A stretch of DNA of 64,000 nt, taken from the NCBI GenBank assembly GCA_029906195.1, contig JARWSJ010000003.1, forward strand, positions 558,001 through 622,000. The letters run 5' to 3'. This stretch comes from Chitinophagaceae bacterium 26-R-25. Lineage in GTDB: Bacteria > Bacteroidota > Bacteroidia > Chitinophagales > Chitinophagaceae. Shown here piece after piece: positions 1-64,000 of the stretch; the stretch's first letter is position 1; every line of letters begins with the position of its first letter. The notes beneath the pieces are model-generated. The model was given only the letters and a program-made list of their open reading frames with translations, was not told where the DNA came from and made no database searches. The position numbers and the translations under genes are program-made.

Positions 1-722
1 CATTCAATAGCTCGGCAACCGTTGCAGACACGTTAAATTGCATCCGGCAGCAAACCTATGACCAGGTTGAGCACATTATAATTGATGGCCTGTCGAAAGA
101 CAACACGCTTGAAATTGTAAAAAGCTACCCACACGTAACAACCGTTGTTTCAGAAAAAGACAAAGGCATTTACGACGCAATGAATAAGGGGCTGACACTC
201 GCAAACGGCGAGGTGATCGGTATCCTGAATTCAGATGATATTTACGTTGACAAAGACGTGCTGATGAAAGTAGCAAACGTTTTTGCCAATGAAAATGTGG
301 ACGTGTGCTATGCCGATCTGCAGTATGTGCATCAGCATGATCTAAATAAAGTTATCCGCACGTGGAAGTCCGGAAAATTCAAAGCCCGCTCCTTTTACCG
401 AGGTTGGATGCCTCCGCATCCTACTGTTTTTGTGAGAAGAAAAGTGTACGACAAAGTGGGCAACTTCAATCTTACTTTAAAGAGCGCCGCAGACTATGAA
501 TTGATGCTGCGTATTTTCGTAAAGAATCATTTTCAGGTGCACTACCTTCCCGAGATCATAGTAAAAATGAGAGCAGGAGGAATGAGTAATGTATCTTTTT
601 CGCACAGAATTAGAGCCAATAAGGAAGACCGCGAGGCATGGAGAATAAATGGTCTTGAACCCAGATTTTATACTTTATACCTCAAGCCGATCAGAAAAAT
701 TACCCAGTTTTTTAAACGGTAA
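1..722 (+). CDS. Glycosyltransferase family 2, 5'-truncated by window edge
   Basis: The open frame runs in from the window edge at base 3 and ends at the TAA at 720-722. The visible part starts FNSSATVADTLNCIRQQTY, which is the usual GT-A fold start a few residues after the first beta strand, so only about ten residues are missing. GT2 hallmarks follow: IIIDGLSKDNT, the EKDKGIYDAMNKG motif and the metal-binding region GILNSDD. These proteins transfer a sugar from a nucleotide-sugar to a lipid-linked or polysaccharide acceptor at the cytoplasmic membrane face. The downstream gmd and fcl genes make GDP-fucose, so a fucosyl- or similar transferase of an exopolysaccharide cluster is likely. The exact donor cannot be read. 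Confidence 0.9.
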   Translation, partial: FNSSATVADTLNCIRQQTYDQVEHIIIDGLSKDNTLEIVKSYPHVTTVVSEKDKGIYDAMNKGLTLANGEVIGILNSDDIYVDKDVLMKVANVFANENVDVCYADLQYVHQHDLNKVIRTWKSGKFKARSFYRGWMPPHPTVFVRRKVYDKVGNFNLTLKSAADYELMLRIFVKNHFQVHYLPEIIVKMRAGGMSNVSFSHRIRANKEDREAWRINGLEPRFYTLYLKPIRKITQFFKR

Positions 723-730
723 TTTATAGA

Positions 731-738
731 CATCTTTG
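731..738 (+). promoter_or_regulatory. Possible -7 box for gmd
   Basis: CATCTTTG differs at one base from the Bacteroidota -7 consensus TAnnTTTG. It lies 70 bases before the gmd start, just after the glycosyltransferase stop. It may give gmd its own transcript inside the polysaccharide operon. One mismatch makes this tentative. Confidence 0.35.
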
Positions 739-808
739 CGAAGTCAAAAACAAAGGGAACCGTATCTTAAAAATAAAAAAGCAATTAGTAATAAGTTAAT
801 TAAAAAGT

Positions 809-1927
809 ATGTCAAAGAAAGTTGCATTGATTACAGGTGTTACCGGTCAGGACGGTGCATATCTTACAGAGTTGTTATTAAACAAGGGGTACGAAGTGCA
901 TGGCGTTAAACGCAGATCGTCATTGTTTAATACAGACCGTATTGACCATCTATATCAGGACCCTCATGAAAAAGGGGTAACATTGAAATTACACTATGGT
1001 GATCTTACTGATAGCACCAACCTCATTCGCATTATACAGGAAGTGCAGCCGGATGAAATATATAACCTGGCAGCAATGAGCCACGTACACGTGAGCTTTG
1101 AAACGCCTGAGTATACTGCCAATGCAGACGGTATTGGAACGCTTCGCATATTGGAAGCAGTAAGACTTTTGGGACTAACCAAAAAGACAAAAATTTACCA
1201 GGCATCTACTTCAGAATTATACGGTTTGGTACAGGAAGTTCCTCAAAGTGAAAGAACTCCTTTCTATCCACGTTCTCCATACGCAGTTGCAAAACTTTAC
1301 GGATACTGGATCACCGTTAACTATCGTGAGGCGTATGGCATGTATGCTGTAAACGGAATTTTGTTCAACCACGAATCTCCTTTGCGCGGTGAAACCTTCG
1401 TAACAAGAAAAATTACACGTGCCACTGCCAAGATCGCATTGGGTCTGCAGGATAAAGTATTTCTCGGTAACCTTGACGCACAACGAGACTGGGGCCATGC
1501 AAAAGACTACGTAGAAGCAATGTGGTTGATATTGCAACAGGAAAAGCCGGAAGACTATGTAATCGCTACAGGCGTTACCACTCCTGTTCGTGATTTCGTT
1601 CGCATGTCATTTGGTGAAGTAGGTATCGAACTGGAATTTAAAGGCGAAGGCGCAAAAGAAGTCGGCGTTGTAAAATCCTGCTCAAACCCTGACTTCCAGG
1701 TTGAAATAGGAAAAGAAGTGGTAGCAGTTGATCCTCGCTATTACCGTCCAACGGAAGTTGAACTATTGATTGGCGATCCAACAAAATCTCAAACACAGTT
1801 GGGCTGGAAACCTAAATATGACCTTGCTGCACTGGTAAAAGAAATGATGGAAAGTGACGTGAATCTTTTCCGCAAAGAAAAATTGCTGAAAGAATCAGGC
1901 TTCGCGATAAAAAATCAGTACGAATAA
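809..1927 (+). CDS. gmd: GDP-mannose 4,6-dehydratase
   Basis: This cytoplasmic short-chain dehydrogenase/reductase converts GDP-D-mannose to GDP-4-keto-6-deoxymannose, the first step of GDP-L-fucose synthesis. The 372-residue length matches the family. The NADP-binding glycine motif GVTGQDG is at residues 10-16. The catalytic set is visible as Thr134 and Glu136 in QASTSELYG and Tyr158/Lys162 in YAVAKLYGY. The [11 protein letters not shown] segment is the cofactor-specificity loop seen in Gmd. The next gene, fcl, carries out the following two steps, so the pair is a functional unit. The family match is unambiguous. Confidence 0.97.
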
Positions 1928-1943
1928 TAAATTGAAAACAGAT

Positions 1944-1997
1944 GGAACGTAGGTTGTGTAAATTATTGATCTCATAAATTTACGCAACCTGCGTTCC
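1944..1997. repeat. 21-bp intercistronic hairpin between gmd and fcl
   Basis: Arms 1944-1964 and 1977-1997 pair over 21 positions, with only two T/C differences that become G-U pairs in RNA, around a 12-nt loop. There is no T-run after it. It ends 13 bases before the fcl start, so in the mRNA it would sit next to the fcl ribosome-binding region. Confidence 0.85.
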
Positions 1998-2010
1998 GTT
2001 CTTATATACT

Positions 2011-2940
2011 ATGGATAAATCATCGAAAATATATATAGCCGGTCACCGGGGAATGGTTGGCTCAGCACTTACGAGAAGACTGGAAAAAGAAGGGTTTACA
2101 AATATTATTGGCAAAACATCAGCAGAGCTGGATCTTACGAACCAGCAGGCGGTAAGTGATTTTTTTGCAGCTGAAAAGCCGGATTATGTGTTTTTAGCTG
2201 CAGCCAGGGTCGGGGGTGTTGTTGCTAATAACACTTATCGTGCAGAATTTCTGTATGATAATCTTATGATCCAAAACAACGTTATTCACTCATCTTACGT
2301 GAACGGCGTAAAGAAATTAATGTTCCTGGGATCATCTTGTATTTATCCTAAACTGGCTCCTCAACCACTAAAGGAAGAATATTTGCTGACAGGTTTACTT
2401 GAATATACAAACGAACCATACGCAATAGCAAAAATTGCCGGTATTAAAATGTGCGATGCTTATCGCTCAAGATATGGCTGCAACTTTGTTTCTGTAATGC
2501 CTACAAACCTGTATGGTCCAAATGACAACTATGATCTCAACAATTCTCATGTGTTGCCTGCGCTGATCAGAAAGTTCCATGAAGCAAAGCAGAATAACGA
2601 GCCAGCAGTAACAGTGTGGGGAACCGGTTCTCCGCTTCGCGAATTTTTACATGCAGACGATCTCGCTGATGCCTGTTATTTTCTGATGCAGAACTACGAT
2701 GAGCCGGGACTTATAAATATTGGCGTCGGACACGACATCACGATAAAAAATCTTGCTCTCCTGGTAAAAGAGATCGTTGGTTATGAAGGTGAAATAGTGC
2801 ACGATCTTTCAAAGCCTGACGGTACTCCACGAAAACTGATGGATGTAAGCAAATTGCACGCATTAGGATGGAAAGAAAAAATAGGGTTTAGAGAAGGAAT
2901 AGAAAAAGTATACGAAGAGTTTAAAGCAAAACACGCATAA
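2011..2940 (+). CDS. fcl: GDP-L-fucose synthase (epimerase/reductase)
   Basis: The enzyme takes the Gmd product GDP-4-keto-6-deoxymannose through 3,5-epimerisation and NADPH reduction to GDP-L-fucose. The glycine-rich NADP motif GHRGMVG is at residues 11-17. The catalytic serine lies in FLGSSCIYP (Ser108/109) and the YxxxK pair is Tyr137 and Lys141 in [10 protein letters not shown]. The [22 protein letters not shown] substrate region is typical, and the 309-residue length is normal. It follows gmd by 83 bases containing a 21-bp hairpin, which could tune the Gmd:Fcl ratio. The symbol wcaG is also used for this gene. Confidence 0.96.
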
Positions 2941-2945
2941 AGTTA

Positions 2946-3030
2946 TGAGTAGTGAGTTTTGAGTTGTGAGTAGAAAGGCGCAAATTGACTACTTAACACT
3001 CATTACCCAAAACTCAGAACTCAAAACACT
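2946..3030. repeat. Inverted 7-mer tandem repeat (GAGTTTT type)
   Basis: The left part, 2946-2972, reads as GAGTxxT heptamers. The right part, 2993-3030, reads the same units in reverse complement (AAAACTC). It lies between the fcl stop and the start of the next gene, and it accounts for the in-frame open codons upstream of the ATG at 3035. Confidence 0.7.
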
Positions 3031-3034
3031 CCCC

Positions 3035-3784
3035 ATGTTTTCGATCTTTAAAAAGAAAATAAAAGAGGAAACAAACCTCAGCGGTTTGCAATGTGACATG
3101 CATTCTCATTTACTTCCGGGTATTGATGATGGTGCAGCCACAATAGGTAATTCGATGACACTTATCAAAGGGTTAAGTGAATTGGGTTATAGCAAGCTGA
3201 TTACCACGCCGCACGTTTACTGGGATATTTACAAAAATACACCCGATACTGTGAAGGCTCCACTCGCCGTGGTAGAAGAAGCAATAAAGGAAGAGAAAAT
3301 TCCGGTAACCATTCACGTTGGTGCTGAATATTATCTTGATGATCACGTAGACGATTTAGTGCAGAACAATGAACGTTTGCTCACGCTGCATAAAAACTAT
3401 ATGCTGTTTGAGTTCTCATTTGTAAATAAGCCCTTGAACTGGCAAAACAAAATATTCAATCTGCAAATGAGTGATTACCAACCTATCCTTGCCCACCCTG
3501 AACGCTATTCATACTTCAGGAGCAACATGAAAATTTTCGATGAGATCAAGAGCACCGGCTGTTTGCTGCAGGTGAACCTTTTATCATTAACCGGCTATTA
3601 CGGGAAAACGGCGCAGGAAATAGCAGCCTATCTTATCGACCACAATATGGTGAGTTTTTTAGGCACTGATATGCATCACGACAGGCATTTGGAAACGCTT
3701 CGTGGGGGCGGCCCTGTTATAATGCCCGTGGTAAAGAAATTACTCGATGCAGGAGCCCTGTTGAATCCCGAATTTACAGGCTAG
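3035..3784 (+). CDS. CpsB/CapC-type PHP tyrosine phosphatase
   Basis: These metal-dependent PHP-fold phosphatases remove phosphate from the tyrosine-rich tail of Wzc/CapB-type kinases and so control capsule or exopolysaccharide export. The signature CDMHSHLLPGIDDGA (His23 and His25) opens the domain. LAHPERYSYF and GTDMHHDRHLETL supply the later metal ligands. I start it at the ATG at 3035 (MFSIFKKK, 249 aa), because the longer open frame from 2966 is encoded by the inverted repeat. It closes the GT2-gmd-fcl cluster and is followed by a strong terminator. No kinase gene is visible here; it would be expected upstream of the window. Confidence 0.9.
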   Translation: MFSIFKKKIKEETNLSGLQCDMHSHLLPGIDDGAATIGNSMTLIKGLSELGYSKLITTPHVYWDIYKNTPDTVKAPLAVVEEAIKEEKIPVTIHVGAEYYLDDHVDDLVQNNERLLTLHKNYMLFEFSFVNKPLNWQNKIFNLQMSDYQPILAHPERYSYFRSNMKIFDEIKSTGCLLQVNLLSLTGYYGKTAQEIAAYLIDHNMVSFLGTDMHHDRHLETLRGGGPVIMPVVKKLLDAGALLNPEFTG

Positions 3785-3803
3785 TAATTCTACTATCTTC
3801 AAT

Positions 3804-3860
3804 AAAACAAATGCCATTAACCATTAAAAAACATTTTTTGGTTAGTGGCATTTGTTTTTT
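3804..3860 (+). terminator. Intrinsic terminator of the polysaccharide cluster
   Basis: A 20-bp stem (arms 3804-3823 and 3839-3858, one T/G wobble) has a 15-nt loop, and the right arm runs into a T-rich tail. It lies 20 bases after the phosphatase stop and ends the leftmost operon. Confidence 0.85.
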
Positions 3861-4366
3861 CTACCCATCCATATCTCTACAATTCTAATCGATTTAATTA
3901 CAATGTAATTGACAAAATAAATCATGTTTTACGCTGGGGATAATGGGTATTATTTAACGGTAAAACTCAAGCCCCGTCTATTAAATTTTTGTATAACGTA
4001 AAATAGTACTTGCATATGATTTATTTTTTTCGCATATTCATATACGAAATGCATTTCTACCCGCACCAGGAAACTAAGAGTTAATTCTTATATCTTATCA
4101 ATATCTAATATCTCAGATTAGTTAGCAAAAGAAGAAAGTGGTTAAGCTTTCTTGTCCATCCGATTAAATCAGGCTTATTTTTTAGTAGTTCAATTAAACC
4201 CCTTTTTAGTGTTCAGGCGTTTGATCCCAGAGGCTATTAGCGCTATGGGAAACGATACCTCCACCTCCCTACCTTGGAAAATAGTACCGACTATGCCACC
4301 GACACCTAGTGCATACCCGTGAAAAATGATTGTTTTTCTTCTTAAAACACATTAAATCATTTCACT
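3861..4366. other. About 500-bp gene-free leader upstream of ECF sigma gene
   Basis: No supported ORF is present. The first 230 bases are AT-rich. From about 4120 the base composition changes to mixed sequence with small inverted repeats: AAGAAAG/CTTTCTT around 4131-4152, and TAGCGCTA flanked by CCCA/TGGG near 4226-4249. No exact TAnnTTTG box was found. A long structured 5' leader or a small RNA upstream of the sigma gene is possible but not shown. Confidence 0.4.
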
Positions 4367-4867
4367 ATGTCAACAATTGAATTTGATGAAATGCTTGTCA
4401 GCAACGCCGATTTTTTAAAGCCTTTTGCAATTACTTTAACCAGAGACAACGAAACAGCGCAAGATCTTTTCCAGGAAACAATGTTCAGAGCCTTAGCCAA
4501 TAAGGACAAGTACAATGTTGGAACCAACATCAAGGCCTGGCTTTATACGATCATGCGAAATATTTTTATTAATAACTATCGCAGACGAACTAAACAGAAC
4601 ACAATTTTTGATAGCACGCCTAATGACTTTTTATTGAATTACAATCAGGTAGTAGCGGCCAACGCTGCGGAAAGTCATTTAAAGATTAAAGACATACAGG
4701 CGGCTATTCATCAACTGCCGGAAATTTTCCGCAATCCCTTCTTGTTGTATTTTGACGGATATAAATATGCAGAAATTGCGGAAATGCTGAGTGAACCATT
4801 GGGAACCATAAAAAGCAGAATTCACTTCGCCCGGAAATTATTAAAAGAGCAAATTCAGAGATTCTAA
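4367..4867 (+). CDS. ECF-family RNA polymerase sigma factor
   Basis: This is a two-domain sigma-70 family protein of 166 residues that redirects RNA polymerase to a regulon. Region 2 is visible as NETAQDLFQETMFRALANKDK followed by IKAWLYTIMRNIFINNYRR. Region 4 is the helix-turn-helix KYAEIAEMLSEPLGTIKSRI near the C-terminus. No anti-sigma gene is adjacent: the next gene is idi, on its own promoter. Stand-alone ECF factors of this type are common in Bacteroidota. The unusually long gene-free region upstream suggests control at the level of its own transcript. The regulon cannot be inferred. Confidence 0.93.
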   Translation: MSTIEFDEMLVSNADFLKPFAITLTRDNETAQDLFQETMFRALANKDKYNVGTNIKAWLYTIMRNIFINNYRRRTKQNTIFDSTPNDFLLNYNQVVAANAAESHLKIKDIQAAIHQLPEIFRNPFLLYFDGYKYAEIAEMLSEPLGTIKSRIHFARKLLKEQIQRF

Positions 4868-4875
4868 AATCAAAT

Positions 4876-5040
4876 GCAATTAATAATTAATAAGTGGTAG
4901 TTGATACTTTCACACGCTACAATTTGGGGTTTTCATACGATTTGCTGCGTAAAAAATGATTAATTGTAAGCCTGGTAACGCACATTGCATCTACCAAAGC
5001 ATGCAGTGCCATTAATTATTCATTATTAATTATTAATTGC
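4876..5040. repeat. Inverted AATTAATAATTAAT repeat before idi
   Basis: An 18-bp perfect inverted pair (4876-4893 and 5023-5040) is built from 7-nt TTAATAA-type units, with a second copy of the unit just inside at 5011-5022. The right arm ends 7 bases before the idi -7 box. Confidence 0.8.
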
Positions 5041-5046
5041 AATGGC

Positions 5047-5054
5047 TATTTTTG
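5047..5054 (+). promoter_or_regulatory. -7 box for idi (TATTTTTG)
   Basis: This is an exact match to the Bacteroidota -7 consensus TAnnTTTG. It lies inside the longer open frame that begins at 5042. Transcription would start near 5060, so the idi start must be the ATG at 5066 with an almost leaderless mRNA. Confidence 0.7.
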
Positions 5055-5065
5055 CAATAAGCAAA

Positions 5066-5596
5066 ATGTCACAACAAGTAATTCTGGTAAACGAAAAAGA
5101 TGAAATGCTGGGCACCATGGAAAAAATGGAGGCCCATCAAAAAGCATTTTTACATCGCGCATTCAGCGTCTTCATTTTCAACAGGAAAGGCGAAATGCTA
5201 CTGCAGCAACGGGCACTGAACAAGTACCACAGTGCCGGCTTGTGGACCAATGCCTGCTGTAGTCATCCCTATCCCGATGAAGATGTTGAAATAGCTGCGC
5301 AAAGGCGTTTGTATGAAGAAATGGGCTTCACTACACCATTAAAAAAGGCCTTCGATTTCGTTTACAAAGCACCATTCGATAATGGGCTCACAGAGTATGA
5401 GTTTGACCACGTATTTGTTGGTATTCATGACAATGGCATTCGCATAAATGAAAGCGAAGTCAAAGAATATTGCTATAAAAGCGTTGAAGAAATTGCTGAT
5501 TCACTAACTACACATCCCGCAAAATATACAGCGTGGTTCCACATCGCCTTCCCGATGGTGAGGGAGTGGAGAGAAAAGGAACACAGATTTTCATGA
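5066..5596 (+). CDS. idi: Isopentenyl-diphosphate delta-isomerase, type 1
   Basis: This cytoplasmic Nudix-fold enzyme interconverts IPP and DMAPP for isoprenoid synthesis. Family motifs include NEKDEMLGTMEKMEAH at the N-terminus, the catalytic-cysteine region LWTNACCSHP and the Nudix-like segment AAQRRLYEEMGF; the metal-binding Glu region EYEFDHVFVG follows. I start at 5066 (MSQQVILVNEKDE, 176 aa) because a consensus -7 box overlaps the alternative start at 5042. The last codons (KEHRFS, stop TGA) lie inside the left arm of the 43-nt inverted repeat shared with the convergent dgt gene, so the repeat encodes the C-terminus. Confidence 0.93.
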   Translation: MSQQVILVNEKDEMLGTMEKMEAHQKAFLHRAFSVFIFNRKGEMLLQQRALNKYHSAGLWTNACCSHPYPDEDVEIAAQRRLYEEMGFTTPLKKAFDFVYKAPFDNGLTEYEFDHVFVGIHDNGIRINESEVKEYCYKSVEEIADSLTTHPAKYTAWFHIAFPMVREWREKEHRFS

Positions 5597-5763
5597 TTGT
5601 CATGATTCGATAGGATTTTCTACAGATGACCTCGACCTATAATGATTTGATTCCCTTTTCAAATACTTTTTTCAGAAAAAAGGTTTGCCACATTGTTAGG
5701 ATTATGATTTAGATCTAAAAAATCATATCAAATCATGACAATCATGAAAATCTGCGTTCCTTT
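5575..5763. repeat. 43-nt inverted repeat between idi and dgt
   Basis: Arms 5575-5617 and 5721-5763 match with three differences; the core is CAGATTTTCATGATTGTCAT. The left arm contains the idi stop codon, and the right arm ends exactly at the dgt stop. The same core recurs near 27391-27410 and 27440-27460 (inverted pair) and at 47850-47877 (single arm), so it is a dispersed family. It sits where a bidirectional terminator would be expected. Confidence 0.85.
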
Positions 5764-7149
5764 CTACTTGATTTGTGGGAAGCTCATCCCCGTTATCTTT
5801 CTGTACATATCCACTGCAAACAAATCGGTCATGCCGGCGACGAAATCCACTATTGATTGAATGTCATTGTACAGTTTACTTTCTTCTCCGGTGATTACGA
5901 ATTGCTTAGAAATCAATTGCAATAACTTTTGCGACTTCGAAGATTTTGGAGAAAGCACTGCATTGAAAAATTCTTTCAGTAATGCGCCGATAACGTTATA
6001 GCCTGCAATCTCAATTTCCACCACTGAACGGTGATTGTAAATGTGTGCGTAAGAATATTCATCGATGGATTTAACCAGCGTCAATTCATTTTCAGGAAGA
6101 TAGTCGATCAGCGGCTTCGTGACTTTTCCCGCAAGGAGCTCAGTTTCCCTTTCAAGGTAAATATTGGTTACACGACCAATCAGCAGATTGATCAGTTTGG
6201 CGCGCAGAAACTGGATCTTTTGATTGTCATCATTGATCTTGTTAAAAGTTTCCTCCACTTTTTCCCTCGCATCGTAGCCCGTTTCGTTGTCAAAAAATGA
6301 GAGGAAAAGCTCTTTTATCGTGTCGATAGAAATAATATGCAGACGATGCGCATCTTCAAAATCAATAATGCGGTAGCAAATGTCATCTGCGGCCTCTACG
6401 AGGTAAACAAACGGATGACGGGCAAATACATTCCCTGCTTCAGACAACCTGGGAATGCCCAGGCTTTCGGCAATGTTTGTATATACTTCAACCTCGGAAT
6501 CAAAAAAACCGGACTTTTTGGTAAAAAGGTTTTGTTTGTTGAACCCGTTCAAAGAATCCGTTGGGTATTTGACGATCGATGCCAATGTAGAATAAGTTAA
6601 ACGGAAGCCTCCCTCGCTGTTTTCATTGAAGTTGTGTGTCAGCGTGCGCAAAGCATTCGCATTTCCTTCGAAGAACATAAAATCCCTCTTTTGATTTTCT
6701 GAGAGCCTGTCATCAAATCTTTTCTTTGCATCACCTTCCAGCTCACGGAAAAATATCCTGATCGCATCTTCGCCGGAGTGTCCAAACGGAGGGTTGCCAA
6801 TATCATGTGCAAGACAACCCGCTGCTATCACCGAGGGTAACTCATATTTATAAAACTCCTGAAAGTCTTCATTATCCCTATGATACTTCGAAGCCAAAAT
6901 GTCGCCCACCGCTTTTCCTAAGGAGCGGCCAACAGAAGCTACTTCCAGGCTATGGGTAAGACGGTTGTGTACAAACACAGGCCCTGGCAAAGGGAAAACC
7001 TGGGTTTTGTTTTGCAAGCGCCGGAAAGCAGAAGAAAAAATGATCCTGTCATAATCCCTTACAAATGAATTCCTGATCGTTTCCGGAGAAGAGCTGATCT
7101 TGTGTTCAGAGCCTGTTCTTCTGGCGCTGTACAATTTATCCCACTGCAT
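5764..7149 (-). CDS. dgt: Deoxyguanosinetriphosphate triphosphohydrolase (HD domain)
   Basis: The enzyme hydrolyses dGTP to deoxyguanosine and triphosphate, controlling the dNTP pool. The N-terminal RDYDRIIFSSAFRRLQNKTQ is the Dgt signature. The HD metal site is His66 (HNRLTHSLEV) with His115-Asp116 (CLAHDIGNPPFGHSGEDA). The late aspartate region EAADDICYRIIDFEDA is also present. The 461-residue length is normal for the long Dgt class. Its promoter box lies at 7178-7185. The gene converges on idi across a 43-nt inverted repeat. It could be called a dNTPase more generally, because nucleotide preference is not readable. Confidence 0.93.
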   Translation of the reverse strand: MQWDKLYSARRTGSEHKISSSPETIRNSFVRDYDRIIFSSAFRRLQNKTQVFPLPGPVFVHNRLTHSLEVASVGRSLGKAVGDILASKYHRDNEDFQEFYKYELPSVIAAGCLAHDIGNPPFGHSGEDAIRIFFRELEGDAKKRFDDRLSENQKRDFMFFEGNANALRTLTHNFNENSEGGFRLTYSTLASIVKYPTDSLNGFNKQNLFTKKSGFFDSEVEVYTNIAESLGIPRLSEAGNVFARHPFVYLVEAADDICYRIIDFEDAHRLHIISIDTIKELFLSFFDNETGYDAREKVEETFNKINDDNQKIQFLRAKLINLLIGRVTNIYLERETELLAGKVTKPLIDYLPENELTLVKSIDEYSYAHIYNHRSVVEIEIAGYNVIGALLKEFFNAVLSPKSSKSQKLLQLISKQFVITGEESKLYNDIQSIVDFVAGMTDLFAVDMYRKITGMSFPQIK

Positions 7150-7177
7150 TAGAAAGATTGAGTTTAGTTAGTAGGGG

Positions 7178-7185
7178 CAAATATA
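7178..7185 (-). promoter_or_regulatory. -7 box for dgt (TATATTTG)
   Basis: An exact TAnnTTTG match on the minus strand, 28 bases before the dgt ATG. It supports the start at 7149 and a short leader. Confidence 0.7.
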
Positions 7186-7191
7186 GGGGGT

Positions 7192-7351
7192 TGAGAATTG
7201 AAAGTTGAAAGTTGAAAGTTGAAAATGAACTACCTCAAAATTTAAAGGTCACTTCTTTGTCTAAAATGCTAAAAATTCGAACATTCATTTTGATGTTCGA
7301 ATTTTTAGCATTTTCAATTTTCAACTTTCAATTTTCAACTTTCAATTTTCC
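7192..7351. repeat. Nested repeat: GTTGAAA heptamers around a 22-bp perfect hairpin
   Basis: Left tandem heptamers at 7192-7226 (GTTGAAA units) and their reverse complement at 7311-7347 flank a perfect 22-bp hairpin (arms 7263-7284 and 7293-7314, 8-nt loop). It separates the amidase 3' end from the dgt promoter. On the minus strand it would terminate the amidase transcript. Confidence 0.85.
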
Positions 7352-7352
7352 A

Positions 7353-8171
7353 TTATTTGGACAGCATGTAAATAATCTTTTTATCCGCCTCTCCAATCAC
7401 CGCTACCGAATCCTGCTCGAAATGCCTTTTAAAGGCCTTTACAGCCGCGGTAGTGTCTTTTACATCATAACCAATAAGACGAAGCCCCTGAAGGTAATTA
7501 AAGCCCTCAGGAACGATAATGTTTGCAGTGTCTGCATACCATTGCCCAAAACCATGCGCATTCAGGTCTTTCCAGGGAAAAAATATGTTTGGATCGTTCT
7601 TGCGGGTTGGTGCGATGTCCGCATGGCCGATGAAGTTTGCTTCGGGAATGCCATAGCGATGTTTCAACGTATCGAGAAGCACCAGCAGGCTTTTTATTTG
7701 TATGGCAGGAAAAGAATCGTAGCCGTTATTGTCCAGCTCAATACCGATAGAGCTTGAATTTACATCCGTTAAATTTCCCCACTTCCCTGCGCCGGCGTGC
7801 CAGGCTCTGAGGTAGTCGTTCAGCATGTGATGAATGGTACCGTCCTTACAAATCACATAATGCGCGCTCACCTGGGTACGTGGCAGCGTGAATGTTTTTA
7901 AGGTTTGATCGCAGCTGTTTTGCGCTGTATGATGGATGATCACAAAATTGGGCTTGCGCATGCTAAAGTTTGTCGTCCCAGCCCAGAAGGGAGCATTGGC
8001 TACTGAATCTACGACTATGTTGTCAGGTAAAGATTTTAACGTTTCGGCAAACTGTTTGGCCTGCTTTTTATACGATTTGTTGGTAGAGGCGTATGGCTTG
8101 GGAGCGCAGCCAAAAACGGTCATCATGCATATCACAAGAAAGAATGCCTTGCTAAAAAAACGATTTGCCAT
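7353..8171 (-). CDS. N-acetylmuramoyl-L-alanine amidase, lipoprotein (Amidase_2)
   Basis: This AmpD/PGRP-like zinc amidase cleaves the bond between MurNAc and the stem peptide. Zinc-site segments are FVIIHHTAQNSC and FIGHADIAPTRKNDP; the central WHAGAGKWGN and IGIELDNNG are family hallmarks. I start at the ATG at 8171, giving MANRFFSKAFFLVICMMTVF followed by Cys. That is a lipoprotein signal with lipobox VFGC, so the protein is probably anchored in the cell envelope and acts in the periplasm. The longer frame from 8213 would bury this signal. The C-terminal extension (TTAAVKAFKRHFEQDS) resembles a peptidoglycan-binding helix motif. Murein recycling or turnover is the likely role. Confidence 0.9.
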   Translation of the reverse strand: MANRFFSKAFFLVICMMTVFGCAPKPYASTNKSYKKQAKQFAETLKSLPDNIVVDSVANAPFWAGTTNFSMRKPNFVIIHHTAQNSCDQTLKTFTLPRTQVSAHYVICKDGTIHHMLNDYLRAWHAGAGKWGNLTDVNSSSIGIELDNNGYDSFPAIQIKSLLVLLDTLKHRYGIPEANFIGHADIAPTRKNDPNIFFPWKDLNAHGFGQWYADTANIIVPEGFNYLQGLRLIGYDVKDTTAAVKAFKRHFEQDSVAVIGEADKKIIYMLSK

Positions 8172-8265
8172 TATCTCATGGTTGTGTATGCCGTAAAGTA
8201 AAACATTTTTCATCCAAAAAACTGATTGTAAACAAGTTTCACGGCATAATTGTTATAGGAGGCAG

Positions 8266-8399
8266 GTTGTTAGTTGTTAGTTAATAGTTGTTAGGCGTCT
8301 TGTGGAACTCGCCTTCTGATAGCTGCCTTCGGTTTAAAAGCACTGGTTCACATAATGACTAACAACCAACAACTAACAACTCTAAGCAACCAACAACTC
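8266..8399. repeat. Inverted GTTGTTA heptamer repeat
   Basis: GTTGTTA units at 8266-8294 face reverse-complement units (TAACAAC) at 8357-8399, with a 60-base spacer. It lies between the divergent amidase and glucosidase genes, so here it is not at a 3' end. No exact promoter box was found on either side. Confidence 0.75.
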
Positions 8400-8414
8400 T
8401 TTTAAATCACCATA

Positions 8415-11030
8415 ATGAGCATAGAAAAAAACAGGCTGGCCGAACATTATAAAGGAAAGGAAACATGGTTAAAATGGGGGCCGTATTTGTCCGAAAGACA
8501 ATGGTCAACAGTGAGAGAAGACTATAGTGCCGATGGAAGCGTGTGGAAATACACTACGCATGACATGGCACGACAGTATACATACCGCTGGGGTGAGGAG
8601 GGGATTGGTGGTATTTGTGATGATAAACAGCATCTATGTTTTGCGATAACGTTGTGGAACAAGAAGGACCCATTTATAAAAGAAATATTTTTTGGAATGG
8701 GAACAGATGGCAACCACGGCGAAGACGTGAAAGAACTGTACTACTATCTCGATAGCACGCCTACTCACTCTTACATGAAGTTTCTGTACAAGTATCCGCT
8801 TAATGAATTTCCCTATTCAAAGCTGCGCACTGAAAACATGAAACGGACTCGCAAGGAACCGGAATACGAATTGGTAGATACAGGTATTTTTGACAAGGAT
8901 GAATACCTGGACGTATTTGTAGAGTATGCCAAGAAAGATGTAAATGACATCTGCATAAAAATAACTGCGCATAATCGTAGTGGTAATGAGGTGCAGGTAA
9001 ATTTACTTCCTCAGGTATGGTTCAGGAATGTGTGGCAATACAGGCAGCGCTCAACCAAGCCGGTAATGATGTCATCCAATATTGGCGGTATTTTGATCGA
9101 TCATTTTCGATTGGGAAAAATGATGTTGCACGCTCCCGCTGCAGACGAATTATTGTTTTGTGAAAACGAAACAAATCCATCTCTTTTCGGAAAGGAAGTT
9201 GATCAAAATAGTTTTTACAAGGATGGCATCAACGAGTACATTGTGAATGGAAATCTTAATGCAGTAAATCCCAAACAAACAGGAACGAAGGCCGCGTGTA
9301 ATTATAACCTTACCATACCGGCCCATGAAAACAAAACCATTTATTTGCAATTGACGGCAGGGCATGCTTTGCAAAGCGAAAAAGCGTATGAACATTTATT
9401 TGAAGTGAGAAAGGCTGAAGCAGATGAATTCTACGCAGACCTCCAGCATCCGGTAACAGATAAAGAAGAACGGGAAATACAGCGGCAGGCATTTGCCGGC
9501 ATGATGTGGAGCAAACAGTATTATTTCTTCAACATGTATTCGTGGTTGAATGGCGACCCATCACACCCTGCCGAAACGATCAACCGCACTACTGTTCGCA
9601 ACAGTGATTGGCCGCATCTTCACAATGCAAACATTATAAGTATGCCGGATAAGTGGGAGTACCCCTGGTATGCGGGTTGGGATCTTGCATTCCATTGTGT
9701 GCCTCTTGCAATGATTGACGCATCATTTGCGAAGCAGCAAATATTACTGCTCACGCAAGAATGGTATATGCATCCCAACGGACAACTGCCTGCATACGAA
9801 TGGAATTTTAGTGATGTAAATCCACCTGTGCAGGCATGGGCAGCGATGCGTGTGTTTGAACTGGATGCGCGTTATAGTGGCCAACCTGACTATGCCTTTC
9901 TCGAAGCGATCTTTCATAAACTGATGCTCAATTTTACCTGGTGGGTAAACAGAAAAGACAGCAATGGTAACAACATTTTCCAGGGCGGATTTCTCGGCCT
10001 TGATAATATCGGAACATTTGACAGAAGCGCTGAATTGCCCACCGGCGGCTATCTTGAGCAAAGTGATGGCACCGGCTGGATGGCCATGTATTGTTTAAAT
10101 ATGTTGCGCATTTCATCGGAGCTTTCCACCTACAATCCGGTTTACCAGGATATGGCCACCAAATTTTTTGAACACTTCCTGTACATCGCCGAAGCGATGA
10201 CGCATATTGGGGAAAAGAACATTTGGGATGAAGAGGACAGGTTTTTCTATGACATCATAATGCAGCCAGACAACAGCACGATAAAGCTAAAAGTGCGTTC
10301 ATTGATAGGCGTGATTCCTTTGTATGCAGTGGAGGTTTTTGATCACGATGTATTATTGAAAAACCCGCAATTTGCAAGACGGGCCAGATGGCTGCTTGAA
10401 AACAGACCGGATATTGCGAGCCTTGTTTCTCGCTGGCGCGAACCGGGCGTAGATCAAAAACATTTGCTTTCTATTTTGTTTGGCGATAAGCTTAAAAGCG
10501 TGCTCACAAGATTGCTGGATGAAGCGCAGTTCCTGAGTGAATACGGCATAAGGGCGTTATCAAAAGAGTATGATGAGAAACCATTTGAACTGGAATACAA
10601 CGGGATAAAATATTGTGTGCAGTATATGCCGGGAGAGTCCGACATTGACATGTTTGGAGGAAATAGTAATTGGCGGGGTCCGGTTTGGTTTCCGGTAAAT
10701 TATCTGCTCATCGAATCGCTGCTTAAATTTCATTACTACTATGGAGATAACTTCAAAGTTGAATTTCCAACGGGTTCGGGCAAGTTAATGTCGCTTGAAG
10801 AAGTGGCCACAGAGCTCAATACAAGGCTCATCAATATTTTTAAAAAAAATGCAGAAGGCCATAGAGCGGTGTATGGTCATTATGATAAACTGCAGAATGA
10901 TCCCCAGTTTAACAAATACATTTTATTCTATGAATATTTTCATGGCGATAATGGCCGTGGAGTAGGAGCATCCCACCAAACAGGCTGGACGGGCCTCGTA
11001 GCGAAAATGATTCAACCGAGATATGAGTAA
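8415..11030 (+). CDS. Glucosidase, GH63-type (alpha/alpha)6-barrel
   Basis: This 871-residue protein reads as a bacterial relative of processing glucosidase I (GH63). It has an N-terminal beta-sandwich-like half and, from about residue 370, a C-terminal alpha/alpha barrel. Barrel motifs include EYPWYAGWDLAFHCVPLAMI, LPAYEWNFSDVNPP, NWRGPVWFPVNYLLIESL and the final GASHQTGWTGLVA. There is no signal peptide, so it is cytoplasmic. Bacterial members act on alpha-glucosides or on glucosyl/mannosyl-glycerate-type solutes; the substrate here is unknown. It stands alone between inverted repeats. The overall family call is firm and the reaction is not. Confidence 0.85.
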   Translation: MSIEKNRLAEHYKGKETWLKWGPYLSERQWSTVREDYSADGSVWKYTTHDMARQYTYRWGEEGIGGICDDKQHLCFAITLWNKKDPFIKEIFFGMGTDGNHGEDVKELYYYLDSTPTHSYMKFLYKYPLNEFPYSKLRTENMKRTRKEPEYELVDTGIFDKDEYLDVFVEYAKKDVNDICIKITAHNRSGNEVQVNLLPQVWFRNVWQYRQRSTKPVMMSSNIGGILIDHFRLGKMMLHAPAADELLFCENETNPSLFGKEVDQNSFYKDGINEYIVNGNLNAVNPKQTGTKAACNYNLTIPAHENKTIYLQLTAGHALQSEKAYEHLFEVRKAEADEFYADLQHPVTDKEEREIQRQAFAGMMWSKQYYFFNMYSWLNGDPSHPAETINRTTVRNSDWPHLHNANIISMPDKWEYPWYAGWDLAFHCVPLAMIDASFAKQQILLLTQEWYMHPNGQLPAYEWNFSDVNPPVQAWAAMRVFELDARYSGQPDYAFLEAIFHKLMLNFTWWVNRKDSNGNNIFQGGFLGLDNIGTFDRSAELPTGGYLEQSDGTGWMAMYCLNMLRISSELSTYNPVYQDMATKFFEHFLYIAEAMTHIGEKNIWDEEDRFFYDIIMQPDNSTIKLKVRSLIGVIPLYAVEVFDHDVLLKNPQFARRARWLLENRPDIASLVSRWREPGVDQKHLLSILFGDKLKSVLTRLLDEAQFLSEYGIRALSKEYDEKPFELEYNGIKYCVQYMPGESDIDMFGGNSNWRGPVWFPVNYLLIESLLKFHYYYGDNFKVEFPTGSGKLMSLEEVATELNTRLINIFKKNAEGHRAVYGHYDKLQNDPQFNKYILFYEYFHGDNGRGVGASHQTGWTGLVAKMIQPRYE

Positions 11031-11089
11031 TTTGAGAATGTGGTGATGTGAAAATTTGAAAATGCGGAGCAGATGTGCTGAAGGGAACG

Positions 11090-11136
11090 AACATTATTAT
11101 TACTGGCAACTTTATCATACCAGCAATAATAATGTT
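11090..11136. terminator. Hairpin between convergent glucosidase and formyltransferase
   Basis: 17-nt arms (11090-11106 and 11120-11136, one mismatch) enclose a 13-nt loop between two convergent genes. T-rich sequence on each side is weak, so it may be a bidirectional terminator of low strength. Confidence 0.6.
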
Positions 11137-11153
11137 TATGAGAAGAAACAATT

Positions 11154-11942
11154 TTACTGTCCAGACTTGCGTCTTAATTTTTTATAGTTTTTGTGTATCC
11201 TGATAAATTGCCAGATAGAAGGAGTCGTATATGAATGTCCTTTTCCCTGCGGCAAGGAATTCTTGAATAAATTATCAAAGTCTTTCAAAACTTTCACTAA
11301 TCCCTTCGCAGATGCTTCCAATAACGCAACAGAAGTTTTGGCGACTGTTTTTCTTAACGTCTCCGAAAAAATAATAGGCACAGGTTCCTGAAGTAATATT
11401 TCCCCGGTGTCAATACGATCATCGATTTTGTGGATAGTAAATCCAGTCTTGTCAGACATGTTGTAAATCTGCCAAATTATACTCTGCGCATTTTGATACT
11501 CTGGCAATTTTTCGTGATGAATATTTAACATCCCGTATTTTGGAATGCTAAATATTTTTTTTCCAATGTAGCCGTTACCTAAACTGAGACCAAGATCTGC
11601 ATTTGATTTTTGAAACAACTCTACGGTTTCCCTGGAATTTACATTTGGGGTTGTATAAAATGGAATATTCTTCTCTTTGCAAAGCGACTCGAGCTCATCA
11701 ATTTTTTTCAACGCTTCCATGTCTTCGTTAAACCACTTTCTCATTCTGATTCCATTCAGCGCGCCTAAAATGCCAATCTTAAAGACCTTTTGTAACTTAC
11801 GTTTGCGATGCTTGTTTTTGTTTTTAATTATCCCATCGCTTAATACAACCATTGATATCTCACAACTGCCACTTTCAATCAAATATGGAATATGATGAGC
11901 CGCTGTTCCATAGCGGGACGATGTTAATATTATAACCTTCAT
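11154..11942 (-). CDS. Formyltransferase (N10-formyl-THF-type, probable sugar N-formylation)
   Basis: The fold and catalytic triad are those of the formyl_trans_N family: Asn140 and His142 in LNIHHEKLPEY and Asp178 in DDRIDTGEILL. At 262 residues it lacks the C-terminal tRNA-binding domain of methionyl-tRNA formyltransferase. It ends a three-gene leftward unit with a deacetylase and a glycosyltransferase. That context suggests N-formylation of an amino sugar in a surface glycan, in the cytoplasm, using N10-formyltetrahydrofolate. Its ATG overlaps the deacetylase stop by one base (TAATG), a sign of translational coupling. The exact sugar is unknown. Confidence 0.82.
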   Translation of the reverse strand: MKVIILTSSRYGTAAHHIPYLIESGSCEISMVVLSDGIIKNKNKHRKRKLQKVFKIGILGALNGIRMRKWFNEDMEALKKIDELESLCKEKNIPFYTTPNVNSRETVELFQKSNADLGLSLGNGYIGKKIFSIPKYGMLNIHHEKLPEYQNAQSIIWQIYNMSDKTGFTIHKIDDRIDTGEILLQEPVPIIFSETLRKTVAKTSVALLEASAKGLVKVLKDFDNLFKNSLPQGKGHSYTTPSIWQFIRIHKNYKKLRRKSGQ

Positions 11943-12823
11943 TATGAAGTGTATGGGAATAGATTATTTAAAATGGTTGCATTATTGGCATTGCTGATCA
12001 GGAAATGCATTATATGATTCAGTTTCCAATCTGCAATTACATGGTCCCTGCGTATGCAAAGCTCTTCGTTTAAAAGAGAGCGATCCTGGCTGATATGACA
12101 ACCTCGCTCTGCTGAGGCGCATGAAATAAAGCCAGCATCAAAAACCGCTTTTCTTCCTTTCTCATCAAAATTTGCAAAACGTCCGTAAGGGAATGCAAAG
12201 TGTTTCGCTTCTCCACATTTTTTTTGCAACACCTCATATGTTTCATTGCAGTCATCAATAAAAAAGTTCTTCTCCGCTTTTGCAACGTCGATATGACTCA
12301 TGGTGTGCGAACCCATTTCATGACCCATGCGTTGCAATCTTTCAATGTCATTCCAATTCATGAATTCCACTGCGGGTAATCCCAGCCGGCTTTCGCAATG
12401 AGCTTTTATCTCATCATATGAAGTCATTTCTACCACGGCAGGATTTATAAAAAAACAAGCTTTTGCTCCATACTCGTTTAATATTTCCGCTGCCCTGATG
12501 TTGTTTTTAAATCCATCATCTGAGCTAATGGCAATATAGGGTTTGTCAATTTCACTCTTTAAAACTTTCTCGACTGCTTCGGAATGAGAAAGAAATGTGT
12601 GATTTACGCTCAGTTTTTTCATCAGCGCTTCCAGATTCTTTTCTTCATCCCTGAATATGTGATGAATGTATAAGAACTGGACGCGGGGTTTATTAAGTGC
12701 TGCGTCAATCCCTTTTATTTGGTCCAACGTATACAAAGCGTCAAGAGCAACAGATCTTAATTGTCCTCTTAGCCCTTGGGGCAAAACCTTTTTAAGCTCT
12801 TTGTATTCTTCTAAATATTTCAT
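11942..12823 (-). CDS. Polysaccharide deacetylase (NodB homology, CE4-like)
   Basis: The NodB domain is visible from about residue 95: ISSDDGF (Asp102/Asp103, equivalent to TFDDG), ACFFINPAVVE, then SHTMSH with metal-binding His173 and His177, and FAFPYGRF. These enzymes remove N-acetyl groups from sugars. The N-terminal 90 residues form a separate helical segment. There is no signal peptide, so it probably acts in the cytoplasm on a nucleotide-sugar or lipid-linked precursor. The downstream formyltransferase overlaps it by one base. This suggests deacetylation followed by N-formylation of the same amino group, which is an inference from gene order. Confidence 0.88.
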   Translation of the reverse strand: MKYLEEYKELKKVLPQGLRGQLRSVALDALYTLDQIKGIDAALNKPRVQFLYIHHIFRDEEKNLEALMKKLSVNHTFLSHSEAVEKVLKSEIDKPYIAISSDDGFKNNIRAAEILNEYGAKACFFINPAVVEMTSYDEIKAHCESRLGLPAVEFMNWNDIERLQRMGHEMGSHTMSHIDVAKAEKNFFIDDCNETYEVLQKKCGEAKHFAFPYGRFANFDEKGRKAVFDAGFISCASAERGCHISQDRSLLNEELCIRRDHVIADWKLNHIMHFLISNANNATILNNLFPYTS

Positions 12824-12867
12824 TTACATATGATTAAGACTTGTCAATATCAGATTTTAAATAGACC

Positions 12868-13869
12868 TTAATTTTTCTGGTAAACATCCAGGTAGCGCTT
12901 TACTATTTCATCAATTTGATAACGCTTTGCATTTCTCAGGCCATTTGAAATGAGTGTGTTCCGCAACTCAGCGTCTTCAATGATTTTTTCTATACCACTT
13001 TTTATATCTTCTACATTGTACGGATCAACCAATACAGCTGCGTCGCCTGCAACTTCGTTCATTGGGGAAATATTGCTGGTTAACACGACCCTTCCGGTTG
13101 CGTTGGCCTCGATGATTGGTAAGCCAAATCCTTCATAGGTAGAAGGGTAAACGAGTATGTCGCATTGCCTGTATTTTTCAAGCACTGTTTCAAAGGAAAC
13201 TCTATGCATGATATTTACATTGATCTTGTTGCTTTTTATGAAAGCTTCCTGCGTATCTGTTGGTTTGCCAATGATTTCAAGCTTGCAGTGAATATCTTTT
13301 ACCGCTTCAAGAACACGGTCAAGGTTTTTATTTTCAGTGGAGCCGATAAATAATAATGATGGCTGCAATTGATTGAATGTTTTCTCGTTAAAAGTAAATC
13401 GCGGATCAATAAAATTATCAATCACTTTTATTTTACTCTGGCTGTGGCCGATCAGCTGTTTCAGCTCTTGCTTTGTTTTTTCTGAAATAACAGTTACTAC
13501 GTCGGCTTTTTTAACAGGCAGATCAAACCAAAGCAAGCGAAATATCCAGTATTTTATCGAAAACTTTGAGAACTTGGCTATTTGCCGGCAATCATGAATT
13601 GTAAGAATATTACGATTCTTTTTGTTGCAGCCAATAATAGTGTAATTAATGTCGCCGGTAATATGGTTAACGGCGCCCTGATTGCGACGCACGTAAGAAA
13701 TATTCTTGAAGATATTAGTTACCCCGGCAAAGAAAGGAACGTTTTGATAATTTACACGAACGCCGTATTTCTTTTCATTCGCATTAATGTTGCCGGCAAT
13801 TGTTTCAAACAATTGTTCTATGCTAAAAAAATCCGGATTCTTTTTCCTTGAAAAAAAATTAACCTGCAT
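12868..13869 (-). CDS. Glycosyltransferase, GT4-like (GT-B fold)
   Basis: This is a retaining GT-B transferase. The C-terminal donor domain has SLLFIGSTENKNLDRVLEAV, then YRQCDILVYPSTYEGFGLPI with the EGFGLP glutamate motif, then the acidic NEVAGDAAVLVDP segment. The N-terminal acceptor domain contains VNHITGDINYTIIGC and LTIHDC. The start is the ATG at 13869 (MQVNFFSRKK, 333 aa); the codon before it is TTG. It is the first gene of the deacetylase-formyltransferase unit, and its promoter box is at 13908-13915. It is soluble or peripheral at the inner membrane and makes a surface glycan; donor unknown. Confidence 0.92.
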   Translation of the reverse strand: MQVNFFSRKKNPDFFSIEQLFETIAGNINANEKKYGVRVNYQNVPFFAGVTNIFKNISYVRRNQGAVNHITGDINYTIIGCNKKNRNILTIHDCRQIAKFSKFSIKYWIFRLLWFDLPVKKADVVTVISEKTKQELKQLIGHSQSKIKVIDNFIDPRFTFNEKTFNQLQPSLLFIGSTENKNLDRVLEAVKDIHCKLEIIGKPTDTQEAFIKSNKINVNIMHRVSFETVLEKYRQCDILVYPSTYEGFGLPIIEANATGRVVLTSNISPMNEVAGDAAVLVDPYNVEDIKSGIEKIIEDAELRNTLISNGLRNAKRYQIDEIVKRYLDVYQKN

Positions 13870-13907
13870 CAACTCTTTTTTGGTTTAAATATTTGGCCTT
13901 GGTGCAG

Positions 13908-13915
13908 CAAATATA
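13908..13915 (-). promoter_or_regulatory. -7 box for the glycosyltransferase operon (TATATTTG)
   Basis: An exact TAnnTTTG on the minus strand, 38 bases before the start at 13869. It drives the three-gene glycan unit. It lies just upstream of the hemJ 3' end, which is transcribed in the same direction. Confidence 0.65.
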
Positions 13916-13931
13916 TAAAACCGTGCCGCGT

Positions 13932-14477
13932 TTAATTTCTTAATTTCTTATATATATTTATTGCCGCTAATAAAATGGCAATGAAGCCAATCATTCCTAT
14001 AACTGCCCATACCCAGCTTAAGGAGTTTTTCACTACAACTAATACAACAATAGCAACTAATAAAACTGTAGCCACTTCGTTCCACATGCGCAGTTGCTGA
14101 GAAGTGTATTTGAAAACACCTTTTATTTCCTGTTTGAAAATAGCGTGCAAAGTAAAATGGTAAACATAAAGAACGATCACAAAACAAAGCTTGATCAAAA
14201 GCCATCTGACACCTTCGGAAAACAAAACAGGTCCATAGCCTCCGGTATGCAATACCAGTGAGCCGAGGATCAGAGTAATAATCGCAGACGGCCAGGTGAT
14301 GCCGTACCAAAGTCTTTTCATCATTACATTGAATTGGCTGCGTAACACGTCACGCACTTCCGGAGATTTATCACCTGCTTCAGTATTATAAATAAAAAGA
14401 CGAGGCATATAGAAAATGCCAGCGAACCAGGTAACAACAAAAATGATGTGAAAAGCTTTCAAATAGGCGTATCCCAT
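13932..14477 (-). CDS. hemJ: HemJ-like protoporphyrinogen oxidase / CopD family membrane protein
   Basis: This small integral membrane protein has about four or five helices. MGYAYLKAFHIIFVVTWFAG with a conserved His10, FYMPRLFIY and RLWYGITWPSAIITLILG are the HemJ pattern. HemJ oxidises protoporphyrinogen IX to protoporphyrin IX in heme synthesis and binds b-heme. The start is the ATG at 14477 (181 aa); the upstream frame would use a TTG inside a repeat. The last codons read from an 8-nt tandem duplication, AAGAAATTAAGAAATTAA, which also provides the stop. The gene fits with ctaA and cydAB elsewhere in the window. CopD-type annotation is the alternative. Confidence 0.8.
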   Translation of the reverse strand: MGYAYLKAFHIIFVVTWFAGIFYMPRLFIYNTEAGDKSPEVRDVLRSQFNVMMKRLWYGITWPSAIITLILGSLVLHTGGYGPVLFSEGVRWLLIKLCFVIVLYVYHFTLHAIFKQEIKGVFKYTSQQLRMWNEVATVLLVAIVVLVVVKNSLSWVWAVIGMIGFIAILLAAINIYKKLRN

Positions 14478-14510
14478 GAGGCGGAGAGTTTTAATGATCA
14501 AAAGTGAAAA

Positions 14511-14595
14511 GTCAAAAGTAAAAATTCAAAAGGCAAAATGGTTTATTGCCATAACGCATGATAGAACCGGGGCCTTTTGAATTTTACCTTTTGAC
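14511..14595. repeat. Inverted AAAAGTCAAAAGT-type repeat
   Basis: 24-nt arms 14511-14534 and 14572-14595 differ at two positions and have a 7-nt periodic pattern (AAAAGTC/AAAAGTA). It lies between the DHS-like gene 3' end and the hemJ start. On the minus strand it follows the DHS-like stop by about 12 bases. Confidence 0.8.
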
Positions 14596-14607
14596 TTCTT
14601 CGCAATT

Positions 14608-15582
14608 TTACCATCCCAATATCCATGCGAACATAAGCGGCGCTACAATGGTAGCATCACTCTCTACGATGAATTTTGGTGTATGAATATCAAGCTTGCC
14701 CCATGTGATTTTTTCATTAGGAACAGCGCCTGAGTAAGAACCATAAGAAGTTGTAGAATCTGATATCTGGCAGAAATAGCTCCAGAAAGGAACATCATGC
14801 CACTCAAGATCCTGGTACATCATCGGCACCACGCAAATTGGGAAATCACCTGCAATACCACCGCCGATCTGGAAGAAACCAACGCCTTTGCCGGCAGAGT
14901 TATTTCTGTACCAGTCAGCCAGGTAAACCATGTATTCGATACCGCTTTTTACGGTACTTGCTTTCAGTTCATTTTTGATTACATAGCTGGCGAAAATATT
15001 TCCAGTAGTGCTGTCTTCCCAACCCGGGCAAACGATAGGAATATTTTTTTCTGCCGCTGCTACGATCCAGCTGTCTTTTGGATCGATTTCATAGTATTGT
15101 TTCAGATCGCCGCTCAATACGGTTTTGTACAAAAACTCGTGTGGGAAATAACGTTCGCCTTTCGCTTCAGCATCGTTCCACTGAGCCACAAGGTGTTTTT
15201 GCAAACGGCGGAAAGCCTCTTCTTCAGGGATACAGGTATCAGTAACGCGATTGTAATGGTTCTCAAGCAGGTCCCATTCTTCCTGCGGGGTAAGATCGCG
15301 ATAGTTAGGCACACGTTTGTAGCTGTTGTGTGCCACAAGGTTCATCACGTCTTCTTCCAGGTTGGCACCGGTACAGCTGATAATATCCACTTTCCCCTGG
15401 CGTATCATTTCCGCAAGGGAAATGCCCAATTCTGCGGTACTCATAGCACCGGCAAGGGTAATCATCATTTTACCACCTTCCAAAAGGTGTTGCTCATAAC
15501 CCTTTGCTGCATCCATTAAAGCGGCTGCATTAAAGTGGCGGTAATGGTGTTCAATAAACTGGGAAACAGGACCTTTACTCAT
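14608..15582 (-). CDS. Deoxyhypusine synthase family protein
   Basis: The protein aligns by eye with the DHS fold: TLAGAMSTAELGISLAEMI, CTGANLEEDVMNL, VGFFQIGGGIAGDFPICVVPM and SYSGAVPNEKITWGKLD. The lysine in ITWGKLD is the position of the catalytic Lys that carries the butylamine intermediate in eukaryotic DHS. Eukaryotes and archaea use this enzyme on eIF5A, which bacteria lack, so the bacterial substrate is unknown; a spermidine-dependent aminobutyl transfer such as homospermidine formation is one option. The start at 15582 (MSKGPVSQF, 324 aa) follows a -7 box at 15616-15623. It is cytoplasmic. Confidence 0.88.
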   Translation of the reverse strand: MSKGPVSQFIEHHYRHFNAAALMDAAKGYEQHLLEGGKMMITLAGAMSTAELGISLAEMIRQGKVDIISCTGANLEEDVMNLVAHNSYKRVPNYRDLTPQEEWDLLENHYNRVTDTCIPEEEAFRRLQKHLVAQWNDAEAKGERYFPHEFLYKTVLSGDLKQYYEIDPKDSWIVAAAEKNIPIVCPGWEDSTTGNIFASYVIKNELKASTVKSGIEYMVYLADWYRNNSAGKGVGFFQIGGGIAGDFPICVVPMMYQDLEWHDVPFWSYFCQISDSTTSYGSYSGAVPNEKITWGKLDIHTPKFIVESDATIVAPLMFAWILGW

Positions 15583-15615
15583 TTCAAAAGTTTTATTTGT
15601 GTGTATAACAGGCCG

Positions 15616-15623
15616 CAAATTTA
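15616..15623 (-). promoter_or_regulatory. -7 box for the DHS-like gene (TAAATTTG)
   Basis: An exact TAnnTTTG on the minus strand. It overlaps the alternative TTG start at 15618 and so excludes it, leaving the ATG at 15582 with a leader of roughly 25 bases. Confidence 0.7.
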
Positions 15624-15672
15624 GGCATTTCGGGGGAGGAAAAGGAGAATTTATACAAGCTTAATGCGGGAG

Positions 15673-15770
15673 GCTTAATGCTTAACGCTCAAGGCTTAAC
15701 GCTGAACGCAAGTGTGCGGGCTGGTGCTTATTAAGCCAGCGTTGGGCTTTAGGCGTTTGGCCTTAAGCAT
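15673..15770. repeat. Inverted GCTTAAC/GCCTAAC-type repeat
   Basis: The left arm, 15673-15709, is built from CTTAACG-like heptamers. The right arm, 15736-15770, is its imperfect reverse complement. It lies between the small secreted protein gene 3' end and the DHS-like promoter, next to a classical terminator at 15771-15800. Confidence 0.65.
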
Positions 15771-15800
15771 AAAAAAACGGGCCTGCTTCCAGAACCCGTT
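15771..15800 (-). terminator. Intrinsic terminator for the small secreted protein gene
   Basis: Read on the minus strand, AACGGG and CCCGTT arms (15795-15800 and 15776-15781) enclose a 13-nt loop and are followed by a run of seven T. It lies 25 bases after the stop at 15826. Confidence 0.75.
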
Positions 15801-15825
15801 AACGATCAACAAAACCTCAGCTCGT

Positions 15826-16260
15826 TTAGTCTTTTTTGAATTTTTGAAAAACGGCCCATTCAGAAATATTGGTGCTTTTCAAGATTATTTCATGATCAGC
15901 ATTTTCAAGTGTTGCATAATAAGTGGTGCCTTCATCGTTAGCAACTTCGCTAACATTAGTAATCCAGTAATCTTTATAAGATTGCTTCAATTCAGTAGAA
16001 AGAACCAGCGGCAATTCTGTGGATAGCAAACTTCTTGTAATGCTGAACAATTTGCCATCTGCATTATAATATGCGCACACTGCGCGGCCTTCGAAGGTGA
16101 AGCAAACCTTCTCTCTTTCGCCCACTTTTGACCAGGTTACGTTTGTTGCCTGTTTAAATTGTTTGTTGAAATTCGTTTGTGCGTTGCTGATAGGGTTAGC
16201 AAATACGCTAACTGTAATGATAAGTGCCAAAAGGCTTGCGATCAATGTTTTCTTTTTCAT
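15826..16260 (-). CDS. Small secreted PepSY-like protein, paralogue 1
   Basis: This is a 144-residue protein with a clear signal peptide (MKKKTLIASLLALIITVSVFA). The mature part has the pattern FNKQFKQATNVTWSKV, then VCFTFEGRAVCAYYNADGKL, then LPLVLSTELKQSYKDYWI. The next gene, 16408-16845, has the same blocks in the same order, so the two are paralogues from a tandem duplication. The pattern resembles small PepSY-like (DUF2874-type) proteins common in Bacteroidota, whose function is unknown. It has two cysteines in the central strand region (VCFTFEGRAVC) that the paralogue lacks. Periplasmic or exported. Confidence 0.75.
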   Translation of the reverse strand: MKKKTLIASLLALIITVSVFANPISNAQTNFNKQFKQATNVTWSKVGEREKVCFTFEGRAVCAYYNADGKLFSITRSLLSTELPLVLSTELKQSYKDYWITNVSEVANDEGTTYYATLENADHEIILKSTNISEWAVFQKFKKD

Positions 16261-16320
16261 AAAAAAGAGTTTAAAGTATAGTAAGGTAGTTGTTTAGAAT
16301 GCCTGGTTGAACCAGCGTAA

Positions 16321-16402
16321 ATTCAAAAGGAAAAATTAAAAATTCAAAAACCGTTCAATGCTGGTTTGCTGCTTTTTTACTTTTTACTTTTCCCTTTTGA
16401 CT
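16321..16402. repeat. Inverted AAAAGG/AAAAGT A-rich repeat
   Basis: A-rich heptamer-like units at 16321-16342 face their reverse complement at 16379-16402. It lies between the two paralogous secreted protein genes, just after the stop of the upstream one on the minus strand. Confidence 0.6.
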
Positions 16403-16407
16403 TAATG

Positions 16408-16845
16408 TTAGTATGTCTTGAATCTTTTAACCACGGAAAGACTTCCTGAAGGTGATGCCTGCAATACAACAGATTTGCATTTGCTTACCATTGTGATAAA
16501 GTAAGACGTTTCGTTGCCGTTATTATATTCGATTGCAGTGCGGATTAGGAAGTCGCCATATTTTTCCTGCAGGCTTTTTGAAATCAGCAGTGGCATATTT
16601 GCTTTGCTGATGTAGCGTGCCGAGCCAATCAACTCGCCCTCTTCATTGTAGTAAGCATTGAACTGATCGCCGTTGTAACTAAACTGTGCCTCGTAAATAG
16701 TTTCTTCAAGTGCTTTCCATTGTACATTAACGGCAGTGCTGAAATCTTTTTTGAATGAGGTAAGAATTTTTTGATTCACTTCGATTGCATAACTGAAACT
16801 GCTGAAGGAGATGAATAACGCAGCCAGTATTAAAAGCTTTTTCAT
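16408..16845 (-). CDS. Small secreted PepSY-like protein, paralogue 2
   Basis: This 145-residue protein starts with a signal peptide (MKKLLILAALFISFSSFSYA). Its conserved blocks are ILTSFKKDFSTAVNVQWKAL, YEAQFSYNGDQFNAYYNEEG and MPLLISKSLQEKYGDFLI. These match the neighbour at 15826-16260 block for block. The function is unknown; similar proteins are exported and often come in small families. The promoter box is at 16900-16907, and the two genes are separated by an A-rich inverted repeat, so they may be separate transcripts. The sequence has diverged well beyond a recent duplication. Confidence 0.75.
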   Translation of the reverse strand: MKKLLILAALFISFSSFSYAIEVNQKILTSFKKDFSTAVNVQWKALEETIYEAQFSYNGDQFNAYYNEEGELIGSARYISKANMPLLISKSLQEKYGDFLIRTAIEYNNGNETSYFITMVSKCKSVVLQASPSGSLSVVKRFKTY

Positions 16846-16899
16846 AACAAAAAATTTAAGGTTCTAATGATTGTGTGTTGTTTGAGAAATAGGACGCAA

Positions 16900-16907
16900 C
16901 AAATGTA
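16900..16907 (-). promoter_or_regulatory. -7 box for secreted protein paralogue 2 (TACATTTG)
   Basis: An exact TAnnTTTG on the minus strand, 54 bases before the ATG at 16845. Confidence 0.65.
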
Positions 16908-17223
16908 AAAACGTTACAACGCCTTGAAATAAATTATTGACTGATGGAGAATTTACTTTTTACATGAAAAGAAATTTAGTTCGCAAGATAATTTGATTGA
17001 AAATAATGAATCGCTGAAAGGCTTGTCAGTCCTGTGTTTGAGAAGTTTTCTTAATTAAAAGATAAATGCTGTTAAGTGAGCGTTAAATTAAAATTGTGGT
17101 GGTAAGAGGTAAGTTTTTTTCAAAAATAATTTTTCAAAGTTGTAACCGCATTTTATCTGTGTTATAAAAAAGTGTATCAATACCGGACACTGCGAACACT
17201 TTGCTGGTAAAGGATTTGAGAGT
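16908..17223. other. Gene-free AT-rich stretch
   Basis: No ORF, RNA gene or repeat family was recognised in these 316 bases. They separate two divergent transcription units, the secreted paralogue and the DegT aminotransferase, and end where the composite repeat starts. Confidence 0.4.
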
Positions 17224-17448
17224 AATTGAAAATTGAAAGTTGAAAATTGAGAATGCTTTTTCGGTAGGGTGTTTTATGCCAGGCACGTTTGCTAACTGTG
17301 CTAAAGTTTCTTTACCACTGAGGCACTAAGAACACAAGTTTCACTAAGAGGTTCCCTTAGTGCGGCTAAGTGTTCTTAGTGACTTAGTGGTAATGTTTAA
17401 GATGCGAAGCATCGCCATTTTCAACTCTCAACTTTCAATTTTCAACTA
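17224..17448. repeat. Composite repeat: heptamer pair around a CACTAAG pair
   Basis: The outer pair is GTTGAAA/ATTGAAA heptamers at 17224-17253 and their reverse complement at 17417-17448. Inside is a second inverted pair, 17312-17352 against 17354-17393, made of CACTAAG-type 8-nt units and nearly continuous over 40 positions. Two unrelated repeat families are nested around a common centre. The unit ends 6 bases before the promoter box of the DegT gene. Confidence 0.85.
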
Positions 17449-17453
17449 ATCCC

Positions 17454-17461
17454 TACCTTTG
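17454..17461 (+). promoter_or_regulatory. -7 box for DegT aminotransferase (TACCTTTG)
   Basis: An exact TAnnTTTG, 36 bases before the ATG at 17498, directly after the right arm of the composite repeat. Confidence 0.7.
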
Positions 17462-17497
17462 CTGAAATTTGATTGTTACACCTTTAAATAGTTACAT

Positions 17498-18715
17498 ATG
17501 CCAGGCTTTGAATTTTGGGGCGCAGAAGAGAGAAAGGAAGTGAATGATGTATTGGAAACAGGTATTCTGATGCGCTATGGCTTTGATGGCCCACGTAAGG
17601 GACATTGGAAAGCAAAAGAGTTAGAAACTGAAATCTGTAAAACTTTCGGTGCTTCGTATGCACAACTTACAAGCAGCGGAACCTCTGCGCTAACGACAGC
17701 GATGGCCGCATTGAATATTGGCGCAGGCGATGAAGTGATCATGCCTACATTCACATTCGTAGCAAGTTTCGAAGCCGTATTAGGCGTAGGAGCGGTTCCA
17801 GTACTGGTGGACGTGGATGATACACTCACTTTAAACCCTGCAGCAGTAAAAGCAGCGATCACCCCAAAAACAAAATGCATCATGCCGGTGCATATGTGCG
17901 GCAGCATGGCTGACATGGATGCGCTGTTAGCAATTTGTAAAGAACACAATCTTGTATTGCTGGAAGATGCCTGCCAAAGCATCGGGGCAAGCTATAAAGG
18001 AAAGACGCTTGGCACCATCGGTAATGCCGGTACGTATTCATTTGACTTTGTAAAAACAATTACTTGCGGCGAAGGCGGTGCGGTGGTTACGAACAGCGAA
18101 GATGTATATATTAAGTGCGATGGTTATACAGATCACGGACACGATCACAACGGCGTTGACCGTGGCGCAGATCTGCATCCGTTCATAGGGTTTAATTACC
18201 GCATATCAGAGCTTCATGCAGCGGTAGGTTTGGCGCAGATCCGTAAACTGGCTCAGTTCCTGGCCATACAAAAGAAAAATCACGCTCTGCTGAAAGGCAT
18301 TTTGAGCCAGGTTCCAGAAATCAGTTTCAGAAGAATTCCTGATCCTCAGGGCGACAGCTGTACTTTTCTAAGCTGGTTCCTGCCAACTGAAGCGATCGCA
18401 AAAAGTGTGGTGGCGGAACTGAAGGCACAGGGCATTTTGGCTGGTAACTTCTATTGGTTCGATAACAACTGGCACTACATCCGCAAATGGGATCACCTTA
18501 AAAATGTACATACGTTGAACCCTCAGATAGAGGCGATCAACACGACTCTGAAATCTTACGCAACTAAACAATTTGCTGCAAGCGATGCCATCATGAGTCG
18601 TTGCATCTCATCCGCCATCAGTCTTATGTGGACAGAAGAGCAAATCAAGGAAAAGGGCGCTAAAATCGTTGAGGTAGTAAAGTCCGTTTTGCAAAAACAA
18701 GGCGCGACAGCATAA
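17498..18715 (+). CDS. DegT/DnrJ/EryC1/StrS family aminotransferase
   Basis: This is a PLP-dependent fold-type I enzyme of 405 residues. SSGTSALTTAMAAL binds the cofactor phosphate, Asp157 in LLEDACQSIGA contacts the PLP ring, and Lys186 in FVKTITCGEGG is the Schiff-base lysine. Members transfer an amino group to keto-sugars or act as sugar dehydratases or regulators. The usual partner genes of nucleotide-sugar pathways are not adjacent, so the substrate is open. It is cytoplasmic, monocistronic with its own promoter box, and closed by a strong hairpin at 18792-18823. The VDRGADLHPFIGFNYRISEL region fits sugar aminotransferases. Confidence 0.9.
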   Translation: MPGFEFWGAEERKEVNDVLETGILMRYGFDGPRKGHWKAKELETEICKTFGASYAQLTSSGTSALTTAMAALNIGAGDEVIMPTFTFVASFEAVLGVGAVPVLVDVDDTLTLNPAAVKAAITPKTKCIMPVHMCGSMADMDALLAICKEHNLVLLEDACQSIGASYKGKTLGTIGNAGTYSFDFVKTITCGEGGAVVTNSEDVYIKCDGYTDHGHDHNGVDRGADLHPFIGFNYRISELHAAVGLAQIRKLAQFLAIQKKNHALLKGILSQVPEISFRRIPDPQGDSCTFLSWFLPTEAIAKSVVAELKAQGILAGNFYWFDNNWHYIRKWDHLKNVHTLNPQIEAINTTLKSYATKQFAASDAIMSRCISSAISLMWTEEQIKEKGAKIVEVVKSVLQKQGATA

Positions 18716-18716
18716 T

Positions 18717-18893
18717 TTAATTAATAATTAATAATTAAGAATTAACAGGTGTTGCACTGAAATTGAAAGTTGTGTTCTTTTGAAATAAAAGAAAGGCCGC
18801 ATTCATTCACGAATGCGGCCTTTATTAATTTTAAAACTTGATGCGTCTTTTGTAAACCGCTCTATTAATTATTCATTATTAATTATTAATTGG
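18717..18893. repeat. Inverted TTAATAA repeat enclosing a terminator
   Basis: Tandem 7-nt TTAATAA-like units at 18717-18745 and their reverse complement at 18863-18893 flank the hairpin at 18792-18823. It is the same unit family as 4876-5040. The left arm begins at the DegT stop codon. Confidence 0.8.
18792..18823. terminator. 13-bp perfect terminator hairpin
   Basis: Arms 18792-18804 and 18811-18823 are perfectly complementary (AAAGGCCGCATTC) with a 6-nt loop, A-rich on the left and T-rich on the right. It should work for both convergent genes. Confidence 0.85.
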
Positions 18894-18896
18894 TTA

Positions 18897-19277
18897 CTAA
18901 GATTTGTAGTAGCTTTTCTTTGCGTCGTAGATCGCATTGTCGCGGTCCTGTTTTAACTCACGCACTTTTGCCTTTCTTTCTTTTCGGGTCAGGCTATCAT
19001 CCATTTTTACGGATTTGATGCGGTCAGCATAATCATGCTTGATGTCTTCCACCTGCATATCAAGCTTGGACGGTCTTGAATAACTGTTATTGTAGCCATA
19101 TCCATAAGGCGGATAACCATAGAAAGGAGCACCATAAAAACCATAAGGATAAATCGGCGCATAACCACCAACGATCACTGTATGTGGCCTGTAATATCCT
19201 CCTCCGTGTACAACCTTTTGGGCTGAGGCCACTGAAACAAATACGAAGGATAGGATTACAATTATTAGCTTTTTCAT
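18897..19277 (-). CDS. Small secreted Gly/Tyr-rich protein with basic C-terminus
   Basis: The start is the ATG at 19277, giving 126 residues with a signal peptide (MKKLIIVILSFVFVSVASAQ). The mature N-terminal half is a Gly-Tyr-Pro repeat region (PYGFYGAPFYGYPPYGYGY). The C-terminal half is charged and probably helical (SLTRKERKAKVRELKQDRDN). Low-complexity GY-rich exported proteins of this kind occur in Bacteroidota without a known role. A longer frame from 19379 would hide the signal peptide. It may be envelope-associated. No catalytic motif is visible. Confidence 0.7.
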   Translation of the reverse strand: MKKLIIVILSFVFVSVASAQKVVHGGGYYRPHTVIVGGYAPIYPYGFYGAPFYGYPPYGYGYNNSYSRPSKLDMQVEDIKHDYADRIKSVKMDDSLTRKERKAKVRELKQDRDNAIYDAKKSYYKS

Positions 19278-19595
19278 AAAGAGTACCTTTTCACAATTAG
19301 ATGCGAAAAAAGTGCAAAAGTCATACGTAAAATCGCTGATAACGAAAGAATAACGAGTGTTAATGCAATTAGAAATCATGAATTAGGAATTAGGGTACTT
19401 TTCGCCTAAAATGCCCATTGTACCTGTTTTTTACAATGAAAGACGGCGGCATTAGTGTGGTCTTTTAACTAAGTAGTTTACTGTTTAGTGCAGGCAGTTG
19501 TTCCGCGCCACGTCCCTGCCAGGTTGTGTATTTATGTTTTTTACCTAGTTTTAGCTAAATAGTAATGATTTTTTAGGTAAACAAAATCCAGCCCT
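19278..19595. other. 318-bp divergent intergenic region
   Basis: It separates the GY-rich protein gene (minus) from the outer-membrane-type protein gene (plus), so it should hold both promoters. No exact TAnnTTTG was found. A TTTACCTA/TAGGTAAA inverted pair near 19544-19583 lies in the likely leader of the plus-strand gene. No ORF is supported. Confidence 0.4.
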
Positions 19596-20465
19596 ATGCT
19601 AAAAAAATTGCTTATTCTGATTCCAATGTTCATTGGCGTTGCCAGAACTTACTCCCAATCCGTTGACAGTACCAGGGATGATAAAAAACTATCCTTAAAA
19701 TTGGGTACAGAATTTATTTCCAACCAGAGTTATGTTGGCCGAACCGATTCAATGAATTTGCCCGTGATCATTCCCTACGTAAATTTTGAAACCCGGTTTG
19801 GTGTGTTTGTGAAAACAAGTGCGTATCTCAATCTATCCGGAGGGGCGGTTAGTTTTGACGGGGTCAGCATTGAGCCCGGATATGAGTTTTCGAAAAATAA
19901 TTGGGATGGTAGCATTTCATTTACCAAGAACTTTATCAGTCAAAGCAGCAACCTTATTGTAGCGCCTGTAAAGTCTGCAATAGATTTTTATCTTCAAAAG
20001 ACCTATAAAATTATTACTCCGTCGATCGGGGCAGAATATCTCTTCTCCGACGAAGGAAATGACTTCATTTTCTATACGGGCGTTTCCAAAGAAATTACAC
20101 TGGCTAAATACAAAAAAAGTCCCCTGGTTTCGATTGATCCCGCCATAACGGTGAATGGAGGCTCCCAGAATTTTTACTACTCATTTTTGAAAAACTATTC
20201 CGGAAACGGCCACGGGAAGAATAGTGGCAGTAATAAAAAGAATAACCCTGTTCCGGTAACTCAAACCACTGAAGACGAAAGTTCTCGTTTTGCTTTACTT
20301 AGCACATCTTTCGAATTGCCAATATCTATCACTAAAGGAAAATTTGAATGGAAAACGACGCCAGCCTACGAATTGCCGTTTAATCTGGCAGCCAGCGGCC
20401 AGACGGGTACACAACAGGCCCAACCTTATTTTTATATCCGCTCTGAACTGATTTATAGCTTTTAG
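19596..20465 (+). CDS. Predicted outer-membrane beta-barrel protein, unknown function
   Basis: This 289-residue protein has a signal peptide (MLKKLLILIPMFIGVARTYSQ). The rest alternates polar and hydrophobic residues in many short strands, for example FGVFVKTSAYLNLSGGAVSF and PYFYIRSELIYSF, and it ends with an aromatic residue. Both points favour an outer-membrane beta-barrel. A low-complexity loop rich in Gly, Asn and Lys (GNGHGKNSGSNKKNN) is probably a surface or periplasmic loop. No family was recognised. It ends 9 bases from the stop of the convergent gene 20475-20867. Confidence 0.65.
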   Translation: MLKKLLILIPMFIGVARTYSQSVDSTRDDKKLSLKLGTEFISNQSYVGRTDSMNLPVIIPYVNFETRFGVFVKTSAYLNLSGGAVSFDGVSIEPGYEFSKNNWDGSISFTKNFISQSSNLIVAPVKSAIDFYLQKTYKIITPSIGAEYLFSDEGNDFIFYTGVSKEITLAKYKKSPLVSIDPAITVNGGSQNFYYSFLKNYSGNGHGKNSGSNKKNNPVPVTQTTEDESSRFALLSTSFELPISITKGKFEWKTTPAYELPFNLAASGQTGTQQAQPYFYIRSELIYSF

Positions 20466-20474
20466 GCACAAACT

Positions 20475-20867
20475 CTATTTCCCCTCCAGTTTATTTACAT
20501 AATCCAGCGACCCCAACCTGAACCTCAACGGAACGTTCGTGGCATTTTGAAACTGCAGCTCTTTTTTGCAGAAAAATCCTATACTGTTGTAGTAGGTAGA
20601 ATAGGGAATTTGGAGGGTATAAGAATTGCACCCGGATGCCTTGACAGAAACGTAAAAAACCGGTCGGAAACTGGTGAGCTGAGGAGAAAATGGAAAATTC
20701 TCCATTTTTTTATCCTCATATTTAAAATTTTTAATTTGCGTAATGTGTCCATCCGTAAAAAAATATTTCTCTCTGTAAGGCGCTGTGGATAAAGATTTTG
20801 TCTGTCCAAAGGCGCTGTAATGCGAGAAAGTTATGATTAATGAAAGAATTTTAAAAAAACTTTGCAT
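20475..20867 (-). CDS. Small secreted protein, unknown function
   Basis: The 130-residue protein starts with a signal peptide ([21 protein letters not shown]). The mature part is strand-rich ([20 protein letters not shown]) and has two cysteines, one in the SGCNSY segment and one in GFFCKK. No known family was recognised. It converges with the outer-membrane-type gene and is divergent from rpoN. An imperfect box, TAAATTTA, lies about 25 bases upstream on the minus strand. The coding potential is supported by the signal peptide and by the absence of a better frame here. Confidence 0.55.
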
Positions 20868-20938
20868 TTGTTTTTTAGCTTAGTATGTAAATTTACGGCA
20901 AGATTTTTGTGGATGGCGCGCCTTTTTAAAATTTTTTT

Positions 20939-20946
20939 TACGTTTC
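20939..20946 (+). promoter_or_regulatory. Possible -7 box for rpoN (TACGTTTC)
   Basis: One mismatch to TAnnTTTG, 28 bases before the rpoN ATG. The position is right and the match imperfect. Confidence 0.4.
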
Positions 20947-20973
20947 TGCCACCCCGAAAACCTGTTAGGAATT

Positions 20974-22458
20974 ATGGCACTTAGTCAAAGCTTACAACAG
21001 AAATTATTACAGAAATTATCACCTCAGCAAATTCAGTTGATGAAGTTGCTGCAGGTTCCTACAGCCAATCTTGAACAAAGGATCAAAGAGGAGCTGGAGG
21101 AAAATCCTGCATTGGAAGAGGGGGATGATGCATTTGAGGAAACATTCACGGAGGAGTCTCAGGACGAATTTTCAGATTCAGACGATGATAGTTACGATGA
21201 ACCGGAAGAAAGCTACGATAACATTGATATAAGCGAGTATGTATCAGACGGGGACGATGAAGTTGCGGATTACAAATTGCGCGATGATAATTATCCCGAA
21301 GCAGATGATAATAAAGTGGTTCCGCATAAAGTGGAAACAAGTTTTCATGACATGCTCACGGCCCAGCTGGGACTTTTAAAGCTCGATGATCGGTCGGCGA
21401 GAATTGCGGAACAAATCGTGGGAAGCATAGATGATGATGGATACCTGCGCCGGGAAACCACTTCCATAATGGATGATCTCGCGTTCAGACAAAATATTGA
21501 AGCCAGCGAAGGGGAAATAGAAGAACTTATACGTAAGATACAGCAATTTGATCCTCCGGGAGTTGCGGCCCGCGATCTGCAGGAGTGCCTTCTTTTACAA
21601 CTCCACAGAAAATTGCGCGAAGGCAAACCCGTACAAAAAGCGGTCGATGTGTTAACCAACTACTTCGACGAATTTACCAAAAAGCACTACGATAAGATCC
21701 AGAAAGGTTTGGGGATTGATGATGAAGGGTTGAAAGAAGTGATACAACAGATCATAAAACTGAACCCTAAACCCGGTGGCAATGTAGGCGAGGTAAACAA
21801 AGCGGAGAGTTATGTAGTGCCTGACTTTTTCATTATGAACAATAATGGCAAACTCGAGTTGACGCTGAACTCGAAAAACGCTCCTGATCTCCGTATTAGC
21901 GAAGGTTACCGCGACATGCTGAAAGATTACGAGCGTGGTAGCAAAAAGGATAAGCGTCAAAAAGAAGCTGTTCTTTTCATTAAACAGAAAATTGATGCGG
22001 CCAAATGGTTCATTGATGCCATTAAACAGCGCCAGCAAACGCTGATGATGACCATGCAGACCATTCTGGATTACCAATATGAATTTTTCCTGACCGGCGA
22101 CGAAACAACCTTGCGTCCAATGATTCTCAAGGACATAGCAGAGCGCACAGGGCTTGATATTTCGACCATTAGCCGCGTAGCAAACAGTAAGTTTGTACAG
22201 ACTGAATTCGGCACTTACAGACTGAAATTTTTCTTCAGTGAATCACTAAGTACCGAAAGTGGTGAAGAGGTTTCCACACGTGAGGTAAAAAAGATATTGA
22301 GCGATATGGTTTTTGGCGAAGCCAAGAAAAAACCGCTAAGCGATGAAAAACTTACTGAAATGCTTCAGGAAAAAGGTTATAACATTGCACGCAGAACGGT
22401 AGCCAAGTATAGGGAACAGTTAAACATTCCGGTGGCACGTTTGAGAAAAGAACTATAA
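20974..22458 (+). CDS. rpoN: RNA polymerase sigma-54 factor
   Basis: Sigma-54 directs RNA polymerase to -24/-12 promoters that need an AAA+ activator. Region I is the glutamine/leucine-rich start (LSQSLQQKLLQKLSPQQIQL). Region II is strongly acidic (residues about 45-110). The core-binding and DNA-binding domains follow. The RpoN box lies near the C-terminus (ARRTVAKYREQLNIP), and an HTH (DISTISRVANSKFVQTEFG) lies before it. At 494 residues the length is normal. The next gene starts 2 bases after the stop, so the two are cotranscribed. No bacterial enhancer-binding protein gene is in the window. Confidence 0.96.
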   Translation: MALSQSLQQKLLQKLSPQQIQLMKLLQVPTANLEQRIKEELEENPALEEGDDAFEETFTEESQDEFSDSDDDSYDEPEESYDNIDISEYVSDGDDEVADYKLRDDNYPEADDNKVVPHKVETSFHDMLTAQLGLLKLDDRSARIAEQIVGSIDDDGYLRRETTSIMDDLAFRQNIEASEGEIEELIRKIQQFDPPGVAARDLQECLLLQLHRKLREGKPVQKAVDVLTNYFDEFTKKHYDKIQKGLGIDDEGLKEVIQQIIKLNPKPGGNVGEVNKAESYVVPDFFIMNNNGKLELTLNSKNAPDLRISEGYRDMLKDYERGSKKDKRQKEAVLFIKQKIDAAKWFIDAIKQRQQTLMMTMQTILDYQYEFFLTGDETTLRPMILKDIAERTGLDISTISRVANSKFVQTEFGTYRLKFFFSESLSTESGEEVSTREVKKILSDMVFGEAKKKPLSDEKLTEMLQEKGYNIARRTVAKYREQLNIPVARLRKEL

Positions 22459-22460
22459 AC

Positions 22461-23153
22461 ATGCAAGTAACTTCTGAAGGCAATATTTCCGGAAACGATG
22501 GCAACAAGTACATGGAGAAAAATGACCAGCCTGCTTCGGTGAGATTTTTGGCTCATTTTTTCTCTTTCGTTTTTCATCCGTTGTTTATACCAACCTACGT
22601 TGCGTTTTTCCTGATCTTCGTTCATCCTTATTTTTTTGCAGGATACGACCACAAGATGAAAGTCCTGAAACTTTTGTCAGTGGTAGTGACCACTGCTTTT
22701 ATGCCTTCATTCACAGTGTTTTTGTTGAAGCAACTAGGCTTTATTGACAGCATTTATTTGCGTTCCCAAAGAGATCGTATTATACCTATTGTCATCTGCA
22801 TGATATTTTACTTCAGTATTTATTTTGTTTCCAAAAAAGATGCTGAAATACCTGTTCCTTTCACACAATTTTTACTGGCTGTATTTATCAATTCCATCAT
22901 TGCGCAAATGGCCAACATAAAATTCAAGATCAGTTTGCATGGCCTGGCAGTGGGAACAGTGCTGGCATTTTTCATTTTGCTGGCGCTGCATTCTGGCGCT
23001 TCGATGGGATTTTATGCAAGCATTGCCATTCTTGTTACTGGCCTGGTTTGCACCTCAAGATTACTGTTACATGAACACGAGCCTTTTGAAGTTTATCTCG
23101 GCTTGTTGGGCGGTGTGCTGTCTGTAGTGGTAGCGTATTGGTTTGTGGGATAG
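22461..23153 (+). CDS. PAP2-like integral membrane protein
   Basis: The protein has 230 residues and about six membrane helices. Three short motifs resemble a degenerate PAP2 phosphatase site: RSQRDRIIP, SLHG in ISLHGLAVG, and SRLLLHEHEPFE, where the spacing SRxxxxxH is kept. The classical PSGH and the final Asp are altered, so catalysis is uncertain. PAP2 enzymes dephosphorylate lipid phosphates such as undecaprenyl pyrophosphate or phosphatidate. It follows rpoN by 2 bases and shares its transcript. A downstream ATG at 22512 is an alternative start. The family call is tentative. Confidence 0.6.
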   Translation: MQVTSEGNISGNDGNKYMEKNDQPASVRFLAHFFSFVFHPLFIPTYVAFFLIFVHPYFFAGYDHKMKVLKLLSVVVTTAFMPSFTVFLLKQLGFIDSIYLRSQRDRIIPIVICMIFYFSIYFVSKKDAEIPVPFTQFLLAVFINSIIAQMANIKFKISLHGLAVGTVLAFFILLALHSGASMGFYASIAILVTGLVCTSRLLLHEHEPFEVYLGLLGGVLSVVVAYWFVG

Positions 23154-23157
23154 GGTT

Positions 23158-23297
23158 AAGTAAAAAGTAAAAAGTCAAAAGCGTTTAGCGCTGTCAGACA
23201 TTATAGTCTTTGATTTATTAGGTGTGTATGGTGGTAGAGCCTAATGAAGAATATTTCACCAAATGTTTTTTGACTTTTGATTTTTGACTTTTTAATT
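23158..23297. repeat. Inverted AAGTAAA/AAGTCAA heptamer repeat
   Basis: AAGTAAA-type 7-nt units at 23158-23181 face reverse-complement units at 23266-23297. It lies between convergent genes (PAP2-like and MATE), directly at the MATE stop. Confidence 0.8.
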
Positions 23298-23298
23298 T

Positions 23299-24636
23299 CT
23301 ACAACAATCCCTTCTTCTTAATAATTCTAAAAAACCTCAGATTCAACAGCACCGACGTAAACGTCAATCCTGTTAAAAAGCCTATCCAAATTCCGGCCGC
23401 CCCCATTTTAAAATGGAATGCCATGAGGCAACCAGTCGGAATGCCGATTACCCAATAAGAAATGGCAACATAAATTGTGGGAACGTATACGTCTTTAAGT
23501 CCGCGCAAAAGGCCCACGCCAATTGCCTGCGTTGCATCTGATAGCTGGAAGAGGGCCGCATACAACATAAGTGTGGAAGCAAGAGAAACCACCACTGCAT
23601 CATCATTAAAAGCGAGCGGCAAAACTTTTCTTACACAAACATAAAAGATCGCGCAGGCGCAACCATAGATCAAGCCACTTAATAATGTGCTTTTGCCAAT
23701 AATAGAAATATGTTTCCAATCATTTCTTCCCCATGCATTGCTGGTGCGGATAGAACCGCCTTGTGCCAAACCAAAAGACACCATGAACGTGAATGCTGCA
23801 CAGCTCAACGCAATTTGATGCGCTGCTTGTTGTACCGCGCCCAATGTGCCAATGATAATTCCGGAAACAGCGAACGCCCCGGACTCCATTGCCGCTTGCA
23901 AACTACTTGGAATGCCTATGTGTAACAATTCCCTGATCGTTTGTTTGCGAAGTGTCCACTGATTTTTTCTTACAGCAATATATCGGCCGAATAAAGGATG
24001 TACAAAAACTACGATTGCCAATGCCACGAGAATGACAATTCTTGTGATCAGTGTGCCAATGCCCGCTCCTACAAGCTCTAGTCTTGGAAAGCCCCAATTG
24101 CCGTAAACCAGCAGCCAGTTGATGCCTATATTGATGGGCAATGAAAGAAGAGACAATACCATTGCCGTTCTTGTCTTTTCAAGACCATCAGTAAATTGTT
24201 TGATAGCCATGAACATCAACATTGGAATGATGGACGATGCCATGATGACAAGGTATGGTTTTGAAAGCACGGCAACTTCGTGATCCTGACCAAGATGAAA
24301 CAAGATATTTCTGCCCGGTACCAAAATCGCGGTAATGACAAGCGATGCAATGGTGCACAGCCAAAAGCCGTTATACAAATAGTGTGAAACCCGCTGTCCA
24401 TCGCGCCTGCCATGCGCCATGGAAACAGTTTGCGACACAGACATTGTTACGCCAATGCCCAACACAAAAGGAATATTCATTACACTATTTACCAAAGCAG
24501 CCGCTGCAAGATGCTTATAACTGATAGCTCCCACCATGGCACTGTCAATAATGCCAAGTGCCATTTGAGTAAGTTCACCCAAAATGATCGGCCCTGATAA
24601 TTTCCATGTTCTTCCTGCTTCAGTTCGTAAAGTCAT
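23299..24636 (-). CDS. MATE family multidrug exporter
   Basis: The protein has twelve predicted membrane helices in two related halves. The N-terminal half starts LSGPIILGELTQMALGIIDS and the C-terminal half LHIGIPSSLQAAMESGAFAV, as in NorM-type Na+ or H+ antiporters for cationic drugs. I start at the ATG at 24636 (MTLRTEAGRTWKLSG, 445 aa). The open frame extends 25 codons further, but those codons are the tandem octamer repeat read as SVIQSFSYSIIQLFSYS-like nonsense. An imperfect -7 box (TATTTTCG) lies just before 24636. Substrates unknown. Confidence 0.92.
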   Translation of the reverse strand: MTLRTEAGRTWKLSGPIILGELTQMALGIIDSAMVGAISYKHLAAAALVNSVMNIPFVLGIGVTMSVSQTVSMAHGRRDGQRVSHYLYNGFWLCTIASLVITAILVPGRNILFHLGQDHEVAVLSKPYLVIMASSIIPMLMFMAIKQFTDGLEKTRTAMVLSLLSLPINIGINWLLVYGNWGFPRLELVGAGIGTLITRIVILVALAIVVFVHPLFGRYIAVRKNQWTLRKQTIRELLHIGIPSSLQAAMESGAFAVSGIIIGTLGAVQQAAHQIALSCAAFTFMVSFGLAQGGSIRTSNAWGRNDWKHISIIGKSTLLSGLIYGCACAIFYVCVRKVLPLAFNDDAVVVSLASTLMLYAALFQLSDATQAIGVGLLRGLKDVYVPTIYVAISYWVIGIPTGCLMAFHFKMGAAGIWIGFLTGLTFTSVLLNLRFFRIIKKKGLL

Positions 24637-24652
24637 AAGATCGCGAAAATAA

Positions 24653-24777
24653 GAATAACTGAATAACTGAATAATTGAATAACTGAATGACTGAATAACT
24701 GAGTGGTTCAATGTCGAACACCATGACTGAATTTAACATTCAGTTATTCAGTTACTCAGTTATTCAGTTACTGAGTC
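24653..24777. repeat. Inverted AATAACTG octamer repeat
   Basis: Six to seven 8-nt units (AATAACTG with variants) at 24653-24705 face reverse-complement units at 24737-24777. It lies between the divergent MATE and cydAB genes. The same unit is found at 30958-31207, 55622-55637, 56553-56575 and 59460-59495. Confidence 0.9.
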
Positions 24778-24804
24778 TGTATTCCATTTGTTCCATAAAA
24801 CATA

Positions 24805-24812
24805 TACCTTTG
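24805..24812 (+). promoter_or_regulatory. -7 box for cydAB (TACCTTTG)
   Basis: An exact TAnnTTTG, 92 bases before cydA. It places a short leader ORF and an intrinsic terminator inside the cydA 5' untranslated region. Confidence 0.75.
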
Positions 24813-24816
24813 CAGT

Positions 24817-24849
24817 ATGTTATCTAACTTACTAACCACATATAAATAA
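24817..24849 (+). CDS. Putative 10-codon leader peptide of cydAB
   Basis: An ATG 4 bases after the -7 box opens the peptide MLSNLLTTYK with a TAA stop. It ends 6 bases before the terminator stem. At this position the ATG would be at or just before the transcript start, so a leaderless peptide or chance are both possible. Three of its ten codons are leucine codons. Confidence 0.3.
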   Translation: MLSNLLTTYK

Positions 24850-24855
24850 ATTGAG

Positions 24856-24880
24856 AAGCGGGCTTGTTCCCGCTTTTTTT
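24856..24880 (+). terminator. Intrinsic terminator inside the cydA leader
   Basis: AAGCGGG (24856-24862) and CCCGCTT (24869-24875) form a 7-bp stem with a 6-nt loop, followed by T's to 24880. It lies between the promoter box and the cydA ATG at 24904, so it can only act as an attenuator or end a short RNA. Confidence 0.75.
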
Positions 24881-24903
24881 ATGTGTATACCAAATACTTT
24901 TTT

Positions 24904-26292
24904 ATGGATGTAGAAATATTGGCCCGTATACAATTTGCTTTCACAATTGCTTTTCATTACATCTATCCCCCTATCAGCATCGGACTGGGTCTAATACTCG
25001 TCATTATGGAAGCGCTTTATCTCAAAACGGGAGATAAACGTTTTGAATTGATGACGCGTTTCTGGCTCCGCATTTTTGCGCTGGTGTTTGGAATTGGTGT
25101 AGCAACAGGCATCATCATGGAGTTTGAGTTTGGTACTAACTGGGCTACCTACTCGAAGTATGTGGGAGATATTTTTGGAAGTGCATTGGCAGCGGAAGGT
25201 ATCTTCGCATTTGCGTTGGAATCTGGATTTTTAGGCATTCTGCTATTTGGCTGGAACCGCGTCAGTAGCGGGGTTCACTTCTTCGCAACGATCATGGTGT
25301 TTCTTGGTTCACTGTTTTCTGCAATATGGATTGTGGTGGCAAACTCGTGGCAGCAAACGCCGGCAGGTTTTCACATAGTAGGAAATGGATTGGAGGCAAG
25401 AGCAGAGATCACAGACTTTTGGGCAATGGTGTTCAATCCCTCCAGCGTTGAAAGACTGATGCACGTGTGGGTAGGCGCGATTTTAGCCGGAGCATTTTTA
25501 GTACTGAGTGTAAATGCATGGTACATCATTAAGAAAAAGTATCTTGAAATAGCCATACCGGCATTTAAAATTGCATTGGTTGTAGCAACAATATTTTCTA
25601 TCTCGCAATTATTTTTTGGTCACAAAAGCGCCGATGGCGTTTCGCGCAATCAACCTGCGAAACTCGCTGCATTGGAAGGACATTACGATAGCTCGGCAAG
25701 GGCGGACATGTATTTGTTTGGTTGGGTAAATAACAAAACGCAGGAAACGAAAGGATTAAAAATTCCGGGTGGGTTGAGCTTTCTTGTTCACTACGATTTT
25801 AATGCACCGGTAAAAGGCTTGAATGCTTTTAAGGAAGATGAAAGGCCAACGCAGGTAAATTCTATTTTTCAATTTTATCACATCATGGTAGCGCTGGGAG
25901 TGGCAATGATTGCTCTTTCGCTACTTGCGTGCTGGTATTGGCGAAAAGGAACACTGTTCGATAAAAAATGGTTGATGTACATTTTTGTGTGGTCAGTTAT
26001 GATGCCGCAGGTTGCCAATCAATGTGGATGGTTCGCCGCCGAAATGGGCCGCCAGCCCTGGGTTGTATATGGCCTGTTGAAAACCAGTGATGCTCTTTCG
26101 AAAGCGGTATCTGCAAATCAGATTTTGTTTTCACTCATCATGTTCACCGTAGTTTATACTTTGTTACTGGCCCTGTTTCTTTTCTTATTGCACAGGAAAA
26201 TCCAGCACGGCCCCGAAACAACCCACGATGAAGATGATGAAGCAAATGAAGCATTCACAAAAAGAAATAACCCTCTTATAACTCATTCATAA
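24904..26292 (+). CDS. cydA: Cytochrome bd quinol oxidase subunit I
   Basis: CydA carries hemes b558, b595 and d and reduces O2 with quinol electrons at the inner membrane, with very high oxygen affinity. Heme ligands His18 ([13 protein letters not shown]) and His187 (RLMHVWVG) are visible, with acidic residues Glu98 and Glu106 of the proton path and the GRQPW motif near the end. The start is the ATG at 24904 ([10 protein letters not shown], 462 aa); the in-frame GTG at 24883 adds seven unsupported residues. The Q-loop segment is short. The stop overlaps the cydB start by one base (TAATG). The leader has an attenuator-like layout. Confidence 0.97.
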
Positions 26293-27326
26293 TGGAAACA
26301 TTTTTAGGCATTGACTACAACGTTTGGTGGTTCCTTGTATTTGGTGGCGTGATCAGCGGTTACGCCATACTGGACGGATTTGATCTTGGTGCAGGTGCTT
26401 TGCATTTATTTTTAAACAAAGAAGAAAGCAGACGCATTGCCCTCAACGCCATTGGGCCCGTGTGGGATGGAAATGAAGTGTGGCTGGTAATAGCCGGAGG
26501 CGCTTTGTTTGCCGGATTCCCTGTTGCTTACGCAGCCATCTTTTCCGCGTTTTATGTTCCCTTCATGGTGTTTTTGATGGGGCTCATTTTCAGAGCCATT
26601 TCAATAGAGTTCCGGAGTAAAGAATCAATGCCATGGTGGAGAAAAACATGGGACATTTCTTATTGCATTGCAAACATCATCATAGCGTTATCATTAGGCC
26701 TGATGTTGGGAAATGTGGCACTCGGTATTCCATTAAATAAAGATCACGAGTTTGAAGGAAACTGGATGTCATTCTTCAATCCGTTTTCTATTTTAATTGC
26801 CATCACTACATTGGCATTGTTCATGATGCACGGAGCAATTTATTTGGCGATGAAAACAGTAAACAGGTTGTATGTAAAACTCACTTTGCTTGCAAGAGAT
26901 TTCACCATCTTCTTCGTGCTAAGTTTTGCAGTTTCCACTTTGTATACATTGCTCTATATTCCACACTTAAGCGATCATTTAAGAACGCATCCATCGTTTT
27001 TCATTCTTCCCGTCATCATGACATTGGCCATTGCCAATATTCCAAGAAGCCTGAAAAATGGAAATTTCCGTTTCGCATTTTTGAGTTCCTCTGTCACCAT
27101 CGCCACATTGCTGATAATGGTCGCCTTTGAAGTGTTTCCCTATTTGATTTACGCGCCAAACAATCCGCAAAACAGCATCACCATTGTGAACGGGGCCTCA
27201 TCCCTTAAAACACTAAAAATATTGCTGATCATAGCCCTGATAGGCACTCCGCTTGTGTGCCTCTACACTGGCTTTGTTTTCTGGACATTTAAAGGGAAGG
27301 TGAAGCTGGATGAGATGAGCTATTAA
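26292..27326 (+). CDS. cydB: Cytochrome bd quinol oxidase subunit II
   Basis: The 344-residue partner of CydA has about nine membrane helices. The N-terminal signature VWWFLVFGGVISGYAILDGF contains the conserved DGFDLG, followed by GPVWDGNEVWLVIAGGALFA, both diagnostic for CydB. It stabilises the heme-bearing subunit and does not itself bind heme. Translation is coupled to cydA through a TAATG overlap. No cydX-like ORF is seen after it; the next 200 bases are repeats. Assembly transporters cydCD are not in this window. Confidence 0.97.
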   Translation: METFLGIDYNVWWFLVFGGVISGYAILDGFDLGAGALHLFLNKEESRRIALNAIGPVWDGNEVWLVIAGGALFAGFPVAYAAIFSAFYVPFMVFLMGLIFRAISIEFRSKESMPWWRKTWDISYCIANIIIALSLGLMLGNVALGIPLNKDHEFEGNWMSFFNPFSILIAITTLALFMMHGAIYLAMKTVNRLYVKLTLLARDFTIFFVLSFAVSTLYTLLYIPHLSDHLRTHPSFFILPVIMTLAIANIPRSLKNGNFRFAFLSSSVTIATLLIMVAFEVFPYLIYAPNNPQNSITIVNGASSLKTLKILLIIALIGTPLVCLYTGFVFWTFKGKVKLDEMSY

Positions 27327-27327
27327 A

Positions 27328-27508
27328 ATAATTGAAAATTGAAAGTTGAAAATTGAAAGTTGAAAATTGAAAATGAAAGAAGAAACCGAATGCAGATTCT
27401 CATGATTCGCCTTGGTTTTTTATTTGATCTTAATAAATCGTGACAATCATGAAAATCTGTGTTCTATTCCTCCATTTTCAACTTTCAACTTTCAATTTTC
27501 AATTCTCC
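27328..27508. repeat. Composite repeat: heptamers around a CAGATTTTCATGATT pair
   Basis: GTTGAAA/ATTGAAA heptamers at 27328-27374 and their reverse complement at 27471-27508 enclose an inverted pair of the CAGATTnTCATGATT element (27391-27410 and 27440-27463). That inner element is the idi-dgt repeat family. The outer family is the same as at 7192 and 17224. The composite lies between cydB and the ctaA promoter. Confidence 0.85.
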
Positions 27509-27510
27509 TC

Positions 27511-27518
27511 TATCTTTG
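27511..27518 (+). promoter_or_regulatory. -7 box for ctaA (TATCTTTG)
   Basis: An exact TAnnTTTG, 7 bases before the ATG at 27526. The ctaA mRNA is almost leaderless, and the upstream in-frame codons are excluded. Confidence 0.75.
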
Positions 27519-27525
27519 CCCCGCT

Positions 27526-28587
27526 ATGGAATTAAATACGAAAAAAGGCAACAAAGCCGTTGCAATCTGGCTTTTGATAGGAGTGGGAATGATCATCATC
27601 CAGGTGTTGCTGGGTGGAATCACAAGATTAACGGGTTCCGGATTGTCCATTACCGAATGGAAGCCTATTTTGGGTGCCGTCCCGCCCACCAGTGAAGCCG
27701 CCTGGCAGCATGCTTTTGATACTTACAAGCAAATTGGCCAATATAAATACCTCAATACGCATTTCACGCTTAGCGATTTCAAATTCATTTACTTCTGGGA
27801 ATGGTTTCACCGTGAATGGGCAAGACTGATCGGCGTTGTGTTTGCAGTAGGTTTCGTGTACCTGGTTATAAAAAAGTACCTGAACAAAGACATGGTGCGC
27901 CCGATGGTTATCCTTTTTGTGCTGGGCGGATTGCAGGGGGCTATTGGCTGGATCATGGTCAGCAGCGGTTTGAATGAAGAAAATTTATACGTTAACCATA
28001 TTCGTCTGGCTATACATTTTATTGCAGCACTCGGATTGTTGGTGTACACACTTTGGTTTGCCTTCCAGTTGCTGGTGCCTGAGAACGAAAGGATTGTTGC
28101 GCCGTCCTTGAGAAAATTCACCGGCTGGATGATCGCAATTGTTGTATTGCAATTGATTTATGGCGCGTTTATGGCAGGGTTAAAAGCAGCAACTTTTGCT
28201 CCTACCTGGCCAACTATCAACGGCGAGTGGGTGCCATCGAATATCACAACATTCGGCAATCGTACTTTTAGCGGGTTGCAAAAATTTACAGACAATCCAT
28301 TTGCGGTTCATTTTATTCACCGCACACTGGCTTATATCATTACCATCCTTGTAGTTATCTGGTTTGCAAAAGCAGCAAAGATTAATGCAGGAAAATTATT
28401 TAAAAGAACGCAGTTGTTGCCATTGGCAGTGGTTTTGATTCAAGTACTGTTGGGAATTCTCACCGTGTTAAATGCTGCCAATAGTAAGGCACTCCTGTGG
28501 CTCGGCATTACTCACCAGTTTGTAGCAATGATGCTATTGATTGTCTGGGTATGGGAATTGTATTTGTTGAAAAAGACAACATCATAA
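27526..28587 (+). CDS. ctaA: Heme A synthase (COX15/CtaA family)
   Basis: The enzyme oxidises the C8 methyl of heme O to the formyl of heme A, needed by aa3-type cytochrome c oxidases. The eight-helix protein (353 aa) has the expected histidines in EWFHREWARLIG, VNHIRLAIHFIAALG, VHFIHRTLAYI and LGITHQFVAMM. GGITRLTGSGLSITEWKPI is the family N-terminal signature. The open frame extends 38 codons upstream, but those encode repeat sequence and lie before the promoter box. It suggests a heme-A oxidase elsewhere in the genome besides the bd oxidase here. Confidence 0.95.
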   Translation: MELNTKKGNKAVAIWLLIGVGMIIIQVLLGGITRLTGSGLSITEWKPILGAVPPTSEAAWQHAFDTYKQIGQYKYLNTHFTLSDFKFIYFWEWFHREWARLIGVVFAVGFVYLVIKKYLNKDMVRPMVILFVLGGLQGAIGWIMVSSGLNEENLYVNHIRLAIHFIAALGLLVYTLWFAFQLLVPENERIVAPSLRKFTGWMIAIVVLQLIYGAFMAGLKAATFAPTWPTINGEWVPSNITTFGNRTFSGLQKFTDNPFAVHFIHRTLAYIITILVVIWFAKAAKINAGKLFKRTQLLPLAVVLIQVLLGILTVLNAANSKALLWLGITHQFVAMMLLIVWVWELYLLKKTTS

Positions 28588-28600
28588 CTATTTTGGTGCC

Positions 28601-28671
28601 GAATGCCTAACGCCTAACGCTTAAAGCAGGTACTTCCGTGTTAAGCGTTAGGCGTTCAGCTTTTGGCATTT
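28601..28671. repeat. Inverted GCCTAAC heptamer repeat
   Basis: GCCTAAC units at 28601-28624 face GTTAGGC-type units at 28640-28671, an almost uninterrupted hairpin with a 15-nt loop. It lies just after ctaA. The same family occurs at 15673, 47061 and 55560. Confidence 0.8.
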
Positions 28672-28734
28672 AGCTTTCTTCATTGTTCTTTCACAAACAC
28701 TTCGTATTTTAGAAACCCATTGTTACCCTACAAT

Positions 28735-30966
28735 ATGAAGCAAGCACTTAAAGCCATATTCTATTCCTTCCCTGTGCAGTTGGTGTTATTGCACATCAAG
28801 AAGTTCCAGCTACTTTTAATATTTTGGGTGGTTTTATTTGCGGCGGTAAATGGCAGCTTCATGGCGTCATTTGGTGTTGACAGTTTGTACCTCGCACCGG
28901 AATATTTGGGAGATGTAAATGCGATGAGTGCCGCCATTGTTGGACTTGCAGTTGGTGTATTTATCATGGGATGGAACATTACAACGTTCATTCTGTTTAG
29001 CCGCCACTTTCGTTTTCTTGCCACCACAACAAGACCTTTTTTAAAATACTGCATCAATAACTTTATCATTCCGCTGGCTTTTTTACTTTTTTATCTGGTT
29101 AAAGCCATTGCATTTGGAATGAATCAGGAATTGTTAACCGCGTTCGACATTGTGATCCTCGCAGGCGGATTTTTATTCGGATTTATTTTCATTATAGCAC
29201 TTTCATTTCTATATTTTTTTAGAGCAGATGTCACCATTGCCCGACATATGTTTGCCGTGCAAGACGCGCCGAAAACCGTGGCATATGGCTACCGTCCGCA
29301 TATTGTATTGAACAGCGGTGGCAGCCGGTTGATAAAAGTGACAACCTACCTTGACACGCCAACTTCTGCAAGACCGGTTCGTGACGTATCTCACTATAGT
29401 AAAGAGTTTATTGAAACAGTTTTTGGAAGGCACCACTTTGCTGCGATCTTATCGGTGTTCGCGTCATTCGTATTCCTGATCATTATTGGATTTTTCCTCG
29501 ACAATCCTGTATTTCAGTTGCCAGCAGCGGCCAGCATAACGCTTTTCTTTTCCATATTGGTTGCAGTGTCCGGAGCATTTTCTTACTTTCTGCAAAGCTG
29601 GAGCATGCCATTTTTGATTGTGCTTATAATAGTCATCAACGTCTTGTACAAGTACAACGTGATTGATGCTACAAACAAAGCATATGGGCTGAACTATTCA
29701 AAAAACGTAGAAAGGGCTGCATATACCCACGAATCTCTAGCATCATTATGTACAAAGGAAAAGGTTGAGCAGGACAAACAAAATATGATTGGCATCCTGA
29801 ACAAATGGAAAGCAAAACAAGGCGTTGAAAAACCTTATTTGTATTTCATTTGTGTAAGCGGCGGCGGTACAAGAAGTGCCACTTTTACGTTCAATACTTT
29901 GCAAAGGCTTGACAGTTTGAGTAAGGGCGAGTTGATGAAAAAAACATTCCTGATAACAGGCGCATCCGGTGGTATGCTTGGCGCTTCTTATTTCAGAGAG
30001 TTATATGGCCAGAAACAAAGCGGGAAAAATATTCGCTTACAAGATAAAAGATACGCGGACAACATTTCGAAAGACCTGTTGAACCCGGTATTCTCCTCGT
30101 TTATTGCAAGAGATTTGGCGTCACCTGCGCAAAAGTTTTCAGTGGGCGATTATACCTATTCAAAAGATCGAGGTTTTGCATTTGAAGAAAAGCTCAATGA
30201 AAATACCGGCGGTGTGATGAACAAACAGATGAGAGACATTAAGGACGATGAGGCAAATGCCCGGGTGCCATTGATGTTTTTCAATTCGGTTGTTACAGGA
30301 GATGGTCGCAAAATGATCATTAGCACCCAGCCCGTCAGCTATATGATGCAGCCCGTTCATGACACTGCAAGCCTCGGCCATATGGAGCCGGATGCAATTG
30401 ATTTTAATGCATTGTTTGCAAAACAGGACCCAATGAACCTGCGCCTGCTGACTGCCCTGCGCATGAGCGCAACGTTCCCGTACGTACTGCCCAACGTTTG
30501 GCTGCCAACAACGCCTGTGGTTGATGTAATGGACGCGGGCTTCCGCGACAACTTCGGCATAGAAGGATGCACACGATTTATAAACGTCTTTCATGACTGG
30601 ATCGCAGAAAACACTGCTGGCGTTATAATGCTCCAGATACGTGATAGAAAAGGCGGTGAGTGGGACTATCAGCCGCAGCCCAACAATGTAACGGAGATCA
30701 TCACAAAACCTGTACTGACACTACAATACACCTGGTACAAAATGCAGCAGTACAACCTGAACGATATGCTCGCCCTCACAGAAAGATCATTCGGCGATCA
30801 CTTCAAAAAGATTACATTTCAATACGTTCCCGGCGAACATGAAAAAGCTGTAACGCTTAATCTTCACCTTACCAAAAGCGAAAAGCTTGGTTTGTATCAA
30901 ACCCTGAAGAATGAGTACAACACGCATTCGTTCAAGGTGTTTGAGGAGCTGCAGAAGAATAACTGA
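28735..30966 (+). CDS. Membrane-anchored patatin-like phospholipase
   Basis: This is a two-part protein of 743 residues. Residues 1 to about 310 hold six or seven membrane helices. From about residue 370 there is a patatin domain: oxyanion motif SGGGTRS (near 375-381), nucleophile Ser411 in ITGASGGMLG (GxSxG), and catalytic Asp600 in VMDAGFRDNFG. Patatins are acyl hydrolases on phospholipids. The membrane fusion would hold the catalytic domain at the inner membrane. The start at 28735 follows the inverted repeat. The final codons and stop (AAT AAC TGA) are the first unit of the AATAACTG repeat. Confidence 0.85.
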   Translation: MKQALKAIFYSFPVQLVLLHIKKFQLLLIFWVVLFAAVNGSFMASFGVDSLYLAPEYLGDVNAMSAAIVGLAVGVFIMGWNITTFILFSRHFRFLATTTRPFLKYCINNFIIPLAFLLFYLVKAIAFGMNQELLTAFDIVILAGGFLFGFIFIIALSFLYFFRADVTIARHMFAVQDAPKTVAYGYRPHIVLNSGGSRLIKVTTYLDTPTSARPVRDVSHYSKEFIETVFGRHHFAAILSVFASFVFLIIIGFFLDNPVFQLPAAASITLFFSILVAVSGAFSYFLQSWSMPFLIVLIIVINVLYKYNVIDATNKAYGLNYSKNVERAAYTHESLASLCTKEKVEQDKQNMIGILNKWKAKQGVEKPYLYFICVSGGGTRSATFTFNTLQRLDSLSKGELMKKTFLITGASGGMLGASYFRELYGQKQSGKNIRLQDKRYADNISKDLLNPVFSSFIARDLASPAQKFSVGDYTYSKDRGFAFEEKLNENTGGVMNKQMRDIKDDEANARVPLMFFNSVVTGDGRKMIISTQPVSYMMQPVHDTASLGHMEPDAIDFNALFAKQDPMNLRLLTALRMSATFPYVLPNVWLPTTPVVDVMDAGFRDNFGIEGCTRFINVFHDWIAENTAGVIMLQIRDRKGGEWDYQPQPNNVTEIITKPVLTLQYTWYKMQQYNLNDMLALTERSFGDHFKKITFQYVPGEHEKAVTLNLHLTKSEKLGLYQTLKNEYNTHSFKVFEELQKNN

Positions 30967-31207
30967 ATAACTGATTGACTGAATAACTGAAAGCTGTGGG
31001 CTTAGGCACGCAACAATATTCTGGAGTCAACAGTAGAACTTTATTCATCTTCGTTCTGTTGCACACTTGAACTGCAGTAGGTTTTTCGACAAAAAAAATC
31101 ATCAGCAAAGGACTTTCAGAACAGATCAATCAGTGTACATCAGTCAAATCAGTGTCATCTGGGTGCTCTCAGTTACTCAGTTATTCAGTTAATCAGTTAT
31201 TCAGTTA
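30958..31207. repeat. AATAACTG octamer pair joining two convergent genes
   Basis: Octamers at 30958-30990 contain the patatin stop. Reverse-complement octamers at 31165-31207 contain the symporter stop at 31197-31199 and its last codons. A third motif, ATCAGTGTACATCAGTCAAA (from about 31129), lies in the spacer and recurs near 59668. Both genes are therefore closed by the same repeat. Confidence 0.88.
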
Positions 31208-32435
31208 TTTGCCTCTCCATCCAGCCCTTCCCTTCGATCATTCTTGTAACCAACATTCCCGCCACTGTATCTCCTGTCGCATTTAAAATCGTAGCAATCG
31301 GGTCAACCAATGTGCCGATGATCATTACAGCAGGAACAGCCGATGCTGGTAAACCATATGCAGAAATGATAAGCAATTCTCCGATGTAGCCACCGTTTGG
31401 AATACCGCCTTCAACAATGCTAACTATCACGCTTAGGCCAAGCGCCAGGGCAACTGTATCAATGCCAGCAAACGGCTTGTGAAACATCGCAAAGACCACA
31501 ACAATTTTTGTGACCGCAGAAATAGAAGAACCATCTTTGTGCAACGCTGCACCAAGAGGCACCACCAGGTTACCGATGTACGGAGGAATGCGCATCTTCT
31601 TTGCAGCATCAAGATTGGCTGGAATCGTAGCAATGCTGCTGCATGTGCCGATGGCAGTTGCACTGGGAACAATGTTGTTTTTCCAATACAGTGCAACGGC
31701 TTTCGTACCCCCTGCAATGAATGCGTATATGCTGAAGAAAATGATAAAGTAGAAAATGCTCACGCCATGAAACAGCGCCAATGCCTTGCCATAGGTGCCA
31801 AAAAGTTGCGGCCCGATCGTGCCGACCTGGTAAGCGAAATAAGCACCTAAACCAACAGGCGCCACTTTCATAATGATCAGCAACACATGCTTCATCACCT
31901 CCGTTCCAGAGTCGATAAAATCATGAAAAGGTTTCCCTTTTTCACCGGCCCTCAATATCGCGAAGCCTATTAACAAAGAGAAAATAATCAGGGCCAGCAT
32001 ATTTTTTCGCGAAAGCAGAATATAGAAATCGGGCACTGTGAGCAGTTGTGTTAATTCATCTCCTGCACTTTGCTTGGTTACTTCGGCTGAAAATGTGGAG
32101 CCATCACCATTTGATTGACTAAACGGAAAGAGCCACGCGATCAACACTGTAACAAACGCAGCAATTAAAAGTGTGCAAACAAAAACGAAGAATGTGCTGC
32201 CGAGTATTTTGCCAAACTTTTGCGAGCGGTCAATATTTGCAATCGCCGAAACAATGCAAAAGAAAACCAGCGGTACAACAGCTGTAAATAAAAGGTTGAT
32301 GAAAATGTCGCCAATAGGTTTGATCAACGCGATCTTTTCACCCCAGATAATACCTGCAATACTGCCTAAAAAAATGCCTGTCAGCAACAACAAGATGCCA
32401 CTATAATTTTTGAGAAATGAATTGCTATTGTTCAT
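31197..32435 (-). CDS. Dicarboxylate/amino acid:cation symporter (SDF family)
   Basis: This GltP/DctA-type secondary transporter of 412 residues imports glutamate, aspartate or C4-dicarboxylates with H+ or Na+. Family marks are the re-entrant loop SATAIGTCSSIATIPANLDA, LVVPLGAALHKDGSSI and the late NATGDTVAGMLVTRM region. The start is the ATG at 32435 (MNNSNSFLKNYSG); the longer frame from 32519 lies upstream of a consensus -7 box. The C-terminal residues QITE and the stop are encoded by the AATAACTG repeat, showing the repeat has taken over the end of the gene. Confidence 0.92.
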   Translation of the reverse strand: MNNSNSFLKNYSGILLLLTGIFLGSIAGIIWGEKIALIKPIGDIFINLLFTAVVPLVFFCIVSAIANIDRSQKFGKILGSTFFVFVCTLLIAAFVTVLIAWLFPFSQSNGDGSTFSAEVTKQSAGDELTQLLTVPDFYILLSRKNMLALIIFSLLIGFAILRAGEKGKPFHDFIDSGTEVMKHVLLIIMKVAPVGLGAYFAYQVGTIGPQLFGTYGKALALFHGVSIFYFIIFFSIYAFIAGGTKAVALYWKNNIVPSATAIGTCSSIATIPANLDAAKKMRIPPYIGNLVVPLGAALHKDGSSISAVTKIVVVFAMFHKPFAGIDTVALALGLSVIVSIVEGGIPNGGYIGELLIISAYGLPASAVPAVMIIGTLVDPIATILNATGDTVAGMLVTRMIEGKGWMERQITE

Positions 32436-32479
32436 TCTGTATGGGTTGTAAAAAAGAATTGAAAATTTACTTCCGTTTA

Positions 32480-32487
32480 CAAAACTA
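32480..32487 (-). promoter_or_regulatory. -7 box for the SDF symporter (TAGTTTTG)
   Basis: An exact TAnnTTTG on the minus strand, 44 bases before the ATG at 32435. It rules out the upstream start. Confidence 0.65.
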
Positions 32488-32942
32488 AACGGTTGGCCTT
32501 TGAAACGTTTTACTGACAAAGTATAACATTATGACTGATAAATGAATACCAGTGAGATTTTTATATGGCCAATAATCACATATAAATCTGGTTGTGGATG
32601 ATCACTATCAGTATTATTCGGGTTTTACCGTAATACCTTTGAAATAGAAATAAAAGGAGGGTTGATAAAAAGAAATACGCCCTTACAACGATTAGCCTGC
32701 CAAAAAAACGATGCACTTGCCAAAGTGAAATTTATTGATGTTAGCTATTTACTTTCTGCAGAAACATAAGATGGGGCCCATTCTACTTGCACAACATATG
32801 AAATAGTTTTTTGCAATCTTCTTATTCGCTTCCACGATAGTGAACGGATTGAATGATTGTAAAAAAGAAATATCCTTTTCTGAAAAACATAACCGGATAC
32901 ACTCAAAAAGTATTCAACAGAATCATTTAAAACCTAATTATT
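32488..32942. other. About 455-bp upstream region of adhE with distal promoter box
   Basis: No ORF is supported. An exact TACCTTTG box at 32634-32641 lies 300 bases before the adhE ATG. If it is used, adhE has an unusually long leader for this genome, where most leaders are under 60 bases. A small CACTT/AAGTG inverted pair lies near 32711-32725. No Rex-like or FNR-like palindrome was recognised. Confidence 0.4.
32634..32641 (+). promoter_or_regulatory. Candidate -7 box upstream of adhE (TACCTTTG)
   Basis: An exact TAnnTTTG, but far (about 300 bases) from the adhE start. It could serve adhE with a long leader or an unannotated short RNA. Confidence 0.4.
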
Positions 32943-35633
32943 ATGGCAGAAAAAATCCTTTCGGAGGTACTTTCCATTCCAGCTAAAAGCAAAACTTCCA
33001 ACCAATTAATTAAAGAACCAGAAGCGCCCGCATTTGATGCGGTGGCACATATAAATGACCTTGCAAAAAAAGGCGCCGCTGCCCTTGAGGCCTTTTTAGA
33101 ATTAGACCAGGCACAAGTTGATTATATCGTAGCAAAGGCTTCTGTTGCAGCCATTGACAAACATGGTACACTTGCTCTACATGCTATTGAAGAAACAGGA
33201 CGCGGAAGTTTTGAAGATAAAGCAACGAAGAATATGTTCGCCGCTGAAAATGTAACCAACAGGCTTAAGAATGTGAAAACAGCGGGCATCATAGGAGAAG
33301 ATCAATTGAATGGGATCGTTGAAATTGCAGAACCAGTTGGCGTAGTTTGCGGCATCACACCCGTTACCAACCCAACGTCCACAACAATATTCAAAGCCCT
33401 GATTGCGCTTAAAACACGCAACCCGATTATTTTCGGATTTCACCCTTCGGCGCAACAATGCTCAAAGGCCGCGGCCATTGTCGTTCGCGATGCGGCGGTT
33501 GCAGCAGGTGCGCCCGCAAATTGTATCCAGTGGATCGAACATCCGTCCATAGAGGCTACAAACGCGTTGATGAATCATCCTACAGTAACGACAATATTGG
33601 CTACAGGCGGCAATGCTATGGTTCGCGCAGCTTACTCTTGCGGCAAGCCAGCACTCGGTGTAGGCGCTGGCAATGTGCCTGCGTACATTGAGAAAACTGC
33701 TGACGTAAAACAGGCAGTGTATGACATCGTACTTTCCAAATCATTTGACTGGGGCATGGTTTGCGCATCTGAACAAGCCGCCATTATTGACAAAGAAATT
33801 TACGAGGAAGCAATCGCAGCCTTTAAATATCACCATGTATATTTTGTAACTGAAAAGGAAAAAACAAAACTGGAGGAACTCATGTTTGGTGTTTCTGCAA
33901 AAGGAACAAACTGTGCAGGCGCGAAATTGAATCCTGATGTTGTTGGTAAGTCGCCGCAGTGGATCGCTGCACAGGCAGGCTTTTCAGTGCCTGATGATGT
34001 TGTTGTTATTGCAGCAGAAGTATCACAAGTGGGAATCGCTGAACCATTGACACGAGAAAAATTGTCTCCAGTTTTAGCGGTTCTGAAATCATACTCAACA
34101 CAAGCCGGAATAAAAATGTCTGAGCAAATGGTTGAGTTCGACGGACTGGGTCACTCAGCAGCCATTCATACCAAAGATGAAAAGATCGCACGGGAGTTTG
34201 GCGAAGCAGTAAAAGCCATTCGCGTCATATGGAATTCACCATCTACATTCGGCGGTATAGGCGATGTCTACAATTCATTTATGCCATCTCTTACACTCGG
34301 TTGCGGTTCGTATGGCCGAAACTCCGTCGCTGGAAACGTGGGTGCCATCAATTTAATTAACGTAAAACGGATCGGAAGGAGGAACAACAACATGCAGTGG
34401 TTTAAAGTGCCTTCAAAAATTTATTTCGAGCCCAACTCTATTCTTTATCTGAAGTCAATGCCCGGCCTTGAAAAGGTGATGATCGTAACTGATGTGATGA
34501 TGCTGAACCTTGGTCTTGTTCAAAAAATAATCGACGTATTAAACAGACGGTCCAATAAAGTAGACGTAAGGATATTTTCAAACATAGAGCCTGATCCAAG
34601 TATCGAAACCGCAAGGGCAGGGGCTGAAACTTTGCAGGAATTTAAACCAGATAACATTATTGCAATAGGTGGGGGTTCTGTGATGGACGCTGCTAAAGTA
34701 ATGTGGCTGATGTACGAGCAACCCCAAATTTCTTTCGACGATGTAAAACAGAAATTCTTAGACATCCGTAAACGAGCAGTGAAGATCCCGACATTGGGTA
34801 AAAAAGCAAAAATGATTTGCATTCCCACCACGTCTGGAACAGGTTCAGAAGTAACTCCGTTTGCGGTGATTACAGATCATTCTGTAAACAAAAAATATCC
34901 TTTGGCGGATTATGCTTTTACTCCAACTGTTGCCATTATAGATTCTGAGCTTACCAAAACAGTTCCTGCGCATGTGATTGCAGACACCGGCATGGATGTG
35001 CTTACACATGCGACCGAGGCTTATGTTTCCATCGTAGCAAACGACTATACCGATGGTCTGGCTTTACAAGCAATCAAAATGGTGTTTAAATATCTTGAAA
35101 GAACATACATTGATGTTAAGAACGATGACGAAGCACGCGATAAAATGCACAATGCGTCTACCATTGCCGGGATGGCTTTTGCCAACGCTATGCTGGGGAT
35201 TTCCCACAGTATGGCACATAAAATAGGCGGCATGTTCCATACCCCGCATGGACGCACCAATGCGATCTTGCTTCCGTATGTGATCCGGTATAATGGCGAA
35301 GTGCCCGGCAAACTTTCGGTTTGGCCTAAATACACAACCTACAAAGCCGATCAGAAATACTTTGAAATTTGCCAGGCGCTTGGATTGCCTGCAAAAGGAC
35401 CTAAAGACGGGCCTCAAGTTTATGCAAAAGCTGTTTATGACCTTGGCGTAAGATTAGGCATTAAAATGAGTTTTAAAGAACAAGGTGTTGATGAAGCCAA
35501 ATGGCTGGCCAATTTAAACAGACTTGCATTAAATGCGTTTGAAGATCAGTGTACACCGGCAAATCCAAGATTACCGCTTGTGAAAGACATGGAGGAGATC
35601 ATGCGCAAAGCATATTATGGTGAAAAAGAATAG
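32943..35633 (+). CDS. adhE: Bifunctional acetaldehyde-CoA/alcohol dehydrogenase
   Basis: AdhE reduces acetyl-CoA to acetaldehyde and then ethanol with NADH, regenerating NAD+ in fermentation. Residues about 30-450 are the aldehyde dehydrogenase domain, with the catalytic cysteine in WGMVCASEQ. Residues about 465-890 are the iron-dependent alcohol dehydrogenase domain (IAIGGGSVMDAAKVMW, TTSGTGSEVTPF) with iron-binding His in LTHATEAYVS, GISHSMAHKIGG and FHTPHGRTNAI. The 896-residue length fits. About 30 extra N-terminal residues precede the domain. AdhE filaments (spirosomes) are known in the family. It indicates fermentative growth. Confidence 0.96.
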   Translation: MAEKILSEVLSIPAKSKTSNQLIKEPEAPAFDAVAHINDLAKKGAAALEAFLELDQAQVDYIVAKASVAAIDKHGTLALHAIEETGRGSFEDKATKNMFAAENVTNRLKNVKTAGIIGEDQLNGIVEIAEPVGVVCGITPVTNPTSTTIFKALIALKTRNPIIFGFHPSAQQCSKAAAIVVRDAAVAAGAPANCIQWIEHPSIEATNALMNHPTVTTILATGGNAMVRAAYSCGKPALGVGAGNVPAYIEKTADVKQAVYDIVLSKSFDWGMVCASEQAAIIDKEIYEEAIAAFKYHHVYFVTEKEKTKLEELMFGVSAKGTNCAGAKLNPDVVGKSPQWIAAQAGFSVPDDVVVIAAEVSQVGIAEPLTREKLSPVLAVLKSYSTQAGIKMSEQMVEFDGLGHSAAIHTKDEKIAREFGEAVKAIRVIWNSPSTFGGIGDVYNSFMPSLTLGCGSYGRNSVAGNVGAINLINVKRIGRRNNNMQWFKVPSKIYFEPNSILYLKSMPGLEKVMIVTDVMMLNLGLVQKIIDVLNRRSNKVDVRIFSNIEPDPSIETARAGAETLQEFKPDNIIAIGGGSVMDAAKVMWLMYEQPQISFDDVKQKFLDIRKRAVKIPTLGKKAKMICIPTTSGTGSEVTPFAVITDHSVNKKYPLADYAFTPTVAIIDSELTKTVPAHVIADTGMDVLTHATEAYVSIVANDYTDGLALQAIKMVFKYLERTYIDVKNDDEARDKMHNASTIAGMAFANAMLGISHSMAHKIGGMFHTPHGRTNAILLPYVIRYNGEVPGKLSVWPKYTTYKADQKYFEICQALGLPAKGPKDGPQVYAKAVYDLGVRLGIKMSFKEQGVDEAKWLANLNRLALNAFEDQCTPANPRLPLVKDMEEIMRKAYYGEKE

Positions 35634-35651
35634 GCTCTGATAGTTAGCACG

Positions 35652-35742
35652 AAGGCCCGCCCGGATGAACCGGGTCGGACAGGCTTCGATAAACTCAACC
35701 TGACATTTTACATAGGATGTCAGGTTGAGCTAGTCGAAGCCT
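35652..35742. repeat. Palindromic TTCGACAAGCTCAGCCTGAC-family repeat, copy 1
   Basis: Arms 35681-35706 and 35717-35742 pair over 26 positions with three mismatches. A GC-rich leader palindrome (GCCCGCCCGGATGAA) precedes it at 35653-35680. It is the most diverged of the three copies in the window. It lies between convergent adhE and the GNAT gene. Confidence 0.85.
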
Positions 35743-35757
35743 CACTGTATAACTGTA

Positions 35758-36336
35758 TTATTGTTCCCATTTGAGAAACCATACAGTGTAATCTTCCCTC
35801 ACCAGCCATTCGTGATAAATTGTAAATCCGTGTTTTTGATAAAAAGGTAAGTTTGCGGAAGTAGACGTTTCAAGAATAATAGGCAAGCCCTCCTTTCCGC
35901 AATACGTTTGCAAATCGTTTAGTAGTAAACCGCCTTTTCCTTCTCCCTGGCAAGAAGGATCAACACCCAGGAACCAGAGGTAAAAATGTGGCGTTTTAGG
36001 GTGCTGCTTGTGTATATATTTTTCTCTCTGCCTGACATGGCGCACTCTTGAAATGCCAACTGCTTTGAATGCGAGCCTGCCCATTTGCCAGAAATCTTTA
36101 AGCGTTGTTTTGTCTGCGATAGGGTAATAGCCGAGCAAAACAGCGTCGCCATCAGCACTCCGCCACGCACCATTTTTTTCAAAAGCTATTTCAAAAGAAT
36201 AATCCATCAACACTCTAATGCGATCCAATCTGCGTGCATCCTGAAGTACCACTTCATTTACGCTGAGATTGCTCTCGAACGCTTTCGATAAAATATTTAC
36301 GAAGTGCTCTTTGTCACTGGTCGTAGCAGGTTTCAT
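35758..36336 (-). CDS. GNAT family N-acetyltransferase
   Basis: This is a 192-residue GNAT fold protein that transfers an acetyl group from acetyl-CoA to an amine. The acetyl-CoA motif A is YLWFLGVDPSCQGEGKGGLL (GQGKGG-like), followed by PIILETSTSANLPFYQKHGF, the motif B strand-helix that ends most GNATs. The N-terminal third is divergent. The substrate cannot be read. It is cytoplasmic. It lies downstream of the 67-aa gene and its terminator, and no exact promoter box was seen in the short space before it, so it may depend on readthrough. Confidence 0.88.
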   Translation of the reverse strand: MKPATTSDKEHFVNILSKAFESNLSVNEVVLQDARRLDRIRVLMDYSFEIAFEKNGAWRSADGDAVLLGYYPIADKTTLKDFWQMGRLAFKAVGISRVRHVRQREKYIHKQHPKTPHFYLWFLGVDPSCQGEGKGGLLLNDLQTYCGKEGLPIILETSTSANLPFYQKHGFTIYHEWLVREDYTVWFLKWEQ

Positions 36337-36351
36337 GCGTATAGGGGGAAT

Positions 36352-36385
36352 AAAAAAAGCCCTCTTCTCAAGCGAAGAAGGCTTT
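36352..36385 (-). terminator. Intrinsic terminator after the 67-aa gene
   Basis: On the minus strand AAAGCC/GGCTTT with GAAGA/TCTTC (one bulge on each side) forms a stem, followed by seven T's. It lies 22 bases after the stop at 36408 and 16 bases before the GNAT start. Confidence 0.75.
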
Positions 36386-36407
36386 AAATGATGTTAAGTA
36401 TCGAAAA

Positions 36408-36611
36408 TTACCAGCCTTGTTTTGCAATACCTGCTTTAATAGCAGCCAATGCATTTGCTTCGCTAAGCATAGTAGTCAACTTGTTTCCTTTACCGTCGTT
36501 ACCTTGTGCCATGTAGCCTCCACGTGCAGTTTTAGTGATAACTGCTTCTTTAATTTCTACGCCTTTTTCCTTAGTTTTTACGTTGTATGCTGTTAATTTA
36601 ATGTCTGCCAT
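36408..36611 (-). CDS. Small 67-aa conserved-looking protein, unknown function
   Basis: The compact protein MADIKLTAYNVKTKEKGVEI... has a mix of strands at the N-terminus and an Ala-rich helix at the C-terminus (SEANALAAIKAGIAKQGW), with a Gly-rich middle (ARGGYMAQGNDGKGNK). It has no signal peptide or membrane segment, so it is cytoplasmic. It has its own terminator and an AT-rich upstream region with a near-consensus box (TATCTTG) downstream of gyrB. I do not recognise a named family; the pattern looks like small well-expressed Bacteroidota proteins. A small nucleic-acid-associated role would be speculation. Confidence 0.65.
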   Translation of the reverse strand: MADIKLTAYNVKTKEKGVEIKEAVITKTARGGYMAQGNDGKGNKLTTMLSEANALAAIKAGIAKQGW

Positions 36612-36757
36612 GTCGTATAATTTTTGATGGTTTTTGAATCGTTAGAAAAATAAAATAATCACAATTAATTAGTTACAAGATATAAAATATTTCAACCCGC
36701 CCTTAAAATGATCTGTCAAATTATCAAGCTTGTAATTTTAGATTGAAAATCAATATA

Positions 36758-38743
<1,986 letters not shown>

Positions 38744-38782
38744 TTAATAATCGTGTCTGTGAACAATTAAAAACGCTATCTG

Positions 38783-38790
38783 CAAATGTA
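38783..38790 (-). promoter_or_regulatory. -7 box for gyrB (TACATTTG)
   Basis: An exact TAnnTTTG on the minus strand, 45 bases before the gyrB ATG. Confidence 0.7.
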
Positions 38791-39157
38791 CGGAAAATAA
38801 GGGCCTGAAGGGCGTTTAAAAGCATCTAATTCTGTTCTTTTTTAAGCAATTGTGCGAAAAATGGGGAAAGGATAGTTGCGATGGAAATTTGAGATTTGAG
38901 ATTTGAAATTATGTGAAATCAGATGCGCGGGAGAGAAGTTGATTTAGCTAAGGTGTTTTGGGTAAAAGACAAGGTCCAATTAAGTGGCCAGGGAAAGTAT
39001 GAATTGGATCAAACCACGTGTAAATCGGCGCCAATGCCGGGGTTGAGAGAACATTATTTTCAAATTTTCAAATTTTCAAATTCGCACATTACCAAAAAAT
39101 GACAATTCGCTTACAACAATGTTTTAACACGCATTAGGTTTACAAATTTTAACAACA
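38791..39157. other. Divergent gyrB/AraC intergenic region with weak repeat pair
   Basis: No ORF is supported. GAGATTTGAGATTTGAAATT at 38889-38908 (7-nt period) and TTTTCAAATTTTCAAA units at 39058-39082 (8-nt period) form a loose inverted pair. Inside, TCCAATT and AATTGGA (about 38976-39010) form a short stem around a 20-base loop. Promoter boxes flank the region on both sides. Confidence 0.45.
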
Positions 39158-39165
39158 TATTTTTG
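39158..39165 (+). promoter_or_regulatory. -7 box for AraC regulator (TATTTTTG)
   Basis: An exact TAnnTTTG, 8 bases before the ATG at 39174, giving an almost leaderless mRNA. Confidence 0.7.
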
Positions 39166-39173
39166 CTTCCGTT

Positions 39174-40109
39174 ATGCATCAACCTCTTGATATATTTACG
39201 CTCGCTCAAAAAACTCCTGTTATGCAGGAGGAAATGCATGTTTTGCATGCAAAAGAGCAGCAAATACCAGGTTCGGTGCAATATTCCATCCAGCGTTATC
39301 GCAGGTTCTCGCAGTGGAACGTAGATGATATGGGAATGCTCGTTTATCATTACGAGAAAACAGATCCAAGGCAGAATTACCTTGAACTGCGCTTTTGCAT
39401 TAGCGGCAATATGTATTGCAAGCACAAGGAAACTGAGTGCGACCAATGCAAACTAAATGCAAGAAATTGCGCTGACAGGGACGAAACGGTAGACGTTTTC
39501 AAGCTTACCTTTTCTCCCGCTCATTTATCGCAGTTTGTAAAAGGAATCAAGCAAACAAATACCGGCGACGATGTGTTGCAGTTCCGTCACAAATCTTCTT
39601 TCTCCAAAACAATGACCTTGTGCAGCCGTACAAGACTTGTGCTGGAGGCCATGCTGAACCATAGTTATTCCGATAGCATGGAGAATATTTACATCAATGC
39701 GCAGTCGCAAATGTTGTTGCTGTATAGCCTTGAATGTATGATTGGTGAAAAAGAAGAGATGGTTTTCAGCTGCAAATTCCTTGCAAACGAAGCTGACCGC
39801 GAGAAGATCTCCAAAGCACGCGAAATACTTATCCAGCATATCGGCGAGCCAATTACCATCAAGGAGTTGAGCCGCAAAGTAGCCATGAACGAATGCTACC
39901 TGAAGAAAGGGTTCAAAGAAATGTACAGCACCACCATTTTCGATTTTTATCAGAGCCAGAGAATGGAACATGCCAAATATCTGCTGTACGAAAAAGGCCT
40001 TAGCGTAACAGAAGTTTCATTAATGCTGGGCTATTCTTCTATTTCACACTTCTCCACTGCATTTAAAAAACACACTGGTTTGAAACCTTGTGAGTTGTTA
40101 CTGCATTAA
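39174..40109 (+). CDS. AraC family transcriptional regulator with Cys-rich sensor region
   Basis: The C-terminal 100 residues are a two-HTH AraC DNA-binding domain (ITIKELSRKVAMNECYLKKG and GLSVTEVSLMLGYSSISHFS, ending FKKHTGLKP). The N-terminal sensor region contains five cysteines in 25 residues (Cys75, 82, 89, 92 and 99, with a CDQC pair), which could bind a metal or a redox cofactor; the rest of the region shows no cupin signature. It converges on the NYN gene with 10 bases between stop codons. Ligand and targets are unknown. The regulator call is firm, the sensing idea is inference. Confidence 0.88.
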   Translation: MHQPLDIFTLAQKTPVMQEEMHVLHAKEQQIPGSVQYSIQRYRRFSQWNVDDMGMLVYHYEKTDPRQNYLELRFCISGNMYCKHKETECDQCKLNARNCADRDETVDVFKLTFSPAHLSQFVKGIKQTNTGDDVLQFRHKSSFSKTMTLCSRTRLVLEAMLNHSYSDSMENIYINAQSQMLLLYSLECMIGEKEEMVFSCKFLANEADREKISKAREILIQHIGEPITIKELSRKVAMNECYLKKGFKEMYSTTIFDFYQSQRMEHAKYLLYEKGLSVTEVSLMLGYSSISHFSTAFKKHTGLKPCELLLH

Positions 40110-40119
40110 ATCATAGTGT

Positions 40120-40749
40120 TTAGCGCCACGATAGGGGGCGCTCAACCTCGAGTTCATCCGATAATTTTATCGTATCAGCGAGTAAGCATTTCTCGAAAGT
40201 AGTAGAACTGCCGCCCAGTTTTTTTGTATTATTTGCCAGTGAATTTAGATTTGATGAAAACCTTTCTGGCGGAAAATAAACAAAGATTTTATGAGACGAT
40301 TTAAACTTCCTGATAAATTCTATTGGAGGAACTAAATCACTATCTGCAGAAACGAGTATCGTGATATCGCATTTGTCATTAACGACATCCTGAATCATTT
40401 TTGTCGCAATTTTTACATCTGTTTCTTTTTCTTCAAATGTTTCGTGAAGTCCGCCGCACTTGTTACACTTTATCTTTTTAGGAAGGAATCTTCCAAGCTC
40501 AAGTTGAAATTTGGAATTTTCTCCATTGACAGAAAAAAATAGATCTTGCCTTTTTCGTTGATCCGCGTTAAGTGGCCTCGCAGAAAAATAAGTGACTTCT
40601 ATTAACTCCTGATATGGTTTTATAAACGTTTCAAAAAACTTTACAACATCAAGCCAATAATACTTCTTCCAGCCTTTTGATTTAAGTCCATAGTAAAAAT
40701 TAAAGCCATCGACATAAATGCAAATTCGTTGTTTAGGATAAGGCGACAT
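40120..40749 (-). CDS. NYN/LabA-type PIN-like nuclease domain protein
   Basis: The NYN domain is visible over the whole 209 residues: RICIYVDGFNFYYGL with the first acidic residue, then FEEKETDVKIATKMIQDV, then ITILVSADSDLVPPIEFI with the last acidic pair. These aspartates form the metal site of PIN-like RNases. A CNKC pair precedes the central motif. The start is the ATG at 40749 (MSPYPKQRIC); the 17 upstream codons belong to a terminator-like hairpin. The protein is probably a cytoplasmic RNase or RNA-binding protein; its target is unknown. The gene is convergent with AraC. Confidence 0.85.
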   Translation of the reverse strand: MSPYPKQRICIYVDGFNFYYGLKSKGWKKYYWLDVVKFFETFIKPYQELIEVTYFSARPLNADQRKRQDLFFSVNGENSKFQLELGRFLPKKIKCNKCGGLHETFEEKETDVKIATKMIQDVVNDKCDITILVSADSDLVPPIEFIRKFKSSHKIFVYFPPERFSSNLNSLANNTKKLGGSSTTFEKCLLADTIKLSDELEVERPLSWR

Positions 40750-40762
40750 AAAATAGTCAATT

Positions 40763-40788
40763 AAAAAACCCCTCTTTAATTGAGGGGT
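40763..40788 (-). terminator. Intrinsic terminator just before the NYN gene
   Basis: ACCCCTC/GAGGGGT arms (40768-40774, 40782-40788) with a 7-nt loop are followed on the minus strand by six T's. It lies after the SRPBCC gene and only 14 bases before the NYN start, so NYN expression would need readthrough or a promoter in this short space. Confidence 0.75.
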
Positions 40789-40922
40789 CGGCCTGAGCAT
40801 TCTCTACTCAGGGGGGTAGAATATAAAAGTAAGCTTTTTGTATTTCAAGCAAAATATTTTGCAGAATTTAATTAAATGAATCACAGTACTTTATGATTCG
40901 GTCAGGTAAGTTTATAAATGTG

Positions 40923-41363
40923 TCAGGTTGTTAACTCTTCCGCCATTTTCTTAATCTTTACAACAGTTGCCCTCCAGTAAAATTCCAGGTGCTTACGAAT
41001 GACCTCCGTCGGAAAATTTGTGATATTGAGTTGTAGCTCGGTGCCATCGGTTGCAGCAACTAAAATGAAATCTAGTATTGAATAGTTGTCTTGTTCATCA
41101 GTAAGACGTGAAATGGAGCTAAGGTGACTATACCTCAGTCTACTGTTTTTGTGGAATTGTAAAACAACTCCTTTGTTTTCAAATTTTATATGGTTGAAAC
41201 CGCGGATAATAATGGGTTCGTTTACCACCCAGTTACATTGAACTTCGAGTTGCATGTCAGGCTCACCAAGCCACTTAGTCATTAGTTCCACATCTGTCAG
41301 TATTTCCCAAATAAATTTTCTGTCAGCATGAATAATAACACTGGTAGAAAAACTATCGTTCAT
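40923..41363 (-). CDS. SRPBCC (AHSA1/START-like) domain protein
   Basis: This 146-residue single-domain protein has the helix-grip fold pattern: STSVIIHADRKFIWEILTDV at the N-terminus with TKWLGEPDM, a strand-rich middle, and a long C-terminal helix (RKHLEFYWRATVVKIKKMAE). Such proteins bind hydrophobic ligands or act as polyketide cyclase-like or Hsp90-activator-like factors; the function here is unknown. It is cytoplasmic and probably monocistronic, ended by the terminator at 40763-40788. Related AHSA1 proteins are common near regulators, and none is adjacent on the same strand. Confidence 0.8.
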   Translation of the reverse strand: MNDSFSTSVIIHADRKFIWEILTDVELMTKWLGEPDMQLEVQCNWVVNEPIIIRGFNHIKFENKGVVLQFHKNSRLRYSHLSSISRLTDEQDNYSILDFILVAATDGTELQLNITNFPTEVIRKHLEFYWRATVVKIKKMAEELTT

Positions 41364-41858
41364 TGTTCGATGTGTTTGTAAAATTAAAAATAGAAGATGT
41401 GAGACGAGAGAGATGAGAAATTTTAATGGAAAAATCTTGCAGTGAACTTTGATTTTTTTCCTTCACCTTATAAAAAAGATAAAGGGGGCAAGACTACCCC
41501 CTTCTTTAACCCCTAAACCCTAAACCGTAGAAAATCTTTAATTAGTTGATATATATTGATTTATATAATTTCTCTTCTTGTAAGGGACCGATTTCGATTC
41601 TTATCCCTTTTCTGATAATATCATTTCAGAAATTGTGCCAAAAACTAAAAATTGTGGATAAGTCTGCTTAAAATACCTGATTGCCTTGTTAATTTATTTA
41701 AAGCCCAAAAAAAGCAGAAAAAGAAATAAAGAACTTGTCGCTTGTCGTTTGTACAAAATATTTCCCAGCGCGGTAAATATTTCTACATAATAACAATATT
41801 AAAACGAAAAGTGTTGCACGAGCTCTCGATTTTTTTTAGCGGCAAAATAGCTTGATAT
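41364..41858. other. 495-bp AT-rich gene-free region
   Basis: It lies between the hdeD-like gene 3' end and the SRPBCC gene 5' end, both leftward. It holds a chain of three stem-loops ending in a T-tailed hairpin on the minus strand (listed separately as a candidate RNA), one perfect DnaA-box sequence (41653-41661) and two CCCTAAA units near 41512-41525. No protein-coding frame is supported. Confidence 0.5.
41470..41632 (-). ncRNA. Candidate small RNA with three stem-loops and intrinsic terminator
   Basis: Read on the minus strand there are three successive stems. The first is TTTCTGA/TCAGAAA (41609-41632), the second AAGGGA/TCCCTT (41582-41609), and the last a GGGGG/CCCCC hairpin (41482-41503) followed by TTTATCTTTTTT. 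A box-like TAGTTTTTG, with one extra base against TAnnTTTG, lies upstream near 41645. The terminator is 355 bases from the nearest upstream stop codon, too far to be its ordinary terminator. No known RNA family was recognised. Confidence 0.3.
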
Positions 41859-42437
41859 CTATTTCGACTTGGTAATTAGATCGTGTAAACTTTTGAGCTT
41901 TAATGAAAGAGCTATTCGAAATATTCCTGCGAACAACAAACATACACCCGTAGTATATACAATACTCAGGCCACCAATCACTGGCCTCGCTATTATTAAG
42001 AACGAAAACAAAACTACAACTATCCCGAGAAACAGGATCCAGCCCCATTGCGTTACTCCATAGGATTTCAAATCTAAAGAAGTGGCAATAGCAGAGATGC
42101 CTTTGAACATCAGCCAAAATGCGACAAACAATGGAAGTATTGCCATTGACAGCCCGGGATAACTCATCAGCAAAAAGCCAAATGCAAAATCAAGAATACC
42201 TGCGGTGAGAAACCAACCCCAGCCGTCAAGGTGTTTACGATTGGATACCGCAAATATGATTTCCATTAAACCGGATAGCAACATGAACAGGCTGAAGATT
42301 ATGCTCAATGCAAGATAACTTGCCAGAGGAGTTGAGAATACCCATAGTGCAAGCAAAATGTAAAAGATTCCGAGCACTAAACTGAGCCACCAATATTTTA
42401 CGGATTCACGGATTGTTTTGATTAAGGGATAGTTCAT
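41859..42437 (-). CDS. HdeD family (DUF308) integral membrane protein
   Basis: The protein has 192 residues and six membrane helices in repeated pairs: SLVLGIFYILLALWVFSTPL, LMEIIFAVSN, WFLTAGILDFAFGFLLMSYP and LFLGIVVVLFSFLIIARPV. The repeated (L/I)G...F...P pattern is that of HdeD/DUF308 proteins, linked to acid resistance in E. coli, with unknown mechanism. The start is the ATG at 42437 (MNYPLIKTIRESVKYWW); 39 codons upstream remain open but are not supported. Monocistronic, minus strand. Confidence 0.82.
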   Translation of the reverse strand: MNYPLIKTIRESVKYWWLSLVLGIFYILLALWVFSTPLASYLALSIIFSLFMLLSGLMEIIFAVSNRKHLDGWGWFLTAGILDFAFGFLLMSYPGLSMAILPLFVAFWLMFKGISAIATSLDLKSYGVTQWGWILFLGIVVVLFSFLIIARPVIGGLSIVYTTGVCLLFAGIFRIALSLKLKSLHDLITKSK

Positions 42438-42636
42438 GATTAAGACTTTGATCTGGTAAAGCAGTAACAGTAATTTTTTAAAAGAGTTCACGGAAAGTGA
42501 GCCTGGTTTACATGAAAGAGCAAAAAGAGTTACAGAAAGAGCCGTTTTAATCATTGGATAATTACAAAATACCGGAAGGAGGGTATATCTTTAAAAACGA
42601 CTGTTTTCGTGCTCTTATCCCCCTAAATCCAAATAA

Positions 42637-43857
42637 ATGAAACTGTTTATCACTGCAGCCCTGTGGCTGCTTGCCGTATCTTCATTTGCCCAGGTTCAAA
42701 CAAGATGGTTGGGCATACAAGGTTCATCAACCGCTGCATGTTATGGTGTATCGTATACCGACTGTTGGGTTAATCTTTTAGATAACTATTACGACAGGCC
42801 GGGAAGATGGGACACTAAAATTCAACAGCTGGCAAAGTTTGGCGCGACGCCGTTTACCGGCATGCCAACCTCTTACGCGCCGCTTGCCGGAGGGCCATTG
42901 CCTGATCCGAATGTTAATGTAACCAGGATGCTTTCATTTCAGCCACTTGTTTACGCAGTAATTGTAAATTATCCTAGTAATGGCTACGATACGTATGGCG
43001 TTCAGGATGCAATGTTTTGCCTGCGCACGATTCGGGATTCGATTGTCAATGCCGGGGCAAAATGTTACATCACCACCACGCAGCCAAGAGGCAGTGCTAC
43101 TTACGCAAACACTACCGTAAGACAAAGAATGGCGGAGATCAAAGACAGTGTGCTTATGGAGTTCGGCAACTATGCGATTGACTTCTGGAGTGTGTTGGTT
43201 AATCCTGTTGACAGTTCAATCTTGCCGCAATACGATTCCGGAGATCATACACATTTGAATGCCGCAGGCAACCAGGTTATTTTTAACCAGGTAATACAGA
43301 AAAATATTTTCGAAGAAGTACTGCCCCTGCAGCAATTTGTTTTCAGGGCAAAGGAAGAAAATGATGATGTGCAACTAACCTGGAAAAACACTAAGGACGA
43401 GCATGTGAAAACGTTCTGTGTGCAACGAAGCGATGATGGAACGCATTTCTCTACCATTTGCACATGTGGTGCAGGGCTCGACTCATATATGTATTCTGAC
43501 AAACAACCGGAAGCGGGAAATAATTTCTATCGACTCAAAGTAGAGTATACAAGCGGATATGTTGATTATTCTCCTGTATCATTAATCGTGAACAGGTCAA
43601 ATGCATTTTCTGTTTCTGGAGTGCTGGATGCAAATGACGCGTTGAAATTTAAGATTCATTCAAAAGCAGATCAACCAGTGGTCATAACGGTCTACAATGC
43701 GGAAGGTACAGTGATCGATAACGAAAGGAGAAGTATTGCCCAGGGGCAAACGAATATAACACTGCGCAATTTAAATGTAGCTCATGGAGTGTACTACCTC
43801 AAATGCACTGCTGTAAAAACCGGAGAAACGATCGCTTCTTCGTTTATGGCACAATAA
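42637..43857 (+). CDS. Secreted SGNH/GDSL-type esterase with T9SS sorting domain
   Basis: The protein has a signal peptide (MKLFITAALWLLAVSSFAQ), then an SGNH hydrolase domain of about 210 residues with the catalytic serine in GIQGSSTAACYG (block I), Asn in VIVNYPSNGY (block III) and the Asp-His pair in GDHTHLNAAGN (block V). A linker domain with Ig-like strands follows. The last 80 residues (VITVYNAEGTVIDNERR ... GVYYLKCTAVKTGE) look like a type IX secretion sorting domain. It probably removes acetyl or other esters from polysaccharides outside the cell. It ends at a terminator shared with the convergent metB-like gene. Confidence 0.85.
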   Translation: MKLFITAALWLLAVSSFAQVQTRWLGIQGSSTAACYGVSYTDCWVNLLDNYYDRPGRWDTKIQQLAKFGATPFTGMPTSYAPLAGGPLPDPNVNVTRMLSFQPLVYAVIVNYPSNGYDTYGVQDAMFCLRTIRDSIVNAGAKCYITTTQPRGSATYANTTVRQRMAEIKDSVLMEFGNYAIDFWSVLVNPVDSSILPQYDSGDHTHLNAAGNQVIFNQVIQKNIFEEVLPLQQFVFRAKEENDDVQLTWKNTKDEHVKTFCVQRSDDGTHFSTICTCGAGLDSYMYSDKQPEAGNNFYRLKVEYTSGYVDYSPVSLIVNRSNAFSVSGVLDANDALKFKIHSKADQPVVITVYNAEGTVIDNERRSIAQGQTNITLRNLNVAHGVYYLKCTAVKTGETIASSFMAQ

Positions 43858-43897
43858 AAAAGAGTTATAGAGCTCTTGTCGGTTCTATAACTCTTTT
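43858..43897. terminator. Bidirectional terminator between SGNH and trans-sulfuration genes
   Basis: 14-bp perfect arms AAAAGAGTTATAGA (43858-43871) and TCTATAACTCTTTT (43884-43897), A-rich on the left and T-rich on the right. Confidence 0.85.
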
Positions 43898-43919
43898 AAA
43901 ATATCATATCGGGAAAAAA

Positions 43920-45059
43920 TTATCCGATGGCTTGGTTCAAGTCGTCGATCAAATCATCAGCATCTTCAATACCAACACTCAAACGGATCAGCGAATCTGA
44001 AAGGCCATTTTTCAAACGCTCCTCTCTTGGAATGGAAGCGTGCGTCATTGTGGCGGGGTGATTTATCAATGACTCAACACCACCAAGACTTTCTGCGAGC
44101 GAAAATATTTTTGTGGAAGACAATACCTTGAAAGCCGCGTCTGTACTTTCATCCTTTAACGTAAAGCTTAGCATGCCACCAAAATCACGCATTTGTTTTT
44201 TTGCGACCGCATAACCCGGATGATCTTCAAAGCCGCACCAGTAAACCTTTCCCACTTTTGGATGACTGCGAAGGAAATGAGCCACCTTAGCACCATTCTC
44301 ACAATGACGCTGCATGCGCAGGTGCAATGTTTTAATGCCGCGCAAAACAAGAAAACAGTCCTGTGGTCCAGGAACGGCGCCGCAACTTTTTTGAATGAAA
44401 TATAATTTCTCTCTCAGCGTGTCATCGTTCATCATCAGGCAGCCGTGGATAACATCGCTGTGTCCGCCTAAATATTTGGTGCCTGAGTGCATAACGATGT
44501 CTGCACCAAGATCTAATGGATTTTGCAAATACGGCGAAGCAAAAGTGTTGTCTACACAAACCAAAATTTTGTTAGGCTTTGCCAGCGCCGCGATCGCTGC
44601 AATATCTGAAATGTTCATCAATGGATTCGTTGGTGTTTCCGTCCAGATGAGTTTTGTTTTATCGTTGATGAAAGGTTTGATATTGCTTGCATCCTGCATA
44701 TTCACATAGTGAAACTTAATGCCGAATTTTTCGAAAATCTTTGTAAACAAACGGTAGGTACCACCGTACATATCACTCCCCGCGATTACTTCATCTCCTG
44801 GTTCCAGTAATTTGATAACGGCATCTGTTGCGGCAACACCACTGCTAAAGCTTAATGCATGTTTGGCGTTTTCGATAGCAGCCAGGGCTTCTTCCAAAGC
44901 GGTACGGGTTGGGTTTTGTGAACGTGCATATTCATAGCCCTTGTGTTTTCCCGGGGCTTCCTGTGCATAGGTGGACGTTTGATAAATAGGCGTCATGATC
45001 GCGCCAGTAGAAGGGTCCGGATGTGATCCCGCGTGTATATATTTTGTGGCAAGTTTCAT
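43920..45059 (-). CDS. Trans-sulfuration PLP enzyme (cystathionine gamma-synthase/lyase type)
   Basis: This Cys/Met metabolism PLP-dependent enzyme has 379 residues. YEYARSQNPTRTALEEALA is the N-terminal signature, SSGVAATDAVIKLLEPGDEV holds the cofactor loop, VDNTFASPYLQNPLDLGADI has the ring aspartate, and HSGTKYLGGHSDV carries the Schiff-base lysine. The family includes cystathionine gamma-synthase, gamma-lyase, beta-lyase and methionine gamma-lyase, which sequence reading alone cannot separate. It is cytoplasmic. The promoter box at 45080-45087 supports the start. No other methionine or cysteine genes flank it. Confidence 0.93.
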   Translation of the reverse strand: MKLATKYIHAGSHPDPSTGAIMTPIYQTSTYAQEAPGKHKGYEYARSQNPTRTALEEALAAIENAKHALSFSSGVAATDAVIKLLEPGDEVIAGSDMYGGTYRLFTKIFEKFGIKFHYVNMQDASNIKPFINDKTKLIWTETPTNPLMNISDIAAIAALAKPNKILVCVDNTFASPYLQNPLDLGADIVMHSGTKYLGGHSDVIHGCLMMNDDTLREKLYFIQKSCGAVPGPQDCFLVLRGIKTLHLRMQRHCENGAKVAHFLRSHPKVGKVYWCGFEDHPGYAVAKKQMRDFGGMLSFTLKDESTDAAFKVLSSTKIFSLAESLGGVESLINHPATMTHASIPREERLKNGLSDSLIRLSVGIEDADDLIDDLNQAIG

Positions 45060-45079
45060 TGAATGATTTTTTTAGATGT

Positions 45080-45087
45080 CAAATGTA
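45080..45087 (-). promoter_or_regulatory. -7 box for the trans-sulfuration gene (TACATTTG)
   Basis: An exact TAnnTTTG on the minus strand, 20 bases before the ATG at 45059. Confidence 0.7.
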
Positions 45088-45089
45088 AA

Positions 45090-45177
45090 GAAATTGAAAA
45101 TTGAAAGTTGAAAATTGAAAATGATGATGCGCGACGAATGCTCAGACCTGACAGGTTTTTTAAAACCTGTCAGGTCT
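45090..45177. repeat. Single-arm GTTGAAA heptamers plus 16-bp perfect hairpin
   Basis: ATTGAAA/GTTGAAA units at 45090-45122 have no facing arm here. They are followed by a perfect 16-bp inverted repeat AGACCTGACAGGTTTT (45144-45159) with its complement at 45162-45177 and a 2-nt loop. This lies 6 bases after the asnB stop on the minus strand and probably ends asnB. Confidence 0.8.
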
Positions 45178-45183
45178 TGTCCC

Positions 45184-47028
45184 TCAAAGCATCTGCGCTG
45201 ACACCAAATAGTAAAAGTCATTATTGCCGCCTTCTGTCGAGCCTTTGGCTTTCACCGGTTTTTTTAGAACAGTTTCGTTCAGGATTTTCTTTGCAACCAA
45301 TTTTTCTTTTGCATGCATAATATAATCCTGTACTTGTTTTTGTTCCATCCATTTTTTTTGAGGCGGTTCAAAGCCTACTTTATCCTTTCTCCAAACGATA
45401 GATGGAGGCAATGAGTTTTGCATGGTTTCTCGCAAAATGTTTTTCGTAAAGCCGTTGTTGATTTTAAGCTCTGCGGGAAGTGAAAAAACGAACTCAACCA
45501 ACTCGTGAGATAAAAATGGCAATCTAACTTCGCGACTGTGGGCCATGGAGTTGCGGTCTGCGTAGCGAAGCAACTCTTGCAAACCAAACTGCATGGTGTT
45601 GAAATACAGCATGTCGTTCAGCTTGGTAACAATCGGTTTGTACATCGTCTCTCTATCAATAAACGCTTCAACAAAATCTCTTTTTATATCTCGATTATTG
45701 AGCAGCGACGATATTGACTTTTTTTGAAGTTGCGATGCCGTCTGGGCAGGAAGTAATGCCGCCATATAATTTTTCAAACCCCAATCAAAAGAAATATTGT
45801 TTTGCACAAGCATTTTCTTTTGTTGTTGAAACACATGAAACCTGCTGGTAAAAAGCTCCTGCAAAAACCAGTGAATGTATTTGCTGTAACCCGCAAGCGT
45901 TTCATCTGCGCCCTGACCATCGAGTAGTACTGTTACATCATTTTGTTTCGCCAGTTCAAAAACTTTAAACTGCGCATAAATACTTGCCGAGCCAAATGGT
46001 TCTTCCTGGTGATAACAAAGCTTTTCAAAATCATTTATAAATCCTTCGGCGGTAGGAGTGGTGGTAAAACTTTTGAGATTGAATTTTTCCTTTACATCGG
46101 TAATATATTTCGATTCGTCCTTTTCAAAATTTGGAAAAATGGCTGAGAAGCTTGACAGATCGCCGCCTTCAGATAATTTCTTAATAGTCGCAACAACAGA
46201 AGAACTATCCAATCCTCCACTCAATGAAGTGCCGACGGCAACATCACTGCGCAATCTTCTTTTTATGGAGGTAGTAAACAGTTGAGCGAATTGCTCGACT
46301 GCCTTTTCAGCTGTGATGTCGATCGTTTTTTCTTTATCAATATCCCAATAACGGTTTATCGACAAGTCATTTTCGTAAAGAGAAAAAATAAGATAAGATG
46401 CATGGGGCAGCTGGAAGATGCCGCTGTAAAAGGTTTCCATGCTATCCACTGGATTTTGTACCCACCCCAGACTGATGTAATTGAGCAACATGGAATTGTT
46501 CATTTCCTTTTCAATGCCCACTGCCCACAAGGCTTTCATTTCAGATGCGAAGAGGAAATTATTAGTCTGATCAAAGTGGTAGAAGAACGGTTTTTCACCA
46601 AACCTGTCCCTGGCGGCAAATAGTTTTTTCTCAACTTTGTCCCAAATGGCAAAAGCAAACATACCATCAAACTGTTGCAGGCATTTTTCCTTCCAGCAAT
46701 CATAAGCGGCCAGGATCACTTCTGTATCGGAGTGCGAAACAAATGAATAGCCCTGCTTTTGAAGCGTTTCTTTTATTTCAATGTAATTGTAGATCTCACC
46801 ATTGTAAACAATTGTATAGCGGTTGAGGTAATGCATTGGTTGCGCACCTGCTTCCGAAAGATCGATAATGCAAAGGCGGCGATGGCCAAAGCCAACCGTA
46901 CTCTCCTCATTGATCCAAAGCCTTTCTTTTTCTGGTCCGCGATGTTGCAGCGCATTTGTCATTTGCAACAGATGCTGCTCAGCAATAAATGATGTATTTG
47001 TTGTAACAATACCAGCAATGCCGCACAT
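45184..47028 (-). CDS. asnB: Asparagine synthetase, glutamine-hydrolysing
   Basis: The N-terminal class II glutaminase domain starts with the catalytic cysteine after Met removal (MCGIAGIV) and has LQHRGPEKE and VYNGEIYNY. The C-terminal ATP-dependent synthetase domain has the PP-loop SLSGGLDSSSV and LLDGQGADETLAGY. At 614 residues it matches the long AsnB/exosortase-type class. It makes asparagine from aspartate, glutamine and ATP; related proteins also modify cell-surface glycans, so primary metabolism is the default and not proven. Monocistronic, with an imperfect -7 box (TATATTCG) at about 47049-47056. Confidence 0.93.
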   Translation of the reverse strand: MCGIAGIVTTNTSFIAEQHLLQMTNALQHRGPEKERLWINEESTVGFGHRRLCIIDLSEAGAQPMHYLNRYTIVYNGEIYNYIEIKETLQKQGYSFVSHSDTEVILAAYDCWKEKCLQQFDGMFAFAIWDKVEKKLFAARDRFGEKPFFYHFDQTNNFLFASEMKALWAVGIEKEMNNSMLLNYISLGWVQNPVDSMETFYSGIFQLPHASYLIFSLYENDLSINRYWDIDKEKTIDITAEKAVEQFAQLFTTSIKRRLRSDVAVGTSLSGGLDSSSVVATIKKLSEGGDLSSFSAIFPNFEKDESKYITDVKEKFNLKSFTTTPTAEGFINDFEKLCYHQEEPFGSASIYAQFKVFELAKQNDVTVLLDGQGADETLAGYSKYIHWFLQELFTSRFHVFQQQKKMLVQNNISFDWGLKNYMAALLPAQTASQLQKKSISSLLNNRDIKRDFVEAFIDRETMYKPIVTKLNDMLYFNTMQFGLQELLRYADRNSMAHSREVRLPFLSHELVEFVFSLPAELKINNGFTKNILRETMQNSLPPSIVWRKDKVGFEPPQKKWMEQKQVQDYIMHAKEKLVAKKILNETVLKKPVKAKGSTEGGNNDFYYLVSAQML

Positions 47029-47060
47029 GAAGGAAGATGTTTAGTTACGAATATACGGGG

Positions 47061-47137
47061 CTGAACGCTAAACGCCTAATGCAAAACGCATTGTGAGCCA
47101 CATGCGTTAAGCATTAGGCGTTAGGCTTTTGGCATAG
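47061..47137. repeat. Inverted GCCTAA(C/T) repeat encoding a C-terminus
   Basis: Left arm 47061-47088 and right arm 47104-47137 are inverted heptamer-like units (CGCCTAA/TTAGGCG). The right arm contains the stop and the last seven codons of the ACP phosphodiesterase gene. The family also occurs at 15673, 28601 and 55560. Confidence 0.8.
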
Positions 47138-47691
47138 CTCACGAGTTGCGGAAAAAATGTATTGTAACATTCCTGCAGATAAGGAATATTGTTATTGAAA
47201 ATTTGAAAAGCAGTGTCGCTTTCTTCCAGGTATTGTGAGCGTCTTACAATACCGCCGAAACTTCTTTCGATACCATATGTTGTGCGGTAGTTGTACAACC
47301 AGTTATTTGATTTCATGTAAGGAAACATCATTTTGAACGGCCCGGGTAATTGATCGATATAGCGGTCTAAGGTCGCATATACTGATTGGCTGAAATCGAA
47401 TAACGAGGCATAACTGAAAATACTTTTATCATTTGCGAGAAAATAATCAAAGGACACATCCACAAACGCTGCACTGTACAAGCGATAGGCTGGTTTGTAA
47501 ACGGTCATTGCCCTTTTGGTGGCTTCATGTGTATCTGTAAACTCATCAATGTTGCGATGAATTTGTATGCCCGTTTGTATGCCCTCCGGATAGTCAAGTT
47601 TTTTCTTTCCTTTCACAAAATCACTGATCATATTGCCCACTAATATTTCAGGTTCATTGAAAGACAAATATGCGTGTGCAAGGAAATTCAT
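47107..47691 (-). CDS. Acyl carrier protein phosphodiesterase (AcpH type)
   Basis: The 194-residue all-alpha protein has the HD-like AcpH signature: MNFLAHAYLSF, GNMISDFVKGKKKL, GIQIHRNIDEFTDTHEAT and FVDVSFDYFLA. These residues form the metal site that removes the 4'-phosphopantetheine arm from holo-ACP. It is cytoplasmic. The C-terminal residues KSLTPNA and the stop come from a GCCTAA-type repeat, so the true ancestral end of the protein was probably replaced when the repeat arrived or expanded. No partner genes of fatty-acid synthesis are adjacent. Confidence 0.88.
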   Translation of the reverse strand: MNFLAHAYLSFNEPEILVGNMISDFVKGKKKLDYPEGIQTGIQIHRNIDEFTDTHEATKRAMTVYKPAYRLYSAAFVDVSFDYFLANDKSIFSYASLFDFSQSVYATLDRYIDQLPGPFKMMFPYMKSNNWLYNYRTTYGIERSFGGIVRRSQYLEESDTAFQIFNNNIPYLQECYNTFFPQLVSYAKSLTPNA

Positions 47692-47765
47692 TTGTTAAGT
47701 AAAGCTCTTTTGCGATTTAATAATCTTGACGATAATTTTAGTTGCCATCTTGTAAAGTGCAACAA

Positions 47766-47877
47766 GGCTTCGACAAGCTCAGCCTGACACTCAGTTCACG
47801 CTGTCAGGCTGAGCTTGTCGAAGCCTCTCGCGTTAATAGACCATCATACCAAATCATGACAACCATGAAAATCTGCG
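47766..47877. repeat. TTCGACAAGCTCAGCCTGAC palindrome, copy 2, plus dispersed element
   Basis: Perfect 24-nt arms at 47766-47789 and 47802-47825 have a 12-nt loop. A single arm of the TCATGACAACCATGAAAATC element (the idi-dgt family) follows at 47850-47877, directly at the alpha/beta hydrolase stop. Two unrelated families are therefore side by side. Confidence 0.88.
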
Positions 47878-47879
47878 TC

Positions 47880-48824
47880 CTATTTCTTCCCTACAAAATT
47901 CACAATAATAACCACCAACTCCTGGTTCACGGGTAGCTCTGGTTTTTTGTAAGTAGCAATATTTTCAGCCATTACCGCGCTGCTGTTTTTCAAAATGTGG
48001 TTCATACCCTGTATAACGTGCATCTCTGCTTTTGGCTGGCATTCTTTTAATGCGCTTGCTTCCGCTGCGTCAACCTGTATGTCTGTGGAACCCTGCAATA
48101 TCAAGACAGGCACCGTAAGTTTGGCAATTTCTGTACATGGGGTGTATTTCATCCACGATGCCATATATGGTTGAATGCTTTTTCTGAGAAGGGCATGCAT
48201 TGGGCCGGGAATGCTATCCAGCGCCTGATTATTCCTGATGCGGTTAAACATAGAGTCCGCTACGGGAGCCATGAACGGCGCTTGTTTTTGAAGTTGGCCC
48301 ACAATTATTTTATCAATGCTTTTCGCCGGACCTGAAATAGAAATATAGCCGGCGACCGGTGTTTTTTCAGCTGCGAGCATTGCAATCAGCGAACCTTCAC
48401 TGTGTCCTGCCATATAAACCTTGGTGATGCGCGGATCTGTTTCGATAAATTTTTTCCACTCTACTGCGTCGCTTACATAGTCTTCAAAACGAATGCTATC
48501 CTCTTGTTTTAATGCTTTGGCGCTCGCAGAGATGCCTCTTTTATCAATAAGCAACGTAGCGATTTTTTGTTTCGCAAGCGCCTCTGCCAGCAATCGGTAG
48601 CTATTCGCGGTTACGCCCATTGCGTTGTTGCCGTTTCTGTCAGTGGGACCTGAGCCGGGTAATAAAATAACAAGCGGAAATTTCATGACACCCTGCGGGG
48701 CAATTAATGAGCCGCTTAGCTCGCCAGTGGGTGTTTTAAGTATGTTGTGTTCTTCAATTGATTGAGCAAATGATAGGATGGTTGTTGCAAGCAGCAAGAA
48801 TAAGGTTAGGAATTTCTTATGCAT
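47880..48824 (-). CDS. Secreted alpha/beta hydrolase
   Basis: A signal peptide (MHKKFLTLFLLLATTILSFA) precedes an alpha/beta hydrolase fold of about 290 residues. The oxyanion region is VILLPGSGPTDRNGN, the nucleophile is the serine in MAGHSEGSLIAML, the acid is in ILQGSTDIQVD and the histidine is in IQGMNHILKN. All four positions are in the expected order. This group includes bacterial DLH or cell-wall esterases of Bacteroidota; the substrate is unknown. It is exported to the periplasm or outside. It is divergent from the helicase gene, with 120 bases between the starts. Confidence 0.87.
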   Translation of the reverse strand: MHKKFLTLFLLLATTILSFAQSIEEHNILKTPTGELSGSLIAPQGVMKFPLVILLPGSGPTDRNGNNAMGVTANSYRLLAEALAKQKIATLLIDKRGISASAKALKQEDSIRFEDYVSDAVEWKKFIETDPRITKVYMAGHSEGSLIAMLAAEKTPVAGYISISGPAKSIDKIIVGQLQKQAPFMAPVADSMFNRIRNNQALDSIPGPMHALLRKSIQPYMASWMKYTPCTEIAKLTVPVLILQGSTDIQVDAAEASALKECQPKAEMHVIQGMNHILKNSSAVMAENIATYKKPELPVNQELVVIIVNFVGKK

Positions 48825-48944
48825 TTTCCAGGCTAATTTTGTTCAAGGTAATTAATTCTTCCGAAAAAAAATTACCTTGTACGCCCGTTCTAGCCCCGCA
48901 TCATTTACACCTTCTATTGTTCATTTTAGTACTTTGCACACATA

Positions 48945-51188
48945 ATGATGTTCGATTCTACCAATGAGAGTTTCCAGATGGCGGTAAAGTTTGTAAATCA
49001 TACAAACAAGCATATTTTTCTGACTGGAAAAGCCGGGACCGGCAAGACAACTTTCTTAAAATACATTAAGGAAAACACCTTTAAAAAGATGGCGGTTGTT
49101 GCGCCCACGGGAGTTGCAGCGATCAATGCAGGCGGGGTGACAATGCACTCTTTTTTCCAGCTGCCTTTCGTTCCTTTTTTACCAACGCAACACACAGGAT
49201 GGAACGACTTAAACAGCGGCACAACCAATGCACACGCATTGCTAAGAAATGTTCGTTTTAATTACGATCGCCGCGAATTGATCAAAGAGCTTGAGTTGCT
49301 GGTGATTGATGAAGTAAGTATGGTGCGGGCGGACATGCTGGATGCAGTAGATGCCATTTTAAGACATTTCAGAAAACGACCCCTGGAACCATTTGGCGGG
49401 GTGCAGATATTGTACATCGGAGATTTGTACCAGTTGCCCCCTGTGGTGAGAAATGAGGAGTGGGATATATTGAAACAGCACTACAAAAGTCCTTTCTTTT
49501 TTGATGCACAGGTGATGCAGCAAACATCAACTTTATACATCGAACTGAATAAGATTTACAGGCAAAGCGACCTCCTGTTTATCAATATTTTGAATAACAT
49601 TCGTAACAACGTTGCGACTGCTGCAGATCTGGATACCTTGCATCAATTTTACAAACCGGGCTACAGGCCGGCAAAGGAAGAGAATTTTATTACACTCACT
49701 TCACACAATTCACAGTCGGATTCTATCAATTACAGCGAGCTGGAAAAGTTGCCCGGAAAATCACAGTCCTTCGATGCAAAGATTAGTGGCGATTTTGGAG
49801 AGAAAGCTTTTCCCGCAGAGAAAACATTGAATGTGAAGGTTGGCGCCCAGGTCATGTTTATTAAAAACGACAAGGGCGAGGCAAGGAAATTTTACAATGG
49901 AAAAATAGGAACGATAAAGGCTTTCAAAGAAGATAAAATTGTTATTGAATTTCCTAATGATGAAGGCGAACTTGAAATAGAAAGAGAGCAATGGAAGAAT
50001 GTAAAGTTCGTTTACAACAAAGAAAAAGATACTGTTGACGAAGAAGAACTTGGAGTGTTTGAGCAGTTTCCCATTCGGCTTGCATGGGCCATTACGATAC
50101 ACAAAAGCCAGGGTCTTACTTTCAACAAAGCGATCATAGACGCTGGCGCATCCTTTGCTCCGGGCCAGGTGTATGTGGCACTGAGTCGCCTGACAAACCT
50201 GGAAGGACTTGTTTTGTTTTCACGCATTCAACCACATGCCATCAGTACAGATGAAAGAGTGATTGGCTTTTCACAAACGGCGCCAAAGGCAGAGGACTTA
50301 AAAGATTATCTCGAAGAAGCGCAGAAAGTTTTCATTGCAAAATCGCCGCTACTTTCTTTTGACTGGGAAAAGATCGTGTCACAATTGGAGAATCTTTGCG
50401 AGGAAAATGCCGACAGGCAAATTCCTGAAAAAGAAGATGCCATAAAACTTTCAGAACAGCTCCTGCAAAACGCATGGAAGCAAAAAGAAACTGCACAAAA
50501 GTTTTTGTTCCAACTTGAACGATTGGTGGAAACCGCAGAGGCCGATAACTATGTGCAATTGAATGCGAGAATGGAAGCAGCGGCAAACTATTTTAAAAAT
50601 GCACTGAAAGATGAATTGATCGATCCGATGCAAAAACATATTGACGTAATGCGTGTGAAAAAGCGCACCGGAAAATATGTGGGCATATTGAAGGACATAC
50701 AACTTGTTTTTATAAGAAAACAGCAACAGCTTGAACAGTCGTTTCAAGTGACATCGGGCTTGGCGAAGGGATTACAACCGGATGCTTTGCTGACCATTGT
50801 AGAAGAGCAAAGGAAAAATGTTGTGACCATTGCACCTCAAACAGAAGAAGAGAAAACTGTTACAGCAAAACCTAAGAAGGGCGATACCAACAAGATCACG
50901 CTCGAAATGTACAAACAAGGTAAAACGATCCCGGAAATATCGAAGGAGCGGAGCCTGGCGTATAGCACGATCGAAACACATCTTGCTTCGTTTCTCAAAA
51001 CCGGCGAAGTAAAAATTGAAGATGTGGTACCTCCACATAAGTTGCCGCGCATTTTATCGGTCATTAAAGAATTCGGAGACAACTTATCACTTACGCCCAT
51101 CAAACAGAAACTTGGAGAAGACTATTCATTCGGAGAAATAAGAGCAGCAGTTACTTATTACACGTCGTTGGCAGAAAGCGAAGAATAG
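48945..51188 (+). CDS. Pif1-like helicase with C-terminal HTH region
   Basis: This superfamily 1 helicase has 747 residues. Walker A is GKAGTGKTT (residues 28-36), Walker B lies in LVIDEVSMV, sensor motifs are GDLYQLPPV and the final motif is AITIHKSQGLTF with GQVYVALSRL. The region after residue 440 adds a helical segment and a DNA-binding region (MYKQGKTIPEISKERSLAYS, TIETHLASFL) that resembles the HTH domain found after RecQ helicases. Pif1-type enzymes unwind DNA and resolve G-quadruplexes or stalled forks. Bacteroidota proteins of this layout are known, with untested roles. Confidence 0.88.
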   Translation: MMFDSTNESFQMAVKFVNHTNKHIFLTGKAGTGKTTFLKYIKENTFKKMAVVAPTGVAAINAGGVTMHSFFQLPFVPFLPTQHTGWNDLNSGTTNAHALLRNVRFNYDRRELIKELELLVIDEVSMVRADMLDAVDAILRHFRKRPLEPFGGVQILYIGDLYQLPPVVRNEEWDILKQHYKSPFFFDAQVMQQTSTLYIELNKIYRQSDLLFINILNNIRNNVATAADLDTLHQFYKPGYRPAKEENFITLTSHNSQSDSINYSELEKLPGKSQSFDAKISGDFGEKAFPAEKTLNVKVGAQVMFIKNDKGEARKFYNGKIGTIKAFKEDKIVIEFPNDEGELEIEREQWKNVKFVYNKEKDTVDEEELGVFEQFPIRLAWAITIHKSQGLTFNKAIIDAGASFAPGQVYVALSRLTNLEGLVLFSRIQPHAISTDERVIGFSQTAPKAEDLKDYLEEAQKVFIAKSPLLSFDWEKIVSQLENLCEENADRQIPEKEDAIKLSEQLLQNAWKQKETAQKFLFQLERLVETAEADNYVQLNARMEAAANYFKNALKDELIDPMQKHIDVMRVKKRTGKYVGILKDIQLVFIRKQQQLEQSFQVTSGLAKGLQPDALLTIVEEQRKNVVTIAPQTEEEKTVTAKPKKGDTNKITLEMYKQGKTIPEISKERSLAYSTIETHLASFLKTGEVKIEDVVPPHKLPRILSVIKEFGDNLSLTPIKQKLGEDYSFGEIRAAVTYYTSLAESEE

Positions 51189-51285
51189 TTGTGTGTTATG
51201 AGTTATGAAGTGCGGGTTGCAAATCAAATTGTTTTTCGCTTGGGTATTTATGAAAATTTAATATAGGTCCCTACAGGTAGGTTTT

Positions 51286-51312
51286 GATTTTTTACTTTTT
51301 ACTTTTCACTTA
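51286..51312. repeat. Single arm of TTTTTAC/TTTTCAC heptamers
   Basis: TTTTTACTTTTTACTTTTCA has a 7-nt period and belongs to the AAGTAAA family. Its facing arm is not present, so this copy is half of the usual pair. It sits in the leader of the DUF2071 gene. Confidence 0.6.
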
Positions 51313-51324
51313 ACACTATTAAAC

Positions 51325-52056
51325 ATGGCAAAGACTTTTCTAAAAGCAGAATGGCGCAAACTGGCAATGGCAAATTATGTTGTTGATCCGGATTTGCTCA
51401 CCTCTTATTTGCCGCATAAAACAGAACTCGATCTGTGGAACGGTAAGTGCTATGTAAGTCTTGTGGGGTTTATGTTTCTCAACACAAAGCTGAAAGGCTT
51501 GTCGATCCCTTTTCACACAAATTTTGAAGAAGTCAACCTGAGATTTTATGTGCGTCACAAATCTGCAGAAGGTTGGAAAAGAGGAGTTGTTTTCGTGAAG
51601 GAAATTGTGCCACGTCCTGCACTTACATTTGTTGCCAACACCGTTTACAATGAAAATTACGAGACCATGCGCACGGATCATCGCTGGCAAATAACGGACG
51701 ATGAATTGTCGGTTGAGTATAAATGGAAAAAAGAGAAATGGAACTCATTCCGCATAACGGCTGAAAACCAACTGATCACCATCGGTGAAGGAAGCGACGA
51801 GGAATTTATCACTGAACATTATTGGGGTTACACAAAGCTCGGCGAACATAAAACTTCGGAGTATGAAGTAACCCATCCCCGCTGGCAGGTTTATCCGGTA
51901 AAGGAATACAATATTGATGTTGATTTTGAAAACGTCTACGGACAAGAATTTGGTTTCTTAAAAGATGAAAAACCCGAAAGTGTATTTCTTGCGGAAGGTT
52001 CAGCAATAGAAGTGAAGCCGGGAAATAATGTTGAGATGATTGTGATTGAAAGCTGA
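51325..52056 (+). CDS. DUF2071 (YqjF-like) family protein
   Basis: The 243-residue protein has the DUF2071 pattern: WRKLAMANYVVDPDLLTSYL at the N-terminus, then VSLVGFMFLNTKLKG, FEEVNLRFYVRHK, GVVFVKEIVPRPAL and a C-terminal strand-rich half with HYWGYT. There is no signal peptide, so it is cytoplasmic. The function of the family is unknown; no catalytic motif can be assigned. It lies downstream of the helicase behind a half-repeat, and it is followed by a CACTAAG-type inverted repeat that probably ends the transcript. Confidence 0.85.
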   Translation: MAKTFLKAEWRKLAMANYVVDPDLLTSYLPHKTELDLWNGKCYVSLVGFMFLNTKLKGLSIPFHTNFEEVNLRFYVRHKSAEGWKRGVVFVKEIVPRPALTFVANTVYNENYETMRTDHRWQITDDELSVEYKWKKEKWNSFRITAENQLITIGEGSDEEFITEHYWGYTKLGEHKTSEYEVTHPRWQVYPVKEYNIDVDFENVYGQEFGFLKDEKPESVFLAEGSAIEVKPGNNVEMIVIES

Positions 52057-52063
52057 CGATTTA

Positions 52064-52280
52064 CCACAAAGGCACTAAGGTCACAAAGTTCCACTAAGAG
52101 GTTTATTCGCTTTATTTGCGTGGAGTTTCGAAGGCGTAAAACCTCCTTTCCTCTGTGAAAAAAATCTCCTTAACTCTGTGGTTTAAAAAAAGTAGCACGA
52201 ACCTAATGTTGTCAATTACAAGTAAAAATCATCCAACAACCCTTATTGAGGCTTAGTGACCTTAGTGCCTTAGTGGTGAA
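52064..52280. repeat. Inverted GGCACTAA octamer repeat, widely spaced
   Basis: CCACAAAGGCACTAAGGTCA-type units at 52064-52100 face reverse-complement units (CCTTAGTGCCTTAGTGG) at 52242-52276, spaced by about 140 bases. The spacer carries degenerate CTCTGTGG-type units (52140-52190). It is the family seen inside the composite at 17312-17393. It lies between convergent genes. Confidence 0.75.
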
Positions 52281-52284
52281 GAAC

Positions 52285-52584
52285 TCATCCGCGCAGTGGA
52301 ACCGCCTTCTTCTTCGTAAAATAGTTCCATATCCACACAATGGTAAAAGTTGGAATGAAATCAAGGCCGGGAAACGCTTCTTCCACAAAATTGAACAGCC
52401 CTCCAAACGCGCCTTTCCATCCTCCAAAACTTCTGTAAAAAATATAAGCAGAAACAGGTGCCCAGATAATATCGATGAATTCTCCGGCTCCCGGAAGCAG
52501 GTAAGACGCACAACCAATAAGATCCATCAGGATACAGAAAATCAAAGACGGATTTTTTGCAGCACTAATTGCGAGTTTAGCCAT
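52285..52584 (-). CDS. Small integral membrane protein, unknown function
   Basis: The start is the ATG at 52584 (MAKLAISAAKNPSLIF, 99 aa). Two or three hydrophobic segments (IFCILMDLIGCASYLLPG, IIWAPVSAYIFY, FIPTFTIVWIWNYF) indicate a membrane protein. The middle has a Gly-Trp-rich loop (FGGWKGAFGGLFNFVEE). The C-terminus ends in a basic tail (TKKKAVPLRG). It follows the lipoprotein gene by 9 bases on the same strand, so they form a two-gene operon. The pattern is that of a conserved Bacteroidota membrane protein, which I cannot name. Confidence 0.65.
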   Translation of the reverse strand: MAKLAISAAKNPSLIFCILMDLIGCASYLLPGAGEFIDIIWAPVSAYIFYRSFGGWKGAFGGLFNFVEEAFPGLDFIPTFTIVWIWNYFTKKKAVPLRG

Positions 52585-52593
52585 GTTCAAAAA

Positions 52594-53043
52594 TTAGTTT
52601 AAATATTTACCACATCCTTTAAAAACCTTGCCACTGGTTTGAACCTCAACCATATGATCAAAAACCTCTCCACTGGCACTGTTAATACAAGGTTGATTAA
52701 TAATGATCACTTTGACTGAATCCGTGTCCACCTTTGCCTGATAAGTAGTAGTATCACCGTTTTTTACAGCGACCGGAATTGGTATATATGACGCGGTAAC
52801 ATTTGCTTCCAAAGTCGTGAACCAGATCGCTTTTTGCAGATCTATATCCATTTCCCACGTCGGTTGGTCGCCGGACGCCACAAAATCAATTCCTTCCTTT
52901 CTTTTCTTGTCATATTTATCTGTAGATGATGTAGTTGTTGCCGAGGTTGCTTCGTCGTTTTTTTTATCATTATTGCCGTTGCAAGCAAACGCCGCGAATG
53001 ACAAGGCACATAAAACGCCATATGTTAAGATCCTTTTAATCAT
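52594..53043 (-). CDS. Lipoprotein with C-terminal cysteine pair (COG3650-like)
   Basis: The start is the ATG at 53043, giving MIKRILTYGVLCALSFAAFA then Cys, a clear lipoprotein signal and lipobox. A low-complexity linker rich in Thr, Ser and charged residues follows. The globular part ends VIIINQPCINSASGEVFDHM and KVFKGCGKYLN, a layout seen in small COG3650-type envelope proteins. It is probably on the outer face of the inner membrane or in the outer membrane. It forms an operon with the small membrane protein, 9 bases downstream. The function is unknown. Confidence 0.7.
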   Translation of the reverse strand: MIKRILTYGVLCALSFAAFACNGNNDKKNDEATSATTTSSTDKYDKKRKEGIDFVASGDQPTWEMDIDLQKAIWFTTLEANVTASYIPIPVAVKNGDTTTYQAKVDTDSVKVIIINQPCINSASGEVFDHMVEVQTSGKVFKGCGKYLN

Positions 53044-53120
53044 AATTAAAGTTATGCCAATTTGAAATTCACTATGGTTCAAAAAGATAAATTTCAAATT
53101 CAATGTCATTTAGTTAGCGA

Positions 53121-53212
53121 GAAGGCCCGCCCGGATGAATCCGGTTCGGACGGGCTTCGACAAGCTCAGCCTGACAACCCGCTCGCGCTGTCAGGCTGAG
53201 CTTGTCGAAGCC
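53121..53212. repeat. TTCGACAAGCTCAGCCTGAC palindrome, copy 3, with GC-rich palindrome
   Basis: Perfect 24-nt arms at 53153-53176 and 53189-53212 have a 12-nt loop. A second palindrome precedes them (GCCCG ... CGGGC with CCGGAT/ATCCGG inside, 53125-53155). The same two-part order is found at 35652-35742. A reverse-oriented remnant of the GC-rich part lies at 59698-59727. Confidence 0.88.
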
Positions 53213-53400
53213 TTGTTAAGCAGGAACAGTGATTGATATTGCTGTTTTTAGTGTTTAAAAAATGTTTAAACGCATAGTTACAAGATGGAGGTTTTATTCA
53301 CTTAAAATGACAAATAATTGCATTGTTTGCACATTGCACAAACGATTGTTAAAGATTATTGTCGAACGTTTTCATTATTTTGCACAAAAGAAACGATTGT
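53213..53400. promoter_or_regulatory. acs upstream region with imperfect -7 box and direct repeats
   Basis: A near-consensus TTATTTTG (53375-53382) lies 19 bases before the acs ATG. The 10-mer AAACGATTGT occurs twice, at 53340-53349 and 53391-53400, bracketing the promoter and ending exactly at the start codon. A GTTTG...CAAAC pair covers 53325-53343. These may be operator sites. Nothing else is seen here. Confidence 0.45.
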
Positions 53401-55314
53401 ATGGCATATCCCTATCAGGTAACAAGTTTAGAACAGTATAACACGGCATACAAAAAAAGCGTAGACGATCCCGAGGCTTTTTGGGGCGATGTTGCGTCCA
53501 ACTTTTTATGGCGCAAACGCTGGGACAAAGTACTGGACTGGAACTTTACTGAACCAAATATAAAATGGTTCCTCAACGGTAAACTGAACATTACTGAAAA
53601 CTGCCTTGACCGCCACCTCGGCAGCCTTGGTAACAAACCTGCTATCATTTGGGAGCCGAATGATCCCGAAGAACATCATCGCGTGCTCACTTACAGAGAG
53701 CTCCACAATAAAGTTTTACAATTTGGTAACGTACTAAAAAACAACGGCGTAAAAAAAGGCGACCGTGTTTGTATTTACATGGGCATGGTGCCGGAACTTG
53801 CCATTGCTGTATTGGCATGTGCAAGAATTGGTGCTATCCATTCTGTAATTTTCGGTGGCTTTAGCGCACAAAGTATTGCCGATCGTTTGCAGGATGCACA
53901 GGCAGAATTTGTTATCACCTGCGATGGCGCTTACCGCGGCAACAAAGAGATTCCTCTTAAAGGTGTGATAGACGATGCGCTTATTCAGTGCAAATTTGTA
54001 AAAAGAGTAATCGTACTAACGCGTACCCGTACCCCGGTAAGTATGATCAAGGGAAGAGACGTTTGGTGGGAAGATGAAATTAAAAAAGTAGAAACGCAAG
54101 GCAATCCATATTGCGAAGCAGAAGAAATGGACGCGGAAGATCCGTTGTTCATCTTATATACCTCCGGTTCTACCGGTAAGCCAAAAGGTGTGGTGCACAG
54201 CACTGCCGGCTATATGGTCTACACTGCGTATAGCTTTGTAAACGTATTTCAATATCAGCCCGGCGATATTCATTTCTGTACGGCAGATATCGGCTGGATC
54301 ACAGGGCACAGCTACATTGTTTACGGACCATTGGCGACAGGAGCCACAACACTTATATATGAAGGTATTCCAACGTTTCCGGATGCAGGTCGCTTCTGGA
54401 GCATCGTTGATAAATACAAGGTAAATGTATTGTACACGGCGCCAACAGCCATCAGATCGTTGATGGGCTTCGGTTTGGGACCAGTACAAAATCATGATCT
54501 CTCTTCATTAAAAGTTTTAGGAACAGTAGGTGAACCGATCAATGAAGAAGCATGGCATTGGTACGATGAGCACATCGGTAAGAAAAAATGCCCAATCGTG
54601 GATACATGGTGGCAAACGGAAACCGGTGGTGTGCTGATATCGAACCTTGCAGGTGTAACACCTTCAAAACCTTCTTTTGCAACGCTGCCTTTACCGGGTG
54701 TTCAACCAATTTTGGTGGATGAAAGAGGAGAAGAAGTGAAAGGAAATGGTGTGAGTGGAAATCTTTGTATCAAATTCCCATGGCCATCCATTTTGCGAAC
54801 CACTTACGGCGATCACGAAAGATGCAGGCAAAACTACTTCGCTACATACAACAACCTGTACTTCACAGGTGATGGTTGTCTTCGCGATGAGGACGGCAAC
54901 TACCGCATTACTGGTCGTGTGGATGATGTATTAAATGTGAGTGGTCACCGCATAGGCACTGCAGAGGTAGAAAATGCCATCAACATGCACGCAGGTGTGG
55001 TGGAAAGCGCTATTGTAGGCTTCCCGCACGAGATTAAAGGACAGGGTATTTACGCTTATGTCATTTACCAGGGAACACATGGTGATGAAGAATTGGCAAG
55101 AAAAGATATTACGCAAACCGTTTCCCGCATCATTGGTCCAATCGCAAAACCGGACAAAATCCAGTTTGTAAGCGGGTTGCCAAAAACAAGAAGCGGAAAG
55201 ATCATGCGTCGCATTCTCAGGAAAATTGCCGAAGGTGAAATGGAAAATCTCGGCGACACAAGCACACTGCTTGACCCGGGAGTGGTGAATGAGATAAAAG
55301 CAGGGAAAATTTAA
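53401..55314 (+). CDS. acs: Acetyl-CoA synthetase (AMP-forming)
   Basis: Acs activates acetate with ATP and CoA to acetyl-CoA, AMP and PPi. The ATP loop is YTSGSTGKPKGVVHS, the adenylate site is DTWWQTETGG, the hinge region YFTGDGCLRDEDGNYRITGR, and the C-terminal lysine lies in LPKTRSGKIMRRILRKIA, where acetylation controls activity in known Acs proteins. The start is the ATG at 53401 (MAYPYQVTSLEQYN, 637 aa); the open frame from 53359 adds 14 codons upstream of the promoter box. It is cytoplasmic. With AdhE this gives both acetate use and ethanol production. Confidence 0.96.
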   Translation: MAYPYQVTSLEQYNTAYKKSVDDPEAFWGDVASNFLWRKRWDKVLDWNFTEPNIKWFLNGKLNITENCLDRHLGSLGNKPAIIWEPNDPEEHHRVLTYRELHNKVLQFGNVLKNNGVKKGDRVCIYMGMVPELAIAVLACARIGAIHSVIFGGFSAQSIADRLQDAQAEFVITCDGAYRGNKEIPLKGVIDDALIQCKFVKRVIVLTRTRTPVSMIKGRDVWWEDEIKKVETQGNPYCEAEEMDAEDPLFILYTSGSTGKPKGVVHSTAGYMVYTAYSFVNVFQYQPGDIHFCTADIGWITGHSYIVYGPLATGATTLIYEGIPTFPDAGRFWSIVDKYKVNVLYTAPTAIRSLMGFGLGPVQNHDLSSLKVLGTVGEPINEEAWHWYDEHIGKKKCPIVDTWWQTETGGVLISNLAGVTPSKPSFATLPLPGVQPILVDERGEEVKGNGVSGNLCIKFPWPSILRTTYGDHERCRQNYFATYNNLYFTGDGCLRDEDGNYRITGRVDDVLNVSGHRIGTAEVENAINMHAGVVESAIVGFPHEIKGQGIYAYVIYQGTHGDEELARKDITQTVSRIIGPIAKPDKIQFVSGLPKTRSGKIMRRILRKIAEGEMENLGDTSTLLDPGVVNEIKAGKI

Positions 55315-55317
55315 GGA

Positions 55318-55610
55318 ATTGAAAATTGAAAGTTGAAAATTGAAAATGGGTAGGGGCGAATCGCATTCGCCCTCAATCATAGTTCTGCAAGGCTTGTAGC
55401 CTTGCAGTTTTATTTTATTGCATGCAGTCGCTCTCCGAAGCTTTTAGCCTCGGAGTTTTATTTTGTTGCTTCTGGCAACATCTGTTATCGCCGGAGGCGA
55501 TAGAATAATGCTCCGAAGCTGGAAGCTTCGGAGAGCTAAGACAGTACGCGATTGACGCGCCCAATGCTCAACGTCCAACGCTGGCGCGCTTCGCGTTAAG
55601 CCTTGGGCGT
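55318..55610. repeat. Repeat-only intergenic region downstream of acs
   Basis: In order: a single arm of ATTGAAA heptamers (55318-55347), a GGCGAAT/ATTCGCC hairpin (55354-55371), the mini-hairpin mosaic (55385-55533) and an inverted CAACG/CGTTGG-type pair (55563-55612). With the terminator that follows, all 387 bases between the acs stop and the transpeptidase stop are repeat-like sequence. No gene is present. Confidence 0.8.
55385..55533. repeat. Mini-hairpin mosaic, modules A-B-D-C-B
   Basis: There are five short hairpins with 3-4-nt loops. A is CTGCAAGGCT/AGCCTTGCAG (55385-55407). B is CTCCGAAGCT paired with a one-base-different arm (55433-55455). D is GTTGC/GGCAAC (55465-55479). C is ATCGCC/GGCGAT (55487-55501). 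B again, perfect, lies at 55511-55533. Spacers contain TTTTATT or AGAATAATG. The same four modules recur at 59516-59659 in the order B-C-D-A-A. Confidence 0.9.
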
Positions 55611-55644
55611 TGGGCAACACTCTGTTATTCAGTTATTAAAAAAT

Positions 55645-55680
55645 AAACCCCTGAGAACTTCTCAGGGGTTTTATTTTTTA
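55645..55680. terminator. Bidirectional terminator between acs region and transpeptidase gene
   Basis: AAACCCCTGAGAA (55645-55657) and TTCTCAGGGGTTT (55659-55671) form a 13-bp perfect stem with a one-base centre, A-rich on the left and followed by TTATTTTTTA. It lies 22 bases after the transpeptidase stop. Confidence 0.85.
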
Positions 55681-55701
55681 AGACGACAGTTGTTAAAAGC
55701 C

Positions 55702-56256
55702 TTAATGCTGAATCGTCACTTTAGTTCCCACGGGGATAATATCGTATAACTCTTCAATGTCTTCGCGCTTTAATGAAATACAGCCGTTGGTCCAGTTTTG
55801 ATAATAGTCCACAGCCATATCATCGCGGTTCCAGGTACCATGAATGCCAATACCGTTTCCGAGTTTAGCATCTTTAGGAATAAGGCCCTGTGCTTTGCGC
55901 TGATTGAATTTATCTATGTCGGCCTGAGTCGGATAATTTAGTAACATCATTTTGTCCCACTTTTCGTGCGGACGTTTAGAAGCAATTTTATACTCACCTT
56001 CTGGTGTTTTTCTATCACCCATCACCATTTTATCGTCCTGTGATTTGCTCCCAAAAACTGCGGGGTAGGTGGCGAACCAGCCTTCATCATCGTACACACT
56101 TAATTCGTAGTCGGTTTTCTTTATAACTATGTAGGGAGTTCCGGATATGCTGTTATGAAAAAAGCGTCTTTTCATAACTCTGTGCTCAAGACCTTTAAAA
56201 GCGAATAAACCGCTTACCGCAATCAGCAGGGTAAAAATTAGTGTTCTCTTTTTCAT
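55702..56256 (-). CDS. L,D-transpeptidase (YkuD domain)
   Basis: The 184-residue protein has a signal peptide or N-terminal anchor (RTLIFTLLIAVSGLFAFKG) and a YkuD catalytic domain. The active-site region is IGIHGTWNRDD and then NWTNGCISLKREDIEEL, with the catalytic cysteine in TNGCISL. This is the HxGT ... (S/T)xGC(I/V)(S/R) pattern. Such enzymes make 3-3 cross-links in peptidoglycan or attach proteins to it, outside the inner membrane. The KTPEGEYKIASKRPHEKW segment is typical. Its role in this cell wall is not known from sequence. Confidence 0.92.
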   Translation of the reverse strand: MKKRTLIFTLLIAVSGLFAFKGLEHRVMKRRFFHNSISGTPYIVIKKTDYELSVYDDEGWFATYPAVFGSKSQDDKMVMGDRKTPEGEYKIASKRPHEKWDKMMLLNYPTQADIDKFNQRKAQGLIPKDAKLGNGIGIHGTWNRDDMAVDYYQNWTNGCISLKREDIEELYDIIPVGTKVTIQH

Positions 56257-56647
56257 AACTTTTATTGACCTTTTAACAGGAGTAAAGTTTAGCGGGTCCG
56301 CGTTATTAATTTTCGCTGCTACAACACAAACGTTTATTTGTGGGATTTATTTTTTGTGTGGAAAACTTTAACTAATTGAAAATGGAAAGTTGAAAGTGGA
56401 AAATGGGGTGCTTAGTTGGTGGTTGTGGCAGTAGCCGGTAGCCGGTGGCCAGCGGTAAGAGGTTGTTTATTATTCGATCCGTTTAAGTTATTAAAGAATG
56501 TTGCACATAAACACCGGCATCCGGCCCCTGGCTACTGGCTGCTATTTTTGATGACTCAGTTATTCAATTATTTGCGGCTATCTTTAAGACAGATTTTTTT
56601 TCAGAAACTTAAAATATTTGATTTCCCTGCCCGTCTACCTTAAGTAC
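56257..56647. other. 391-bp divergent region with a GTAGCCG repeat pair
   Basis: No ORF is supported. GTTGAAA-type half-arm at 56375-56406, then GTAGCCG heptamers at 56429-56455 facing their reverse complement at 56513-56541, then AATAACTG-type half-arm (reverse) at 56553-56575. Two unpaired arms of other families thus flank one complete pair. The sigma factor promoter probably lies near AATATTTG (56609-56616), one mismatch to TAnnTTTG. Confidence 0.6.
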
Positions 56648-57226
56648 ATGACGGATGCAGCAACGATATCAACCACCGCTATGGCGGAACGAAAACGTAA
56701 TATAACCGATACAATCAATGCTTACAGCAAGCGGTTGATGGGTTTTATACGCAAACGCGTTGATAATGAAGCTGATGCCGAGGATATCCTGCAGGATGTT
56801 TTTTACCAGTTCGTCGGAAATACACAGCCGATTGAGCAGCTTACCGCATGGTTCTTTACAGTTACCCGGAACAAGATCACTGACAAAAAACGCAAAAAGA
56901 AACCCGATTCGGTAGAGGATATCTACACTTCCGAGGATGGGGAAACAATTGCGGAGTGGACGGAACTTTTTTCCGAAGGAAACGAAAATCCCGAAACCGC
57001 TTACCTGCGCTCCCTTTTTTGGGAGGCATTGGACAGCGCCTTGAAGGAACTACCAAAGGAACAAAGAGATGTTTTCATTTTAAACGAACTGGAAGGCGTC
57101 CCCTTTAAAGAGATCGCCGAACAAACAGGAGAATCGGTCAACACGCTCATCTCCCGAAAACGATATGCTGTATTGCATTTACGGGACAGACTGGGCACTT
57201 TAAAAAACGAATTATTAAACTCGTGA
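56648..57226 (+). CDS. ECF-family sigma factor heading a four-gene operon
   Basis: The 192-residue sigma-70 family protein has region 2 (RVDNEADAEDILQDVFYQFV, AWFFTVTRNKITDKKRKK) and region 4 (LPKEQRDVFILNELEGVPFK, EIAEQTGESVNTLISRKRYA). An acidic linker (EDGETIAEWTELFSEGNENP) separates them. I use the ATG at 56648; an ATG at 56681 is also possible. The stop overlaps a GTG of the next frame, and the following gene is a small membrane protein, the usual place for an anti-sigma or sensor. A response to envelope or metal stress is suggested by the neighbours but not shown. Confidence 0.92.
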   Translation: MTDAATISTTAMAERKRNITDTINAYSKRLMGFIRKRVDNEADAEDILQDVFYQFVGNTQPIEQLTAWFFTVTRNKITDKKRKKKPDSVEDIYTSEDGETIAEWTELFSEGNENPETAYLRSLFWEALDSALKELPKEQRDVFILNELEGVPFKEIAEQTGESVNTLISRKRYAVLHLRDRLGTLKNELLNS

Positions 57227-57267
57227 TCGTGAATGGTCACAACACGAAAACAAAAAAATTAAACGAT

Positions 57268-57681
57268 ATGAAACGCGGATTTTTCTTTAAAAAATTTATC
57301 ATGGTGCTGTTGTTTGGCACCGTTGCTGTGTTGCTCTTCAGTTTCATAGTAATGAGTTTGTGGAACGGAATTCTTCCTTCAGTGATACATGTATCGGCCA
57401 TTACATTTCCACAGGCAATAGGAATACTTGTATTGAGTAAGATTTTGTTCAGCGGATTCAAAGGCGGTCCTCGTCGCGGTGGGCCATGGGGCGGCGGACC
57501 TGGCGCATGGAAAGAAGGAATGCGTGAGAAATGGCAAAAAATGACGCCGGAAGAACAGGAAAAGTTCAAACAAAAAATGCGCGAACGCTGTGGCAGCTGG
57601 AGACGAGGATTTAATGAACAACAACCTGCTGCAAACACAACTGCTGCCAACGCAACGAGCGGCGACGGCGGAGCAGAATAA
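57268..57681 (+). CDS. Small two-helix membrane protein with Gly-rich and charged tail
   Basis: The 137-residue protein starts at the ATG at 57268 (MKRGFFFKKFIMVLLFG). Two hydrophobic segments (VLLFGTVAVLLFSFIVMSLW and FPQAIGILVLSKILFSGF) anchor it. They are followed by a Gly-Pro-Arg stretch (GGPRRGGPWGGGPG) and a charged helix (KEGMREKWQKMTPEEQEKFK) that resembles Spy/CpxP-like or heavy-metal-sensor proteins. It follows the sigma gene in the same operon, so it may act as its membrane-bound regulator; this is inference. A GTG 15 codons upstream is an alternative start. Confidence 0.7.
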   Translation: MKRGFFFKKFIMVLLFGTVAVLLFSFIVMSLWNGILPSVIHVSAITFPQAIGILVLSKILFSGFKGGPRRGGPWGGGPGAWKEGMREKWQKMTPEEQEKFKQKMRERCGSWRRGFNEQQPAANTTAANATSGDGGAE

Positions 57682-57712
57682 CCAACTACTCTTTATCCAA
57701 ACTAAATAACTT

Positions 57713-57928
57713 ATGGAAGTTCTTGTATTCAAAACAAACATTCGACGCAGGAGGAATGTGGAATCAATAGTAAAGCATATTTCAAAGCTTGGAGGCATTA
57801 TCAGGTGGAATGTGGACCTGCACGACAAAGACAAGATCCTGCGCATTGAATCTGATAACCTCTCTCCAAGACACGTTGAAAACACACTGCAACATGTAGG
57901 GTATTATTGTGAAGAATTGCAGGATTAA
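57713..57928 (+). CDS. HMA-like ferredoxin-fold protein lacking the CxxC motif
   Basis: This 71-residue protein has the strand-helix-strand-strand-helix-strand order of heavy-metal-associated domains: EVLVFKTNI, RNVESIVKHISKLGG, IIRWNVDLHDKDKILRIES, PRHVENTLQHVGYYCEEL. The metal-binding CxxC loop after the first strand is replaced by RRRRN, so it should not bind copper the usual way. One cysteine remains near the end. It is the third gene of the sigma operon, 31 bases after the previous stop. A protein-interaction or degenerate chaperone role is possible. Confidence 0.75.
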   Translation: MEVLVFKTNIRRRRNVESIVKHISKLGGIIRWNVDLHDKDKILRIESDNLSPRHVENTLQHVGYYCEELQD

Positions 57929-57962
57929 ACAACAATCATTAAACACTTAAAAAACATTTACC

Positions 57963-58076
57963 ATGGCAAAAAAAATAAGCTACTTCCTTGTAAACTGGCC
58001 CACATTATTGATCGAATTGACCGATAATATTTCAAGATCAATCAACTACCTTTTCAGAAGCTTTTCCAAAGCATAA
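57963..58076 (+). CDS. 37-aa micropeptide at the end of the sigma operon
   Basis: An ATG at 57963 opens 37 codons with a TAA at 58074-58076. The peptide starts MAKKISYFLVNWPTLLIEL and continues with a serine/asparagine-rich amphipathic part (TDNISRSINYLFRSFSKA). It has one hydrophobic stretch and basic residues at both ends, as in small membrane-associated peptides. It follows the HMA-like gene by 34 bases of A-rich sequence, like the spacings upstream in this operon. It is below the usual length cut-off of gene finders. No known family was recognised. Confidence 0.55.
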   Translation: MAKKISYFLVNWPTLLIELTDNISRSINYLFRSFSKA

Positions 58077-58296
58077 GAGGCTCACAATCAATTGTCAATA
58101 AAAGTGGTAGAGATATATACCGGAAATTCTCTTCCTCCGTATAGTACCATTCAATATTTGTAAAACTCCACAAAGACCGGAAAAAACATTTTACCTTCGC
58201 GCTTCATTTTCGCCTCAGTATAAAAACAAATCCTTGCATTTATTTGCTCCTGCCATATGGTTTTGCTGATTGCGAACCAAAGTCTTACAAAAGAAT

Positions 58297-59466
58297 ATGA
58301 AGCGTTCACAGGAAATTTTCATGGCCATTTGCACAGGTCTTATTGTTGCAAATATTTACTATAGTCAACCTCTTATACCCTTAATAGCAAAGGAGTTTGG
58401 CATTGCAGAAGCACAAGCGGGGCAAATTACATTTCTTAATCAGCTAGGTTATGCACTCGGCATCTTGTTCTTTGTGCCTGTCGGAGATTTGATAGAGCGC
58501 AAAAAGCTGATCATGGCAGTCACCATGATTTGTGTGGGAAGTCTTGCTGCCACCACATTTGCCAATCAATTCTGGCTCCTCGGCATTGCGTCTGTTTTTG
58601 TAGGTGTAACAAGTGTTGTTCCGCAAATGATCATACCGATGGCGGCGGCACTCGCATCTCCCGAGAAAAGAGGAAAAGTAATCGGCAACGTCATGAGCGG
58701 CTTGTTAATCGGCATTCTTCTTTCAAGAACATTGAGCGGCGTTGTAGGTGCACATTTTGGCTGGAGAGGCATGTACGGCCTGGCAACAATCATCACGCTG
58801 GTGCAATTGCCTTTAATGTATTTCTTCTTACCGCAAAGTCAACCAGCATTCAATGGCACTTACGGCAAACTGATGAAGTCGTTGTTTGAAATGTTCAAAT
58901 ACAATGAGCTTCGCGAAGCAACTGTATTAAGCGGCGCTGCATTTGCGTGTTTCGGCATGTTTTGGACGGGGATGGTGCTGTGGCTCAGCAGTCCTGCATT
59001 TGGACTGAACAGTGATACGATCGGTTTGTTTGGATTGGCGGGCGCACTGGGCGCTTTATTCGCACCACTTGCAGGTAGAAGTGCGGACAAGCGTCACCCC
59101 AGGAAAGCGATAGGTTTAGGTGTTATCGTATTGGCGCTTTCGTTTGTAATTTTTTATATTTTCCGATACTCCATCATCGGCATCTGCTTTGGCATCATCA
59201 CACTCGATTTCGCCATGCAGGCGATTCATGTAAGCAATCAAACAAGAGTGTACGCAATACTTCCGGAAGCACGGAACCGTCTCAACACAATTTACATGAC
59301 TGGCGCTTTCATTGGCACCGCATCAGGCTCTGCCCTTGCATTGATCGTGTGGAAACATGGCAGTTGGCCGGGCATATGCCTTACAGGCGTTGTAGTAATG
59401 GCGCTTGCGATGGGGCTGTTTGTAGCAACGAAAAAGAGATACGCGAAGGTGACAATAGCTGAATAA
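58297..59466 (+). CDS. MFS transporter
   Basis: The twelve-helix major facilitator has 389 residues. The first helix reads FMAICTGLIVANIYYSQPLI, the loop 2-3 motif is GDLIERKKLIMAV, and the second half begins EATVLSGAAFACFGMFWTGM with loop GRSADKRHPRKAIGLG. YYSQPLIPLIAKEFG is typical for the YgaY/drug-efflux-like group. Substrate unknown. The start is the ATG at 58297 (MKRSQEIFM); nine codons upstream are preceded only by TTG. The C-terminus (IAE) and the TAA stop lie in the first unit of an AATAACTG repeat. An imperfect box TACCTTCG is near 58192. Confidence 0.9.
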   Translation: MKRSQEIFMAICTGLIVANIYYSQPLIPLIAKEFGIAEAQAGQITFLNQLGYALGILFFVPVGDLIERKKLIMAVTMICVGSLAATTFANQFWLLGIASVFVGVTSVVPQMIIPMAAALASPEKRGKVIGNVMSGLLIGILLSRTLSGVVGAHFGWRGMYGLATIITLVQLPLMYFFLPQSQPAFNGTYGKLMKSLFEMFKYNELREATVLSGAAFACFGMFWTGMVLWLSSPAFGLNSDTIGLFGLAGALGALFAPLAGRSADKRHPRKAIGLGVIVLALSFVIFYIFRYSIIGICFGIITLDFAMQAIHVSNQTRVYAILPEARNRLNTIYMTGAFIGTASGSALALIVWKHGSWPGICLTGVVVMALAMGLFVATKKRYAKVTIAE

Positions 59467-59727
59467 CTGAATAACTGAGTAACTGAATAACTGAAGGCAC
59501 GCCACATCTGTGGCTCTCCGAAGCTTCCAGCTTCGGAGTTCTATTCTATCGCCTCTGGCGATACCATTGTTGCCACAGGCAACAGAATTATGCTGCAAGG
59601 CTACAAGCCTTGCAGAGCATTGACAACAGAATGATACTGCAAGACTAAAAGCCTTGCAGAGCTTTAATCAGTGCAAATCAGTTAAATCAGTGTCATCCCC
59701 GTCCGAACGGCTTCAGCTGGGCGGGAG
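59460..59727. repeat. Repeat-only intergenic region downstream of the MFS gene
   Basis: In order: unpaired AATAACTG octamers (59460-59495) containing the MFS stop, the mini-hairpin mosaic (59516-59659), an AATCAGTG-type motif (59668-59693, also at about 31129) and a GC-rich palindrome remnant (59698-59727) related to the leader of the CTCAGCCTGAC repeats. Five families occur within 270 bases. Confidence 0.85.
59516..59659. repeat. Mini-hairpin mosaic, modules B-C-D-A-A
   Basis: B is CTCCGAAGCT/AGCTTCGGAG (59516-59538). C is ATCGCC/GGCGAT (59548-59562). D is GTTGCC/GGCAAC (59569-59583). A is CTGCAAGGCT/AGCCTTGCAG (59593-59615). A second A with one altered base lies at 59637-59659. All have 3-nt loops. 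Stems are perfect except the last. The loops differ from those of the first cluster while the stems stay the same. Confidence 0.9.
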
Positions 59728-59737
59728 TGTGCTCACT

Positions 59738-60640
59738 CTAAAACAAGGTGTTGACACTTTCAAACTGCGGTTTAATCAGGTTCAATCCGCAAGCTTCATT
59801 TATTTTATCAACCAAGTAGACTGTAAGTTCAGGAGATGTTGCTTCATCATGCATGTGCATGAAAAAATACAATTCTTCAATTCCGCTATCCAGCCAGTAT
59901 TTCATGCGCTCTACCCACTCCTCGCAACGAGTGTAATCTGTTGGATGTAAACTATTTCCTACATAGCGGATAAATGCTTTGGGCACAGTTAAATGCATGT
60001 GGCAGCAATCCCTTCGGCCCGCCGTATCTGTAATGATTGCGCCGATATTTAGTTCACGCAGTTTATCAAAAAGCTCTTTTGCATATTGCGGAAGGAACCA
60101 ATCAGGATGGCGCACCTCAACAAAAAACTGAAGATCTGTAGGCAGTTTGGAGAGAAAATTAAAAAGCTCTGCTTTTCTGTTCGGAGTAAATTTATCACTG
60201 ACCTGGAAAAATATGGGCCCAAGATGATCACCAAAGGCCAGTATGCCTTCAAGGAACTTATCCATCAAATGCTGTTTATCATCCAGCTTTCCAAAGTGGC
60301 TGATGTTCTTACTCACCTTTGGGCAAAATTTAAAATCGCGACCCTTTGCTTTGTCATCCCACTTTTCAATTGTTGACGGCCCATATACCTGGTAATGTGT
60401 TGCATTCAATTCAATGCAATTGTAGTGCTTCACATAATGCTCCAGAAAGTTAGCCTCTTTCGTTCCTTTCGGATAAATTTTCCCCACCCATTCTTTTCTT
60501 CCCCACTTCGCGCAACCCAGGTATACCAAAGGTTTTTTCTGTTTCTTTCCTTTAAGAACAAGTTTATTATCAGTGGGTTCATCAGGTAAACTAAAGTCAA
60601 CTTTCGTCAATTCATGATCGGGTACGCGGCCGAATTCCAT
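59738..60640 (-). CDS. DUF72 family TIM-barrel protein
   Basis: The 300-residue protein carries the DUF72 motifs: YLGCAKWGRKEWVGKIYP at the first strand, CIELNATHYQVYGPSTIEKW, FKFCPKVSKNISH, FFVEVRHPDWF and, late, ELYFFMHMHDEATSPEL. The fold is a TIM barrel related to endonuclease IV-type enzymes, but the function is unknown. It is cytoplasmic. An extra 45-residue N-terminal segment precedes the domain. It lies downstream of nothing obvious and faces the MFS gene across the repeat region. Family call firm. Confidence 0.9.
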   Translation of the reverse strand: MEFGRVPDHELTKVDFSLPDEPTDNKLVLKGKKQKKPLVYLGCAKWGRKEWVGKIYPKGTKEANFLEHYVKHYNCIELNATHYQVYGPSTIEKWDDKAKGRDFKFCPKVSKNISHFGKLDDKQHLMDKFLEGILAFGDHLGPIFFQVSDKFTPNRKAELFNFLSKLPTDLQFFVEVRHPDWFLPQYAKELFDKLRELNIGAIITDTAGRRDCCHMHLTVPKAFIRYVGNSLHPTDYTRCEEWVERMKYWLDSGIEELYFFMHMHDEATSPELTVYLVDKINEACGLNLIKPQFESVNTLF

Positions 60641-60814
60641 AGGATCAGTGTTTAAAGTGAATAAATAAAATTAAGGCATAGTGCGCATTACAGGAAAAAT
60701 GGCAGAATAATTGCGTTGTGATCAGGCGTTTCAAGACCAACGGCATTTATACACACCGCTATAACCTTTACACAGCCGGAATTTTAATTGTATTCCATTT
60801 TAATTCAATCGTTA

Positions 60815-62734
60815 ATGAAAAACATTTTTACTATTGTTTTGTGTGTATTTATATCGCTACAACTAACTGCACAAGTCAACTATACTGCAAACGATCCCCA
60901 GGGATCGCCGGCCTACACAAACTTTTATCTTTTTGGGAGCAACATGGGGTATTACGGAACATCATGGGATGACGGAACAATTGCTGACATCGCCGCGGGG
61001 AATCCGGCAAAAGGCGTGAAAGGAGCTGGTGTAAAATCTGTTCGCCCTTCTTTGTATGAGGACTTTCTGCAAACATGGGGCTACAACATACGCGTCAATC
61101 AATTCAATCACTACGCATCGCTTGGAATGCAGGATATGACGGTGTTTCTGGGCACTCCTGTTTCCGCAGCGCATAAAGACAACAACACTTATGGAGGTTG
61201 TTCTACGCCTTCATTGTTATTTGCAAATATGTATGAACCCATCTGGGACAATGGTGAAAACGGTACGCCTGTAAATGACAACAACTATTTCGCTTTATAT
61301 GTGTACAAAACTGTAAGCACTTACAAGAACCAGACAAAATTTTGGGAGATCATAAACGAACCTGATCAGGACGGCGGCGTAAATGGTTGGAAAGCTGCCG
61401 GCACCGCAGGGAACTGGTTTGAGAACACACCAACACCTTGTGAATTGCTAAACATGCGCGCACCTGTGTATCACTACATTCGCCTATTGCGAATCGCTTA
61501 CGAAGTAATTAAAACGGTTGATCCCACTGCATATGTAGCACCGGGCGGGCTGGGATACTCAAGCTTTCTTGACGTATTGTTGCGCAACACAGACAACCCA
61601 ACTGATGGAAGTGTAACAGCAGCCTACCCCAACAAGGGTGGCGCTTACTTCGATTGCTTAAGTTTTCACAGCTATCCTATTTATGACTTGAGTTATTGGG
61701 ATGGCGTAACCGGAACTGTAAAATACAGAAGACATTCTGATGCATGTGCAGATTCCTATATCGGAGCGAAGAAAAAATTTGAAGATGTGCTTACCAAATA
61801 TGGTTACAATGGTGGAACCTATCCAAAGAAAACATTCATCTGCACGGAAAGCAATATTCCGGGAAATATAACCGGCACATACTTTGGCGGCATTGAAGTG
61901 CAGCGCAACTACATCATCAAGGCAATGGTAGAATCGCAAATGAATGGGATTAGTCAAATGTATGTGTATGGAATAGCCAACAACGGCGATTACGCTACTG
62001 CAACGAATGGTTATGACGTAATGGGCTTGTATCAAAAGCTTGCTGGCATTGGGCCGCTAACAAATGGTGGCGTTTACAACCAACAATATACAGACGAAGG
62101 TATTGCATACAAATCAACATCCGATATCATGTATGGATACAAGTATGACGCTGCGAAAACGGCATCATTGAATCTTCCGTCAAGTGTAAATGGGGGCGCT
62201 TTCAAAAATGGCTCAGGAAAATATTTGTTTGTATTGTGGGCGCGAACAACAGTTGATTTATCAGAAGTAGCGAACGCAACATACAGTTTTCCTTCAGGTG
62301 TTGTGGGAGCCACGGTTAGCAGAAAAGAATGGAACTATACTGCCACCAATAATGAATCAGCCGTTGCTTCACTAAACGTTCCCCTTACAAGTGCACCTTC
62401 TTTCTTTACAGATCTGACCGCATTGCCTCTCATTCCCGGCGATACCAATAACGCTGTGCAGCCTGAAAACTTTTTCGGATGGAGCGTTTATCCAAATCCA
62501 GCACGGAACAATTTTACGATAAGTGTTAATCTCAAACAAAGACAAGAGGTTGCTGCAGATATGTATAGCGTTACCGGAGCATTGATACAAACTGTAATTC
62601 AGCCGGCATATTATGCAACCGGCGACCACACTTTCAATATAACAGTACCATCACGTTTAGCCGCAGGTAGTTATTTTGTACGGTTAAGAGTAAATGGCAA
62701 ACCATATCTTAAACAAATGGTGATAGTAAAATAA
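60815..62734 (+). CDS. Secreted clan-A glycoside hydrolase-like protein with T9SS domain
   Basis: The protein has a signal peptide (MKNIFTIVLCVFISLQLTAQ) and then a TIM-barrel-like domain with the two acidic residues of clan GH-A: acid/base in FWEIINEPDQDG (NEP) and nucleophile in FICTESNIPG. SFHSYPIYDLSYWDG and VQRNYIIKAMVESQMNGISQ lie between and after them. A strand-rich domain follows from about residue 450. The last 85 residues (SVYPNPARNNFTISVN ... SYFVRLRVNGKPYLKQMVI) are a type IX sorting domain. It probably cleaves an extracellular polysaccharide; the GH family is not assigned. The start is the ATG at 60815. Confidence 0.85.
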   Translation: MKNIFTIVLCVFISLQLTAQVNYTANDPQGSPAYTNFYLFGSNMGYYGTSWDDGTIADIAAGNPAKGVKGAGVKSVRPSLYEDFLQTWGYNIRVNQFNHYASLGMQDMTVFLGTPVSAAHKDNNTYGGCSTPSLLFANMYEPIWDNGENGTPVNDNNYFALYVYKTVSTYKNQTKFWEIINEPDQDGGVNGWKAAGTAGNWFENTPTPCELLNMRAPVYHYIRLLRIAYEVIKTVDPTAYVAPGGLGYSSFLDVLLRNTDNPTDGSVTAAYPNKGGAYFDCLSFHSYPIYDLSYWDGVTGTVKYRRHSDACADSYIGAKKKFEDVLTKYGYNGGTYPKKTFICTESNIPGNITGTYFGGIEVQRNYIIKAMVESQMNGISQMYVYGIANNGDYATATNGYDVMGLYQKLAGIGPLTNGGVYNQQYTDEGIAYKSTSDIMYGYKYDAAKTASLNLPSSVNGGAFKNGSGKYLFVLWARTTVDLSEVANATYSFPSGVVGATVSRKEWNYTATNNESAVASLNVPLTSAPSFFTDLTALPLIPGDTNNAVQPENFFGWSVYPNPARNNFTISVNLKQRQEVAADMYSVTGALIQTVIQPAYYATGDHTFNITVPSRLAAGSYFVRLRVNGKPYLKQMVIVK

Positions 62735-62760
62735 TAACACACCTGTCAATAGAAACCTGG

Positions 62761-62795
62761 TAGCTGGCAACACAAAATTGCCAGCTATTTTTTTT
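62761..62795 (+). terminator. Intrinsic terminator after the glycoside hydrolase
   Basis: TAGCTGGCAA (62761-62770) and TTGCCAGCTA (62778-62787) form a 10-bp perfect stem with a 7-nt loop, followed by eight T's. Confidence 0.9.
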
Positions 62796-62797
62796 GT

Positions 62798-63742
62798 TTA
62801 CACAAATTCAACAATTACAAACAAAGACGTTACAGAAATAAACAACCACAATAGAACACCCATCAACAAAGGCTTTGCGCCTACGTACCTTAATGCGTCC
62901 TTCGTCAGAGAAGTGCCGATTAAAAACAATGTAAGCACCAAACATCTCTTTGCAAATCCTGAAATATAAAGCGCGGGTTTTTCAAGCAAAGGAAATAGGC
63001 TACTGATGATCATTGCCAACACAAATAATAAAATGAACCAGGGAATATTGATCTTGGCTTGTTTGTTTTTAAAAAGCAATCCTGCGCAGATTGATACTGG
63101 AATGATCCAGAGAGCTCGTTCAAGTTTTACAGCTGTCGCAATTTGCAACGCTTCTTCTCCGTACGCATGCGCTGCTCCAACAACGGAGCTGGTATCATGA
63201 ATAGCAATTGCTGACCACAATCCAAACTGCTGCTGGCTCAAATTAAAATAGTGACCGATAACAGGAAAAATGAAAAGCGCAATCGCATTGAGAATGAAGA
63301 CCGTTCCCAATGAAACAGACATTTCATTTTCGTTTGCCCTGATCACAGGCGACACTGCTGCAATGGCACTTCCTCCGCAAATGGCTGTTCCCGCCGCAAT
63401 GAGCAAAGATGTTTTACGTTGGATAGAAAAATACCTACCCAGCAACAAACCAACAACAAGCGTTACTGAAATAGAGGCAACTGTAAAAAGAAACCCCTGC
63501 CTGCCGGCTTCGAGCGCTTCGTGAATGTTCATGCCAAAACCAAGACCCACCACGGATATTTGCAGAAATAGCTTGATTGCTTTGTGTGTATATTTTTCAA
63601 AAGGATTGCCGGTGAACTGTACCAATAAAAAGCCTGCAAGCAATGCCTCTAACCCGTTAACAAACGGCAAAAGACAAATAGCAGCCACCAGTATAAAAAC
63701 TGTTTTCTTTCCCACACCTTCAGTACTAAAAATGCTTTCCAT
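62798..63742 (-). CDS. YeiH family putative sulfate/sulfonate exporter
   Basis: The 314-residue integral membrane protein has about ten helices. Family marks are LFLQISVVGLGFGMNI, TAICGGSAIAAVSPVI, WSAIAIHDTSSVVGAA and FLIGTSLTKDALRYVG. YeiH (UPF0324) proteins are predicted anion exporters, and their genes often sit beside LysR regulators, as here. The start is the ATG at 63742 (MESIFSTEGVG); an upstream frame adds seven codons. A box with one mismatch (CAAATTTG) lies 18 bases upstream on the minus strand. The transported ion is not established. Confidence 0.88.
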   Translation of the reverse strand: MESIFSTEGVGKKTVFILVAAICLLPFVNGLEALLAGFLLVQFTGNPFEKYTHKAIKLFLQISVVGLGFGMNIHEALEAGRQGFLFTVASISVTLVVGLLLGRYFSIQRKTSLLIAAGTAICGGSAIAAVSPVIRANENEMSVSLGTVFILNAIALFIFPVIGHYFNLSQQQFGLWSAIAIHDTSSVVGAAHAYGEEALQIATAVKLERALWIIPVSICAGLLFKNKQAKINIPWFILLFVLAMIISSLFPLLEKPALYISGFAKRCLVLTLFLIGTSLTKDALRYVGAKPLLMGVLLWLFISVTSLFVIVEFV

Positions 63743-63809
63743 AACCTTGATTTGTGAAAGCAAATTTGAACAGAATAGGCAAGTGGTGTAAATCGCAAAT
63801 AATTATGCA

Positions 63810-64000
63810 CTATAACTTCTGGTTATAATGCTGCGCCGCAAATCGCATAAAAGTGCTGGCGAGGCCGCTGGGCTTGCCTTGCAGATGCACGAAGTAGAAA
63901 GAACGTGTAATGTCGAAGTCCTCAATATCAATGATCTTAAATTCGCCATTAGCGGCATCATTCGCGATGGCACTGATAGATATGAAGCTGATGCAATTGG
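63810..64000 (-). CDS. LysR family regulator, C-terminal part only
   Basis: The frame runs in from the right window edge and ends at the TAG at 63810-63812. The visible 62 residues (ISFISISAIANDAANGEFKI, then DFDITRSFYFVHLQGKPSGL and ASTFMRFAAQHYNQ) match the end of a LysR substrate-binding domain. The N-terminal HTH lies outside the window. It is upstream of and on the same strand as the YeiH gene, 67 bases apart, the usual arrangement for a regulator of yeiH. This assignment rests on a short fragment, but the pattern is typical. Confidence 0.78.
   Translation of the reverse strand, partial: NCISFISISAIANDAANGEFKIIDIEDFDITRSFYFVHLQGKPSGLASTFMRFAAQHYNQKL

Follow-up and report, generated by a model that had tools for sequence, protein, structure and literature searches.

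Cyanobacterial STRRs and the P6b hairpin of the tRNA-Leu intron carry heptad arrays that are inverted in the hairpin, as are the Pinibacter arrays described here. REPINs, which occur with RAYT transposases, are small dispersed inverted pairs around a spacer, without heptad arms; the Pinibacter elements are small dispersed inverted pairs too, but the open Y1 transposase genes of the genome analyzed here adjoin other palindromes.

The closest published case is that of the heptads GGGAATC and GGGGA(C/T)T of Xanthomonas and Nostoc, which are intergenic and prefer four units (Rehm et al., 2015, PMC4692102). For Xanthomonas, that study reported 70 and 75 inverted heptad pairs, on average 28 nt past the 5′ ORF and "in convergent orientation", a wording that we read as G-rich strands pointing inward. 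The repeats are under-represented between divergent genes, their length and sequence vary by species, and each group has one G-rich word, interpreted as quadruplex-forming (PMC4692102). Pinibacter likewise has an intergenic 7-nt tandem unit, convergent pairs of one polarity, and a preference for four units. It differs in having many words, units of both 7 and 8 nt, and GGG-free paired arms, and, relative to what that account describes, spacer inversion and same-site word exchange are Pinibacter features.

Intergenic TAACTGA heptads are known from Beggiatoaceae, cyanobacteria, and five Bacteroidetes (MacGregor, 2015, PMC4679880). The word is similar to the Pinibacter octad AATAACTG, but the main genome of that study had 169 direct sets, mostly right before start codons, and one inverted case. 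The BrickBuilt MITE of Porphyromonas gingivalis, with 23-nt direct repeats between short TIRs resembling those of the IS5 family, is also a Bacteroidota intergenic tandem-repeat element with predicted stem-loops, and it shows turnover between strains (PMC4596501). In chloroplast hairpins, the loop between short inverted arms flips among relatives, as in Pinibacter; tandem arms do not figure in the relevant sections of that account (PMC2903610). Bacterial heptad repeats are a long-standing observation whose role and mechanism the sources cited here leave open. A preliminary description of the present locus had mentioned no earlier account of its pattern in Chitinophagaceae-like genomes; the pattern is not entirely new, since over-representation of heptads and convergent inverted pairs are published for Xanthomonas, inverted heptads for Nostoc, and TAACTGA heptads for five Bacteroidetes.

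Inverted arrays in the window

The window is a stretch of 64,000 nucleotides (positions 558,001 to 622,000 of contig JARWSJ010000003.1) from the genome of a soil bacterium (G000), which was compared with the genomes of two sister species (G001 and G002), all of them Pinibacter (Chitinophagaceae). Tandem Repeats Finder recovered the arrays located in the preliminary description. At a score of at least 11, the window contained 22 segments of period 7 and seven of period 8, none at periods 3–6 and 9–11, and two at period 12; segments of longer period were mostly multiples of 7 or 8, and isolated matches, one or a few, occurred at other long periods. Dinucleotide shuffles of the window (n = 10) were nearly empty, with a mean of 0.0–0.2 segments per period (about 0.1), and did not approach the observed density. 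Unit lengths were not evenly scattered in the 464 kb tested, which is less than the full genome. The core observation, one layout and period common to many words, is solid, real, and far above chance.

The pair test returned 11 inverted-complementary pairs and 15 arrays (score of at least 9) without a partner. The elements are listed below, with no strand assigned to any of them.

2946..3027: GAGTTTT-type pair, arms 2946–2971 and 3011–3027, spacer 39 nt
4878..5038: TTAATAA pair, arms 4878–4893 and 5011–5038, spacer 117 nt; other sequence at the G002 site
7191..7354: GTTGAAA pair, arms 7191–7224 and 7310–7354, spacer 85 nt; at this site a GTGGAGA/TTGAGAG-type pair in G001 and another palindrome in G002
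8266..8381: GTTGTTA pair, arms 8266–8289 and 8361–8381, spacer 71 nt; divergent ORFs on either side
14500..14598: AAAAGTC-type left array (14500–14538), right partner by eye only, no pair call
15673..15709: GCTTAAC array; in G002, a GTACGAT pair takes this site
16331..16398: AAAATTC array (16331–16349) and AAGTAAA array (16374–16398), inverse match under the pair threshold; site empty in G001 and G002
17224..17445: AATTGAA pair, arms 17224–17254 and 17421–17445, spacer 166 nt
18718..18891: TTAATAA pair, with a separate GC-rich, terminator-like hairpin inside; not present in either sister
23158..23292: AAGTAAA/AAGTCAA pair, spacer 86 nt
24653..24770: AATAACTG pair, arms 24653–24702 and 24738–24770, spacer 24703–24737
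27330..27504: AATTGAA pair, spacer 101 nt; at this site a GTGGAGA pair in G001 and another palindrome in G002
28597..28656: GCCTAAC pair, spacer 15 nt
30957..31209: AATAACTG pair, spacer 176 nt
38887..39082: arrays of ATTTGAG (period 7) and ATTTTCAA (period 8) with unmatched arms; CGTGAAA pair at the G001 site
45091..45122: one AATTGAA array, for which an inverted partner was not detected
51282..51311: right array of AAGTAAA type; both sisters have an empty site
55317..55347: AATTGAA array; both sisters have AATAACTG arrays here
56374..56450: AATTGAA/AATGGAA array (56374–56406), then GTAGCCG array (56431–56450)
59454..59495: AATAACTG array; another repeat motif at the G001 and G002 site

Seven of the ten unit words originally named as inverted pairs passed the pair test (GTTGAAA, AATAACTG, TTAATAA, GTTGTTA, GAGTTTT, AAGTAAA, and GCCTAAC). 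The other three failed: the ATTTGAA arrays (38887 and 39056) differ in period, GTAGCCG (56431) has a degenerate partner only, and GGCACTAA does not register as a 7- or 8-nt array at the threshold used. Likewise, no reverse-complement partner exists for the third AATAACTG array (59454). An inverted CACTAAG motif is nested within the spacer of the AATTGAA pair at 17224..17445. No Rfam match reached the gathering score in the window.

Arm length and polarity in three Pinibacter genomes

In the three Pinibacter genomes, 126 inverted pairs were found in 1.42 Mb. Two pair sets with different thresholds reach this number by coincidence: one (60, 44, and 22 pairs) comprises arrays of score at least 10, and the other (56, 45, and 25 pairs), used for the arm, purine, and polarity counts, comprises arrays of score at least 9 with arms of at least 20 nt. 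Neighboring arrays were inverted-complementary in 60/82, 44/58, and 22/31 cases, against label-shuffle means of 5.5, 4.4, and 2.1. Left and right word labels were identical in 93 of the 126 pairs, and the remainder, though labeled differently, passed the inverse-match test. Period 7 was dominant, accompanied by period 8. Four units made up 88 of 148 heptad and 72 of 104 octad paired arms, counts that leave out arms shorter than 20 nt and rest on array thresholds that miss degenerate three-unit arrays.

Relative to the spacer, every word kept to a single orientation, a result that is informative for 14 recurring words with 113 pairs; polarity was counted by pairs because arm orientations within a pair agree by definition. 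The purine-rich strand pointed inward in 120 of the 126 pairs, and GGG was absent from the inward strand of all 252 paired arms. This fixed polarity is a sharp constraint for any mechanism. Four-unit arms and inward polarity in GGG-free words weaken the interpretation that ties the four-unit preference in Xanthomonas to quadruplexes.

Dispersed word families and their spacers

According to the preliminary description, the repeats share only their layout. This is true between families, but the words themselves recur genome-wide: a 1.4-kb query with the GTTGAAA and GTTGTTA pairs matched the genome it came from in 129 alignments, a count that takes in the query's own position and matches doubled by strand, and a 17-nt octad motif gave 331 matches, several of which may share one array, versus 0 in a backward control. 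The words are dispersed families, and their construction from any seed is not supported. Word sharing with another genus was moderate only (37 of 120 arrays, against a letter-shuffle mean of 8.9 and a maximum of 38).

The AATAACTG family keeps a weak 37-nt core in its spacers, and 11 of its 78 spacer pairs were similar, compared with 22 of 1105 between families. In other families, the spacers were mostly unrelated (0/6, 1/15, 0/6, and 1/6 similar pairs). The two arms of a AATAACTG element also resembled each other more than permuted arms did, with the observed value reached in none of 2000 permutations. In the seven other testable families, own-arm similarity was not above permuted (P 0.12–0.96), in a test of low power because several families have only 5–7 elements. 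Copying of one arm from the other is therefore not supported except for AATAACTG.

Turnover and spacer inversion at orthologous sites

Between sister species, elements appear in, vanish from, or are exchanged within corresponding gaps. Among 517 ordered site comparisons, which are not independent of each other, 372 had the same family, 60 a different family, 24 were empty, and 61 were other; the different-family class, set by arm score, takes in a few diverged members of the same family (for instance g0 cluster 50 and g2 cluster 17). Two window sites are empty in both sisters, and for that at 16331..16398 parsimony indicates a gain in G000. By eye, no target-site duplication was noticed at empty sites, whose flanks are too diverged for a firm call.

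At eight loci (six strong), the spacer was inverted between sisters with unchanged flanks. One of them is the AATAACTG pair at 24653..24770, whose spacer in G002 is inverted relative to G000 and G001. Comparisons with the spacer in the same orientation were obtained at 29 loci, 10 loci had unrelated spacers, and two were ambiguous, with two classes possible per locus; 237 comparisons were dropped because one genome had no detectable pair, and segments longer than 700 nt were skipped.

Several more specific processes were rejected. Another heptad family was present in 60 of the 145 turnover comparisons, a rate close to the ordinary occupancy of gaps of at least 60 nt (134/378 with clusters in G000, and 91/234 and 84/254 in the sisters), so that independent turnover suffices and no special mechanism of same-site word exchange is needed. 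The spacer as original sequence with added arms was not borne out either: of the 145 comparisons, seven had a spacer resembling the partner's gap and 53 a dissimilar one; in 80 a pair was not detectable, and length limits removed the other five. Of 235 matched orthologous arrays, which are not independent comparisons either, 69 were equal in length, and since the differences were spread and not confined to 7 or 8 nt, they give no clear signal of whole-unit slippage. A positional hot spot for variant units was unreliable because of edge effects.

Genomic context

With genes called by our own codon-usage script rather than a published caller, 137 of the 141 clusters in G000 lay inside called gaps. 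Density per kb decreased from convergent to tandem to divergent gaps in all three genomes. In tandem gaps, the median distance of the arrays was 14.5 nt from the upstream stop codon versus 51.5 nt to the next start, a nearness that could reflect function. Clustering exceeded random intergenic placement in G000 and G001, while the count of 31 in G002 was within the random range (mean 19.9, maximum 39). Many inward words carry all-frame stops, but AAAAGTC, GTACGGT, and AGAGTGG do not, so a stop-codon cassette is not a rule.

Discussion

The explanation we favor, with about even confidence, is that the Pinibacter elements are small non-coding heptad (STRR-like) hairpins akin to those of Xanthomonas and Nostoc, mostly selfish or neutral, which disperse as families and are remodeled by replication errors that depend on the hairpin. 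In a full element, a spacer separates two arms, each with about four units of 7 or 8 nt, and the related words of the arms are inverted. Recurrence, gains, and replacements suggest that the families spread through free intergenic space, presumably by means of some enzyme; none was found among the Y1 transposases and PF00078 reverse transcriptases of the genome. Replication errors at the hairpins may then flip the spacer, add or remove units in the arms, and collapse or replace elements at their sites. The elements would probably be tolerated wherever stop codons and promoters are spared. Several points count against this explanation: no enzyme for the spread was found among those proteins and no target-site duplication was noticed at empty sites, the mostly unrelated spacers outside AATAACTG are atypical of mobile elements, neither the four-unit peak nor the fixed polarity is accounted for by neutral drift, the nearness to upstream stop codons could be function, and array clustering in G002 is within the random range.

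The preliminary description had suggested a process that makes heptad or octad inverted arrays out of any seed, for example by templated slippage at hairpins, or else a selected structural role. In the first reading, slippage at a hairpin would turn whatever sequence lies there into heptad arms, with one arm serving as template for the other. The spacer flips do bear out its premise that hairpins are active, heptads are over-represented in many bacteria with polymerase slippage as a published guess (PMC4692102, PMC4679880), and the own-arm similarity of AATAACTG is in its favor. The left arm of g0 cluster 125 moreover reads AAGTCAA in G000, like the right arm there, and AATTGAA in G001 and G002, as expected from template-switch correction. 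Yet words are shared by many loci, paired arms are concentrated near four units, a fixed polarity would not be expected, and own arms were no more alike than family arms in seven of the eight testable families, which are small; we therefore consider this reading unlikely. Selected RNA hairpins, acting as bidirectional terminators or 3′-end stabilizers, would fit the position of the arrays near upstream gene ends, the density order of the three gap types, and the strong predicted RNA fold of the AATAACTG element at 24653..24770, the sole element folded (−50.5 kcal/mol, z −8.4). Such a role is nevertheless improbable, as clusters also occupy 23 of the 67 divergent gaps of at least 60 nt in G000, their placement is not that of intrinsic terminators, the family was not kept in 145 of the 517 ordered comparisons, and some elements enclose a separate terminator-like hairpin.

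Mobilization in trans by a transposase, as for MITEs or REPINs, is in line with the family structure, the presence and absence of elements, and the weak AATAACTG core. Four Y1 transposase matches were present in the genome, two of them in open frames, but within approximately 1.5 kb of both open frames there were palindromes of other kinds and, apart from a single weak stretch of period 7 (score 9), no heptad arrays in pairs, so that neither is a cognate Y1 gene flanked by its repeat as in REPIN/RAYT systems. Together with the lack of constant ends, the absence of any noticed duplication, and the mostly unrelated spacers, this makes such mobilization doubtful. A telomerase-like enzyme might instead tail breaks, adding short purine-strand repeats to 3′ ends that are then joined around filler. 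The same inward strand in every recurring word, the concentration of arm lengths near four units, and arm variants without visible copying between arms in most families would all follow. However, no such enzyme or template was identified among the four PF00078 reverse transcriptases (one of group II intron type, one unassigned, and two DRT4/6- and DRT2-like below the NCBIfam cut-offs), six of the 126 pairs are not purine-rich inward, and the shared AATAACTG core argues for whole-element copying; this reading is accordingly very improbable. Somewhat less remote, though still a long shot, is a dedicated, undescribed activity that draws on a restricted set of words and adds arms of about four heptad or octad units to either side of an intergenic interruption, the inward strand always being the same one; it would act in Bacteroidota and, perhaps in identical form, also in Xanthomonas and cyanobacteria.

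The three congeneric, collinear genomes make gain, loss, word exchange, and spacer flip visible at orthologous sites. With these changes between sister species, a class of bacterial repeats that is poorly understood becomes accessible to experiment.

Unit length and genomes

Among periodic segments scoring at least 11, the window contained 22 of period 7 and seven of period 8, none at periods 3–6 or 9–11, and two at period 12; longer periods were mostly multiples of 7 or 8. Dinucleotide shuffles of the window (n = 10) averaged 0.0–0.2 segments per period, which bears out the 7- and 8-nt units of the preliminary description. Unit lengths were not evenly scattered, since periods 7 (83 segments) and 8 (48) also led over 464 kb, vs. 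10 at period 9, 7 at period 12, and at most two at every remaining period between 4 and 13. Over 604 kb the numbers were 127 and 66, and the sister genomes G001 and G002 gave 78/57 in one and 56/39 in the other.

The source genome (G000, 6.51 Mb) carries the window at positions 558001–622000 of contig C3. The GyrB of NZ_JAHSPG010000008.1 (Pinibacter aurantiacus MAH-26) was 99% identical to that of the window, and G001 is very probably this strain. Since G000, G001, and G002 were assigned to one genus, all three were taken as Pinibacter, family Chitinophagaceae. The sister flanks were collinear with G000, with roughly 74–95% identity in aligned blocks.

Pairing, polarity, and arm length

Neighboring arrays (at most 250 nt apart) formed inverted-complementary pairs in 60 of 82 cases for G000, 44 of 58 for G001, and 22 of 31 for G002; arrays shuffled among positions gave means of 5.5, 4.4, and 2.1 (maxima 11, 10, and 7). 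Close neighbors exceeded random intergenic placement in G000 (82; random maximum 63) and G001 (58; maximum 48); the 31 of G002 did not (maximum 39).

In 126 pairs, each word kept a single orientation with respect to the spacer. Only words present in at least two pairs can inform this polarity test, namely 10 words in 47 pairs for G000 alone and 14 words in 113 pairs for the three genomes with orthologous pairs counted in, both with zero exceptions. The inward strand, which reads toward the spacer, was purine-rich in 120 of 126 pairs, with G exceeding C in 109 and falling below it in 11; GGG occurred on it in none of 252 paired arms. Among paired arms of at least 20 nt, 88 of 148 heptad (7-nt) and 72 of 104 octad (8-nt) arms had four units, and counts dropped on either side. 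A single AATAACTG element had a predicted RNA folding energy of −50.5 kcal/mol (z = −8.4).

Word families and turnover

The proposal that arrays are built from any seed was not supported, as the unit words are dispersed families and not local inventions. A query holding GTTGAAA and GTTGTTA pairs gave 129 same-genome alignments, its own place and strand-doubled matches counted. The motif AATAACTGAATRACTGA had 331, 320, and 113 matches in G000, G001, and G002, where one array can give several, and its backward reading had none in these genomes. When 147 genomes of the taxonomic family were searched with a strict AATAACTG element pattern, only G000 and G001 matched; G002 gave no match. A weak core recurred in the AATAACTG spacers: 11 of the 78 G000 spacer pairs were similar, with both orientations represented, against a between-family baseline of 22 of 1,105. 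Four other families gave zero or one similar spacer pair apiece.

In 517 ordered site comparisons, the family was the same in 372 and another heptad family in 60; 24 were empty, and 61 showed something else. Examples from the window were:

Site 27330: AATTGAA in G000, GTGGAGA in G001, another palindrome in G002
Site 15673: GCTTAAC in G000 and G001, GTACGAT in G002
Sites 16331 and 51282: occupied in G000, empty in G001 and G002

Because the last two were empty in both sisters, parsimony places their gain in G000.

Where both genomes had a detectable pair, spacer orientation was the same in 42 comparisons, inverted in 12, unrelated in 14, and ambiguous in two; another 237 comparisons, with one genome lacking a detectable pair, lay outside this count. 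By locus the numbers were 29, 8, 10, and 2, one locus being able to enter two classes, and six of the eight inverted-spacer loci were strong by score. In the window, G000 and G001 share one orientation of the spacer at 24703–24737, and G002 has the opposite one. A further locus differed between G000 and G001 in its left-arm word, with flank and spacer still recognizable.

AACGCAGATT...AATCTGCGTT elements with a AATCATGA-like 9-nt period were nested in AATTGAA pairs (window 27400–27480; locus L059; several spacers), and such elements also showed inverted interiors in sister comparisons at C3:447672 and C3:461289.

Candidate enzymes and other palindromes

G000 had four Y1-transposase matches, two with open frames, and four PF00078 reverse transcriptases, which by resemblance were of group II intron type, unassigned, DRT4/6-like, and DRT2-like.

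L061, G000:C5:57306-57638: open Y1 frame, GTAGGGGCGAAT/GTAGGGGCGAATCGCATTCGCCC-type palindromes with spacers on both sides
L059, G000:C1:2605487-2605687: open Y1 frame among GCAAGGCT and TCGCC/GGCGA hairpins
L178, G000:C2:767057, and L179, G000:C1:1671209: reverse transcriptases resembling the DRT4/6 and DRT2 antiphage systems, scoring below NCBIfam cut-offs

The L061 arrangement is REPIN-like and resembles a RAYT accompanied by its own REPINs. No heptad pair lay within about 1.5 kb of either open Y1 frame, L059 showing one weak period-7 stretch, and no link of the Y1 transposases or PF00078 reverse transcriptases to the arrays was found.

The GTAGGGGCGAATCGCATTCGCCC-type palindrome also occurred in the window near 55350, and the L059 hairpins at about 55400–55550 and 59510–59620. 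Inverted repeats of GACAAGCTCAGCCTGACA with short spacers (window 47765–47830 and 53140–53215) and CTTGTCATCCCGACGAAGGAGGGATCT pairs in other stretches were further arm-spacer-arm palindrome families without heptads.

Gene context

Called gaps contained 137 of 141 G000 clusters, at densities per kb of 1.76 (convergent), 1.63 (tandem), and 1.05 (divergent), an order repeated in G001 and G002. In tandem gaps of the three genomes (n = 194), arrays started a median 14.5 nt past the upstream gene and ended 51.5 nt ahead of the next. This placement fits both promoter avoidance and a 3′ role. As divergent gaps were also occupied (23 of 67 in G000), a terminator role cannot account for everything.

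Other Bacteroidota genomes

The preference is weaker at gyrB loci of other Bacteroidota (n = 79), where periods 7 (25 arrays) and 8 (15) still led but were closely followed by 6 (14) and 12 (11). Twenty further genomes of the family were each sampled by one stretch of up to 20 kb. These contained 23 arrays, of which 14 had period 7, G056 (another Chitinophagaceae genus) alone supplying six; 15 of the 20 stretches were free of period-7 arrays. The 20 stretches and the gyrB loci together showed six inverted pairs at five loci.

G056 carried 120 heptad and 19 octad arrays in the 400 kb examined (G056:C1:1000001-1400000, L200–L219). Inverted pairs made up 15 of 66 neighbors (shuffle mean 3.4, maximum 7), 12 of the 15 purine-rich inward, and no word lay in both orientations; words common to Pinibacter pairs, among them AAAATTG, AAAAGTC, AAAAAGT, and AAAATTC, kept their orientation. 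Since the majority of its 157 arrays lay outside inverted pairs, the paired layout is not universal. Heptads in this genome were even denser than in Pinibacter, many of them unpaired; G056 also had its own families, AGCTATC and AAGTACG, and some arrays reached 15 units.

Comparison with known heptads and interpretation

Rehm et al. (PMC4692102) report GGGAATC heptads for two Xanthomonas genomes. These heptads form 70 and 75 convergent inverted pairs, prefer four units, lie on average 28 nt past the 5′ gene, and are depleted in divergent gaps. The Pinibacter elements agree in all four respects and were therefore filed as a variant of that kind, although the quadruplex feature described there was absent from Pinibacter arms. 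Among the open-access full texts searched, we found no published many-word version, single polarity across many words, spacer inversion, or word exchange at orthologous sites.

For heptads, a slippage hypothesis of Mrazek is cited in PMC4692102 and PMC4679880. Our best reading, to which we give an even chance, is that the elements are selfish or neutral hairpin repeats; these would spread as families, and hairpin errors would reshape them. This reading leaves two facts unexplained, the four-unit arm and the polarity, which offer the best entry points for experimental work.
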